Below are positions 1 through 64,000 of a stretch of 64,000 bases of DNA, one piece after another. The notes beneath the pieces are model-generated. The model made no database searches. It had not been told where the DNA came from and saw nothing but the letters and a program-made list of their open reading frames with translations. The stretch spans positions 56,699,997 to 56,763,996 of the forward strand of contig NC_089851.1 in the NCBI RefSeq assembly GCF_036373705.1, given 5' to 3'. Made by a program: the position numbers and the translations under genes. The stretch's first letter is position 1; every line of letters begins with the position of its first letter. This DNA comes from Amia ocellicauda. Lineage: Eukaryota > Chordata > Actinopteri > Amiiformes > Amiidae.

Positions 1-2966
1 TCCATCCATCCATCCATCTATCTATCTATCTATCAATGACTCTCGATATCTAACTCTCTTGCTTGCTATCGCTCCCCCAATGGTCAGTAGCATAGTAGCA
101 TAACAGCAGATCACGGACCACTGTCAATCAGATGCTTGCCTTGCCGTCCATCCATCCATCTATCTATCTATCTATCTATGACTCTTGATATCTAACTCTC
201 TTGCTTGCTATCGCTCCCCCAATGGTCAGTAGCATTGTAGCATAACAGCAGATCACGGACCAATGTCAATCAGATGCTTGCCTTGCCGTCCATCCATCCA
301 TCTATCTATCTATCTATCTATGACTCTCGATATCTAACTCTCTTGCTTGCTATCGCTCCCCCAATGGTCAGTAGCATAGTAGCATAACAGCAGATCACGG
401 ACCACTGTCAATCAGATGCTTGCCTTGCCGTCCATCCATCCATCCATCTATCTATCAATCTATCAATGACTCTCGATATCTAACTCTCTTACTTGCTATC
501 GCTCCCCCAATGGTCAGTAGCATAGTAGCATAACAGCAGATCACGGACCACTGTCAATCAGATGCTTGCCTTGCCGTCCATCCATCCATCCATCTATCTA
601 TCTATCTATCAATGACTCTCGATATCTAACTCTCTTGCTTGCTATCGCTCCCCCAATGGTCAGTAGCATAGTAGCATAACAGCAGATCACGGACCACTGT
701 CAATCAGATGCTTGCTTTGCCGTCCATCCATCCATCTATCTATCTATCTATCTATGACTCTTGATATCTAACTCTCTTGCTTGCTATCGCCCCCCCAATG
801 GTCAGTAGCATAGTAGCATAACAGCAGATCACGGACCACTGTCAATCAGATGCTTGCCTTGCCGTCCATCCATCCATCTATCTATCTATCTATCTATCTA
901 TGACTCTCGATATCTAACTCTCTTGCTTGCTATCGCTCCCCCAATGGTCAGTAGCATAGTAGCATAACAGCAGATCACGGACCACTGTCAATCAGATGCT
1001 TGCCTTGCCGTCCATCCATCCATCTATCTATCTATCAATCTATGACTCTCGATATCTAACTCTCTTGCTTGCTATCGCTCCCCCAATGGTCAGTAGCATA
1101 GTAGCATAACAGCAGATCACGGACCACTGTCAATCAGATGCTTGCCTTGCCGTCCATCCATCCATCCATCTATCTATCAATCTATCAATGACTCTCGATA
1201 TCTAACTCTCTTACTTGCTATCGCTCCCCCAATGGTCAGTAGCATAGTAGCATAACAGCAGATCACGGACCACTGTCAATCAGATGCTTGCCTTGCCGTC
1301 CATCCATCCATCCATCTATCTATCTATCTATCAATGACTCTCGATATCTAACTCTCTTACTTGCTATCGCTCCCCCAATGGTCAGTAGCATAGTAGCATA
1401 ACAGCAGATCACGGACCACTGTCAATCAGATGCTTGCCTTGCCGTCCATCCATCCATCTATCTATCTATCTATCTATGACTCTTGATATCTAACTCTCTT
1501 GCTTGCTATCGCTCCCCCAATGGTCAGTAGCATAGTAGCATAACAGCAGATCACGGACCACTGTCACTCAGATGCTTGCCTTGCCGTCCATCCATCCATC
1601 CATCTATCTATCTATCTATCAATGACTCTCGATATCTAACTCTCTTGCTTGCTATCGCTCCCCCAATGGTCAGTAGCATAGTAGCATAACAGCAGATCAC
1701 GGACCACTGTCAATCAGATGCTTGCCTTGCCGTCCATCCATCCATCTATCTATCTATCTATCTATGACTCTTGATATCTAACTCTCTTGCTTGCTATCGC
1801 TCCCCCAATGGTCAGTAGCATTGTAGCATAACAGCAGATCACGGACCAATGTCAATCAGATGCTTGCCTTGCCGTCCATCCATCCATCTATCTATCTATC
1901 TATCTATGACTCTCGATATCTAACTCTCTTGCTTGCTATCGCTCCCCCAATGGTCAGTAGCATAGTAGCATAACAGCAGATCACGGACCACTGTCAATCA
2001 GATGCTTGCCTTGCCGTCCATCCATCCATCCATCTATCTATCAATCTATCAATGACTCTCGATATCTAACTCTCTTACTTGCTATCGCTCCCCCAATGGT
2101 CAGTAGCATAGTAGCATAACAGCAGATCACGGACCACTGTCAATCAGATGCTTGCCTTGCCGTCCATCCATCCATCCATCTATCTATCTATCTATCAATG
2201 ACTCTCGATATCTAACTCTCTTACTTGCTATCGCTCCCCCAATGGTCAGTAGCATAGTAGCATAACAGCAGATCACGGACCACTGTCAATCAGATGCTTG
2301 CCTTGCCGTCCATCCATCCATCTATCTATCTATCTATCTATGACTCTCGATATCTAACTCTCTTGCTTGCTATCGCTCCCCCAATGGTCAGTAGCATAGT
2401 AGCATAACAGCAGATCACGGACCACTGTCAATCAGATGCTTGCCTTGCCGTCCATCCATCCATCCATCTATCTATCAATCTATCAATGACTCTCGATATC
2501 TAACTCTCTTACTTGCTATCGCTCCCCCAATGGTCAGTAGCATAGTAGCATAACAGCAGATCACGGACCACTGTCAATCAGATGCTTGCCTTGCCGTCCA
2601 TCCATCCATCCATCTATCTATCTATCTATCAATGACTCTCGATATCTAACTCTCTTACTTGCTATCGCTCCCCCAATGGTCAGTAGCATAGTAGCATAAC
2701 AGCAGATCACGGACCACTGTCAATCAGATGCTTGCCTTGCCGTCCATCCATCCATCTATCTATCTATCTATCTATGACTCTCGATATCTAACTCTCTTGC
2801 TTGCTATCGCTCCCCCAATGGTCAGTAGCATAGTAGCATAACAGCAGATCACGGACCACTGTCAATCAGATGCTTGCCTTGCCGTCCATCCATCCATCTA
2901 TCTATCTATCTATCTATGACTCTCGATATCTAACTCTCTTGCTTGCTATCGCTCCCCCAATGGTCA
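1..2966. repeat. Satellite array segment 1, about 20 monomers
   Basis: Tandem monomers of 138-150 bp; the first runs 1-146, with a 36-bp tetranucleotide head and a 110-bp body. Bodies are almost identical and differ at a few diagnostic sites: CTCGAT or CTTGAT, GCTTG or ACTTG, AGCATAG or AGCATTG, GTCAATC or GTCACTC, CCACTG or CCAATG. These variants recur in a set order, for example over 1445-2308, giving a roughly six-monomer higher-order period near 0.86 kb. Position 1 matches 11572 exactly, so the segment continues left of the window. The last monomer is cut in its body at GGTCA where cassette 1 begins. No gene is seen here. Confidence 0.97.
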
Positions 2967-3066
2967 CGTATGTTGCATTCAACAACAAAGAAAATCGTGT
3001 GCTGGAAATGATTTTTGGCAACTGTGAAGGAACTGCACGACTGCAGCAACCACAACACCTCTGTCT

Positions 3067-3140
3067 GTCTCTGTGGCGCAATCGGTCAGCGTGTTTGGCT
3101 GTTAACCAAAAGGATGGTGGTTTGAATCCACCCAGGGACG
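3067..3140 (+). tRNA. tRNA-Asn(GTT), cassette 1, B-box variant
   Basis: This 74-nt gene decodes AAC/AAU codons and is charged by asparaginyl-tRNA synthetase. The cloverleaf folds with acceptor GTCTCTG/CAGGGAC, a D-arm, anticodon stem TTTGG/CCAAA and T-stem GGTGG/CCACC. Anticodon GTT is at 3101-3103 and discriminator G at 3140, as expected for tRNA-Asn. There is no intron and no CCA. The A box is at 3074-3085 and the B box at 3119-3129. The B box reads GGTTTGAATCC, so the near-invariant C56 is T (3123), which removes the G19-C56 contact and should weaken TFIIIC binding. The D-stem also has a G-U pair (10-25). A T4 terminator follows at once. I call it a tRNA gene of doubtful activity. Confidence 0.93.
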
Positions 3141-3146
3141 GCCCAC

Positions 3147-3150
3147 TTTT
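3147..3150 (+). terminator. Pol III terminator of tRNA-Asn 1
   Basis: TTTT starting 7 nt after the tRNA 3' end and followed by a C-rich run. This is the canonical position for RNA polymerase III termination. Confidence 0.85.
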
Positions 3151-3247
3151 CCCCCCGCCCCTTGTTATTGTTTCTACTTCTGGCGGACAGCTTGCCAGAC
3201 TGTGGCTACAGTAACCTTAAGCTGCTTGCTGTGGATGGCCATCTTGC

Positions 3248-3252
3248 AAAAA
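3248..3252 (-). terminator. Probable Pol III terminator of tRNA-Thr(TGT) 1
   Basis: TTTTT on the minus strand is the first T-run of four or more after the gene. It lies about 52 nt beyond the tRNA 3' end, which implies an unusually long 3' trailer. Confidence 0.6.
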
Positions 3253-3304
3253 TGTATTGAGCGTTTAGAAACTTCCTTTCCATTGCCTAGGCCAACATAA
3301 ACCA

Positions 3305-3378
3305 AGGCACTGCTGGGAGTCGAACCCAGGGTTTCCTGTTTACAAGACAGGCGCTTTGACCAACTAAGCCACGGTGCC
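3305..3378 (-). tRNA. tRNA-Thr(TGT), cassette 1
   Basis: This 74-nt minus-strand gene reads ACA (and by wobble other ACN) threonine codons. Anticodon stem CCTGT/ACAGG encloses loop CTTGTAA, with anticodon TGT at 3342-3344. T-arm CTGGG/CCCAG and B box GGTTCGACTCC match consensus. The acceptor GGCACCG/CAGTGCC has a C6-A67 mismatch, present in all six copies. The body resembles the neighbouring tRNA-Thr(AGT), with about nine differences over 74 nt on hand alignment, so it looks like an AGT-family gene whose anticodon changed to TGT. It is convergent with tRNA-Asn 1. Upstream on its own strand lies the (AAAAC)n tract. Confidence 0.93.
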
Positions 3379-3420
3379 AGGACTCTCCCATTCCCCAGTG
3401 CCTACACTCAGGCGTAAGGC

Positions 3421-3451
<31 letters not shown>

Positions 3452-3521
3452 CAAAACAAAACAAAACAAAACAAAACAAAACAAAACAAAACAAAACAAA
3501 ACAAAACAAAACAAAACAAAA
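3421..3521. repeat. (AAAAC)n microsatellite, cassette 1 (101 bp)
   Basis: Pure pentanucleotide tract of about 20 units between the two Thr tRNA genes, on the 5' side of tRNA-Thr(TGT). Its length varies among cassettes: 101, 21, 96, 116, 116 and 86 bp. Being free of stops in most frames, it creates spurious reading frames such as a KTKQN repeat. Confidence 0.98.
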
Positions 3522-3576
3522 TCTGGATGCAGACTGCAACAAAGGAAGCACACAGAGGTGAAAACGTAAGGTTGAC

Positions 3577-3593
3577 GGGAGCAACAAGCTCCC
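3577..3593. other. Small perfect inverted repeat between the Thr genes
   Basis: GGGAGC and GCTCCC (6 bp each) around a 5-nt AACAA loop, present in every cassette. It lies in the spacer between tRNA-Thr(AGT) and (AAAAC)n. No T-run follows it on either strand, so it is not an obvious terminator; function unknown. Confidence 0.5.
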
Positions 3594-3746
3594 TGTTGCG
3601 ACTGTCCAGGGGCGGCAATGGGAATTGGACGTTGGCCGTAGCGCGTGTCCTTTGGGCTCTGGTTCTTCTTTACAAACCGGCGTCTGTCCAGTTGGCTTTC
3701 CGGTTCATTACGTCCTCTGATGGCTTTACGATAAGCCTATCTTGCT

Positions 3747-3750
3747 AAAA
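3747..3750 (-). terminator. Probable Pol III terminator of tRNA-Thr(AGT) 1
   Basis: TTTT on the minus strand, about 58 nt beyond the tRNA 3' end and the first T4 there. A bulged hairpin (3766-3784, stem GAAGC/GCTTC) lies in the trailer. Confidence 0.55.
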
Positions 3751-3807
3751 CTGATGGTCGACAAAGCGGAAGCACAAGCTTCGCAAGGAGCACAGAAAGC
3801 CCGCCTA

Positions 3808-3881
3808 AGGCACCGCTGGGATTTGAACCCAGGACCTCCTGTTTACTAGACAGGCGCTTTAACCAGCTAAGCCACGGCGCC
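3808..3881 (-). tRNA. tRNA-Thr(AGT), cassette 1
   Basis: This 74-nt minus-strand gene has anticodon AGT at 3845-3847, which would be IGU after A34 deamination and read ACU/ACC/ACA. The acceptor GGCGCCG/CGGTGCC is fully paired with one G-T wobble. D-loop AGCTGGTTA keeps G18G19, anticodon stem is CCTGT/ACAGG, and T-arm CTGGG/CCCAG has loop TTCAAAT, so purine 57 is A. The gene closely resembles vertebrate tRNA-Thr(AGT). It starts about 24 bp from the right cassette edge, so its 5' flank on the minus strand is a CAG run and then satellite. It looks intact. Confidence 0.96.
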
Positions 3882-3904
3882 AAATCTGCCGCTGCTGCTG
3901 CTGA

Positions 3905-6900
3905 TAGTAGAATAACAGCAGATCACGGACCGCTGTCAATCAGGTTCTTGCCTTGCCATCCATCCATCCATCCATCTATCTATGACTCTCAATATCTAAC
4001 TCTCTTGCTTGCTATCGCTCCCCCAATGGTCAGTAGCATAGTAGCATAACAGCAGATCACGGACCACTGTCAATCAGGTGCTTGCCTTGCCATCCATCCA
4101 TCCATCTGTCTATCTATCTATCTATGACTCTTGACATCTAACTCTCTTGCTTGCTATCGCTCCCCCAATGGTCAGAAGCAAAGTAGCATAACAGCAGATC
4201 ACGGACCACTGTCAATCAGATGCTTGCCTTGCCGTCCATCCATCCATCCATCCATCTATCTATCTATGACTCTTGATATCTAACTCTCTTGCTTGCTATC
4301 GCTCCCCCAATGGTCAGAAGCATAGTATCATAACAGCAGATCACAGACCACTGTCAATCAGATTCTTGCCTTGCCGTCCATCCATCCATCTATCTATCTA
4401 TCTATCTATGACTCTTGATATCTAACTCTCTTGCTTGCTATCGCTCCCCCAATGGTCAGTAGCATTGTAGCATAACAGCAGATCACGGACCACTGTCAAT
4501 CAGATGCTTGCCTTGCCGTCCATCCATCCATCTATCTATCTATCTATCTATGACTCTTGATATCTAACTCTCTTGCTTGCTATCGCTCCCCCAATGGTCA
4601 GTAGCATTGTAGCATAACAGCAGATCACGGACCACTGTCAATCAGATGCTTGCCTTGCCGTCCATCCATCCATCTATCTATCTATCTATCTATGACTCTT
4701 GATATCTAACTCTCTTGCTTGCTATCGCTCCCCCAATGGTCAGTAGCATTGTAGCATAACAGCAGATCACGGACCACTGTCAATCAGATGCTTGCCTTGC
4801 CGTCCATCCATCCATCCATCCATCTATCTATCTATGACTCTTGATATCTAACTCTCTTGCTTGCTATCGCTCCCCCAATGGTCAGAAGCAAAGTAGCATA
4901 ACAGCAGATCACGGACCACTGTCAATCAGATGCTTGCCTTGCCGTCCATCCATCCATCCATCCATCTATCTATCTATGACTCTTGATATCTAACTCTCTT
5001 GCTTGCTATCGCTCCCCCAATGGTCAGTAGCATAGTAGCATAACAGCAGATCACGGACCACTGTCAATCAGATGCTTGCCTTGCCGTCCATCCATCCATC
5101 TATCTATCTATCTATCTATGACTCTTGATATCTAACTCTCTTGCTTGCTATCGCTCCCCCAATGGTCAGTAGCATAGTAGCATAACAGCAGATCACGGAC
5201 CACTGTCACTCAGATGCTTGCCTTGCCGTCCATCCATCCATCCATCTATCTATCTATCTATCAATGACGATATCTAACTCTCTTGCTTGCTATCGCTCCC
5301 CCAATGGTCAGTAGCATAGTAGCATAACAGCAGATCACGGACCACTGTCAATCAGATGCTTGCCTTGCCGTCCATCCATCCATCCATCTATCTATCAATC
5401 TATCAATGACTCTCGATATCTAACTCTCTTACTTGCTATCGCTCCCCCAATGGTCAGTAGCATAGTAGCATAACAGCAGATCACGGACCACTGTCAATCA
5501 GATGCTTGCCTTGCCGTCCATCCATCCATCTATCTATCTATCTATCTATGACTCTTGATATCTAACTCTCTTGCTTGCTATCGCTCCCCCAATGGTCAGT
5601 AGCATTGTAGCATAACAGCAGATCACGGACCACTGTCAATCAGATGCTTGCCTTGCCGTCCATCCATCCATCTATCTATCTATCTATCTATGACTCTTGA
5701 TATCTAACTCTCTTGCTTGCTATCGCTCCCCCAATGGTCAGTAGCATTGTAGCATAACAGCAGATCACGGACCACTGTCAATCAGATGCTTGCCTTGCCG
5801 TCCAAACATCCATCTATCTATCTATCTATCTATGACTCTTGATATCTAACTCTCTTGCTTGCTATCGCTCCCCCAATGGTCAGTAGCATTGTAGCATAAC
5901 AGCAGATCACGGACCACTGTCAATCAGATGCTTGCCTTGCCGTCCATCCATCCATCTATCTATGACTCTTGATATCTAACTCTCTTGCTTGCTATCGCTC
6001 CCCCAATGGTCAGTAGCATTGTAGCATAACAGCAGATCACGGACCACTGTCAATCAGATGCTTGCCTTGCCGTCCATCCATCCATCTATCTATCTATCAA
6101 TGACTCTCGATATCTAACTCTCTTGCTTGCTATCGCTCCCCCGATGGTCAGTAGCATAGTAGCATAACAGCAGATCACGGACCACTGTCAATCAGGTGCT
6201 TGCCTTGCCGTCCATACATCCATCTGTCTATCTATCTATCTATGACTCTTGACATCTAACTCTCTTGCTTGCTATCGCTCCCCCAATGCTCAGAAGCAAA
6301 GTAGCATAACAGCAGATCACGGACCACTGTCAATCAGATGCTTGCCTTGCCGTCCATCCATCCATCTATCTATCTATCTATCTATGACTCTTGATATCTA
6401 ACTCTCTTGCTTGCTATCGCTCCCCCAATGGTCAGTAGCATTGTAGCATAACAGCAGATCACGGACCACTGTCAATCAGATGCTTGCCTTGCCGTCCATC
6501 CATACATCTATCTATCTATCTATCTATGACTCTTGATATCTAACTCTCTTGCTTGCTATCGCTCCCCCAATGGTCAGTAGCATTGTAGCATAACAGCAGA
6601 TCACGGACCACTGTCAATCAGATGCTTGCCTTGCCGTCCATCCATCCATCTATCTATCTATCTATCAATGACTCTCGATATCTAACTCTCTTACTTGCTA
6701 TCGCTCCCCCAATGGTCAGTAGCATAGTAGCATAACAGCAGATCACGGACCACTGTCAATCAGATGCTTGCCTTGCCGTCCATCCATCCATCCATCTATC
6801 TATCTATGACTCTTGTTATCTAACTCTCTTGCTTGCTATCGCTCCCCCAATGGTCAGTAGCATAGTAGCATAACAGCAGATCACGGAACACTGTCAATCA

Positions 6901-6998
6901 GATGCTTGCCTTGCCGTCCATCCATCCATCTATCTATCTATCTATCTATGACTCTCGATATCTAACTCTCTTGCTTGCTATCGCTCCCCCAATGGTCA
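3905..6998. repeat. Satellite array segment 2, about 21 monomers
   Basis: Starts in mid-monomer at TAGTAGAATAAC and ends at GGTCA before cassette 2. It is rich in CTTGAT / AGCATTG monomers. It includes less common variants: GTCTATC heads with TTGACATC and AGAAGCAAAG (near 4110 and 6220), and AGTATCATAAC (near 4325). One monomer has lost 4 bp in its body (CAATGACGATATC at 5262-5274). A monomer near 5800 has TCCAAACATCC in its head. Block-B counterpart: 15491-18730, which has one extra monomer. No gene is seen. Confidence 0.97.
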
Positions 6999-7098
6999 CG
7001 TATGTTGCATTCAACGACAAAGAAAATCGTGTGCTGGAAATGATTTTTGGCAACTGTGAAGGAACTGCATGACTGCAGCAACCAACACTCCTCTGTCT

Positions 7099-7172
7099 GT
7101 CTCTGTGGCGCAATCGGTCAGCGCGTTTGGCTGTTAACCAAAAGGATGGTGGTTCGAATCCACCCAGGGACG
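7099..7172 (+). tRNA. tRNA-Asn(GTT), cassette 2, canonical
   Basis: This is the cleanest Asn copy type. Acceptor GTCTCTG/CAGGGAC pairs fully with one T-G wobble, and D-stem GCGC/GCGC is fully Watson-Crick. D-loop AATCGGTCA keeps G18G19, anticodon GTT is at 7133-7135, and the B box GGTTCGAATCC is perfect. The discriminator is G, with no intron and no CCA. A terminator follows 7 nt downstream. It lacks both the T-loop change of cassettes 1/4 and the acceptor mismatch of cassettes 3/6, so with its twin in cassette 5 it is the likeliest functional Asn gene here. Confidence 0.97.
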
Positions 7173-7178
7173 GCCCAC

Positions 7179-7182
7179 TTTT
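7179..7182 (+). terminator. Pol III terminator of tRNA-Asn 2
   Basis: TTTT starting 7 nt after the tRNA 3' end, before a C-rich run. Confidence 0.85.
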
Positions 7183-7279
7183 CCCCCCGCCCCTTGTTAT
7201 TGTTTCTAATTCTGGCGGACAGCTTGCCAGACTGTGGCTACAGTAACCTTAAGCTGCTTGCTGTGGATGGCCATCTTGC

Positions 7280-7284
7280 AAAAA
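7280..7284 (-). terminator. Probable Pol III terminator of tRNA-Thr(TGT) 2
   Basis: First minus-strand T5 run, about 52 nt beyond the tRNA 3' end. Confidence 0.6.
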
Positions 7285-7336
7285 TGTATTGAGCGTTTAG
7301 AAACTTCCTTTCCATTGCCTAGGCCAACATAAACCA

Positions 7337-7410
7337 AGGCACTGCTGGGAGTCGAACCCAGGGTTTCCTGTTTACAAGACAGGTGCTTTGACCAACTAAG
7401 CCACGGTGCC
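7337..7410 (-). tRNA. tRNA-Thr(TGT), cassette 2
   Basis: A 74-nt threonine tRNA with anticodon TGT at 7374-7376. It differs from the cassette 1 copy by A instead of G at position 26, between the D and anticodon stems (plus-strand GACAGGTGC). A26 is common in eukaryotic tRNAs, so this is not a defect. The C6-A67 acceptor mismatch is present. The variable loop AAACC keeps C48 for the Levitt pair with G15. B box GGTTCGACTCC is intact. The A26 state is shared with cassettes 5 and 6 but not 3, which suggests exchange between cassettes. Confidence 0.94.
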
Positions 7411-7452
7411 AGGACTCTCCCATTCCCCAGTGCCTACACTCAGGCGTAAGGC

Positions 7453-7473
7453 AAAAAACAAAACAAAACAAAA
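7453..7473. repeat. (AAAAC)n microsatellite, cassette 2 (21 bp, contracted)
   Basis: About four units only, against about 17-23 in the other five cassettes. The flanks on both sides are intact, so this is a length contraction (or the unexpanded form). Confidence 0.97.
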
Positions 7474-7698
7474 TCTGGATGCAGGCTGCAACAAAGGAAG
7501 CACACAGAGGTGAAAACCTAAGGTTGACGGGAGCAACAAGCTCCCTGTTGCGACTGTCCAGGGGCGGCAATGGGAATTGGACGTTGGCCGTAGCGCGTGT
7601 CCTTTGGGTTCTGGTTCTTCTTTACAAACCGGCGTCTGTCCAGTTGGCTTTCCGGTTCATTACGTCCTCTGATGGCTTTACGATAAGCCTATCTTGCT

Positions 7699-7702
7699 AA
7701 AA
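7699..7702 (-). terminator. Probable Pol III terminator of tRNA-Thr(AGT) 2
   Basis: First minus-strand T4, about 58 nt beyond the tRNA 3' end, behind the same bulged trailer hairpin as in cassette 1. Confidence 0.55.
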
Positions 7703-7759
7703 CTGATGGTCGACAAAGCGGAAGCACAAGCTTCGCAAGGAGCACAGAAAGCCCGCCTA

Positions 7760-7833
7760 AGGCACCGCTGGGATTTGAACCCAGGACCTCCTGTTTACTA
7801 GACAGGCGCTTTAAACAACTAAGCCACGGTGCC
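7760..7833 (-). tRNA. tRNA-Thr(AGT), cassette 2, D-loop lesion
   Basis: A 74-nt tRNA with anticodon AGT at 7797-7799. The acceptor is GGCACCG/CGGTGCC, fully Watson-Crick, because position 4 is A rather than the G of cassettes 1 and 3. That 5' end matches the tRNA-Thr(TGT) genes. The D-loop reads AGTTGTTTA, so G19 is T (plus-strand A at 7815). G19 normally pairs with C56 to join the D and T loops and is part of the A box, so both folding and promoter strength may suffer. The twin in cassette 5 has the same change. It could be a weak gene or an early pseudogene. Confidence 0.9.
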
Positions 7834-7856
7834 AAATCTGCCGCTGCTGCTGCTGA

Positions 7857-9187
7857 TAGTAGAATAACAGCAGATCACGGACCGCTGTCAATCAGGTTCT
7901 TGCCTTGCCGTCCATCCATCCATCCATCTATCTATGACTCTCAATATCTAACTCTCTTGCTTGCTATCGCTCCCCCAATGGTCAGTAGCATAGTAGCATA
8001 ACAGCAGATCACGGACCACTGTCAATCAGGTGCTTGCCTTGCCATCCATCCATCCATCTGTCTATCTATCTATCTATGACTCTTGACATCTAACTCTCTT
8101 GCTTGCTATCGCTCCCCCAATGGTCAGAAGCAAAGTAGCATAACAGCAGATCACGGACCACTGTCAATCAGATGCTTGCCTTGCCGTCCATCCATCCATC
8201 CATCCATCTATCTATCTATGACTCTTGATATCTAACTCTCTTGCTTGCTATCGCTCCCCCAATGGTCAGTAGCATAGTATCATAACAGCAGATCACGGAC
8301 CACTGTCAATCAGATGCTTGCCTTGCCGTCCATCCATCCATCTATCTATCTATCTATGACTCTTGATATCTAACTCTCTTGCTTGCTATCGCTCCCCCAA
8401 TGGTCAGTAGCATTGTAGCATAACAGCAGATCACGGACCACTGTCAATCAGATGCTTGCCTTGCCGTCCATCCATCCATCTATCTATCTATCTATCTATG
8501 ACTCTCGATATCTAACTCTCTTGCTTGCTATCGCTCCCCCAATGGTCAGTAGCATTGTAGCATAACAGCAGATCACGGACCACTGTCAATCAGATGCTTG
8601 CCTTGCCGTCCATCCATCCATCCATCTATCTATCTATCTATCTATGACTCTTGATATCTAACTCTCTTGCTTGCTATCGCTCCCCCAATGGTCAGTAGCA
8701 TTGTAGCATAACAGCAGATCACGGACCACTGTCAATCAGATGCTTGCCTTGCCGTCCATCCATCCATCTATCTATCTATCTATCAATGACTCTCGATATC
8801 TAACTCTCTTGCTTGCTATCGCTCCCCCAATGGTCAGTAGCATAGTAGCATAACAGCAGATCACGGACCACTGTCAATCAGGTGCTTGCCTTGCCGTCCA
8901 TCCATCCATCTGTCTATCTATCTATCTATGACTCTTGACATCTAACTCTCTTGCTTGCTATCGCTCCCCCAATGGTCAGAAGCAAAGTAGCATAACAGCA
9001 GATCACGGACAACTGTCAATCAGATGCTTGCCTTGCCGTCCATCCATCCATCCATCCATCTATCTATCTATGACTCTTGATATCTAACTCTCTTGCTTGC
9101 TATCGCTCCCCCAATGGTCAGTAGCATAGTATCATAACAGCAGATCACGGACCACTGTCAATCAGATGCTTGCCTTGCCGTCCATCC

Positions 9188-9249
<62 letters not shown>

Positions 9250-9298
9250 GACTCTCGATATCTAACTCTCTTGCTTGCTATCGCTCCCCCAATGGTCA
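7857..9298. repeat. Satellite array segment 3, about 10 monomers
   Basis: Begins with the same right-flank monomer variants as after cassette 1 (TAGTAGAATAAC, GACCGCTG). Monomer order resembles the first part of segment 2, so the cassette plus its following monomers was probably copied as one unit. It ends with an expanded TCTA tract (9189-9248) just before cassette 3. No gene is seen. Confidence 0.97.
9189..9248. repeat. Expanded (TCTA)15 tract before cassette 3
   Basis: 60 bp of pure TCTA, preceded by only two TCCA units. Other monomers have about 2-7 TCTA units here. The block-B twin (21016-21071) has 14 units. Confidence 0.97.
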
Positions 9299-9398
9299 CG
9301 TATGTTGCATTCAACGACAAAGAAAATCGTGTGCTGGAAATGATTTTTGGCAACTGTGAAGGAACTGCACGACTGCAGCAACCAAAACACCTCTGTCT

Positions 9399-9472
9399 GT
9401 CACTGTGGCGCAATCGGTCAGCGCGTTTGGCTGTTAACCAAAAGGATGGTGGTTCGAATCCACCCAGGGACG
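9399..9472 (+). tRNA. tRNA-Asn(GTT), cassette 3, acceptor mismatch
   Basis: A 74-nt tRNA with anticodon GTT at 9433-9435. The 5' acceptor strand is GTCACTG rather than GTCTCTG, putting A4 (9402) opposite G69, a purine-purine mismatch in the middle of the acceptor stem. The other stems, G18G19, the T-loop TTCGAAT and the B box are intact, and a T4 terminator follows. The internal promoter should work, but the product may be processed or charged poorly. The cassette 6 copy has the same change, so it predates the block duplication. Confidence 0.92.
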
Positions 9473-9478
9473 GCCCAC

Positions 9479-9482
9479 TTTT
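9479..9482 (+). terminator. Pol III terminator of tRNA-Asn 3
   Basis: TTTT starting 7 nt after the tRNA 3' end, before a C-rich run. Confidence 0.85.
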
Positions 9483-9579
9483 CCCCCCGCCCCTTGTTAT
9501 TGTTTCTACTTCTGGCGGACAGCTTGCCAGACTGTGGCTACAGTAACCTTAAGCTGCTTGCTGTGGACGGCCATCTTGC

Positions 9580-9584
9580 AAAAA
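9580..9584 (-). terminator. Probable Pol III terminator of tRNA-Thr(TGT) 3
   Basis: First minus-strand T5 run, about 52 nt beyond the tRNA 3' end. Confidence 0.6.
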
Positions 9585-9636
9585 TGTATTGAGCGTTTAG
9601 AAACTTCCTTTCCATTGCCTAGGCCAACATAAACCA

Positions 9637-9710
9637 AGGCACTGCTGGGAGTCGAACCCAGTGTTTCCTGTTTACAAGACAGGCGCTTTGACCAACTAAG
9701 CCACGGTGCC
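9637..9710 (-). tRNA. tRNA-Thr(TGT), cassette 3, variable-loop change
   Basis: A 74-nt tRNA with anticodon TGT at 9674-9676. Besides the family-wide C6-A67 mismatch, the variable loop is AAACA instead of AAACC, so C48 is A (plus-strand T at 9662). Position 48 normally forms the reverse Watson-Crick Levitt pair with G15, so this copy may have a looser tertiary core. Position 26 is G, as in cassettes 1 and 4. The B box is intact. Cassette 6 shares the C48A change. Confidence 0.91.
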
Positions 9711-9752
9711 AGGACTCTCCCATTCCCCAGTGCCTACACTCAGGCATAAGGC

Positions 9753-9783
<31 letters not shown>

Positions 9784-9848
9784 CAAAACAAAACAAAACA
9801 AAACAAAACAAAACAAAACAAAACAAAACAAAACAAAACAAAACAAAA
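9753..9848. repeat. (AAAAC)n microsatellite, cassette 3 (96 bp)
   Basis: About 19 pentanucleotide units at the standard place between the Thr genes; 10 bp (two units) longer than in the twin cassette 6. Confidence 0.98.
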
Positions 9849-10073
9849 TCTGGATGCAGGCTGCAACAAAGGAAGCACACAGAGGTGAAAACGTAAGGTT
9901 TACGGGAGCAACAAGCTCCCTGTTGCGACTGTCCAGGGGCGGCAATGGGAATTGGACGTTGGCCGTAGCGCGTGTCCTTTGGGTTCTGGTTCTTCTTTAC
10001 AAACCGGCGTCTGTCCAGTTGGCTTTCCGGTTCATTACGTCCTCTGATGGCTTTACGATAAGCCTATCTTGCT

Positions 10074-10077
10074 AAAA
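10074..10077 (-). terminator. Probable Pol III terminator of tRNA-Thr(AGT) 3
   Basis: First minus-strand T4, about 58 nt beyond the tRNA 3' end, with the bulged trailer hairpin between. Confidence 0.55.
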
Positions 10078-10134
10078 CTGATGGTCGACAAAGCGGAAGC
10101 ACAAGCTTCGCAAGGAGCACAGAAAGCCCGCCTA

Positions 10135-10208
10135 AGGCACCGCTGGGATTTGAACCCAGGACCTCCTGTTTACTAGACAGGCGCTTTAACCAACTAAGCC
10201 ACGGCGCC
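10135..10208 (-). tRNA. tRNA-Thr(AGT), cassette 3
   Basis: A 74-nt tRNA with anticodon AGT at 10172-10174. The acceptor is GGCGCCG/CGGTGCC and D-loop AGTTGGTTA keeps G18G19. Anticodon and T-stems are fully paired, and the T-loop is TTCAAAT. It differs from the cassette 1 copy only by T instead of C at position 16, a permissive D-loop site. With its twin in cassette 6 this is the most conventional Thr gene in the window, and I see no lesion. Confidence 0.97.
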
Positions 10209-10231
10209 AAATCTGCCGCTGCTGCTGCTGA

Positions 10232-13200
10232 TAGTAGCATAACAGCAGATCACGGACCACTGTCAATCAGGTGCTTGCCTTGCCGTCCATCCATCCATCC
10301 ATCTATCTATCTATCTATCTATGACTCTTGACATCTAACTCTCTTGCTTGCTATCGCTCCCCCAATGGTCAGAAGCAAAGTAGCATAACAGCAGATCACG
10401 GACCACTGTCAATCAGATGCTTGCCTTGCCGTCCATCCATCCATCCATCCATCTATCTATCTATGACTCTTGATATCTAACTCTCTTGCTTGCTATCGCT
10501 CCCCCAATGGTCAGTAGCATAGTATCATAACAGCAGATCACGGACCACTGTCAATCAGATGCTTGCCTTGCCGTCCATCCATCCATCTATCTATCTATCT
10601 ATGACTCTTGATATCTAACTCTCTTGCTTGCTATCGCTCCCCCAATGGTCAGTAGCATTGTAGCATAACAGCAGATCACGGACCACTGTCAATCAGATGC
10701 TTGCCTTGCCGTCCATCCATCCATCTATCTATCTATCTATCTATGACTCTCGATATCTAACTCTCTTGCTTGCTATCGCTCCCCCAATGGTCAGTAGCAT
10801 TGTAGCATAACAGCAGATCACGGACCACTGTCAATCAGATGCTTGCCTTGCCGTCCATCCATCCATCTATCTATCTATCTATCTATGACTCTTGATATCT
10901 AACTCTCTTGCTTGCTATCGCTCCCCCAATGGTCAGTAGCATAGTATCATAACAGCAGATCACGGACCACTGTCAATCAGATGCTTGCCTTGCCGTCCAT
11001 CCATCCATCTATCTATCAATCTATGACTCTCGATATCTAACTCTCTTGCTTGCTATCGCTCCCCCAATGGTCAGTAGCATAGTAGCATAACAGCAGATCA
11101 CGGACCACTGTCAATCAGATGCTTGCCTTGCCGTCCATCCATCCATCTATCTATCAATCTATCAATCTATCAATGACTCTCGATATCTAACTCTCTTACT
11201 TGCTATCGCTCCCCCAATGGTCAGTAGCATAGTAGCATAACAGCAGATCACGAACCACTGTCAATCAGATGCTTGCCTTGCCGTCCATCCATCCATCCAT
11301 CTATCTATCTATCTATCAATGACTCTCGATATCTAACTCTCTTACTTGCTATCGCTCCCCCAATGGTCAGTAGCATAGTAGCATAACAGCAGATCACGGA
11401 CCACTGTCAATCAGATGCTTGCCTTGCCGTCCATCCATCCATCTATCTATCTATCTATCTATGACTCTTGATATCTAACTCTCTTGCTTGCTATCGCTCC
11501 CCCAATGGTCAGTAGCATAGTAGCATAACAGCAGATCACGGACCACTGTCACTCAGATGCTTGCCTTGCCGTCCATCCATCCATCCATCTATCTATCTAT
11601 CTATCAATGACTCTCGATATCTAACTCTCTTGCTTGCTATCGCTCCCCCAATGGTCAGTAGCATAGTAGCATAACAGCAGATCACGGACCACTGTCAATC
11701 AGATGCTTGCCTTGCCGTCCATCCATCCATCTATCTATCTATCTATCTATGACTCTTGATATCTAACTCTCTTGCTTGCTATCGCTCCCCCAATGGTCAG
11801 TAGCATTGTAGCATAACAGCAGATCACGGACCAATGTCAATCAGATGCTTGCCTTGCCGTCCATCCATCCATCTATCTATCTATCTATCTATGACTCTCG
11901 ATATCTAACTCTCTTGCTTGCTATCGCTCCCCCAATGGTCAGTAGCATAGTAGCATAACAGCAGATCACGGACCACTGTCAATCAGATGCTTGCCTTGCC
12001 GTCCATCCATCCATCCATCTATCTATCAATCTATCAATGACTCTCGATATCTAACTCTCTTACTTGCTATCGCTCCCCCAATGGTCAGTAGCATAGTAGC
12101 ATAACAGCAGATCACGGACCACTGTCAATCAGATGCTTGCCTTGCCGTCCATCCATCCATCCATCTATCTATCTATCTATCAATGACTCTCGATATCTAA
12201 CTCTCTTGCTTGCTATCGCTCCCCCAATGGTCAGTAGCATAGTAGCATAACAGCAGATCACGGACCACTGTCAATCAGATGCTTGCTTTGCCGTCCATCC
12301 ATCCATCTATCTATCTATCTATCTATGACTCTTGATATCTAACTCTCTTGCTTGCTATCGCCCCCCCAATGGTCAGTAGCATAGTAGCATAACAGCAGAT
12401 CACGGACCACTGTCAATCAGATGCTTGCCTTGCCGTCCATCCATCCATCTATCTATCTATCTATCTATCTATGACTCTCGATATCTAACTCTCTTGCTTG
12501 CTATCGCTCCCCCAATGGTCAGTAGCATAGTAGCATAACAGCAGATCACGGACCACTGTCAATCAGATGCTTGCCTTGCCGTCCATCCATCCATCTATCT
12601 ATCTATCAATCTATGACTCTCGATATCTAACTCTCTTGCTTGCTATCGCTCCCCCAATGGTCAGTAGCATAGTAGCATAACAGCAGATCACGGACCACTG
12701 TCAATCAGATGCTTGCCTTGCCGTCCATCCATCCATCCATCTATCTATCAATCTATCAATGACTCTCGATATCTAACTCTCTTACTTGCTATCGCTCCCC
12801 CAATGGTCAGTAGCATAGTAGCATAACAGCAGATCACGGACCACTGTCAATCAGATGCTTGCCTTGCCGTCCATCCATCCATCCATCTATCTATCTATCT
12901 ATCAATGACTCTCGATATCTAACTCTCTTACTTGCTATCGCTCCCCCAATGGTCAGTAGCATAGTAGCATAACAGCAGATCACGGACCACTGTCAATCAG
13001 ATGCTTGCCTTGCCGTCCATCCATCCATCTATCTATCTATCTATCTATGACTCTTGATATCTAACTCTCTTGCTTGCTATCGCTCCCCCAATGGTCAGTA
13101 GCATAGTAGCATAACAGCAGATCACGGACCACTGTCACTCAGATGCTTGCCTTGCCGTCCATCCATCCATCCATCTATCTATCTATCTATCAATGACTCT

Positions 13201-14537
13201 CGATATCTAACTCTCTTGCTTGCTATCGCTCCCCCAATGGTCAGTAGCATAGTAGCATAACAGCAGATCACGGACCACTGTCAATCAGATGCTTGCCTTG
13301 CCGTCCATCCATCCATCTATCTATCTATCTATCTATGACTCTTGATATCTAACTCTCTTGCTTGCTATCGCTCCCCCAATGGTCAGTAGCATTGTAGCAT
13401 AACAGCAGATCACGGACCAATGTCAATCAGATGCTTGCCTTGCCGTCCATCCATCCATCTATCTATCTATCTATCTATGACTCTCGATATCTAACTCTCT
13501 TGCTTGCTATCGCTCCCCCAATGGTCAGTAGCATAGTAGCATAACAGCAGATCACGGACCACTGTCAATCAGATGCTTGCCTTGCCGTCCATCCATCCAT
13601 CCATCTATCTATCAATCTATCAATGACTCTCGATATCTAACTCTCTTACTTGCTATCGCTCCCCCAATGGTCAGTAGCATAGTAGCATAACAGCAGATCA
13701 CGGACCACTGTCAATCAGATGCTTGCCTTGCCGTCCATCCATCCATCCATCTATCTATCTATCTATCAATGACTCTCGATATCTAACTCTCTTACTTGCT
13801 ATCGCTCCCCCAATGGTCAGTAGCATAGTAGCATAACAGCAGATCACGGACCACTGTCAATCAGATGCTTGCCTTGCCGTCCATCCATCCATCTATCTAT
13901 CTATCTATCTATGACTCTCGATATCTAACTCTCTTGCTTGCTATCGCTCCCCCAATGGTCAGTAGCATAGTAGCATAACAGCAGATCACGGACCACTGTC
14001 AATCAGATGCTTGCCTTGCCGTCCATCCATCCATCCATCTATCTATCAATCTATCAATGACTCTCGATATCTAACTCTCTTACTTGCTATCGCTCCCCCA
14101 ATGGTCAGTAGCATAGTAGCATAACAGCAGATCACGGACCACTGTCAATCAGATGCTTGCCTTGCCGTCCATCCATCCATCCATCTATCTATCTATCTAT
14201 CAATGACTCTCGATATCTAACTCTCTTACTTGCTATCGCTCCCCCAATGGTCAGTAGCATAGTAGCATAACAGCAGATCACGGACCACTGTCAATCAGAT
14301 GCTTGCCTTGCCGTCCATCCATCCATCTATCTATCTATCTATCTATGACTCTCGATATCTAACTCTCTTGCTTGCTATCGCTCCCCCAATGGTCAGTAGC
14401 ATAGTAGCATAACAGCAGATCACGGACCACTGTCAATCAGATGCTTGCCTTGCCGTCCATCCATCCATCTATCTATCTATCTATCTATGACTCTCGATAT
14501 CTAACTCTCTTGCTTGCTATCGCTCCCCCAATGGTCA
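10232..14537. repeat. Satellite array segment 4, about 30 monomers, containing the A/B block joint
   Basis: From 10232 to about 11000 the monomer order matches 22045 to about 22820. From 11572 on it matches position 1 onward. The stretch from about 11000 to 11571 matches neither and marks the joint between the two 11.6-kb blocks. The part 11572-14537 repeats segment 1, including the rare GCCCCCCCAATGG variant (seen at 790 and 12360) and the rare CTTGCTTTGCCG variant (near 715 and 12285). No gene is seen. Confidence 0.96.
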
Positions 14538-14637
14538 CGTATGTTGCATTCAACAACAAAGAAAATCGTGTGCTGGAAATGATTTTTGGCAACTGTGAAG
14601 GAACTGCACGACTGCAGCAACCACAACACCTCTGTCT

Positions 14638-14711
14638 GTCTCTGTGGCGCAATCGGTCAGCGTGTTTGGCTGTTAACCAAAAGGATGGTGGTTTGAATCC
14701 ACCCAGGGACG
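14638..14711 (+). tRNA. tRNA-Asn(GTT), cassette 4, B-box variant
   Basis: Identical to the cassette 1 Asn gene: anticodon GTT at 14672-14674, discriminator G, T-loop TTTGAAT with C56 changed to T (14694), and the D-stem G-U pair. Because both copies carry the change, it arose before the block duplication and was not repaired by conversion from the intact Asn genes 4 kb away. Its activity is doubtful because the B box and the D-loop/T-loop contact are affected. Confidence 0.93.
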
Positions 14712-14717
14712 GCCCAC

Positions 14718-14721
14718 TTTT
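14718..14721 (+). terminator. Pol III terminator of tRNA-Asn 4
   Basis: TTTT starting 7 nt after the tRNA 3' end. Confidence 0.85.
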
Positions 14722-14818
14722 CCCCCCGCCCCTTGTTATTGTTTCTACTTCTGGCGGACAGCTTGCCAGACTGTGGCTACAGTAACCTTAAGCTGCTTGC
14801 TGTGGATGGCCATCTTGC

Positions 14819-14823
14819 AAAAA
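14819..14823 (-). terminator. Probable Pol III terminator of tRNA-Thr(TGT) 4
   Basis: First minus-strand T5 run, about 52 nt beyond the tRNA 3' end. Confidence 0.6.
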
Positions 14824-14875
14824 TGTATTGAGCGTTTAGAAACTTCCTTTCCATTGCCTAGGCCAACATAAACCA

Positions 14876-14949
14876 AGGCACTGCTGGGAGTCGAACCCAG
14901 GGTTTCCTGTTTACAAGACAGGCGCTTTGACCAACTAAGCCACGGTGCC
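14876..14949 (-). tRNA. tRNA-Thr(TGT), cassette 4
   Basis: Identical to the cassette 1 copy: anticodon TGT at 14913-14915, G26, variable loop AAACC with C48 kept, B box GGTTCGACTCC, and the C6-A67 acceptor mismatch. Apart from that mismatch the fold is complete. It is convergent with tRNA-Asn 4, with both terminators in the 164-bp spacer. Confidence 0.93.
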
Positions 14950-14991
14950 AGGACTCTCCCATTCCCCAGTGCCTACACTCAGGCGTAAGGC

Positions 14992-15022
<31 letters not shown>

Positions 15023-15107
15023 CAAAACAAAACAAAACAAAACAAAACAAAACAAAACAAAACAAAACAAAACAAAACAAAACAAAACAAAACAAAACAA
15101 AACAAAA
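14992..15107. repeat. (AAAAC)n microsatellite, cassette 4 (116 bp)
   Basis: About 23 units, 15 bp longer than in cassette 1 and exactly the length found in cassette 5. Confidence 0.98.
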
Positions 15108-15332
15108 TCTGGATGCAGACTGCAACAAAGGAAGCACACAGAGGTGAAAACGTAAGGTTGACGGGAGCAACAAGCTCCCTGTTGCGACTGTCCAGGGGCG
15201 GCAATGGGAATTGGACGTTGGCCGTAGCGCGTGTCCTTTGGGCTCTGGTTCTTCTTTACAAACCGGCGTCTGTCCAGTTGGCTTTCCGGTTCATTACGTC
15301 CTCTGATGGCTTTACGATAAGCCTATCTTGCT

Positions 15333-15336
15333 AAAA
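15333..15336 (-). terminator. Probable Pol III terminator of tRNA-Thr(AGT) 4
   Basis: First minus-strand T4, about 58 nt beyond the tRNA 3' end. Confidence 0.55.
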
Positions 15337-15393
15337 CTGATGGTCGACAAAGCGGAAGCACAAGCTTCGCAAGGAGCACAGAAAGCCCGCCTA

Positions 15394-15467
15394 AGGCACC
15401 GCTGGGATTTGAACCCAGGACCTCCTGTTTACTAGACAGGCGCTTTAACCAGCTAAGCCACGGCGCC
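15394..15467 (-). tRNA. tRNA-Thr(AGT), cassette 4
   Basis: Same sequence as the cassette 1 copy: anticodon AGT at 15431-15433, acceptor GGCGCCG/CGGTGCC, and D-loop AGCTGGTTA with C at position 16, which sets types 1/4 apart from 3/6. All stems pair, and the G18G19 and T-loop positions are in place. There is no intron and no CCA. It looks functional. Confidence 0.96.
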
Positions 15468-15490
15468 AAATCTGCCGCTGCTGCTGCTGA

Positions 15491-18400
15491 TAGTAGAATA
15501 ACAGCAGATCACGGACCGCTGTCAATCAGGTTCTTGCCTTGCCATCCATCCATCCATCCATCTATCTATGACTCTCAATATCTAACTCTCTTGCTTGCTA
15601 TCGCTCCCCCAATGGTCAGTAGCATAGTAGCATAACAGCAGATCACGGACCACTGTCAATCAGGTGCTTGCCTTGCCATCCATCCATCCATCTGTCTATC
15701 TATCTATCTATGACTCTTGACATCTAACTCTCTTGCTTGCTATCGCTCCCCCAATGGTCAGAAGCAAAGTAGCATAACAGCAGATCACGGACCACTGTCA
15801 ATCAGATGCTTGCCTTGCCGTCCATCCATCCATCCATCCATCTATCTATCTATGACTCTTGATATCTAACTCTCTTGCTTGCTATCGCTCCCCCAATGGT
15901 CAGAAGCATAGTATCATAACAGCAGATCACAGACCACTGTCAATCAGATTCTTGCCTTGCCGTCCATCCATCCATCTATCTATCTATCTATCTATGACTC
16001 TTGATATCTAACTCTCTTGCTTGCTATCGCTCCCCCAATGGTCAGTAGCATTGTAGCATAACAGCAGATCACGGACCACTGTCAATCAGATGCTTGCCTT
16101 GCCGTCCATCCATCCATCTATCTATCTATCTATCTATGACTCTTGATATCTAACTCTCTTGCTTGCTATCGCTCCCCCAATGGTCAGTAGCATTGTAGCA
16201 TAACAGCAGATCACGGACCACTGTCAATCAGATGCTTGCCTTGCCGTCCATCCATCCATCTATCTATCTATCTATCTATGACTCTTGATATCTAACTCTC
16301 TTGCTTGCTATCGCTCCCCCAATGGTCAGTAGCATTGTAGCATAACAGCAGATCACGGACCACTGTCAATCAGATGCTTGCCTTGCCGTCCATCCATCCA
16401 TCCATCCATCTATCTATCTATGACTCTTGATATCTAACTCTCTTGCTTGCTATCGCTCCCCCAATGGTCAGAAGCAAAGTAGCATAACAGCAGATCACGG
16501 ACCACTGTCAATCAGATGCTTGCCTTGCCGTCCATCCATCCATCCATCCATCTATCTATCTATGACTCTTGATATCTAACTCTCTTGCTTGCTATCGCTC
16601 CCCCAATGGTCAGTAGCATAGTAGCATAACAGCAGATCACGGACCACTGTCAATCAGATGCTTGCCTTGCCGTCCATCCATCCATCTATCTATCTATCTA
16701 TCTATGACTCTTGATATCTAACTCTCTTGCTTGCTATCGCTCCCCCAATGGTCAGTAGCATAGTAGCATAACAGCAGATCACGGACCACTGTCACTCAGA
16801 TGCTTGCCTTGCCGTCCATCCATCCATCCATCTATCTATCTATCTATCAATGACTCTCGATATCTAACTCTCTTGCTTGCTATCGCTCCCCCAATGGTCA
16901 GTAGCATAGTAGCATAACAGCAGATCACGGACCACTGTCAATCAGATGCTTGCCTTGCCGTCCATCCATCCATCTATCTATCTATCTATCTATGACTCTC
17001 GATATCTAACTCTCTTGCTTGCTATCGCTCCCCCAATGGTCAGTAGCATAGTAGCATAACAGCAGATCACGGACCACTGTCAATCAGATGCTTGCCTTGC
17101 CGTCCATCCATCCATCCATCTATCTATCAATCTATCAATGACTCTCGATATCTAACTCTCTTACTTGCTATCGCTCCCCCAATGGTCAGTAGCATAGTAG
17201 CATAACAGCAGATCACGGACCACTGTCAATCAGATGCTTGCCTTGCCGTCCATCCATCCATCTATCTATCTATCTATCTATGACTCTTGATATCTAACTC
17301 TCTTGCTTGCTATCGCTCCCCCAATGGTCAGTAGCATTGTAGCATAACAGCAGATCACGGACCACTGTCAATCAGATGCTTGCCTTGCCGTCCATCCATC
17401 CATCTATCTATCTATCTATCTATGACTCTTGATATCTAACTCTCTTGCTTGCTATCGCTCCCCCAATGGTCAGTAGCATTGTAGCATAACAGCAGATCAC
17501 GGACCACTGTCAATCAGATGCTTGCCTTGCCGTCCATCCATCCATCTATCTATCTATCTATCTATGACTCTTGATATCTAACTCTCTTGCTTGCTATCGC
17601 TCCCCCAATGGTCAGTAGCATTGTAGCATAACAGCAGATCACGGACCACTGTCAATCAGATGCTTGCCTTGCCGTCCATCCATCCATCTATCTATGACTC
17701 TTGATATCTAACTCTCTTGCTTGCTATCGCTCCCCCAATGGTCAGTAGCATTGTAGCATAACAGCAGATCACGGACCACTGTCAATCAGATGCTTGCCTT
17801 GCCGTCCATCCATCCATCTATCTATCTATCAATGACTCTCGATATCTAACTCTCTTGCTTGCTATCGCTCCCCCGATGGTCAGTAGCATAGTAGCATAAC
17901 AGCAGATCACGGACCACTGTCAATCAGGTGCTTGCCTTGCCGTCCATACATCCATCTGTCTATCTATCTATCTATGACTCTTGACATCTAACTCTCTTGC
18001 TTGCTATCGCTCCCCCAATGCTCAGAAGCAAAGTAGCATAACAGCAGATCACGGACCACTGTCAATCAGATGCTTGCCTTGCCGTCCATCCATCCATCTA
18101 TCTATCTATCTATCTATGACTCTTGATATCTAACTCTCTTGCTTGCTATCGCTCCCCCAATGGTCAGTAGCATTGTAGCATAACAGCAGATCACGGACCA
18201 CTGTCAATCAGATGCTTGCCTTGCCGTCCATCCATACATCTATCTATCTATCTATCTATGACTCTTGATATCTAACTCTCTTGCTTGCTATCGCTCCCCC
18301 AATGGTCAGTAGCATTGTAGCATAACAGCAGATCACGGACCACTGTCAATCAGATGCTTGCCTTGCCGTCCATCCATCCATCTATCTATCTATCTATCAA

Positions 18401-18730
18401 TGACTCTCGATATCTAACTCTCTTACTTGCTATCGCTCCCCCAATGGTCAGTAGCATAGTAGCATAACAGCAGATCACGGACCACTGTCAATCAGATGCT
18501 TGCCTTGCCGTCCATCCATCCATCCATCTATCTATCTATGACTCTTGTTATCTAACTCTCTTGCTTGCTATCGCTCCCCCAATGGTCAGTAGCATAGTAG
18601 CATAACAGCAGATCACGGAACACTGTCAATCAGATGCTTGCCTTGCCGTCCATCCATCCATCTATCTATCTATCTATCTATGACTCTCGATATCTAACTC
18701 TCTTGCTTGCTATCGCTCCCCCAATGGTCA
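15491..18730. repeat. Satellite array segment 5, about 22 monomers
   Basis: Block-B counterpart of 3905-6998 with the same rare variants in the same order: AGTATCATAAC near 15910, CCCCGATGG near 17873, CAATGCTCAG near 18017 and CTTGTTATC near 18544. It lacks the 4-bp body deletion and the AAACATCC head change of block A. It has one additional 142-bp monomer at 16961-17102. No gene is seen. Confidence 0.97.
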
Positions 18731-18830
18731 CGTATGTTGCATTCAACGACAAAGAAAATCGTGTGCTGGAAATGATTTTTGGCAACTGTGAAGGAACTGC
18801 ATGACTGCAGCAACCAACACTCCTCTGTCT

Positions 18831-18904
18831 GTCTCTGTGGCGCAATCGGTCAGCGCGTTTGGCTGTTAACCAAAAGGATGGTGGTTCGAATCCACCCAGG
18901 GACG
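18831..18904 (+). tRNA. tRNA-Asn(GTT), cassette 5, canonical
   Basis: Identical to the cassette 2 Asn gene: anticodon GTT at 18865-18867, fully paired D-stem, B box GGTTCGAATCC and discriminator G. It carries neither the B-box change of cassettes 1/4 nor the acceptor mismatch of 3/6. Terminator T4 follows at 18911. Together with 7099-7172 it is one of only two unblemished Asn genes in the window. Confidence 0.97.
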
Positions 18905-18910
18905 GCCCAC

Positions 18911-18914
18911 TTTT
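18911..18914 (+). terminator. Pol III terminator of tRNA-Asn 5
   Basis: TTTT starting 7 nt after the tRNA 3' end. Confidence 0.85.
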
Positions 18915-19011
18915 CCCCCCGCCCCTTGTTATTGTTTCTACTTCTGGCGGACAGCTTGCCAGACTGTGGCTACAGTAACCTTAAGCTGCTTGCTGTGGAT
19001 GGCCATCTTGC

Positions 19012-19016
19012 AAAAA
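19012..19016 (-). terminator. Probable Pol III terminator of tRNA-Thr(TGT) 5
   Basis: First minus-strand T5 run, about 52 nt beyond the tRNA 3' end. Confidence 0.6.
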
Positions 19017-19068
19017 TGTATTGAGCGTTTAGAAACTTCCTTTCCATTGCCTAGGCCAACATAAACCA

Positions 19069-19142
19069 AGGCACTGCTGGGAGTCGAACCCAGGGTTTCC
19101 TGTTTACAAGACAGGTGCTTTGACCAACTAAGCCACGGTGCC
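19069..19142 (-). tRNA. tRNA-Thr(TGT), cassette 5
   Basis: Same as the cassette 2 copy: anticodon TGT at 19106-19108, A26, C48 kept, perfect B box, and the C6-A67 acceptor mismatch. It lies just left of the presumed conversion tract. The A26 site at 19112 gives the tract's left limit, because cassettes 1/4 have G26. Confidence 0.94.
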
Positions 19143-19184
19143 AGGACTCTCCCATTCCCCAGTGCCTACACTCAGGCGTAAGGC

Positions 19185-19215
<31 letters not shown>

Positions 19216-19300
19216 CAAAACAAAACAAAACAAAACAAAACAAAACAAAACAAAACAAAACAAAACAAAACAAAACAAAACAAAACAAAACAAAACAAAA
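19185..19300. repeat. (AAAAC)n microsatellite, cassette 5 (116 bp)
   Basis: Same length as in cassette 4, and 95 bp longer than in the positional twin cassette 2. This is the core of the mosaic segment. Confidence 0.98.
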
Positions 19301-19525
19301 TCTGGATGCAGACTGCAACAAAGGAAGCACACAGAGGTGAAAACGTAAGGTTGACGGGAGCAACAAGCTCCCTGTTGCGACTGTCCAGGGGCGGCAATGG
19401 GAATTGGACGTTGGCCGTAGCGCGTGTCCTTTGGGTTCTGGTTCTTCTTTACAAACCGGCGTCTGTCCAGTTGGCTTTCCGGTTCATTACGTCCTCTGAT
19501 GGCTTTACGATAAGCCTATCTTGCT

Positions 19526-19529
19526 AAAA
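19526..19529 (-). terminator. Probable Pol III terminator of tRNA-Thr(AGT) 5
   Basis: First minus-strand T4, about 58 nt beyond the tRNA 3' end. Confidence 0.55.
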
Positions 19530-19586
19530 CTGATGGTCGACAAAGCGGAAGCACAAGCTTCGCAAGGAGCACAGAAAGCCCGCCTA

Positions 19587-19660
19587 AGGCACCGCTGGGA
19601 TTTGAACCCAGGACCTCCTGTTTACTAGACAGGCGCTTTAAACAACTAAGCCACGGTGCC
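19587..19660 (-). tRNA. tRNA-Thr(AGT), cassette 5, D-loop lesion
   Basis: Carries the same G19T change as cassette 2 (plus-strand A at 19642) and the same Watson-Crick acceptor GGCACCG/CGGTGCC. Anticodon AGT is at 19624-19626. The anticodon and T arms are normal. Two copies sharing the lesion show it has been carried through the 11.8-kb duplication. Reduced activity is likely because the A box and the D-loop/T-loop contact are both touched. Confidence 0.9.
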
Positions 19661-19683
19661 AAATCTGCCGCTGCTGCTGCTGA

Positions 19684-21014
19684 TAGTAGAATAACAGCAG
19701 ATCACGGACCGCTGTCAATCAGGTTCTTGCCTTGCCGTCCATCCATCCATCCATCTATCTATGACTCTCAATATCTAACTCTCTTGCTTGCTATCGCTCC
19801 CCCAATGGTCAGTAGCATAGTAGCATAACAGCAGATCACGGACCACTGTCAATCAGGTGCTTGCCTTGCCATCCATCCATCCATCTGTCTATCTATCTAT
19901 CTATGACTCTTGACATCTAACTCTCTTGCTTGCTATCGCTCCCCCAATGGTCAGAAGCAAAGTAGCATAACAGCAGATCACGGACCACTGTCAATCAGAT
20001 GCTTGCCTTGCCGTCCATCCATCCATCCATCCATCTATCTATCTATGACTCTTGATATCTAACTCTCTTGCTTGCTATCGCTCCCCCAATGGTCAGTAGC
20101 ATAGTATCATAACAGCAGATCACGGACCACTGTCAATCAGATGCTTGCCTTGCCGTCCATCCATCCATCTATCTATCTATCTATGACTCTTGATATCTAA
20201 CTCTCTTGCTTGCTATCGCTCCCCCAATGGTCAGTAGCATTGTAGCATAACAGCAGATCACGGACCACTGTCAATCAGATGCTTGCCTTGCCGTCCATCC
20301 ATCCATCTATCTATCTATCTATCTATGACTCTCGATATCTAACTCTCTTGCTTGCTATCGCTCCCCCAATGGTCAGTAGCATTGTAGCATAACAGCAGAT
20401 CACGGACCACTGTCAATCAGATGCTTGCCTTGCCGTCCATCCATCCATCCATCTATCTATCTATCTATCTATGACTCTTGATATCTAACTCTCTTGCTTG
20501 CTATCGCTCCCCCAATGGTCAGTAGCATTGTAGCATAACAGCAGATCACGGACCACTGTCAATCAGATGCTTGCCTTGCCGTCCATCCATCCATCTATCT
20601 ATCTATCTATCAATGACTCTCGATATCTAACTCTCTTGCTTGCTATCGCTCCCCCAATGGTCAGTAGCATAGTAGCATAACAGCAGATCACGGACCACTG
20701 TCAATCAGGTGCTTGCCTTGCCGTCCATCCATCCATCTGTCTATCTATCTATCTATGACTCTTGACATCTAACTCTCTTGCTTGCTATCGCTCCCCCAAT
20801 GGTCAGAAGCAAAGTAGCATAACAGCAGATCACGGACAACTGTCAATCAGATGCTTGCCTTGCCGTCCATCCATCCATCCATCCATCTATCTATCTATGA
20901 CTCTTGATATCTAACTCTCTTGCTTGCTATCGCTCCCCCAATGGTCAGTAGCATAGTATCATAACAGCAGATCACGGACCACTGTCAATCAGATGCTTGC
21001 CTTGCCGTCCATCC

Positions 21015-21072
<58 letters not shown>

Positions 21073-21121
21073 GACTCTCGATATCTAACTCTCTTGCTTG
21101 CTATCGCTCCCCCAATGGTCA
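19684..21121. repeat. Satellite array segment 6, about 10 monomers
   Basis: Counterpart of 7857-9298 with the same monomer order, including the GACAACTG variant (near 20835, block A near 9010) and the long TCTA tract before the cassette. No gene is seen. Confidence 0.97.
21016..21071. repeat. Expanded (TCTA)14 tract before cassette 6
   Basis: 56 bp of pure TCTA, one unit shorter than the block-A twin, so the tract has changed since the duplication. Confidence 0.97.
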
Positions 21122-21221
21122 CGTATGTTGCATTCAACGACAAAGAAAATCGTGTGCTGGAAATGATTTTTGGCAACTGTGAAGGAACTGCACGACTGCA
21201 GCAACCAAAACACCTCTGTCT

Positions 21222-21295
21222 GTCACTGTGGCGCAATCGGTCAGCGCGTTTGGCTGTTAACCAAAAGGATGGTGGTTCGAATCCACCCAGGGACG
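21222..21295 (+). tRNA. tRNA-Asn(GTT), cassette 6, acceptor mismatch
   Basis: Same as the cassette 3 copy: GTCACTG at the 5' end gives A4 opposite G69 (A at 21225). Anticodon GTT is at 21256-21258, the B box is intact and the T4 terminator is present. Presumably transcribed, but the mature tRNA may be unstable or degraded; this is inference from the fold only. Confidence 0.92.
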
Positions 21296-21301
21296 GCCCA
21301 C

Positions 21302-21305
21302 TTTT
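21302..21305 (+). terminator. Pol III terminator of tRNA-Asn 6
   Basis: TTTT starting 7 nt after the tRNA 3' end. Confidence 0.85.
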
Positions 21306-21402
21306 CCCCCCGCCCCTTGTTATTGTTTCTACTTCTGGCGGACAGCTTGCCAGACTGTGGCTACAGTAACCTTAAGCTGCTTGCTGTGGACGGCCATCTT
21401 GC

Positions 21403-21407
21403 AAAAA
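21403..21407 (-). terminator. Probable Pol III terminator of tRNA-Thr(TGT) 6
   Basis: First minus-strand T5 run, about 52 nt beyond the tRNA 3' end. Confidence 0.6.
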
Positions 21408-21459
21408 TGTATTGAGCGTTTAGAAACTTCCTTTCCATTGCCTAGGCCAACATAAACCA

Positions 21460-21533
21460 AGGCACTGCTGGGAGTCGAACCCAGTGTTTCCTGTTTACAA
21501 GACAGGTGCTTTGACCAACTAAGCCACGGTGCC
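21460..21533 (-). tRNA. tRNA-Thr(TGT), cassette 6, variable-loop change
   Basis: Anticodon TGT is at 21497-21499. It has the cassette 3 C48A change (plus-strand T at 21485) and the common C6-A67 mismatch, but A26 (plus-strand T at 21507) as in cassettes 2 and 5. The combination makes it a recombinant of type 3 and type 2 states within 23 bp, or a recurrent G-to-A change. Three non-standard sites make it the most altered Thr(TGT) copy. Confidence 0.91.
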
Positions 21534-21575
21534 AGGACTCTCCCATTCCCCAGTGCCTACACTCAGGCATAAGGC

Positions 21576-21606
<31 letters not shown>

Positions 21607-21661
21607 CAAAACAAAACAAAACAAAACAAAACAAAACAAAACAAAACAAAACAAAACAAAA
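21576..21661. repeat. (AAAAC)n microsatellite, cassette 6 (86 bp)
   Basis: About 17 units, two fewer than in cassette 3. Confidence 0.98.
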
Positions 21662-21886
21662 TCTGGATGCAGGCTGCAACAAAGGAAGCACACAGAGGTG
21701 AAAACGTAAGGTTGACGGGAGCAACAAGCTCCCTGTTGCGACTGTCCAGGGGCGGCAATGGGAATTGGACGTTGGCCGTAGCGCGTGTCCTTTGGGTTCT
21801 GGTTCTTCTTTACAAACCGGCGTCTGTCCAGTTGGCTTTCCGGTTCATTACGTCCTCTGATGGCTTTACGATAAGCCTATCTTGCT

Positions 21887-21890
21887 AAAA
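21887..21890 (-). terminator. Probable Pol III terminator of tRNA-Thr(AGT) 6
   Basis: First minus-strand T4, about 58 nt beyond the tRNA 3' end. Confidence 0.55.
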
Positions 21891-21947
21891 CTGATGGTCG
21901 ACAAAGCGGAAGCACAAGCTTCGCAAGGAGCACAGAAAGCCCGCCTA

Positions 21948-22021
21948 AGGCACCGCTGGGATTTGAACCCAGGACCTCCTGTTTACTAGACAGGCGCTTT
22001 AACCAACTAAGCCACGGCGCC
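21948..22021 (-). tRNA. tRNA-Thr(AGT), cassette 6
   Basis: Identical to the cassette 3 copy: anticodon AGT at 21985-21987, acceptor GGCGCCG/CGGTGCC, D-loop AGTTGGTTA and T-loop TTCAAAT. All stems are paired and conserved loop positions are present. It looks functional. It is the last gene in the window; satellite alone lies beyond its 5' side. Confidence 0.97.
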
Positions 22022-25000
22022 AAATCTGCCGCTGCTGCTGCTGATAGTAGCATAACAGCAGATCACGGACCACTGTCAATCAGGTGCTTGCCTTGCCGTC
22101 CATCCATCCATCCATCTATCTATCTATCTATCTATGACTCTTGACATCTAACTCTCTTGCTTGCTATCGCTCCCCCAATGGTCAGAAGCAAAGTAGCATA
22201 ACAGCAGATCACGGACCACTGTCAATCAGATGCTTGCCTTGCCGTCCATCCATCCATCCATCCATCTATCTATCTATGACTCTTGATATCTAACTCTCTT
22301 GCTTGCTATCGCTCCCCCAATGGTCAGTAGCATAGTATCATAACAGCAGATCACGGACCACTGTCAATCAGATGCTTGCCTTGCCGTCCATCCATCCATC
22401 TATCTATCTATCTATGACTCTTGATATCTAACTCTCTTGCTTGCTATCGCTCCCCCAATGGTCAGTAGCATTGTAGCATAACAGCAGATCACGGACCACT
22501 GTCAATCAGATGCTTGCCTTGCCGTCCATCCATCCATCTATCTATCTATCTATCTATGACTCTCGATATCTAACTCTCTTGCTTGCTATCGCTCCCCCAA
22601 TGGTCAGTAGCATTGTAGCATAACAGCAGATCACGGACCACTGTCAATCAGATGCTTGCCTTGCCGTCCATCCATCCATCTATCTATCTATCTATCTATG
22701 ACTCTTGATATCTAACTCTCTTGCTTGCTATCGCTCCCCCAATGGTCAGTAGCATAGTATCATAACAGCAGATCACGGACCACTGTCAATCAGATGCTTG
22801 CCTTGCCGTCCATCCATCCATCTATCTATCTATCTATGACTCTTGATATCTAACTCTCTTGCTTGCTATCGCTCCCCCAATGGTCAGTAGCATTGTAGCA
22901 TAACAGCAGATCACGGACCACTGTCAATCAGATGCTTGCCTTGCCGTCCATCCATCCATCTATCTATCTATCTATCTATGACTCTCGATATCTAACTCTC
23001 TTGCTTGCTATCGCTCCCCCAATGGTCAGTAGCATTGTAGCATAACAGCAGATCACGGACCACTGTCAATCAGATGCTTGCCTTGCCGTCCATCCATCCA
23101 TCTATCTATCTATCTATCTATGACTCTTGATATCTAACTCTCTTGCATGCTATCGCTCCCCCAATGGTCAGTAGCATTGTAGCATAACAGCAGATCACGG
23201 ACCACTGTCAATCAGATGCTTGCCTTGCCGTCCATCCATCCATCTATCTATCTATCTATCAATGACTCTCGATATCTAACTCTCTTGCTTGCTATCGCTC
23301 CCCCAATGGTCAGTAGCATAGTAGCATAACAGCAGATCACGGACCACTGTCAATCAGGTGCTTGCCTTGCCGTCCATCCATCCATCTGTCTATCTATCTA
23401 TCTATGACTCTTGACATCTAACTCTCTTGCTTGCTATCGCTCCCCCAATGGTCAGAAGCAAAGTAGCATAACAGCAGATCACGGACCACTGTCAATCAGA
23501 TGCTTGCCTTGCCGTCCATCCATCCATCCATCCAATTATCTATCTATGACTCTTGATATCTAACTCTCTTGCTTGCTATCGCACCCCCAATGGTCAGTAG
23601 CATAGTATCATAACAGCAGATCACGGACCACTGTCAATCAGATGCTTGCCTTGCCGTCCATCCATCAATCTATCTACCTATCTATCTATCTATGACTCTT
23701 GATATCTAACTCTCTTGCTTGCTATCGCTCCCCCAATGGTCAGTAGCATAGTAGCATAACAGCAGATCACGGACCACTGTCAATCAGGTGCTTGCCTTGC
23801 CATCCATCCATCCATCTGTCTATCTATCTATCTATGACTCTTGACATCTAACTCTCTTGCTTGCTATCGCTCCCCCAATGGTCAGAAGCAAAGTAGCATA
23901 ACAGCAGATCACGGACCACTGTCAATCAGATGCTTGCCTTGCCGTCCATCCATCCATCCATCCATCTATCTATCTATGACTCTTGATATCTAACTCTCTT
24001 GCTTGCTATCGCTCCCCCAATGGTCAGTAGCATAGTATCATAACAGCAGATCACGGACCACTGTCAATCAGATGCTTGCCTTGCCGTCCATCCATCCATC
24101 TATCTATCTATCTATCTATGACTCTTGATATCTAACTCTCTTGCTTGCTATCGCTCCCCCAATGGTCAGTAGCATTGTAGCATAACAGCAGATCACGGAC
24201 CACTGTCAATCAGATGCTTGCCTTGCCGTCCATCCATCCATCTATCTATCTATCTATCTATGACTCTTGATATCTAACTCTCTTGCTTGCTATCGCTCCC
24301 CCAATGGTCAGTAGCATTGTAGCATAACAGCAGATCACGGACCACTGTCAATCAGATGCTTGCCTTGCCGTCCATCCATCCATCTATCTATCTATCTATC
24401 TATGACTCTCGATATCTAACTCTCTTGCTTGCTATCGCTCCCCCAATGGTCAGTAGCATTGTAGCATAACAGCAGATCACGGACCACTGTCAATCAGATG
24501 CTTGCCTTGCCGTCCATCCATCCATCTATCTATCTATCTATCTATGACTCTTGATATCTAACTCTCTTGCTTGCTATCGCTCCCCCAATGGTCAGTAGCA
24601 TTGTAGCATAACAGCAGATCACGGACCACTGTCAATCAGATGCTTGCCTTGCCGTCCATCCATCCACCCATCCATCTACCTATCTATGACTCTTGATATC
24701 TAACTCTCTTGCTTGCTATTGCTCCCCCAATGGTCAGTAGCATTGTAGCATAACAGCAGATCACGGACCAATGTCAATCAGATGCTTGCCTTGCCGTCCA
24801 TCCATCCATCTATCTATCTATCTATCTATGACTCTCGATATCTAACTCTCTTGCTTGCTATCGCTCCCCCAATGGTCAGTAGCATAGTAGCATAACAGCA
24901 GATCACGGACCACTGTCAATCAGATGCTTGCCTTGCCGTCCATCCATCCATCCATCTATCTATCAATCTATCAATGACTCTCGATATCTAACTCTCTTAC

Positions 25001-28000
25001 TTGCTATCGCTCCCCCAATGGTCAGTAGCATAGTAGCATAACAGCAGATCACGGACCACTGTCAATCAGATGCTTGCCTTGCCGTCCATCCATCCATCCA
25101 TCTATCTATCTATCTATCAATGACTCTCGATATCTAACTCTCTTACTTGCTATCGCTCCCCCAATGGTCAGTAGCATAGTAGCATAACAGCAGATCACGG
25201 ACCACTGTCAATCAGATGCTTGCCTTGCCGTCCATCCATCCATCTATCTATCTATCTATCTATGACTCTTGATATCTAACTCTCTTGCTTGCTATCGCTC
25301 CCCCAATGGTCAGTAGCATAGTAGCATAACAGCAGATCACGGACCACTGTCACTCAGATGCTTGCCTTGCCGTCCATCCATCCATCCATCTATCTATCTA
25401 TCTATCAATGACTCTCGATATCTAACTCTCTTGCTTGCTATCGCTCCCCCAATGGTCAGTAGCATAGTAGCATAACAGCAGATCACGGACCACTGTCAAT
25501 CAGATGCTTGCCTTGCCGTCCATCCATCCACCCATCCATCTACCTATCTATGACTCTTGATATCTTACTCTCTTGCTTGCTATCGCTCCCCCAATGGTCA
25601 GTAGCATAGTAGCATAACAGCAGATCACGGACCACTGTCAATCAGATGCTTGCCTTGCCGTCCATCCATCCATCCATCTATCTATCTATCTATGACTCTT
25701 GATATCTAACTCTCTTGCTTGATATCGCTCCCCCAATGGTCAGTAGCATAGTAGCATAACAGCAGATCTCGGACCACTGTCAATCAGATGCTTGCCTTGC
25801 CGTCCATCCATCCATCTATCTATCTATCTATCTATGACTCTTGATATCTAACTCTCTTGCTTGCTATTGCTCCCCCAATGGTCAGTAGCATTGTAGCATA
25901 ACAGCAGATCACGGACCAATGTCAATCAGATGCTTGCCTTGCCGTCCATCCATCCATCTATCTATCTATCTATCTATGACTCTCGATATCTAACTCTCTT
26001 GCTTGCTATCGCTCCCCCAATGGTCAGTAGCATAGTAGCATAACAGCAGATCACGGACCACTGTCAATCAGATGCTTGCCTTGCCGTCCATCCATCCATC
26101 CATCTATCTATCAATCTATCAATGACTCTCGATATCTAACTCTCTTACTTGCTATCGCTCCCCCAATGGTCAGTAGCATAGTAGCATAACAGCAGATCAC
26201 GGACCACTGTCAATCAGATGCTTGCCTTGCCGTCCATCCATCCATCCATCTATCTATCTATCTATCAATGACTCTCGATATCTAACTCTCTTACTTGCTA
26301 TCGCTCCCCCAATGGTCAGTAGCATAGTAGCATAACAGCAGATCACGGACCACTGTCAATCAGATGCTTGCCTTGCCGTCCATCCATCCATCTATCTATC
26401 TATCTATCTATCTATGACTCTTGATATCTAACTCTCTTGCTTGCTATCGCTCCCCCAATGGTCAGTAGCATAGTAGCATAACAGCAGATCACGGACCACT
26501 GTCACTCAGATGCTTGCCTTGCCGTCCATCCATCCATCCATCTATCTATCTATCTATCAATGACTCTCGATATCTAACTCTCTTGCTTGCTATCGCTCCC
26601 CCAATGGTCAGTAGCATAGTAGCATAACAGCAGATCACGGACCACTGTCAATCAGATGCTTGCCTTGCCGTCCATCCATCCATCCATCTATCTATCAATC
26701 TATCAATGACTCTCGATATCTAACTCTCTTACTTGCTATCGCTCCCCCAATGGTCAGTAGCATAGTAGCATAACAGCAGATCACGGACCACTGTCAATCA
26801 GATGCTTGCCTTGCCGTCCATCCATCCATCCATCTATCTATCAATCTATCAATGACTCTCGATATCTAACTCTCTTACTTGCTATCGCTCCCCCAATGGT
26901 CAGTAGCATAGTAGCATAACAGCAGATCACGGACCACTGTCAATCAGATGCTTGCCTTGCCGTCCATCCATCCATCCATCTATCTATCTATCTATCAATG
27001 ACTCTCGATATCTAACTCTCTTACTTGCTATCGCTCCCCCAATGGTCAGTAGCATAGTAGCATAACAGCAGATCACGGACCACTGTCAATCAGATGCTTG
27101 CCTTGCCGTCCATCCATCCATCTATCTATCTATCTATCTATCTATGACTCTTGATATCTAACTCTCTTGCTTGCTATCGCTCCCCCAATGGTCAGTAGCA
27201 TAGTAGCATAACAGCAGATCACGGACCACTGTCACTCAGATGCTTGCCTTGCCGTCCATCCATCCATCCATCTATCTATCTATCTATCAATGACTCTCGA
27301 TATCTAACTCTCTTGCTTGCTATCGCTCCCCCAATGGTCAGTAGCATAGTAGCATAACAGCAGATCACGGACCACTGTCAATCAGATGCTTGCCTTGCCG
27401 TCCATCCATCCATCTATCTATCTATCTATCTATCTATGACTCTTGATATCTAACTCTCTTGCTTGCTATCGCTCCCCCAATGGTCAGTAGCATAGTAGCA
27501 TAACAGCAGATCACGGACCACTGTCACTCAGATGCTTGCCTTGCCGTCCATCCATCCATCCATCTATCTATCTATCTATCAATGACTCTCGATATCTAAC
27601 TCTCTTGCTTGCTATCGCTCCCCCAATGGTCAGTAGCATAGTAGCATAACAGCAGATCACGGACCACTGTCAATCAGATGCTTGCCTTGCCGTCCATCCA
27701 TCCATCCATCTATCTATCAATCTATCAATGACTCTCGATATCTAACTCTCTTGCTTGCTATCGCTCCCCCAATGGTCAGTAGCATAGTAGCATAACAGCA
27801 GATCACGGACCACTGTCAATCAGATGCTTGCCTTGCCGTCCATCCATCCATCCATCTATCTATCAATCTATCAATGACTCTCGATATCTAACTCTCTTAC
27901 TTGCTATCGCTCCCCCAATGGTCAGTAGCATAGTAGCATAACAGCAGATCACGGACCACTGTCAATCAGATGCTTGCCTTGCCGTCCATCCATCCATCCA

Positions 28001-30899
28001 TCTATCTATCAATCTATCAATGACTCTCGATATCTAACTCTCTTACTTGCTATCGCTCCCCCAATGGTCAGTAGCATAGTAGCATAACAGCAGATCACGG
28101 ACCACTGTCAATCAGATGCTTGCCTTGCCGTCCATCCATCCATCCATCTATCTATCTATCTATCAATGACTCTCGATATCTAACTCTCTTACTTGCTATC
28201 GCTCCCCCAATGGTCAGTAGCATAGTAGCATAACAGCAGATCACGGACCACTGTCAATCAGATGCTTGCCTTGCCGTCCATCCATCCATCTATCTATCTA
28301 TCTATCTATCTATGACTCTTGATATCTAACTCTCTTGCTTGCTATCGCTCCCCCAATGGTCAGTAGCATAGTAGCATAACAGCAGATCACGGACCACTGT
28401 CACTCAGATGCTTGCCTTGCCGTCCATCCATCCATCCATCTATCTATCTATCTATCAATGACTCTCGATATCTAACTCTCTTGCTTGCTATCGCTCCCCC
28501 AATGGTCAGTAGCATAGTAGCATAACAGCAGATCACGGACCACTGTCAATCAGATGCTTGCCTTGCCGTCCATCCATCCATCTATCTATCTATCTATCTA
28601 TGACTCTTGATATCTAACTCTCTTGCTTGCTATCGCTCCCCCAATGGTCAGTAGCATTGTAGCATAACAGCAGATCACGGACCACTGTCAATCAGATGCT
28701 TGCCTTGCCGTCCATCCATTCATCCATCCATCTATCTATCTATCTATGACTCTTGACATCTAACTCTCTTGCTTGCTATCGCTCCCCCAATGGTCAGTAG
28801 CATAGTAGCATAACAGCAGATCACGGACCACTGTCAATCAGATGCTTGCCTTGCCGTCCATCCATCCATCCATCTATCTATCAATCTATCAATGACTCTC
28901 GATATCTAACTCTCTTACTTGCTATCGCTCCCCCAATGGTCAGTAGCATAGTAGCATAACAGCAGATCACGGACCACTGTCAATCAGATGCTTGCCTTGC
29001 CGTCCATCCATCCATCCATCTATCTATCTATCTATCAATGACTCTCGATATCTAACTCTCTTACTTGCTATCGCTCCCCCAATGGTCAGTAGCATAGTAG
29101 CATAACAGCAGATCACGGACCACTGTCAATCAGATGCTTGCCTTGCCGTCCATCCATCCATCCATCTATCTATCTATCTATGACTCTTGATATCTAACTC
29201 TCTTGCTTGATATCGCTCCCCCAATGGTCAGTAGCATAGTAGCATAACAGCAGATCTCGGACCACTGTCAATCAGATGCTTGCCTTGCCGTCCATCCATC
29301 CATCTATCTATCTATCTATCTATGACTCTTGATATCTAACTCTCTTGCTTGCTATTGCTCCCCCAATGGTCAGTAGCATTGTAGCATAACAGCAGATCAC
29401 GGACCAATGTCAATCAGATGCTTGCCTTGCCGTCCATCCATCCATCTATCTATCTATCTATCTATGACTCTCGATATCTAACTCTCTTGCTTGCTATCGC
29501 TCCCCCAATGGTCAGTAGCATAGTAGCATAACAGCAGATCACGGACCACTGTCAATCAGATGCTTGCCTTGCCGTCCATCCATCCATCCATCTATCTATC
29601 AATCTATCAATGACTCTCGATATCTAACTCTCTTACTTGCTATCGCTCCCCTAATGGTCAGTAGCATAGTAGCATAACAGCAGATCACGGACCACTGTCA
29701 ATCAGATGCTTGCCTTGCCGTCCATCCATCCATCCATCTATCTATCTATCTATCAATGACTCTCGATATCTAACTCTCTTACTTGCTATCGCTCCCCCAA
29801 TGGTCAGTAGCATAGTAGCATAACAGCAGATCACGGACCACTGTCAATCAGATGCTTGCCTTGCCGTCCATCCATCCATCTATCTATCTATCTATCTATG
29901 ACTCTTGATATCTAACTCTCTTGCTTGCTATCGCTCCCCCAATGGTCAGTAGCATAGTAGCATAACAGCAGATCACGGACCACTGTCACTCAGATGCTTG
30001 CCTTGCCGTCCATCCATCCATCCATCTATCTATCTATCTATCAATGACTCTCGATATCTAACTCTCTTACTTGCTATCGCTCCCCCAATGGTCAGTAGCA
30101 TAGTAGCATAACAGCAGATCACGGACCACTGTCAATCAGATGCTTGCCTTGCCGTCCATCCATCCATCTATCTATCTATCTATCTATGACTCTTGATATC
30201 TAACTCTCTTGCTTGCTATCGCTCCCCCAATGGTCAGTAGCATAGTAGCATAACAGCAGATCACGGACCACTGTCACTCAGATGCTTGCCTTGCCGTCCA
30301 TCCATCCATCCATCTATCTATCTATCTATCAATGACTCTCGATATCTAACTCTCTTGCTTGCTATCGCTCCCCCAATGGTCAGTAGCATAGTAGCATAAC
30401 AGCAGATCACGGACCACTGTCAATCAGATGCTTGCCTTGCCGTCCATCCATCCATCCATCTATCTATCTATCTATGACTCTTGACATCTAACTCTCTTGC
30501 TTGCTATCGCTCCCCCAATGGTCAGTAGCAAAGTAGCATAACAGCAGATCACGGACCACTGTCAATCAGATGCTTGCCTTGCCGTCCATCCATCCACCCA
30601 TCCATCTACCTATCTATGACTCTTGATATCTAACTCTCTTGCTTGCTATCGCTCCCCCAATGGTCAGTAGCATAGTAGCATAACAGCAGATCACGGACCA
30701 CTGTCAATCAGATGCTTGCCTTGCCGTCCATCCATCCATCCATCTATCTATCAATCTATCAATGACTCTCGATATCTAACTCTCTTACTTGCTATCGCTC
30801 CCCCAATGGTCAGTAGCATAGTAGCATAACAGCAGATCACGGACCACTGTCAATCAGATGCTTGCCTTGCCGTCCATCCATCCATCCATCTATCTATCT

Positions 30900-33800
30900 A
30901 TCTATCAATGACTCTCGATATCTAACTCTCTTACTTGCTCTCGCTCCCCCAATGGTCAGTAGCATAGTAGCATAACAGCAGATCACGGACCACTGTCAAT
31001 CAGATGCTTGCCTTGCCGTCCATCCATCCATCTATCTATCTATCTATCTATCTATGACTCTTGATATCTAACTCTCTTGCTTGCTATCGCTCCCCCAATG
31101 GTCAGTAGCATAGTAGCATAACAGCAGATCACGGACCACTGTCACTCAGATGCTTGCCTTGCCGTCCATCCATCCATCCATCTATCTATCTATCTATCTA
31201 TCAATGACTCTCGATATCTAACTCTCTTGCTTGCTATCGCTCCCCCAATGGTCAGTAGCATAGTAGCATAACAGCAGATCACGGACCACTGTCAATCAGA
31301 TGCTTGCCTTGCCGTCCATCCATCCATCTATCCATCTACCTATCTATGACTCTTGATATCTAACTCTCTTGCTTGCTATCGCTCCCCCAATGGTCAGTAG
31401 CATAGTAGCATAACAGCAGATCACGGACCACTGTCAATCAGATGCTTGCCTTGCCGTCCATCCATCCATCCATCTATCTATCTATCTATGACTCTTGATA
31501 TCTAACTCTCTTGCTTGATATCGCTCCCCCAATGGTCAGTAGCATAGTAGCATAACAGCAGATCACGGACCACTGTCAATCAGATGCTTGCCTTGCCGTC
31601 CATCCATCCATCCATCTATCTATCTATCTATCAATGACTCTCGATATCTAACTCTCTTACTTGCTATCGCTCCCCCAATGGTCAGTAGCATAGTAGCATA
31701 ACAGCAGATCACGGACCACTGTCAATCAGATGCTTGCCTTGCCGTCCATCCATCCACCCATCCATCTACCTATCTATGACTCTTGATATCTAACTCTCTT
31801 GCTTGCTATCGCTCCCCCAATGGTCAGTAGCATAGTAGCATAACAGCAGATCACGGACCACTGTCAATCAGATGCTTGCCTTGCCGTCCATCCATCCATC
31901 CATCTATCTATCTATCTATGACTCTTGATATCTAACTCTCTTGCTTGATATCGCTCCCCCAATGGTCAGTAGCATAGTAGCATAACAGCAGATCTCGGAC
32001 CACTGTCAATCAGATGCTTGCCTTGCCGTCCATCCATCCATCTATCTATCTATCTATCTATGACTCTTGATATCTAACTCTCTTGCTTGCTATTGCTCCC
32101 CCAATGGTCAGTAGCATTGTAGCATAACAGCAGATCACGGACCAATGTCAATCAGATGCTTGCCTTGCCGTCCATCCATCCATCTATCTATCTATCTATC
32201 TATGACTCTCGATATCTAACTCTCTTGCTTGCTATCGCTCCCCCAATGGTCAGTAGCATAGTAGCATAACAGCAGATCACGGACCACTGTCAATCAGATG
32301 CTTGCCTTGCCGTCCATCCATCCATCCATCTATCTATCTATCAATCTATCAATGACTCTCGATATCTAACTCTCTTACTTGCTATCGCTCCCCCAATGGT
32401 CAGTAGCATAGTAGCATAACAGCAGATCACGGACCACTGTCAATCAGATGCTTGCCTTGCCGTCCATCCATCCATCCATCTATCTATCTATCTATCAATG
32501 ACTCTCGATATCTAACTCTCTTACTTGCTATCGCTCCCCCAATGGTCAGTAGCATAGTAGCATAACAGCAGATCACGGACCACTGTCAATCAGATGCTTG
32601 CCTTGCCGTCCATCCATCCACCCATCCATCTACCTATCTATGACTCTTGATATCTAACTCTCTTGCTTGCTATTGCTCCCCCAATGGTCAGTAGCATTGT
32701 AGCATAACAGCAGATCACGGACCAATGTCAATCAGATGCTTGCCTTGCCGTCCATCCATCCATCTATCTATCTATCTATCTATGACTCTCGATATCTAAC
32801 TCTCTTGCTTGCTATCGCTCCCCCAATGGTCAGTAGCATAGTAGCATAACAGCAGATCATGGACCACTGTCAATCAGATGCTTGCCTTGCCGTCCATCCA
32901 TCCATCCATCTATCTATCAATCTATCAATGACTCTCGATATCTAACTCTCTTACTTGCTATCGCTCCCCCAATGGTCAGTAGCATAGTAGCATAACAGCA
33001 GATCACGGACCACTGTCAATCAGATGCTTGCCTTGCCGTCCATCCATCCATCCATCTATCTATCTATCTATCAATGACTATCGATATCTAACTCTCTTAC
33101 TTGCTATCGCTCCCCCAATGGTCAGTAGCATAGTAGCATAACAGCAGATCACGGACCACTGTCAATCAGATGCTTGCCTTGCCGTCCATCCATCCATCTA
33201 TCTATCTATCTATCTATGACTCTTGATATCTAACTCTCTTGCTTGCTATCGCTCCCCCAATGGTCAGTAGCATAGTAGCATAACAGCAGATCACGGACCA
33301 CTGTCACTCAGATGCTTGCCTTGCCGTCCATCCATCCATCCATCTATCTATCTATCTATCAATGACTCTCGATATCTAACTCTCTTGCTTGCTATCGCTC
33401 CCCCAATGGTCAGTAGCATAGTAGCATAACAGCAGATCACGGACCACTGTCAATCAGATGCTTGCCTTGCCGTCCATCCATCCATCCATCTATCTATCTA
33501 TCTATGACTCTTGACATCTATCTCTCTTGCTTGCTATCGCTCCCCCAATGGTCAGTAGCAAAGTAGCATAACAGCAGATCACGGACCACTGTCAATCAGA
33601 TGCTTGCCTTGCCGTCCATCCATCCACCCATCCATCTACCTATCTATGACTCTTGATATCTAACTCTCTTGCTTGCTATCGCTCCCCCAATGGTCAGTAG
33701 CATAGTAGCATAACAGCAGATCACGGACCACTGTCAATCAGATGCTTGCCTTGCCGTCCATCCATCCATCCATCTATCTATCTATCTATGACTCTTGATA

Positions 33801-36800
33801 TCTAACTCTCTTGCTTGATATCGCTCCCCCAATGGTCAGTAGCATAGTAGCATAACAGCAGATCTCGGACCACTGTCAATCAGATGCTTGCCTTGCCGTC
33901 CATCCATTCATCCATCCATCTATCTATCTATCTATGACTCTTGACATCTAACTCTCTTGCTTGCTATCGCTCCCCCAATGGTCAGTAGCATAGTAGCATA
34001 ACAGCAGATCACGGACCACTGTCAATCAGATGCTTGCCTTGCCGTCCATCCATCCATCTATCTATCTATCTATCTATGACTCTCGATATCTAACTCTCTT
34101 GCTTGCTATCGCTCCCCCAATGGTCAGTAGCATAGTAGCATAACAGCAGATCACGGACCACTGTCAATCAGATGCTTGCCTTGCCGTCCATCCATCCATC
34201 CATCTATCTATCAATCTATCAATGACTCTCGATATCTAACTCTCTTACTTGCTATCGCTCCCCCAATGGTCAGTAGCATAGTAGCATAACAGCAGATCAC
34301 GGACCACTGTCAATCAGATGCTTGCCTTGCCGTCCATCCATCCATCCATCTATCTATCTATCTATCAATGACTCTCGATATCTAACTCTCTTACTTGCTA
34401 TCGCTCCCCCAATGGTCAGTAGCATAGTAGCATAACAGCAGATCACGGACCACTGTCAATCAGATGCTTGCCTTGCCGTCCATCCATCCATCTATCTATC
34501 TATCTATCTATCTATGACTCTTGATATCTAACTCTCTTGCTTGCTATCGCTCCCCCAATGGTCAGTAGCATAGTAGCATAACAGCAGATCACGGACCACT
34601 GTCACTCAGATGCTTGCCTTGCCGTCCATCCATCCATCCATCTATCTATCTATCTATCAATGACTCTCGATATCTAACTCTCTTGCTTGCTATCGCTCCC
34701 CCAATGGTCAGTAGCATAGTAGCATAACATCAGATCACGGACCACTGTCAATCAGATGCTTGCCTTGCCGTCCATCCATCCATCCATCTATCTATCTATC
34801 TATCAATGACTCTCGATATCTAACTCTCTTACTTGCTATCGCTCCCCCAATGGTCAGTAGCATAGTAGCATAACAGCAGATCACGGACCAATGTCAATCA
34901 GATGCTTGCCTTGCCGTCCATCCATCCACCCATCCATCTACCTATCTATGACTCTTGATATCTAACTCTCTTGCTTGCTATCGCTCCCCCAATGGTCAGT
35001 AGCATTGTAGCATAACAGCAGATCACGGACCAATGTCAATCAGATGCTTGCCTTGCCGTCCATCCATCCATCTATCTATCTATCTATCTATGACTCTCGA
35101 TATCTAACTCTCTTGCTTGCTATCGCTCCCCCAATGGTCAGTAGCATAGTAGCATAACAGCAGATCACATACCACTGTCAATCAGATGCTTGCCTTGCCG
35201 TCCATCCATCCATCCATCTATCTATCTATCTATCAATGACTCTCGATATCTAACTCTCTTACTTGCTCTCGCTCCCCCAATGGTCAGTAGCATAGTAGCA
35301 TAACAGCAGATCACGGACCACTGTCAATCAGATGCTTGCCTTGCCGTCCATCCATCCATCTATCTATCTATCTATCTATCTATGACTCTTGATATCTAAC
35401 TCTCTTGCTTGCTATCGCTCCCCCAATGGTCAGTAGCATAGTAGCATAACAGCAGATCACGGACCACTGTCACTCAGATGCTTGCCTTGCCGTCCATCCA
35501 TCCATCCATCTATCTATCTATCTATCTATCAATGACTCTCGATATCTAACTCTCTTGCTTGCTATCGCTCCCCCAATGGTCAGTAGCATAGTAGCATAAC
35601 AGCAGATCACGGACCACTGTCAATCAGATGCTTGCCTTGCCGTCCATCCATCCATCTATCCATCTACCTATCTATGACTCTTGATATCTAACTCTCTTGC
35701 TTGCTATCGCTCCCCCAATGGTCAGTAGCATAGTAGCATAACAGCAGATCACGGACCACTGTCAATCAGATGCTTGCCTTGCCGTCCATCCATCCATCCA
35801 TCTATCTATCTATCTATGACTCTTGATATCTAACTCTCTTGCTTGATATCGCTCCCCCAATGGTCAGTAGCATAGTAGCATAACAGCAGATCACGGACCA
35901 CTGTCAATCAGATGCTTGCCTTGCCGTCCATCCATCCACCCATCCATCTACCTATCTATGACTCTTGATATCTAACTCTCTTGCTTGCTATCGCTCCCCC
36001 AATGGTCAGTAGCATAGTAGCATAACAGCAGATCACGGACCACTGTCAATCAGATGCTTGCCTTGCCGTCCATCCATCCATCCATCTATCTATCTATCTA
36101 TGACTCTTGATATCTAACTCTCTTGCTTGATATCGCTCCCCCAATGGTCAGTAGCATAGTAGCATAACAGCAGATCTCGGACCACTGTCAATCAGATGCT
36201 TGCCTTGCCGTCCATCCATCCATCTATCTATCTATCTATCTATGACTCTTGATATCTAACTCTCTTGCTTGCTATTGCTCCCCCAATGGTCAGTAGCATT
36301 GTAGCATAACAGCAGATCACGGACCAATGTCAATCAGATGCTTGCCTTGCCGTCCATCCATCCATCTATCTATCTATCTATCTATGACTCTCGATATCTA
36401 ACTCTCTTTCTTGCTATCGCTCCCCCAATGGTCAGTAGCATAGTAGCATAACAGCAGATCACGGACCACTGTCAATCAGATGCTTGCCTTGCCGTCCATC
36501 CATCCATCCATCTATCTATCTATCAATCTATCAATGACTCTCGATATCTAACTCTCTTACTTGCTATCGCTCCCCCAATGGTCAGTAGCATAGTAGCATA
36601 ACAGCAGATCACGGACCACTGTCAATCAGATGCTTGCCTTGCCGTCCATCCATCCATCCATCTATCTATCTATCTATCAATGACTCTCGATATCTAACTC
36701 TCTTACTTGCTATCGCTCCCCCAATGGTCAGTAGCATAGTAGCATAACAGCAGATCACGGACCACTGTCAATCAGATGCTTGCCTTGCCGTCCATCCATC

Positions 36801-39250
36801 CACCCATCCATCTACCTATCTATGACTCTTGATATCTAACTCTCTTGCTTGCTATTGCTCCCCCAATGGTCAGTAGCATTGTAGCATAACAGCAGATCAC
36901 GGACCAATGTCAATCAGATGCTTGCCTTGCCGTCCATCCATCCATCTATCTATCTATCTATCTATGACTCTCGATATCTAACTCTCTTGCTTGCTATCGC
37001 TCCCCCAATGGTCAGTAGCATAGTAGCATAACAGCAGATCATGGACCACTGTCAATCAGATGCTTGCCTTGCCGTCCATCCATCCATCCATCTATCTATC
37101 AATCTATCAATGACTCTCGATATCTTACTCTCTTACTTGCTATCGCTCCCCCAATGGTCAGTAGCATAGTAGCATAACAGCAGATCACGGACCACTGTCA
37201 ATCAGATGCTTGCCTTGCCGTCCATCCATCCATCCATCTATCTATCTATCTATCAATGACTCTCGATATCTAACTCTCTTACTTGCTATCGCTCCCCCAA
37301 TGGTCAGTAGCATAGTAGCATAACAGCAGATCACGGACCACTGTCAATCAGATGCTTGCCTTGCCGTCCATCCATCCATCTATCTATCTATCTATCTATG
37401 ACTCTTGATATCTAACTCTCTTGCTTGCTATCGCTCCCCCAATGGTCAGTAGCATAGTAGCATAACAGCAGATCACGGACCACTGTCACTCAGATGCTTG
37501 CCTTGCCGTCCATCCATCCATCCATCTATCTATCTATCTATCAATGACTCTCGATATCTAACTCTCTTGCTTGCTATCGCTCCCCCAATGGTCAGTAGCA
37601 TAGTAGCATAACAGCAGATCACGGACCACTGTCAATCAGATGCTTGCCTTGCCGTCCATCCATCCATCCATCTATCTATCTATCTATGACTCTTGACATC
37701 TAACTCTCTTGCTTGCTATCGCTCCCCCAATGGTCAGTAGCAAAGTAGCATAACAGCAGATCACGGACCACTGTCAATCAGATGCTTGCCTTGCCGTCCA
37801 TCCATCCACCCATCCATCTACCTATCTATGACTCTTGATATCTAACTCTCTTGCTTGCTATCGCTCCCCCAATGGTCAGTAGCATAGTAGCATAACAGCA
37901 GATCACGGACCACTGTCAATCAGATGCTTGCCTTGCCGTCCATCCATCCATCCATCTATCTATCTATCTATGACTCTTGATATCTAACTCTCTTGCTTGA
38001 TATCGCTCCCCCAATGGTCAGTAGCATAGTAGCATAACAGCAGATCTCGGACCACTGTCAATCAGATGCTTGCCTTGCCGTCCATCCATTCATCCATCCA
38101 TCTATCTATCTATCTATGACTCTTGACATCTAACTCTCTTGCTTGCTATCGCTCCCCCAATGGTCAGTAGCATAGTAGCATAACAGCAGATCACGGACCA
38201 CTGTCAATCAGATGCTTGCCTTGCCGTCCATCCATCCATCTATCTATCTATCTATCTATGACTCTCGATATCTAACTCTCTTGCTTGCTATCGCTCCCCC
38301 AATGGTCAGTAGCATAGTAGCATAACAGCAGATCACGGACCACTGTCAATCAGATGCTTGCCTTGCCGTCCATCCATCCATCCATCTATCTATCAATCTA
38401 TCAATGACTCTCGATATCTAACTCTCTTACTTGCTATCGCTCCCCCAATGGTCAGTAGCATAGTAGCATAACAGCAGATCACGGACCACTGTCAATCAGA
38501 TGCTTGCCTTGCCGTCCATCCATCCATCTATCTATCTATCTATCTATCTATGACTCTTGATATCTAACTCTCTTGCTTGCTATCGCTCCCCCAATGGTCA
38601 GTAGCATAGTAGCATAACAGCAGATCACGGACCACTGTCACTCAGATGCTTGCCTTGCCGTCCATCCATCCATCCATCTATCTATCTATCTATCAATGAC
38701 TCTCGATATCTAACTCTCTTGCTTGCTATCGCTCCCCCAATGGTCAGTAGCATAGTAGCATAACAGCAGATCACGGACCACTGTCAATCAGATGCTTGCC
38801 TTGCCGTCCATCCATCCATCCATCTATCTATCTATCTATCAATGACTCTCGATATCTAACTCTCTTACTTGCTATCGCTCCCCCAATGGTCAGTAGCATA
38901 GTAGCATAACAGCAGATCACGGACCAATGTCAATCAGATGCTTGCCTTGCCGTCCATCCATCCACCCATCCATCTACCTATCTATGACTCTTGATATCTA
39001 ACTCTCTTGCTTGCTATCGCTCCCCCAATGGTCAGTAGCATTGTAGCATAACAGCAGATCACGGACCAATGTCAATCAGATGCTTGCCTTGCCGTCCATC
39101 CATCCATCTATCTATCTATCTATCTATGACTCTCGATATCTAACTCTCTTGCTTGCTATCGCTCCCCCAATGGTCAGTAGCATAGTAGCATAACAGCAGA
39201 TCACGGACCACTGTCAATCAGATGCTTGCCTTGCCGTCCATCCATCCATC
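30900..39250. repeat. Large tandem duplication inside the satellite, 4,182-bp offset
   Basis: Rare markers recur 4,182 bp apart: TATTGCTCC at 32092/36274 and 32672/36854, GATCATGG at about 32857/37039, and CATCCATTC at 33901/38083. The CTTGCTCTCGC marker (30933/35261) is offset by 4,328 bp, one more monomer in the left copy. Near 34887/38923 the offset is 4,036 bp, one monomer fewer in the right copy. A third partial copy lies 7,350 bp further on, from about 44.2 kb. Confidence 0.85.
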
Positions 39251-39949
39251 CATCTATCTATCAATCTATCAATGACTCTCGATATCTAACTCTCTTACTT
39301 GCTATCGCTCCCCCAATGGTCAGTAGCATAGTAGCATAACAGCAGATCACGGACCACTGTCAATCAGATGCTTGCCTTGCCGTCCATCCATCCATCCATC
39401 TATCTATCTATCTATCAATGACTCTCGATATCTAACTCTCTTACTTGCTATCGCTCCCCCAATGGTCAGTAGCATAGTAGCATAACAGCAGATCACGGAC
39501 CACTGTCAATCAGATGCTTGCCTTGCCGTCCATCCATCCATCTATCTATCTATCTATCTATGACTCTTGATATCTAACTCTCTTGCTTGCTATCGCTCCC
39601 CCAATGGTCAGTAGCATAGTAGCATAACAGCAGATCACGGACCACTGTCACTCAGATGCTTGCCTTGCCGTCCATCCATCCATCCATCTATCTATCTATC
39701 TATCAATGACTCTCGATATCTAACTCTCTTGCTTGCTATCGCTCCCCCAATGGTCAGTAGCATAGTAGCATAACAGCAGATCACGGACCACTGTCAATCA
39801 GATGCTTGCCTTGCCGTCCATCCATCCATCCATCTATCTATCTATCTATGACTCTTGACATCTAACTCTCTTGCTTGCTATCGCTCCCCCAATGGTCAGT
39901 AGCATAGTAGCATAACAGCAGATCACGGACCACTGTCAATCAGATGCTT

Positions 39950-42000
39950 GCCTTGCCGTCCATCCATCCATCCATCTATCTATCTATCTATGACTCTTGA
40001 TATCTAACTCTCTTGCTTGATATCGCTCCCCCAATGGTCAGTAGCATAGTAGCATAACAGCAGATCTCGGACCACTGTCAATCAGATGCTTGCCTTGCCG
40101 TCCATCCATCCATCCATCTATCTATCTATCTATGACTCTTGATATCTAACTCTCTTGCTTGATATCGCTCCCCCAATGGTCAGTAGCATAGTAGCATAAC
40201 AGCAGATCTCGGACCACTGTCAATCAGATGCTTGCCTTGCCGTCCATCCATCCATCTATCTATCTATCTATCTATGACTCTTGATATCTAACTCTCTTGC
40301 TTGCTATTGCTCCCCCAATGGTCAGTAGCATTGTAGCATAACAGCAGATCACGGACCAATGTCAATCAGATGCTTGCCTTGCCGTCCATCCATCCATCTA
40401 TCTATCTATCTATCTATGACTCTCGATATCTAACTCTCTTTCTTGCTATCGCTCCCCCAATGGTCAGTAGCATAGTAGCATAACAGCAGATCACGGACCA
40501 CTGTCAATCAGATGCTTGCCTTGCCGTCCATCCATCCATCCATCTATCTATCTATCAATCTATCAATGACTCTCGATATCTAACTCTCTTACTTGCTATC
40601 GCTCCCCCAATGGTCAGTAGCATAGTAGCATAACAGCAGATCACGGACCACTATCAATCAGATGCTTGCCTTGCCGTCCATCCATCCATCCATCTATCTA
40701 TCTATCTATCAATGACTCTCGATATCTAACTCTCTTACTTGCTATCGCTCCCCCAATGGTCAGTAGCATAGTAGCATAACAGCAGATCACGGACCACTGT
40801 CAATCAGATGCTTGCCTTGCCGTCCATCCATCCACCCATCCATCTACCTATCTATGACTCTTGATATCTAACTCTCTTGCTTGCTATTGCTCCCCCAATG
40901 GTCAGTAGCATTGTAGCATAACAGCAGATCACGGACCACTGTCAATCAGATGCTTGCCTTGCCGTCCATCCATCCATCCATCTATCTATCTATCTATGAC
41001 TCTTGATATCTAACTCTCTTGCTTGATATCGCTCCCCCAATGGTCAGTAGCATAGTAGCATAACAGCAGATCTCGGACCACTGTCAATCAGATGCTTGCC
41101 TTGCCGTCCATCCATCCATCCATCTATCTATCTATCTATGACTCTTGATATCTAACTCTCTTGCTTGATATCGCTCCCCCAATGGTCAGTAGCATAGTAG
41201 CATAACAGCAGATCTCGGACCACTGTCAATCAGATGCTTGCCTTGCCGTCCATCCATCCATCTATCTATCTATCTATCTATGACTCTTGATATCTAACTC
41301 TCTTGCTTGCTATTGCTCCCCCAATGGTCAGTAGCATTGTAGCATAACAGCAGATCACGGACCAATGTCAATCAGATGCTTGCCTTGCCGTCCATCCATC
41401 CATCTATCTATCTATCTATCTATGACTCTCGATATCTAACTCTCTTTCTTGCTATCGCTCCCCCAATGGTCAGTAGCATAGTAGCATAACAGCAGATCAC
41501 GGACCACTGTCAATCAGATGCTTGCCTTGCCGTCCATCCATCCATCCATCTATCTATCTATCAATCTATCAATGACTCTCGATATCTAACTCTCTTACTT
41601 GCTATCGCTCCCCCAATGGTCAGTAGCATAGTAGCATAACAGCAGATCACGGACCACTATCAATCAGATGCTTGCCTTGCCGTCCATCCATCCATCCATC
41701 TATCTATCTATCTATCAATGACTCTCGATATCTAACTCTCTTACTTGCTATCGCTCCCCCAATGGTCAGTAGCATAGTAGCATAACAGCAGATCACGGAC
41801 CACTGTCAATCAGATGCTTGCCTTGCCGTCCATCCATCCACCCATCCATCTACCTATCTATGACTCTTGATATCTAACTCTCTTGCTTGCTATTGCTCCC
41901 CCAATGGTCAGTAGCATTGTAGCATAACAGCAGATCACGGACCAATGTCAATCAGATGCTTGCCTTGCCGTCCATCCATCCATCTATCTATCTATCTATC
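39950..42000. repeat. 1,006-bp tandem duplication of seven monomers
   Basis: Markers recur at a 1,006-bp offset: TATTGCTCC at 40306/41312 and 40886/41892, CTCTTTCTTGC at 40435/41441, and CCACTATC near 40650/41656. Edges are approximate because monomers on either side are alike. Confidence 0.85.
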
Positions 42001-45000
42001 TATGACTCTCGATATCTAACTCTCTTGCTTGCTATCGCTCCCCCAATGGTCAGTAGCATAGTAGCATAACAGCAGATCATGGACCACTGTCAATCAGATG
42101 CTTGCCTTGCCGTCCATCCATCCATCCATCTATCTATCAATCTATCAATGACTCTCGATATCTAACTCTCTTACTTGCTATCGCTCCCCCAATGGTCAGT
42201 AGCATAGTAGCATAACAGCAGATCACGGACCACTGTCAATCAGATGCTTGCCTTGCCGTCCATCCATCCATCCATCTATCTATCTATCTATCAATGACTC
42301 TCGATATCTAACTCTCTTACTTGCTATCGCTCCCCCAATGGTCAGTAGCATAGTAGCATAACAGCAGATCACGGACCACTGTCAATCAGATGCTTGCCTT
42401 GCCGTCCATCCATCCATCTATCTATCTATCTATCTATGACTCTTGATATCTAACTCTCTTGCTTGCTATCGCTCCCCCAATGGTCAGTAGCATAGTAGCA
42501 TAACAGCAGATCATGGACCACTGTCAATCAGATGCTTGCCTTGCCGTCCATCCATCCATCCATCTATCTATCAATCTATCAATGACTCTCGATATCTAAC
42601 TCTCTTACTTGCTATCGCTCCCCCAATGGTCAGTAGCATAGTAGCATAACAGCAGATCACGGACCACTGTCAATCAGATGCTTGCCTTGCCGTCCATCCA
42701 TCCATCTATCTATCTATCTATCTATCTATGACTCTTGATATCTAACTCTCTTGCTTGCTATCGCTCCCCCAATGGTCAGTAGCATAGTAGCATAACAGCA
42801 GATCACGGACCACTGTCAATCAGATGCTTGCCTTGCCGTCCATCCATCCATCCATCTATCTATCTATCTATGACTCTTGACATCTAACTCTCTTGCTTGC
42901 TATCGCTCCCCCAATGGTCAGTAGCAAAGTAGCATAACAGCAGATCACGGACCACTGTCAATCAGATGCTTGCCTTGCCGTCCATCCATCCACCCATCCA
43001 TCTACCTATCTATGACTCTTGATATCTAACTCTCTTGCTTGCTATCGCTCCCCCAATGGTCAGTAGCATAGTAGCATAACAGCAGATCACGGACCACTGT
43101 CAATCAGATGCTTGCCTTGCCGTCCATCCATCCATCCATCTATCTATCTATCTATGACTCTTGATATCTAACTCTCTTGCTTGATATCGCTCCCCCAATG
43201 GTCAGTAGCATAGTAGCATAACAGCAGATCTCGGACCACTGTCAATCAGATGCTTGCCTTGCCGTCCATCCATTCATCCATCCATCTATCTATCTATCTA
43301 TGACTCTTGACATCTAACTCTCTTGCTTGCTATCGCTCCCCCAATGGTCAGTAGCATAGTAGCATAACAGCAGATCACGGACCACTGTCAATCAGATGCT
43401 TGCCTTGCCGTCCATCCATCCATCTATCTATCTATCTATCTATGACTCTCGATATCTAACTCTCTTGCTTGCTATCGCTCCCCCAATGGTCAGTAGCATA
43501 GTAGCATAACAGCAGATCACGGACCAATGTCAATCAGATGCTTGCCTTGCCGTCCATCCATCCATCTATCTATCTATCTATCTATGACTCTCGATATCTA
43601 ACTCTCTTTCTTGCTATCGCTCCCCCAATGGTCAGTAGCATAGTAGCATAACAGCAGATCACGGACCACTGTCAATCAGATGCTTGCCTTGCCGTCCATC
43701 CATCCATCCATCTATCTATCTATCAATCTATCAATGACTCTCGATATCTAACTCTCTTTCTTGCTATCGCTCCCCCAATGGTCAGTAGCATAGTAGCATA
43801 ACAGCAGATCACGGACCACTGTCAATCAGATGCTTGCCTTGCCGTCCATCCATCCATCCATCTATCTATCTATCAATCTATCAATGACTCTCGATATCTA
43901 ACTCTCTTACTTGCTATCGCTCCCCCAATGGTCAGTAGCATAGTAGCATAACAGCAGATCACGGACCACTATCAATCAGATGCTTGCCTTGCCGTCCATC
44001 CATCCATCCATCTATCTATCTATCTATCAATGACTCTCGATATCTAACTCTCTTACTTGCTATCGCTCCCCCAATGGTCAGTAGCATAGTAGCATAACAG
44101 CAGATCACGGACCACTGTCAATCAGATGCTTGCCTTGCCGTCCATCCATCCACCCATCCATCTACCTATCTATGACTCTTGATATCTAACTCTCTTGCTT
44201 GCTATTGCTCCCCCAATGGTCAGTAGCATTGTAGCATAACAGCAGATCACGGACCAATGTCAATCAGATGCTTGCCTTGCCGTCCATCCATCCATCTATC
44301 TATCTATCTATCTATGACTCTCGATATCTAACTCTCTTGCTTGCTATCGCTCCCCCAATGGTCAGTAGCATAGTAGCATAACAGCAGATCATGGACCACT
44401 GTCAATCAGATGCTTGCCTTGCCGTCCATCCATCCATCCATCTATCTATCAATCTATCAATGACTCTCGATATCTAACTCTCTTACTTGCTATCGCTCCC
44501 CCAATGGTCAGTAGCATAGTAGCATAACAGCAGATCACGGACCACTGTCAATCAGATGCTTGCCTTGCCGTCCATCCATCCATCCATCTATCTATCTATC
44601 TATCAATGACTCTCGATATCTAACTCTCTTACTTGCTATCGCTCCCCCAATGGTCAGTAGCATAGTAGCATAACAGCAGATCACGGACCACTGTCAATCA
44701 GATGCTTGCCTTGCCGTCCATCCATCCATCTATCTATCTATCTATCTATGACTCTTGATATCTAACTCTCTTGCTTGCTATCGCTCCCCCAATGGTCAGT
44801 AGCATAGTAGCATAACAGCAGATCACGGACCACTGTCACTCAGATGCTTGCCTTGCCGTCCATCCATCCATCCATCTATCTATCTATCTATCAATGACTC
44901 TCGATATCTAACTCTCTTGCTTGATATCGCTCCCCCAATGGTCAGTAGCATAGTAGCATAACAGCAGATCACGGACCACTGTCAATCAGATGCTTGCCTT

Positions 45001-48000
45001 GCCGTCCATCCATCCATCCATCTATCTATCTATCTATGACTCTTGACATCTAACTCTCTTGCTTGCTATCGCTCCCCCAATGGTCAGTAGCAAAGTAGCA
45101 TAACAGCAGATCACGGACCACTGTCAATCAGATGCTTGCCTTGCCGTCCATCCATCCACCCATCCATCTACCTATCTATGACTCTTGATATCTAACTCTC
45201 TTGCTTGCTATCGCTCCCCCAATGGTCAGTAGCATAGTAGCATAACAGCAGATCACGGACCACTGTCAATCAGATGCTTGCCTTGCCGTCCATCCATCCA
45301 TCCATCTATCTATCTATCTATGACTCTTGATATCTAACTCTCTTGCTTGATATCGCTCCCCCAATGGTCAGTAGCATAGTAGCATAACAGCAGATCTCGG
45401 ACCACTGTCAATCAGATGCTTGCCTTGCCGTCCATCCATTCATCCATCCATCTATCTATCTATCTATGACTCTTGACATCTAACTCTCTTGCTTGCTATC
45501 GCTCCCCCAATGGTCAGTAGCATAGTAGCATAACAGCAGATCACGGACCACTGTCAATCAGATGCTTGCCTTGCCGTCCATCCATCCATCTATCTATCTA
45601 TCTATCTATGACTCTCGATATCTAACTCTCTTGCTTGCTATCGCTCCCCCAATGGTCAGTAGCATAGTAGCATAACAGCAGATCACGGACCACTGTCAAT
45701 CAGATGCTTGCCTTGCCGTCCATCCATCCATCCATCTATCTATCAATCTATCAATGACTCTCGATATCTAACTCTCTTACTTGCTATCGCTCCCCCAATG
45801 GTCAGTAGCATAGTAGCATAACAGCAGATCACGGACCACTGTCAATCAGATGCTTGCCTTGCCGTCCATCCATCCATCCATCTATCTATCTATCTATCAA
45901 TGACTCTCGATATCTAACTCTCTTACTTGCTATCGCTCCCCCAATGGTCAGTAGCATAGTAGCATAACAGCAGATCACGGACCACTGTCAATCAGATGCT
46001 TGCCTTGCCGTCCATCCATCCATCTATCTATCTATCTATCTATCTATGACTCTTGATATCTAACTCTCTTGCTTGCTATCGCTCCCCCAATGGTCAGTAG
46101 CATAGTAGCATAACAGCAGATCACGGACCACTGTCACTCAGATGCTTGCCTTGCCGTCCATCCATCCATCCATCTATCTATCTATCTATCAATGACTCTC
46201 GATATCTAACTCTCTTGCTTGCTATCGCTCCCCCAATGGTCAGTAGCATAGTAGCATAACAGCAGATCACGGACCACTGTCAATCAGATGCTTGCCTTGC
46301 CGTCCATCCATCCATCCATCTATCTATCTATCTATCAATGACTCTCGATATCTAACTCTCTTACTTGCTATCGCTCCCCCAATGGTCAGTAGCATAGTAG
46401 CATAACAGCAGATCACGGACCAATGTCAATCAGATGCTTGCCTTGCCGTCCATCCATCCACCCATCCATCTACCTATCTATGACTCTTGATATCTAACTC
46501 TCTTGCTTGCTATCGCTCCCCCAATGGTCAGTAGCATTGTAGCATAACAGCAGATCACGGACCAATGTCAATCAGATGCTTGCCTTGCCGTCCATCCATC
46601 CATCTATCTATCTATCTATCTATGACTCTCGATATCTAACTCTCTTGCTTGCTATCGCTCCCCCAATGGTCAGTAGCATAGTAGCATAACAGCAGATCAC
46701 GGACCACTGTCAATCAGATGCTTGCCTTGCCGTCCATCCATCCATCCATCTATCTATCAATCTATCAATGACTCTCGATATCTAACTCTCTTACTTGCTA
46801 TCGCTCCCCCAATGGTCAGTAGCATAGTAGCATAACAGCAGATCACGGACCACTGTCAATCAGATGCTTGCCTTGCCGTCCATCCATCCATCCATCTATC
46901 TATCTATCTATCAATGACTCTCGATATCTAACTCTCTTACTTGCTATCGCTCCCCCAATGGTCAGTAGCATAGTAGCATAACAGCAGATCACGGACCACT
47001 GTCAATCAGATGCTTGCCTTGCCGTCCATCCATCCATCTATCTATCTATCTATCTATGACTCTTGATATCTAACTCTCTTGCTTGCTATCGCTCCCCCAA
47101 TGGTCAGTAGCATAGTAGCATAACAGCAGATCACGGACCACTGTCACTCAGATGCTTGCCTTGCCGTCCATCCATCCATCCATCTATCTATCTATCTATC
47201 AATGACTCTCGATATCTAACTCTCTTGCTTGCTATCGCTCCCCCAATGGTCAGTAGCATAGTAGCATAACAGCAGATCACGGACCACTGTCAATCAGATG
47301 CTTGCCTTGCCGTCCATCCATCCATCCATCTATCTATCTATCTATGACTCTTGACATCTAACTCTCTTGCTTGCTATCGCTCCCCCAATGGTCAGTAGCA
47401 TAGTAGCATAACAGCAGATCACGGACCACTGTCAATCAGATGCTTGCCTTGCCGTCCATCCATCCATCCATCTATCTATCTATCTATGACTCTTGATATC
47501 TAACTCTCTTGCTTGATATCGCTCCCCCAATGGTCAGTAGCATAGTAGCATAACAGCAGATCTCGGACCACTGTCAATCAGATGCTTGCCTTGCCGTCCA
47601 TCCATCCATCTATCTATCTATCTATCTATGACTCTTGATATCTAACTCTCTTGCTTGCTATTGCTCCCCCAATGGTCAGTAGCATTGTAGCATAACAGCA
47701 GATCACGGACCAATGTCAATCAGATGCTTGCCTTGCCGTCCATCCATCCATCTATCTATCTATCTATCTATGACTCTCGATATCTAACTCTCTTGCTTGC
47801 TATCGCTCCCCCAATGGTCAGTAGCATAGTAGCATAACAGCAGATCACAGACCACTGTCAATCAGATGCTTGCCTTGCCGTCCATCCATCCATCCATCTA
47901 TCTATCAATCTATCAATGACTCACGATATCTAACTCTCTTACTTGCTATCGCTCCCCCAATGGTCAGTAGCATAGTAGCATAACAGCAGATCACGGACCA

Positions 48001-50099
48001 CTGTCAATCAGATGCTTGCCTTGCCGTCCATCCATCCATCCATCTATCTATCTATCTATCAATGACTCTCGATATCTAACTCTCTTACTTGCTCTCGCTC
48101 CCCCAATGGTCAGTAGCATAGTAGCATAACAGCAGATCACGGACCACTGTCAATCAGATGCTTGCCTTGCCGTCCATCCATCCATCTATGACTCTTGATA
48201 TCTAACTCTCTTGCTTGCTATCGCTCCCCCAATGGTCAGTAGCATAGTAGCATAACAGCAGATCACGGACCACTGTCACTCAGATGCTTGCCTTGCCGTC
48301 CATCCATCCATCCATCTATCTATCTATCTATCAATGACTCTCGATATCTAACTCTCTTGCTTGCTATCGCTCCCCCAATGGTCAGTAGCATAGTAGCATA
48401 ACAGCAGATCACGGACCACTGTCAATCAGATGCTTGCCTTGCCGTCCATCCATCCATCTATCCATCTACCTATCTATGACTCTTGATATCTAACTCTCTT
48501 GCTTGCTATCGCTCCCCCAATGGTCAGTAGCATAGTAGCATAACAGCAGATCACGGACCACTGTCAATCAGATGCTTGCCTTGCCGTCCATCCATCCATC
48601 CATCTATCTATCTATCTATGACTCTTGATATCTAACTCTCTTGCTTGCTATCGCTCCCCCAATGGTCAGTAGCATAGTAGCATAACAGCAGATCACGGAC
48701 CACTGTCAATCAGATGCTTGCCTTGCCGTCCATCCATCCATCCATCTATCTATCTATCTATGACTCTTGATATCTAACTCTCTTGCTTGATATCGCTCCC
48801 CCAATGGTCAGTAGCATAGTAGCATAACAGCAGATCACGGACCACTGTCAATCAGATGCTTGCCTTGCCGTCCATCCATCCACCCATCCATCTACCTATC
48901 TATGACTCTTGATATCTAACTCTCTTGCTTGCTATCGCTCCCCCAATGGTCAGTAGCATAGTAGCATAACAGCAGATCACGGACCACTGTCAATCAGATG
49001 CTTGCCTTGCCGTCCATCCATCCATCCATCTATCTATCTATCTATGACTCTTGATATCTAACTCTCTTGCTTGATATCGCTCCCCCAATGGTCAGTAGCA
49101 TAGTAGCATAACAGCAGATCACGGACCACTGTCAATCAGATGCTTGCCTTGCCGTCCATCCATCCATCCATCTATCTATCAATCTATCAATGACTCTCGA
49201 TATCTAACTCTCTTGCTTGATATCGCTCCCCCAATGGTCAGTAGCATAGTAGCATAACAGCAGATCTCGGACCACTGTCAATCAGATGCTTGCCTTGCCG
49301 TCCATCCATCCATCTATCTATCTATCTATCTATGACTCTTGATATCTAACTCTCTTGCTTGCTATTGCTCCCCCAATGGTCAGTAGCATTGTAGCATAAC
49401 AGCAGATCACGGACCAATGTCAATCAGATGCTTGCCTTGCCGTCCATCCATCCATCTATCTATCTATCTATCTTTGACTCTCGATATCTAACTCTCTTGC
49501 TTGCTATCGCTCCCCCAATGGTCAGTAGCATAGTAGCATAACAGCAGATCACGGACCACTGTCAATCAGATGCTTGCCTTGCCGTCCATCCATCCATCCA
49601 TCTATCTATCAATCTATCAATGACTCTCGATATCTAACTCTCTTACTTGCTATCACTCCCCCAATGGTCAGTAGCATAGTAGCATAACAGCAGATCACGG
49701 ACCACTGTCAATCAGATGCTTGCCTTGCCGTCCATCCATCCATCCATCTATCTATCTATCTATCAATGACTCTCGATATCTAACTCTCTTACTTGCTATC
49801 GCTCCCCCAATGGTCAGTAGCATAGTAGCATAACAGCAGATCACGGACCACTGTCAATCAGATGCTTGCCTTGCCGTCCATCCATCCATCTATCTATCTA
49901 TCTATCTATCTATGACTCTTGATATCTAACTCTCTTGCTTGCTATCGCTCCCCCAATGGTCAGTAGCATAGTAGCATAACAGCAGATCACGGACCACTGT
50001 CACTCAGATGCTTGCCTTGCCGTCCATCCATCCATCCATCTATCTATCTATCTATCAATGACTCTCGATATCTAACTCTCTTGCTTGCTATCGCTCCCC

Positions 50100-53012
50100 C
50101 AATGGTCAGTAGCATAGTAGCATAACAGCAGATCACGGACCACTGTCAATCAGATGCTTGCCTTGCCGTCCATCCATCCATCTATCCATCTACCTATCTA
50201 TGACTCTTGATATCTAACTCTCTTGCTTGCTATCGCTCCCCCAATGGTCAGTAGCATAGTAGCATAACAGCAGATCACGGACCACTGTCAATCAGATGCT
50301 TGCCTTGCCGTCCATCCATCCATCTATCTATCTATCTATCTATCTATGACTCTTGATATCTAACTCTCTTGCTTGCTATCGCTCCCCCAATGGTCAGTAG
50401 CATAGTAGCATAACAGCAGATCACGGACCACTGTCACTCAGATGCTTGCCTTGCCGTCCATCCATCCATCCATCTATCTATCTATCTATCAATGACTCTC
50501 GATATCTAACTCTCTTGCTTGCTATCGCTCCCCCAATGGTCAGTAGCATAGTAGCATAACAGCAGATCACGGACCACTGTCAATCAGATGCTTGCCTTGC
50601 CGTCCATCCATCCATCTATCCATCTACCTATCTATGACTCTTGATATCTAACTCTCTTGCTTACTATCGCTCCCCCAATGGTCAGTAGCATAGTAGCATA
50701 ACAGCAGATCTCGGACCACTGTCAATCAGATGCTTGCCTTGCCGTCCATCCATCCATCTATCTATCTATCTATCTATGACTCTTGATATCTAACTCTCTT
50801 GCTTGCTATTGCTCCCCCAATGGTCAGTAGCATTGTAGCATAACAGCAGATCACGGACCAATGTCAATCAGATGCTTGCCTTGCCGTCCATCCATCCATC
50901 TATCTATCTATCTATCTATGACTCTCGATATCTAACTCTCTTGCTTGCTATCGCTCCCCCAATGGTCAGTAGCATAGTAGCATAACAGCAGATCACGGAC
51001 CACTGTCAATCAGATGCTTGCCTTGCCGTCCATCCATCCATCCATCTATCTATCAATCTATCAATGACTCTCGATATCTAACTCTCTTATTTGCTATCGC
51101 TCCCCCAATGGTCAGTAGCATAGTAGCATAACAGCAGATCACGGACCACTGTCAATCAGATGCTTGCCTTGCCGTCCATCCATCCATCCATCTATCTATC
51201 TATCTATCAATGACTCTCGATATCTAACTCTCTTACTTGCTATCGCTCCCCCAATGGTCAGTAGCATAGTAGCATAACAGCAGATCACGGACCACTGTCA
51301 ATCAGATGCTTGCCTTGCCGTCCATCCATCCATCTATCTATCTATCTATCTATCTATGACTCTTGATATCTAACTCTCTTGCTTGCTATCGCTCCCCCAA
51401 TGGTCAGTAGCATAGTAGCATAACAGCAGATCACGGACCACTGTCACTCAGATGCTTGCCTTGCCGTCCATCCATCCATCCATCTATCTATCTATCTATC
51501 AATGACTCTCGATATCTAACTCTCTTGCTTGCTATCGCTCCCCCAATGGTCAGTAGCATAGTAGCATAACAGCAGATCACGGACCACTGTCAATCAGATG
51601 CTTGCCTTGCCGTCCATCCATCCATCTATCCATCTACCTATCTATGACTCTTGATATCTAACTCTCTTGCTTGCTATCGCTCCCCCAATGGTCAGTAGCA
51701 TAGTAGCATAACAGCAGATCACGGACCACTGTCACTCAGATGCTTGCCTTGCCGTCCATCCATCCATCCATCTATCTATCTATCTATCAATGACTCTCGA
51801 TATCTAACTCTCTTGCTTGCTATCGCTCCCCCAATGGTCAGTAGCATAGTAGCATAACAGCAGATCACGGACCACTGTCAATCAGATGCTTGCCTTGCCG
51901 TCCATCCATCCATCTATCTATCTATCTATCTATGACTCTTGATATCTAACTCTCTTGCTTGCTATTGCTCCCCCAATGGTCAGTAGCATTGTAGCATAAC
52001 AGCAGATCACGGACCAATGTCAATCAGATGCTTGCCTTGCCGTCCATCCATCCATCTATCTATCTATCTATCTATGACTCTCGATATCTAACTCTCTTGC
52101 TTGCTATCGCTCCCCCAATGGTCAGTAGCATAGTAGCATAACAGCAGATCACGGACCACTGTCAATCAGATGCTTGCCTTGCCGTCCATCCATCCATCCA
52201 TCTATCTATCAATCTATCAATGACTCTCGATATCTAACTCTCTTACTTGCTATCGCTCCCCCAATGGTCAGTAGCATAGTAGCATAACAGCAGATCACGG
52301 ACCACCGTCAATCAGATGCTTGCCTTGCCGTCCATCCATCCATCCATCTATCTATCTATCTATCAATGACTCTCGATATCTAACTCTCTTACTTGCTATC
52401 GCTCCCCCAATGGTCAGTAGCATAGTAGCATAACAGCAGATCACGGACCACTGTCAATCAGATGCTTGCCTTGCCGTCCATCCATCCATCCATCTATCTA
52501 TCAATCTATCAATGACTCTCGATATCTAACTCTCTTACTTGCTATCGCTCCCCCAATGGTCAGTAGCATAGTAGCATAACAGCAGATCACGGACCACTGT
52601 CAATCAGATGCTTGCCTTGCCGTCCATCCATCCATCCATCTATCTATCTATCTATCAATGACTCTCGATATCTAACTCTCTTACTTGCTATCGCTCCCCC
52701 AATGGTCAGTAGCATAGTAGCATAACAGCAGATCACGGACCACTGTCACTCAGATGCTTGCCTTGCCGTCCATCCATCCATCCATCTATCTATCTATCTA
52801 TCAATGACTCTCGATATCTAACTCTCTTGCTTGCTATCGCTCCCCCAATGGTCAGTAGCATAGTAGCATAACAGCAGATCACGGACCACTGTCAATCAGA
52901 TGCTTGCCTTGCCGTCCATCCATCCATCTATCTATCTATCTATCTATGACTCTCGATATCTAACTCTCTTGCTTGCTATCGCTCCCCCAATGGTCAGTAG
53001 CATAGTAGCATA
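50100..53012. repeat. Left copy of a near-identical pair with 61088-64000
   Basis: Offset is exactly 10,988 bp for TATTGCTCC (50808/61796, 51964/62952), for the rare CTCTTATTTGC (51085/62073) and for TCTATCCATC (50181/61169). Agreement runs to the window end. I noticed one difference (CCACCGTC near 52304), but did not check every base. Confidence 0.85.
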
Positions 53013-54799
53013 ACAGCAGATCACGGACCACTGTCAATCAGATGCTTGCCTTGCCGTCCATCCATCCATCCATCTATCTATCAATCTATCAATGACTCTC
53101 GATATCTAACTCTCTTACTTGCTATCACTCCCCCAATGGTCAGTAGCATAGTAGCATAACAGCAGATCACGGACCACTGTCAATCAGATGCTTGCCTTGC
53201 CGTCCATCCATCCATCCATCTATCTATCTATCTATCAATGACTCTCGATATCTAACTCTCTTACTTGCTATCGCTCCCCCAATGGTCAGTAGCATAGTAG
53301 CATAACAGCAGATCACGGACCACTGTCAATCAGATGCTTGCCTTGCCGTCCATCCATCCATCTATCTATCTATCTATCTATCTATGACTCTTGATATCTA
53401 ACTCTCTTGCTTGCTATCGCTCCCCCAATGGTCAGTAGCATAGTAGCATAACAGCAGATCACGGACCACTGTCACTCAGATGCTTGCCTTGCCGTCCATC
53501 CATCCATCCATCTATCTATCTATCTATCAATGACTCTCGATATCTAACTCTCTTGCTTGCTATCGCTCCCCCAATGGTCAGTAGCATAGTAGCATAACAG
53601 CAGATCACGGACCACTGTCAATCAGATGCTTGCCTTGCCATCCATCCATCCATCTATCCATCTACCTATTTATGACTCTTGATATCTAACTCTCTTGCTT
53701 GCTATCGCTCCCCCAATGGTCAGTAGCATAGTAGCATAACAGCAGATCACGGACCACTGTCAATCAGATGCTTGCCTTGCCGTCCATCCATCCATCCATC
53801 TATCTATCTATCTATCAATGACTCTCGATATCTAACTCTCTTGCTTGCTATCGCTCCCCCAATGGTCAGTAGCATAGTAGCATAACAGCAGATCACGGAC
53901 CACTGTCAATCAGATGCTTGCCTTGCCGTCCATCCATCCATCTATCCATCTACCTATCTATGACTCTTGATATCTAACTCTCTTGCTTGCTATCGCTCCC
54001 CCAATGGTCAGTAGCATAGTAGCATAACAGCAGATCTCGGACCACTGTCAATCAGATGCTTGCCTTGCCGTCCATCCATCCATCTATCTATCTATCTATC
54101 TATGACTCTTGATATCTAACTCTCTTGCTTGCTATTGCTCCCCCAATGGTCAGTAGCATTGTAGCATAACAGCAGATCACGGACCAATGTCAATCAGATG
54201 CTTGCCTTGCCGTCCATCCATCCATCTATCTATCTATCTATCTATGACTCTCGATATCTAACTCTCTTGCTTGCTATCGCTCCCCCAATGGTCAGTAGCA
54301 TAGTAGCATAACAGCAGATCACGGACCACTGTCAATCAGATGCTTGCCTTGCCGTCCATCCATCCATCCATCTATCTATCAATCTATCAATGACTCTCGA
54401 TATCTAACTCTCTTACTTGCTATCGCTCCCCCAATGGTCAGTAGCATAGTAGCATAACAGCAGATCACGGACCACTGTCAATCAGATGCTTGCCTTGCCG
54501 TCCATCCATCCATCCATCTATCTATCTATCTATCAATGACTCTCGATATCTAACTCTCTTACTTGCTATCGCTCCCCCAATGGTCAGTAGCATAGTAGCA
54601 TAACAGCAGATCACGGACCACTGTCAATCAGATGCTTGCCTTGCCGTCCATCCATCCATCCATCTATCTATCTATCTATCAATGACTCTCGATATCTAAC
54701 TCTCTTACTTGCTATCGCTCCCCCAATGGTCAGTAGCATAGTAGCATAACAGCAGATCACGGACCACTGTCAATCAGATGCTTGCCTTGCCGTCCATCC

Positions 54800-57150
54800 A
54801 TCCACCCATCCATCTACCTATCTATGACTCTTGATATCTAACTCTCTTGCTTGCTATTGCTCCCCCAATGGTCAGTAGCATTGTAGCATAACAGCAGATC
54901 ACGGACCAATGTCAATCAGATGCTTGCCTTGCCGTCCATCCATCCATCTATCTATCTATCTATCTATCTATGACTCTTGATATCTAACTCTCTTGCTTGC
55001 TATCGCTCCCCCAATGGTCAGTAGCATAGTAGCATAACAGCAGATCTCGGACCACTGTCAATCAGATGCTTGCCTTGCCGTCCATCCATCCATCTATCTA
55101 TCTATCTATCTATGACTCTTGATATCTAACTCTCTTGCTTGCTATTGCTCCCCCAATGGTCAGTAGCATTGTAGCATAACAGCAGATCACGGACCAATGT
55201 CAATCAGATGCTTGCCTTGCCGTCCATCCATCCATCTATCTATCTATCTATCTATGACTCTCGATATCTAACTCTCTTGCTTGCTATCGCTCCCCCAATG
55301 GTCAGTAGCATAGTAGCATAACAGCAGATCACGGACCACTGTCAATCAGATGCTTGCCTTGCCGTCCATCCATCCATCCATCTATCTATCAATCTATCAA
55401 TGACTCTCGATATCTAACTCTCTTACTTGCTATCGCTCCCCCAATGGTCAGTAGCATAGTAGCATAACAGCAGATCACGGACCACTGTCAATCAGATGCT
55501 TGCCTTGCCGTCCATCCATCCATCCATCTATCTATCTATCTATCAATGACTCTCGATATCTAACTCTCTTGCTTGCTATCGCTCCCCCAATGGTCAGTAG
55601 CATAGTAGCATAACAGCAGATCACGGACCACTGTCAATCAGATGCTTGCCTTGCCGTCCATCCATCCATCCATCTATCTATCTATCTATCAATGACTCTC
55701 GATATCTAACTCTCTTACTTGCTATCGCTCCCCCAATGGTCAGTAGCATAGTAGCATAACAGCAGATCACGGACCACTGTCAATCAGATGCTTGCCTTGC
55801 CGTCCATCCATCCATCCATCTATCTATCTATCTATCAATGACTCTCGATATCTAACTCTCTTACTTGCTATCGCTCCCCCAATGGTCAGTAGCATAGTAG
55901 CATAACAGCAGATCACGGACCACTGTCAATCAGATGCTTGCCTTGCCGTCCATCCATCCACCCATCCATCTACCTATCTATGACTCTTGATATCTAACTC
56001 TCTTGCTTGCTATTGCTCCCCCAATGGTCAGTAGCATTGTAGCATAACAGCAGATCACGGACCAATGTCAATCAGATGCTTGCCTTGCCGTCCATCCATC
56101 CATCTATCTATCTATCTATCTATCTATGACTCTTGATATCTAACTCTCTTGCTTGCTATCGCTCCCCCAATGGTCAGTAGCATAGTAGCATAACAGCAGA
56201 TCTCGGACCACTGTCAATCAGATGCTTGCCTTGCCGTCCATCCATCCATCTATCTATCTATCTATCTATGACTCTTGATATCTAACTCTCTTGCTTGCTA
56301 TTGCTCCCCCAATGGTCAGTAGCATTGTAGCATAACAGCAGATCACGGACCAATGTCAATCAGATGCTTGCCTTGCCGTCCATCCATCCATCTATCTATC
56401 TATCTATCTATGACTCTCGATATCTAACTCTCTTGCTTGCTATCGCTCCCCCAATGGTCAGTAGCATAGTAGCATAACAGCAGATCACGGACCACTGTCA
56501 ATCAGATGCTTGCCTTGCCGTCCATCCATCCATCCATCTATCTATCAATCTATCAATGACTCTCGATATCTAACTCTCTTACTTGCTATCGCTCCCCCAA
56601 TGGTCAGTAGCATAGTAGCATAACAGCAGATCACGGACCACTGTCAATCAGATGCTTGCCTTGCCGTCCATCCATCCATCCATCTATCTATCTATCTATC
56701 AATGACTCTCGATATCTAACTCTCTTGCTTGCTATCGCTCCCCCAATGGTCAGTAGCATAGTAGCATAACAGCAGATCACGGACCACTGTCAATCAGATG
56801 CTTGCCTTGCCGTCCATCCATCCATCCATCTATCTATCTATCTATCAATGACTCTCGATATCTAACTCTCTTACTTGCTATCGCTCCCCCAATGGTCAGT
56901 AGCATAGTAGCATAACAGCAGATCACGGACCACTGTCAATCAGATGCTTGCCTTGCCGTCCATCCATCCACCCATCCATCTACCTATCTATGACTCTTGA
57001 TATCTAACTCTCTTGCTTGCTATTGCTCCCCCAATGGTCAGTAGCATTGTAGCATAACAGCAGATCACGGACCAATGTCAATCAGATGCTTGCCTTGCCG
57101 TCCATCCATCCATCCATCTATCTATCTATCTATGACTCTCGATATCTAAC
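54800..57150. repeat. 1,156-bp tandem duplication of eight monomers
   Basis: TATTGCTCC recurs at 54856/56012 and 55144/56300, and class f at about 55580/56736, all 1,156 bp apart. The next occurrence (57022) is 1,010 bp on, one monomer less, as in a third truncated copy. Confidence 0.82.
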
Positions 57151-60100
57151 TCTCTTGCTTGCTATCGCTCCCCCAATGGTCAGTAGCATAGTAGCATAAC
57201 AGCAGATCACGGACCACTGTCAATCAGATGCTTGCCTTGCCGTCCATCCATCCATCCATCTATCTATCAATCTATCAATGACTCTCGATATCTAACTCTC
57301 TTACTTGCTATCGCTCCCCCAATGGTCAGTAGCATAGTAGCATAACAGCAGATCACGGACCACTGTCAATCAGATGCTTGCCTTGCCGTCCATCCATCCA
57401 TCCATCTATTTATCTATCTATCAATGACTCTCGATATCTAACTCTCTTACTTGCTATCGCTCCCCCAATGGTCAGTAGCATAGTAGCATAACAGCAGATC
57501 ACGGACCACTGTCAATCAGATGCTTGCCTTGCCGTCCATCCATCCATCTATCTATCTATCTATCTATCTATGACTCTTGATATCTAACTCTCTTGCTTGC
57601 TATCGCTCCCCCAATGGTCAGTAGCATAGTAGCATAACAGCAGATCACGGACCACTGTCACTCAGATGCTTGCCTTGCCGTCCATCCATCCATCCATCTA
57701 TCTATCTATCTATCAATGACTCTCGATATCTAACTCTCTTACTTGCTATCGCTCCCCCAATGGTCAGTAGCATAGTAGCATAACAGCAGATCACGGACCA
57801 CTGTCAATCAGATGCTTGCCTTGCCGTCCATCCATCCATCCATCTATCTATCAATCTATCAATGACTCTCGATATCTAACTCTCTTACTTGCTATCGCTC
57901 CCCCAATGGTCAGTAGCATAGTAGCATAACAGCAGATCACGGACCACTGTCAATCAGATGCTTGCCTTGCCGTCCATCCATCCATCCATCTATCTATCTA
58001 TCTATCAATGACTCTCGATATCTAACTCTCTTACTTGCTATCGCTCCCCCAATGGTCAGTAGCATAGTAGCATAACAGCAGATCACGGACCACTGTCACT
58101 CAGATGCTTGCCTTGCCGTCCATCCATCCATCCATCTATCTATCTATCTATCAATGACTCTCGATATCTAACTCTCTTGCTTGCTATCGCTCCCCCAATG
58201 GTCAGTAGCATAGTAGCATAACAGCAGATCACGGACCACTGTCAATCAGATGCTTGCCTTGCCGTCCATCCATCCATCTATCTATCTATCTATCTATGAC
58301 TCTCGATATCTAACTCTCTTGCTTGCTATCGCTCCCCCAATGGTCAGTAGCATAGTAGCATAACAGCAGATCACGGACCACTGTCAATCAGATGCTTGCC
58401 TTGCCGTCCATCCATCCATCCATCTATCTATCAATCTATCAATGACTCTCGATATCTAACTCTCTTACTTGCTATCACTCCCCCAATGGTCAGTAGCATA
58501 GTAGCATAACAGCAGATCACGGACCACTGTCAATCAGATGCTTGCCTTGCCGTCCATCCATCCATCCATCTATCTATCTATCTATCAATGACTCTCGATA
58601 TCTAACTCTCTTGCTTGCTATCGCTCCCCCAATGGTCAGTAGCATAGTAGCATAACAGCAGATCACGGACCACTGTCAATCAGATGCTTGCCTTGCCGTC
58701 CATCCATCCATCTATCCATCTACCTATTTATGACTCTTGATATCTAACTCTCTTGCTTGCTATCGCTCCCCCAATGGTCAGTAGCATAGTAGCATAACAG
58801 CAGATCACGGACCACTGTCAATCAGATGCTTGCCTTGCCGTCCATCCATCCATCTATCCATCTACCTATCTATGACTCTTGATATCTAACTCTCTTGCTT
58901 GCTATCGCTCCCCCAATGGTCAGTAGCATAGTAGCATAACAGCAGATCTCGGACCACTGTCAATCAGATGCTTGCCTTGCCGTCCATCCATCCATCTATC
59001 TATCTATCTATCTATGACTCTTGATATCTAACTCTCTTGCTTGCTATTGCTCCCCCAATGGTCAGTAGCATTGTAGCATAACAGCAGATCACGGACCAAT
59101 GTCAATCAGATGCTTGCCTTGCCGTCCATCCATCCATCTATCTATCTATCTATCTATGACTCTCGATATCTAACTCTCTTGCTTGCTATCGCTCCCCCAA
59201 TGGTCAGTAGCATAGTAGCATAACAGCAGATCACGGACCACTGTCAATCAGATGCTTGCCTTGCCGTCCATCCATCCATCCATCTATCTATCAATCTATC
59301 AATGACTCTCGATATCTAACTCTCTTACTTGCTATCGCTCCCCCAATGGTCAGTAGCATAGTAGCATAACAGCAGATCACGGACCACTGTCAATCAGATG
59401 CTTGCCTTGCCGTCCATCCATCCATCCATCTATCTATCTATCTATCAATGACTCTCGATATCTAACTCTCTTACTTGCTATCGCTCCCCCAATGGTCAGT
59501 AGCATAGTAGCATAACAGCAGATCACGGACCACTGTCAATCAGATGCTTGCCTTGCCGTCCATCCATCCATCCATCTATCTATCTATCTATCAATGACTC
59601 TCGATATCTAACTCTCTTACTTGCTATCGCTCCCCCAATGGTCAGTAGCATAGTAGCATAACAGCAGATCACGGACCACTGTCACTCAGATGCTTGCCTT
59701 GCCGTCCATCCATCCATCCATCTATCTATCTATCTATCAATGACTCTCGATATCTAACTCTCTTGCTTGCTATCGCTCCCCCAATGGTCAGTAGCATAGT
59801 AGCATAACAGCAGATCACGGACCACTGTCACTCAGATGCTTGCCTTGCCGTCCATCCATCCATCCATCTATCTATCTATCTATCAATGACTCTCGATATC
59901 TAACTCTCTTGCTTGATATCGCTCCCCCAATGGTCAGTAGCATAGTAGCATAACAGCAGATCTCGGACCACTGTCAATCAGATGCTTGCCTTGCCGTCCA
60001 TCCATCCATCTATCTATCTATCTATCTATGACTCTTGATATCTAACTCTCTTGCTTGCTATTGCTCCCCCAATGGTCAGTAGCATTGTAGCATAACAGCA

Positions 60101-61087
60101 GATCACGGACCAATGTCAATCAGATGCTTGCCTTGCCGTCCATCCATCCATCTATCTATCTATCTATCTATGACTCTCGATATCTAACTCTCTTGCTTGC
60201 TATCGCTCCCCCAATGGTCAGTAGCATAGTAGCATAACAGCAGATCACGGACCACTGTCAATCAGATGCTTGCCTTGCCGTCCATCCATCCATCCATCTA
60301 TCTATCAATCTATCAATGACTCTCGATATCTAACTCTCTTACTTGCTATCGCTCCCCCAATGGTCAGTAGCATAGTAGCATAACAGCAGATCACGGACCA
60401 CTGTCAATCAGATGCTTGCCTTGCCGTCCATCCATCCATCCATCTATCTATCTATCTATCAATGACTCTCGATATCTAACTCTCTTACTTGCTATCGCTC
60501 CCCCAATGGTCAGTAGCATAGTAGCATAACAGCAGATCACGGACCACTGTCAATCAGATGCTTGCCTTGCCGTCCATCCATCCATCTATCTATCTATCTA
60601 TCTATCTATGACTCTTGATATCTAACTCTCTTGCTTGCTATCGCTCCCCCAATGGTCAGTAGCATAGTAGCATAACAGCAGATCACGGACCACTGTCACT
60701 CAGATGCTTGCCTTGCCGTCCATCCATCCATCCATCTATCTATCTATCTATCAATGACTCTCGATATCTAACTCTCTTACTTGCTATCGCTCCCCCAATG
60801 GTCAGTAGCATAGTAGCATAACAGCAGATCACGGACCACTGTCAATCAGATGCTTGCCTTGCCGTCCATCCATCCATCCATCTATCTATCAATCTATCAA
60901 TGACTCTCGATATCTAACTCTCTTACTTGCTATCGCTCCCCCAATGGTCAGTAGCATAGTAGCATAACAGCAGATCACGGACCACTGTCAATCAGATGCT
61001 TGCCTTGCCGTCCATCCATCCATCCATCTATCTATCTATCTATCAATGACTCTCGATATCTAACTCTCTTACTTGCTATCGCTCCCC

Positions 61088-64000
61088 CAATGGTCAGTAG
61101 CATAGTAGCATAACAGCAGATCACGGACCACTGTCAATCAGATGCTTGCCTTGCCGTCCATCCATCCATCTATCCATCTACCTATCTATGACTCTTGATA
61201 TCTAACTCTCTTGCTTGCTATCGCTCCCCCAATGGTCAGTAGCATAGTAGCATAACAGCAGATCACGGACCACTGTCAATCAGATGCTTGCCTTGCCGTC
61301 CATCCATCCATCTATCTATCTATCTATCTATCTATGACTCTTGATATCTAACTCTCTTGCTTGCTATCGCTCCCCCAATGGTCAGTAGCATAGTAGCATA
61401 ACAGCAGATCACGGACCACTGTCACTCAGATGCTTGCCTTGCCGTCCATCCATCCATCCATCTATCTATCTATCTATCAATGACTCTCGATATCTAACTC
61501 TCTTGCTTGCTATCGCTCCCCCAATGGTCAGTAGCATAGTAGCATAACAGCAGATCACGGACCACTGTCAATCAGATGCTTGCCTTGCCGTCCATCCATC
61601 CATCTATCCATCTACCTATCTATGACTCTTGATATCTAACTCTCTTGCTTGCTATCGCTCCCCCAATGGTCAGTAGCATAGTAGCATAACAGCAGATCTC
61701 GGACCACTGTCAATCAGATGCTTGCCTTGCCGTCCATCCATCCATCTATCTATCTATCTATCTATGACTCTTGATATCTAACTCTCTTGCTTGCTATTGC
61801 TCCCCCAATGGTCAGTAGCATTGTAGCATAACAGCAGATCACGGACCAATGTCAATCAGATGCTTGCCTTGCCGTCCATCCATCCATCTATCTATCTATC
61901 TATCTATGACTCTCGATATCTAACTCTCTTGCTTGCTATCGCTCCCCCAATGGTCAGTAGCATAGTAGCATAACAGCAGATCACGGACCACTGTCAATCA
62001 GATGCTTGCCTTGCCGTCCATCCATCCATCCATCTATCTATCAATCTATCAATGACTCTCGATATCTAACTCTCTTATTTGCTATCGCTCCCCCAATGGT
62101 CAGTAGCATAGTAGCATAACAGCAGATCACGGACCACTGTCAATCAGATGCTTGCCTTGCCGTCCATCCATCCATCCATCTATCTATCTATCTATCAATG
62201 ACTCTCGATATCTAACTCTCTTACTTGCTATCGCTCCCCCAATGGTCAGTAGCATAGTAGCATAACAGCAGATCACGGACCACTGTCAATCAGATGCTTG
62301 CCTTGCCGTCCATCCATCCATCTATCTATCTATCTATCTATCTATGACTCTTGATATCTAACTCTCTTGCTTGCTATCGCTCCCCCAATGGTCAGTAGCA
62401 TAGTAGCATAACAGCAGATCACGGACCACTGTCACTCAGATGCTTGCCTTGCCGTCCATCCATCCATCCATCTATCTATCTATCTATCAATGACTCTCGA
62501 TATCTAACTCTCTTGCTTGCTATCGCTCCCCCAATGGTCAGTAGCATAGTAGCATAACAGCAGATCACGGACCACTGTCAATCAGATGCTTGCCTTGCCG
62601 TCCATCCATCCATCTATCCATCTACCTATCTATGACTCTTGATATCTAACTCTCTTGCTTGCTATCGCTCCCCCAATGGTCAGTAGCATAGTAGCATAAC
62701 AGCAGATCACGGACCACTGTCACTCAGATGCTTGCCTTGCCGTCCATCCATCCATCCATCTATCTATCTATCTATCAATGACTCTCGATATCTAACTCTC
62801 TTGCTTGCTATCGCTCCCCCAATGGTCAGTAGCATAGTAGCATAACAGCAGATCACGGACCACTGTCAATCAGATGCTTGCCTTGCCGTCCATCCATCCA
62901 TCTATCTATCTATCTATCTATGACTCTTGATATCTAACTCTCTTGCTTGCTATTGCTCCCCCAATGGTCAGTAGCATTGTAGCATAACAGCAGATCACGG
63001 ACCAATGTCAATCAGATGCTTGCCTTGCCGTCCATCCATCCATCTATCTATCTATCTATCTATGACTCTCGATATCTAACTCTCTTGCTTGCTATCGCTC
63101 CCCCAATGGTCAGTAGCATAGTAGCATAACAGCAGATCACGGACCACTGTCAATCAGATGCTTGCCTTGCCGTCCATCCATCCATCCATCTATCTATCAA
63201 TCTATCAATGACTCTCGATATCTAACTCTCTTACTTGCTATCGCTCCCCCAATGGTCAGTAGCATAGTAGCATAACAGCAGATCACGGACCACTGTCAAT
63301 CAGATGCTTGCCTTGCCGTCCATCCATCCATCCATCTATCTATCTATCTATCAATGACTCTCGATATCTAACTCTCTTACTTGCTATCGCTCCCCCAATG
63401 GTCAGTAGCATAGTAGCATAACAGCAGATCACGGACCACTGTCAATCAGATGCTTGCCTTGCCGTCCATCCATCCATCCATCTATCTATCAATCTATCAA
63501 TGACTCTCGATATCTAACTCTCTTACTTGCTATCGCTCCCCCAATGGTCAGTAGCATAGTAGCATAACAGCAGATCACGGACCACTGTCAATCAGATGCT
63601 TGCCTTGCCGTCCATCCATCCATCCATCTATCTATCTATCTATCAATGACTCTCGATATCTAACTCTCTTACTTGCTATCGCTCCCCCAATGGTCAGTAG
63701 CATAGTAGCATAACAGCAGATCACGGACCACTGTCACTCAGATGCTTGCCTTGCCGTCCATCCATCCATCCATCTATCTATCTATCTATCAATGACTCTC
63801 GATATCTAACTCTCTTGCTTGCTATCGCTCCCCCAATGGTCAGTAGCATAGTAGCATAACAGCAGATCACGGACCACTGTCAATCAGATGCTTGCCTTGC
63901 CGTCCATCCATCCATCTATCTATCTATCTATCTATGACTCTCGATATCTAACTCTCTTGCTTGCTATCGCTCCCCCAATGGTCAGTAGCATAGTAGCATA
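61088..64000. repeat. Right copy of the 10,988-bp-offset pair, cut by the window end
   Basis: Matches 50100-53012 with no length change over about 2.9 kb, ending at the same base (TAGTAGCATA). The copy probably extends past the window. Confidence 0.83.

Follow-up and report, generated by a model that had tools for sequence, protein, structure and literature searches.

The Xenopus tDNA repeat represents tandem amplification of a tRNA gene unit and, like the tRNA arrays of Entamoeba, has a fixed unit length, and in newts the histone gene clusters are separated by long satellite tracts. The arrays of Entamoeba, an organism named in PMC2888827 and PMC4041453, likewise consist of tandemly amplified tRNA gene units. 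The human 1q23.3 tRNA VNTR has a 7.3-kb unit with five tRNA genes (PMC4041453), and the Arabidopsis SYY cluster is built from a tandemly duplicated Ser-Tyr-Tyr tRNA unit with variable and pseudogene copies and DNA methylation (PMC12308677). On the right arm of zebrafish chromosome 4, Region-2 holds most tRNA genes together with the near-exclusive satellite MOSAT-2 (PMC11075544).

The locus analysed here, a stretch of 64,000 nucleotides of Amia ocellicauda DNA (the window), carries cassettes of tRNA genes within a satellite. As in newts, gene clusters lie within long tracts of a short-monomer satellite, the newt genes being histone genes. Unlike the Entamoeba and Xenopus arrays, the cassettes follow no constant unit length and the numbers of monomers between them vary: 52 spacings between the starts of neighbouring cassettes measure 1,457–7,729 bp within the fetched stretches, and three larger ones (11,707, 15,542 and 18,401) cross DNA outside them. 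The human VNTR displays a similar arrangement of tRNA genes on both strands of a tandem, copy-variable unit, although the word satellite is absent from the available part of its description (PMC4041453). The SYY cluster also shares a tandemly duplicated tRNA gene unit and differs in the same way, its tandem gene units being presented without the word satellite in the text at hand (PMC12308677). Zebrafish Region-2, which gathers tRNA genes and satellite on one chromosome arm, may be a parallel to the Amia locus, but its accessible description is one of co-location and not of a fixed joint between tRNA cassette and satellite (PMC11075544). No compound unit of tRNA cassette and satellite was found in the literature searched, which was available in part, and the satellite words had no match there. 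A sequence-only reading of the window had called such a compound repeat unusual, and this is agreed; its further suggestion of a distinct class of tRNA gene amplification is too strong, since tRNA arrays and tRNA- and satellite-rich chromosome arms are already known. In its 635 copies with a single left joint, its duplicated blocks and its filled and empty paralogues, the locus provides a countable record of genes riding satellite amplification, and it bears on the origins of satellites and on how tRNA gene number changes without single-copy selection.

Cassettes and their joints with the satellite

The satellite extends over the window (1..64000) and consists mostly of 142/146-bp monomers, of which 406 are whole and 90 distinct, each composed of a ~110-bp body and an ATCC/ATCT tract. 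The 142-bp unit is present 442.7 times in a head-to-tail array. A known RNA family was rejected as the source of the satellite, Rfam giving no match for 1..2940 at E values up to 1. ARAGORN and Rfam (66.3–73.1 bits) each identify 18 tRNA genes in the window, all accounted for by six sets of Asn-GTT (+), Thr-TGT (−) and Thr-AGT (−). The six cassettes, 858–953 bp long and in a single orientation, sit at one phase of the satellite, and none occurs in the final 42 kb. Cassette C1 (2967..3904) comprises tRNA-Asn GTT at 3066..3143 (+; equivalents start at 7098, 9398, 14637, 18830 and 21221), tRNA-Thr TGT at 3305..3378 (−; 7337, 9637, 14876, 19069 and 21460) and tRNA-Thr AGT at 3808..3881 (−; 7760, 10135, 15394, 19587 and 21948), the 5' end of the last lying 23 bp from the satellite junction. 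C2 (6999..7856) has a contracted AAAAC run and C3 (9299..10231) an 11-like half monomer as its right flank, while C4 (14538..15490), C5 (18731..19683) and C6 (21122..22044) are copies of C1, C2 and C3, respectively; all six are on the + strand. The T loop/B box of tRNA-Asn is GGTTTGAATCC in C1 and C4 and GGTTCGAATCC in the other four.

On the left all six cassettes are preceded by ...CCCCCAATGGTCA and on the right they are followed by TAGTAG[A/C]ATAACAG. Entry after GGTCA and exit before TAGTAG, as read from the letters earlier, are therefore true for 6/6, and the outer bounds of 2967 and 22044 agree. GTAGCA, or in a few cases GAAGCA, follows GGTCA/GCTCA in 400/400 other whole monomers and is missing at the cassettes. 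The claim that the same 6 bp were replaced holds in so far as these six bases are absent at all six cassettes, but replacement is only one parsing: the junctions may also be taken as a clean insertion, with GGTC on one side and a single AGTAGCAT on the other, because AGTAGCAT is tandemly doubled in most monomers. Two kinds of right flank are present, TAGTAGAATAAC... at C1, C2, C4 and C5 and TAGTAGCATAAC... at C3 and C6. Clean excision of cassettes is not seen, since the 6-bp-deleted form occurs in 0/400 other whole monomers in the window, and was thus ruled out as the source of empty monomers. Target-site duplications are likewise absent at the six window copies, as had been stated; C1 has no matching inverted ends, and its ORFs are short or repeat-coded (up to 124 aa). 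On these grounds a mobile element was rejected.

Block duplication within the array

The array displays amplification of cassettes with their flanks, a seamed block duplication, right flanks that have been exchanged, a paralogue without a cassette and, in some copies, right joints other than the usual one. Block copy 1 (67..10915, its left limit possibly falling outside the window) contains C1–C3 with their satellite, and block copy 2 (11638..22726), delimited by shared monomer strings and block alignment, contains C4–C6. The ~11-kb copies differ by 7 substitutions in 10,833 aligned bases and by 5 indels besides an end gap, the AAAAC run being omitted or shortened in the substitution counts. 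Monomer strings common to both blocks are 29 and 17 long, compared with at most 5 in 200 shuffles; there are 10 maximal repeats of 6–29 monomers, and repeats of at least 6 monomers number 0 in 200 shuffles. The pattern 1=4, 2=5, 3=6 is followed by 15/20 variable cassette sites, and C1 and C4 show 0 substitutions in 938, AAAAC length being the sole difference. These comparisons indicate that the six cassettes are three plus a block duplication. Six independent insertions, already considered implausible, are excluded because the flanking monomers are shared by the blocks.

Some sites depart from this pattern. C5 matches C4 in AAAAC length and at site 3533, and C6 matches C2 and C5 at site 3352, both possibly through gene conversion. 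Since the block duplication 5/6 events fell within the cassettes, which make up 25% of the length (p=0.005), but the events are few and two of the sites may be conversion. Between the blocks lies a chimeric monomer (type 35, 10916..11053) with a type-27 left part and a type-6-like right part, where copy 2 has type 27; it is likely the scar of a crossover between block copies. Misassembly could account for part of the near-identical array copies, but both the chimeric monomer at the seam and private differences speak against this. A cassette-free paralogue of the C3 neighbourhood (8249–10915) occupies 22729..24290, with 10 substitutions in 1,556 aligned bases when C3 is left out. The whole cassette domain (2947..24716) is set apart by a monomer subfamily of its own: of 44 monomer types, 34 are found nowhere else in the window, and the markers AGAAGCAAAG, CAGGTGCTTG and GTATCATAAC number 38 in its 114 monomers and 0 in the other 292.

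Genome-wide copies

The cassette left-end pattern has 635 matches in the 988-Mb genome (453+/182−), and again 635 (453+/182−) when GGTCA is included, with 0 in either reversed-pattern control; up to 2 mismatches were allowed, so that GGACA counts too. Because the number is unchanged when GGTCA is required, there is one left junction genome-wide at pattern level, and no cassette start lacking the satellite joint was detected. Left ends scattered over many monomer positions, named beforehand as evidence against the proposal, did not appear. The satellite core has 19,646 matches at up to 3 mismatches (control 1). Among the 100 matches listed for each pattern, every cassette and satellite place is on one contig of 63.6 Mb (contig C2), where 41 matches of a search with the cassette also lie, and listed cassette starts outside the fetched stretches come as near to one another as 891 bp; the adjoining Leu/Asp/Ser tRNA cluster is also found on other contigs.

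Of 61 left ends read, one was dropped because fewer than 150 bases separated it from the edge of its stretch, giving 60 cassettes that include the window's six; cassettes truncated at a stretch edge so that their left end is missing are not counted. All are on a single strand within each stretch, and their left joint is GGTCA in 59/60 and GGACA in 1/60. The right joint GCTGA/TAGTAG is present in 56/58 cassettes with a readable right end, two of the 60 lacking the Thr-AGT end and being excluded. The cassette is thus locked at one monomer position on its left side genome-wide, as proposed, but its right side varies. At L030 a deletion runs into the ATCT tract, and at 56884124 AAAAC is joined to satellite. 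Cut-back cassettes are found at L048, L049 and 56859228; those of L048 are 993 bp apart with two monomers between, and those of L049 are separated by 901 bp, the cut-back copy being succeeded by a partial monomer, these two loci having been picked for close spacing and not as a random sample. At 11 further places the cassette runs into the Leu/Asp/Ser cluster.

Origin and maintenance of the compound repeat

With a probability of roughly 0.8, cassettes and satellite form a compound tandem repeat that arose by one fusion and was then multiplied with its satellite part. A ~0.9-kb block of three tRNA genes would have fused to one phase of the 142-bp satellite, with founding joints GGTCA/CGTATG on the left and, as the usual form, GCTGA/TAGTAG on the right. 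Unequal crossing-over in register, duplication of blocks and gene conversion would then have multiplied the fused unit, as a part of the satellite, to >600 copies. The earlier proposal of one capture amplified with its satellite flanks fits the one left joint, the shared flanks and the block duplication. On this reading the founding event would have been a capture by end joining, with the satellite already present, and not growth of a spacer into a satellite, and the odd right joints would be later deletions. That the right joint is not unique counts against a single fusion, and a cassette captured by a satellite that was already there must have had a donor tRNA cluster, of which none was found among the 40 of 639 candidates scored. 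Pattern scans of viral and genome contig sets, which may omit the window's own genome, gave 0 matches.

A common origin of genes and satellite is a tentative alternative; growth of the satellite out of a tRNA cluster's flank, the other possibility raised in the sequence-only reading, may likewise apply. The ancestor might have been a tandem tRNA repeat of the cassette and one ~130-bp spacer (TAGTAG...GGTCA), which itself became the satellite; spacer copies would have been linked by a templated GTAGCA joint that duplicated the neighbouring GTAGCA, and the spacer would have outgrown the genes about 30 to 1 while carrying >600 cassettes in phase. The left-end count unchanged by GGTCA, the usual cassette filling a whole-monomer phase and the TAGTAG-type right joints of degenerate copies (L044) are consistent with this, and the monomer–monomer joint with its tandem AGTAGCAT is as expected of a templated joint. 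However, core matches far outnumber cassettes (19,646 vs 635), the window's last 42 kb are satellite without cassettes, and no regular one-spacer array was seen, the close pairs of L048 and L049 being cut-back copies.

Under fusion followed by multiplication, the tRNA genes would be passengers of satellite dynamics, Pol III-competent as judged by their sequence, and the cassettes, for which methylation and silencing are probable in most tissues, may provide Asn and Thr tRNA genes as a reserve of variable size. Somewhat more doubtful than a common origin is a maintained functional amplification, with copy number selected for Asn/Thr tRNA supply, for example in oocytes. All three genes keep their anticodons in 56/60 cassettes, and the window genes look transcribable, with lenient A- and B-box matches in 18/18 and TTTT at +7 of Asn. 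Zebrafish Region-2, rich in tRNA genes and satellite and carrying maternal 5S genes according to the available text, is a parallel (PMC11075544); transcription in oocytes would make the Amia locus another tRNA/satellite chromosome region to compare with it. Against selected supply, the tRNA sites are no more conserved than the spacers: variable sites are 8/226 vs 12/607 in the window, and 28/222 vs 45/593 in 57 cassettes, excluding the most diverged one (56891278), with p=0.038 toward more variation in the genes. Anticodon-changed genes and one B-box change persist among the cassettes, and CpG decay in the tRNA genes suggests methylation.

It is improbable that the Leu/Asp/Ser context is ancestral and that the satellite–satellite context arose through a single tandem duplication of it that involved AT microhomology. 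The left joint with satellite in 10/10 readable cluster-flanked copies (4 GGTCA, 6 GGACA; in one only GGTCA itself is readable) would agree with it, as would their position outside the array group in the 57-copy tree, where 57/57 array copies are on one side of a branch (SH-aLRT 96). A tree of the 5' 455 bp, whose bootstrap had not settled, places 59/59 array copies on one side of a branch (83/73), with support of 64/0 for the cluster-flanked group and five odd copies not forming one group. Both trees were rooted at midpoint only, which is weak because edge copies diverge faster, and in the second the row O_L049_1047 runs into another gene after a deletion, which makes both its long branch and the midpoint root untrustworthy. 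Cluster copies on C8, C18 and C117 have a different upstream flank, mutually similar, and no cassette in the short stretches fetched; GCTGA/TGGTC is therefore itself a joint, and this context was rejected as the native one.

The tRNA-Asn anticodon-stem pair 29-41 also speaks against cluster ancestry. Four copies located at 51–53 Mb have C-G (L044, both of L048 and the second of L049). U-G is found in the first L049 copy and in all ten cluster-flanked copies, and U-A in 59/59 array copies. The TAGTAG joint is already present in the second L049 cassette, which bears C-G. Taking C-G as the original state, the one presumed for animal tRNA-Asn, C-G, U-G and U-A form a graded series, and the group that includes the window's copies would be a younger one. 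Both changes are CpG transitions and therefore need not show selection, and a compensatory interpretation was dropped on this ground. Repeated targeting of one satellite site by a mobile element or integrase, which the single left site (635/635 at pattern level) would suit, is very improbable given the cassette ends, the missing target-site duplications and the short ORFs described above, the flanking monomers that whole blocks have in common, and the recurrence of TAGTAGAATAAC, a half-monomer variant, in 51/56 cassettes, which is not expected of independent insertions.

A compound repeat of tRNA genes and satellite

The window is a satellite array over its whole length, with a period of 142 and 442.7 copies (Tandem Repeats Finder); cutting at a fixed anchor delimits 406 whole monomers, mostly of 142 or 146 bp and belonging to 90 exact types. 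Six cassettes break the satellite (C1 to C6, starting at 2967, 6999, 9299, 14538, 18731 and 21122), each carrying tRNA-Asn(GTT) on the plus strand and tRNA-Thr(TGT) and tRNA-Thr(AGT) on the minus strand. Satellite GGTCA precedes and TAGTAG follows all six, as the sequence-only reading had described. Its further claim that 6 bp are replaced holds in that six bases present in the 400 other window monomers (GTAGCA, in a few GAAGCA) are absent around the cassettes; since most window monomers carry AGTAGCAT in two tandem copies, however, the six-base loss is one parsing, and insertion into a one-copy ancestor would be another.

This compound repeat is real, large and unusual, and known processes explain it: one fusion of the cassette with the satellite would have created a unit that was then amplified satellite-style. 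Within the accessible portions of the respective sources, zebrafish chromosome 4 Region-2 carries most tRNA genes of that genome, together with a satellite mostly confined to it and maternal 5S genes (PMC11075544); in human, the VNTR at 1q23.3 repeats a 7.3-kb unit of five tRNA genes (PMC4041453); in Arabidopsis, the SYY cluster consists of a Ser/Tyr unit that is methylated and amplified in tandem (PMC12308677); and a survey of tRNA genes across eukaryotes, published in 2010, gives Entamoeba as the sole case of tRNA tandem repeats reported by then (PMC2888827). In contrast to what these portions describe for the four systems, the cassette here sits at one fixed phase of a short satellite. No such arrangement was found in the accessible open-access literature, most subscription journals lying outside the search.

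Block duplication and probable monomer exchange in the window

The order of monomer types shows one block present twice, as C1–C3 and as C4–C6 with their satellite. The two copies share ordered strings of 29 and 17 identical monomers, compared with at most 5 in 200 order shuffles. Over 10,833 aligned bases, 7 substitutions separate them, along with three changes in AAAAC length, a single ATCT unit, one 146-bp monomer and a 3-base gap where the alignment ends. Among the 20 variable cassette sites in the window, 15 follow the pattern 1=4, 2=5, 3=6, and AAAAC length is the sole difference between C1 and C4. The AAAAC runs of cassettes C2 (7455) and C5 (19187) differ by 95 bases, C2 having the shorter one.

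Four whole monomers to the right of C3 (types 12, 27, 28 and 14) are followed by a unique monomer at 10916, whose left part is type 27 and whose right part is type-6-like, while its equivalent in the second block copy is type 27. This chimera has the form of the expected remnant of one in-register unequal crossover. The cassette domain (2947..24716) contains a private monomer subfamily, since 34 of its 44 types are, within the window, confined to it; three marker variants total 38 in its 114 monomers versus 0 in the 292 others. The right half-monomer of C3 and C6 differs in kind from that of C1, C2, C4 and C5, and 22729–24290 is a cassette-free paralogue of the C3 neighbourhood (10 substitutions in 1,556). 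Thus, cassettes seem to be gained or lost through exchange between monomers, without clean excision. The cassette-free satellite at 24717–64000 shows block repeats of 6–11 monomers at offsets of 1.0–11.5 kb, the same dynamics without tRNA genes.

Cassette joints across the genome

In the assembly (988,188,214 bases, 385 contigs; the window is contig C2:56699997-56763996), the cassette query gives at least 41 matches, all on contig C2 at 53.5–59.6 Mb and on both strands, with 40 of 639 candidates scored. The cassette left-end pattern occurs 635 times (453+182; control 0; up to 2 mismatches) and its count is unchanged when GGTCA is required before it (453+182; control 0); the satellite core occurs 19,646 times (12,664+6,982; control 1; up to 3 mismatches). 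For all three patterns, every place among the 100 matches listed is on contig C2. The left joint of 60 readable cassettes, the six window ones included, is GGTCA in 59 and GGACA in one, and GCTGA|TAGTAG is the right joint in 56 of the 58 that have that end, 51 of these sharing the variant TAGTAGAATAAC. One joint was thus multiplied together with its flanks. Counterparts of C1, C2 and C3 at 56.32–56.33 Mb are identical over the compared columns.

The proposal that cassettes are locked at one monomer position is borne out on the left but not on the right, where the joint varies. One cassette is joined into an ATCT tract (stretch L030), at 56884124 AAAAC is joined to satellite, and at 56859228 a truncated cassette lies at an array edge. 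Two-gene cassettes occur in L048 (51.77 Mb) and L049 (52.80 Mb). Both in L048, which are neighbours on contig C2 with a Thr gene of anticodon CGT, and the first in L049 are cut back with satellite joined elsewhere, the L048 joint being GGTA|AGTAGCATAGTAG with the six bases retained; in the second L049 cassette (from 1048; C2:52.7965 Mb), a deletion reaching from the Thr-TGT gene to the Thr-AGT gene has left a single Thr gene.

The cassette end plus TGGTCTTTGAGACCC gives 13 matches, of which 11 are cassettes directly abutting another tRNA cluster, of Leu and Asp plus Ser or Ala (up to 2 mismatches, all contig C2; ARAGORN). Ten such cassettes have a readable left end, GGTCA in 4 and GGACA in 6, one of the ten being readable for GGTCA alone. 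Copies of the Leu/Asp cluster on contigs C8, C18 and C117 have mutually similar upstream flanks of their own (...GGTGGCGCGGT|TGGTC), with no cassette beside them in the short stretches fetched, so the cassette-to-cluster junction is a second joint at the same cassette end as the TAGTAG joint. It lies 23 bp from the Thr-AGT 5' end, adjoining a CTG run, and this site may be break-prone. The cluster (L022 6279-7957, L034, L047), itself duplicated, consists of Leu(CAG) and Asp(GTC) plus a long third gene, which is called as Ser AGA in L034 and L047 and as Ala AGC in L022, L036 and L037. The cluster is present on several contigs, with further matches on C8, C52, C117, C135 and C143. Sequence adjoining the arrays, spotted by eye at about 4300-5900 of L020 and at the end of L022, is presumably Tc1-like transposon.

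Direction of change and condition of the tRNA genes

In a whole-cassette tree, 57 array copies and 10 cluster-flanked copies lie on opposite sides of a branch (SH-aLRT 96). A tree on the 5' 455 bp, whose bootstrap had not settled, places 59 array copies together with support 83/73 and the cluster-flanked group at 64/0. At the tRNA-Asn anticodon-stem pair 29-41 (our own numbering), four copies have C-G (L044, both in L048 and the second in L049), two of them with further stem changes; the pair is U-G in all 10 cluster-flanked copies and the first L049 cassette, and U-A in 59 of 59 array copies. If C-G is the old state, as in animal tRNA-Asn, the window copies would fall within the youngest cassette group. 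Satellite on both cassette sides would also be old, because the second L049 cassette combines the C-G pair with the TAGTAG joint and degenerate L044 copies have similar right joints. These observations support this direction and do not prove it, since both trees are midpoint-rooted and edge copies evolve apart from homogenised arrays.

Under lenient criteria, all 18 window tRNA genes have A- and B-box matches. TTTT lies 7 bases downstream of tRNA-Asn, and in the two Thr genes not before +53 and +58. The T loop is altered in C1 and C4. All three anticodons are intact in 56 of 60 cassettes, the others being two without Thr-AGT, one with an Asn gene changed to CTT (Lys; L022 3860-3937, cassette C2:56889760) and one with a Thr-TGT gene changed to TCT (Arg; cassette C2:57191776; both ARAGORN). 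Variable sites number 8/226 in tRNA and 12/607 in spacers within the window (Fisher p=0.21), and 28/222 and 45/593 in 57 cassettes, where the genes are the more variable (p=0.038). Transitions are in excess at CpG: within the window they occur in 8/80 CpG columns versus 3/366 of the remaining C/G columns (p=8e-5), and in the 57 cassettes in 20/78 versus 17/346 (p=2.7e-7). We conclude that no constraint is visible on individual cassette copies and that germ-line methylation of the region is probable.
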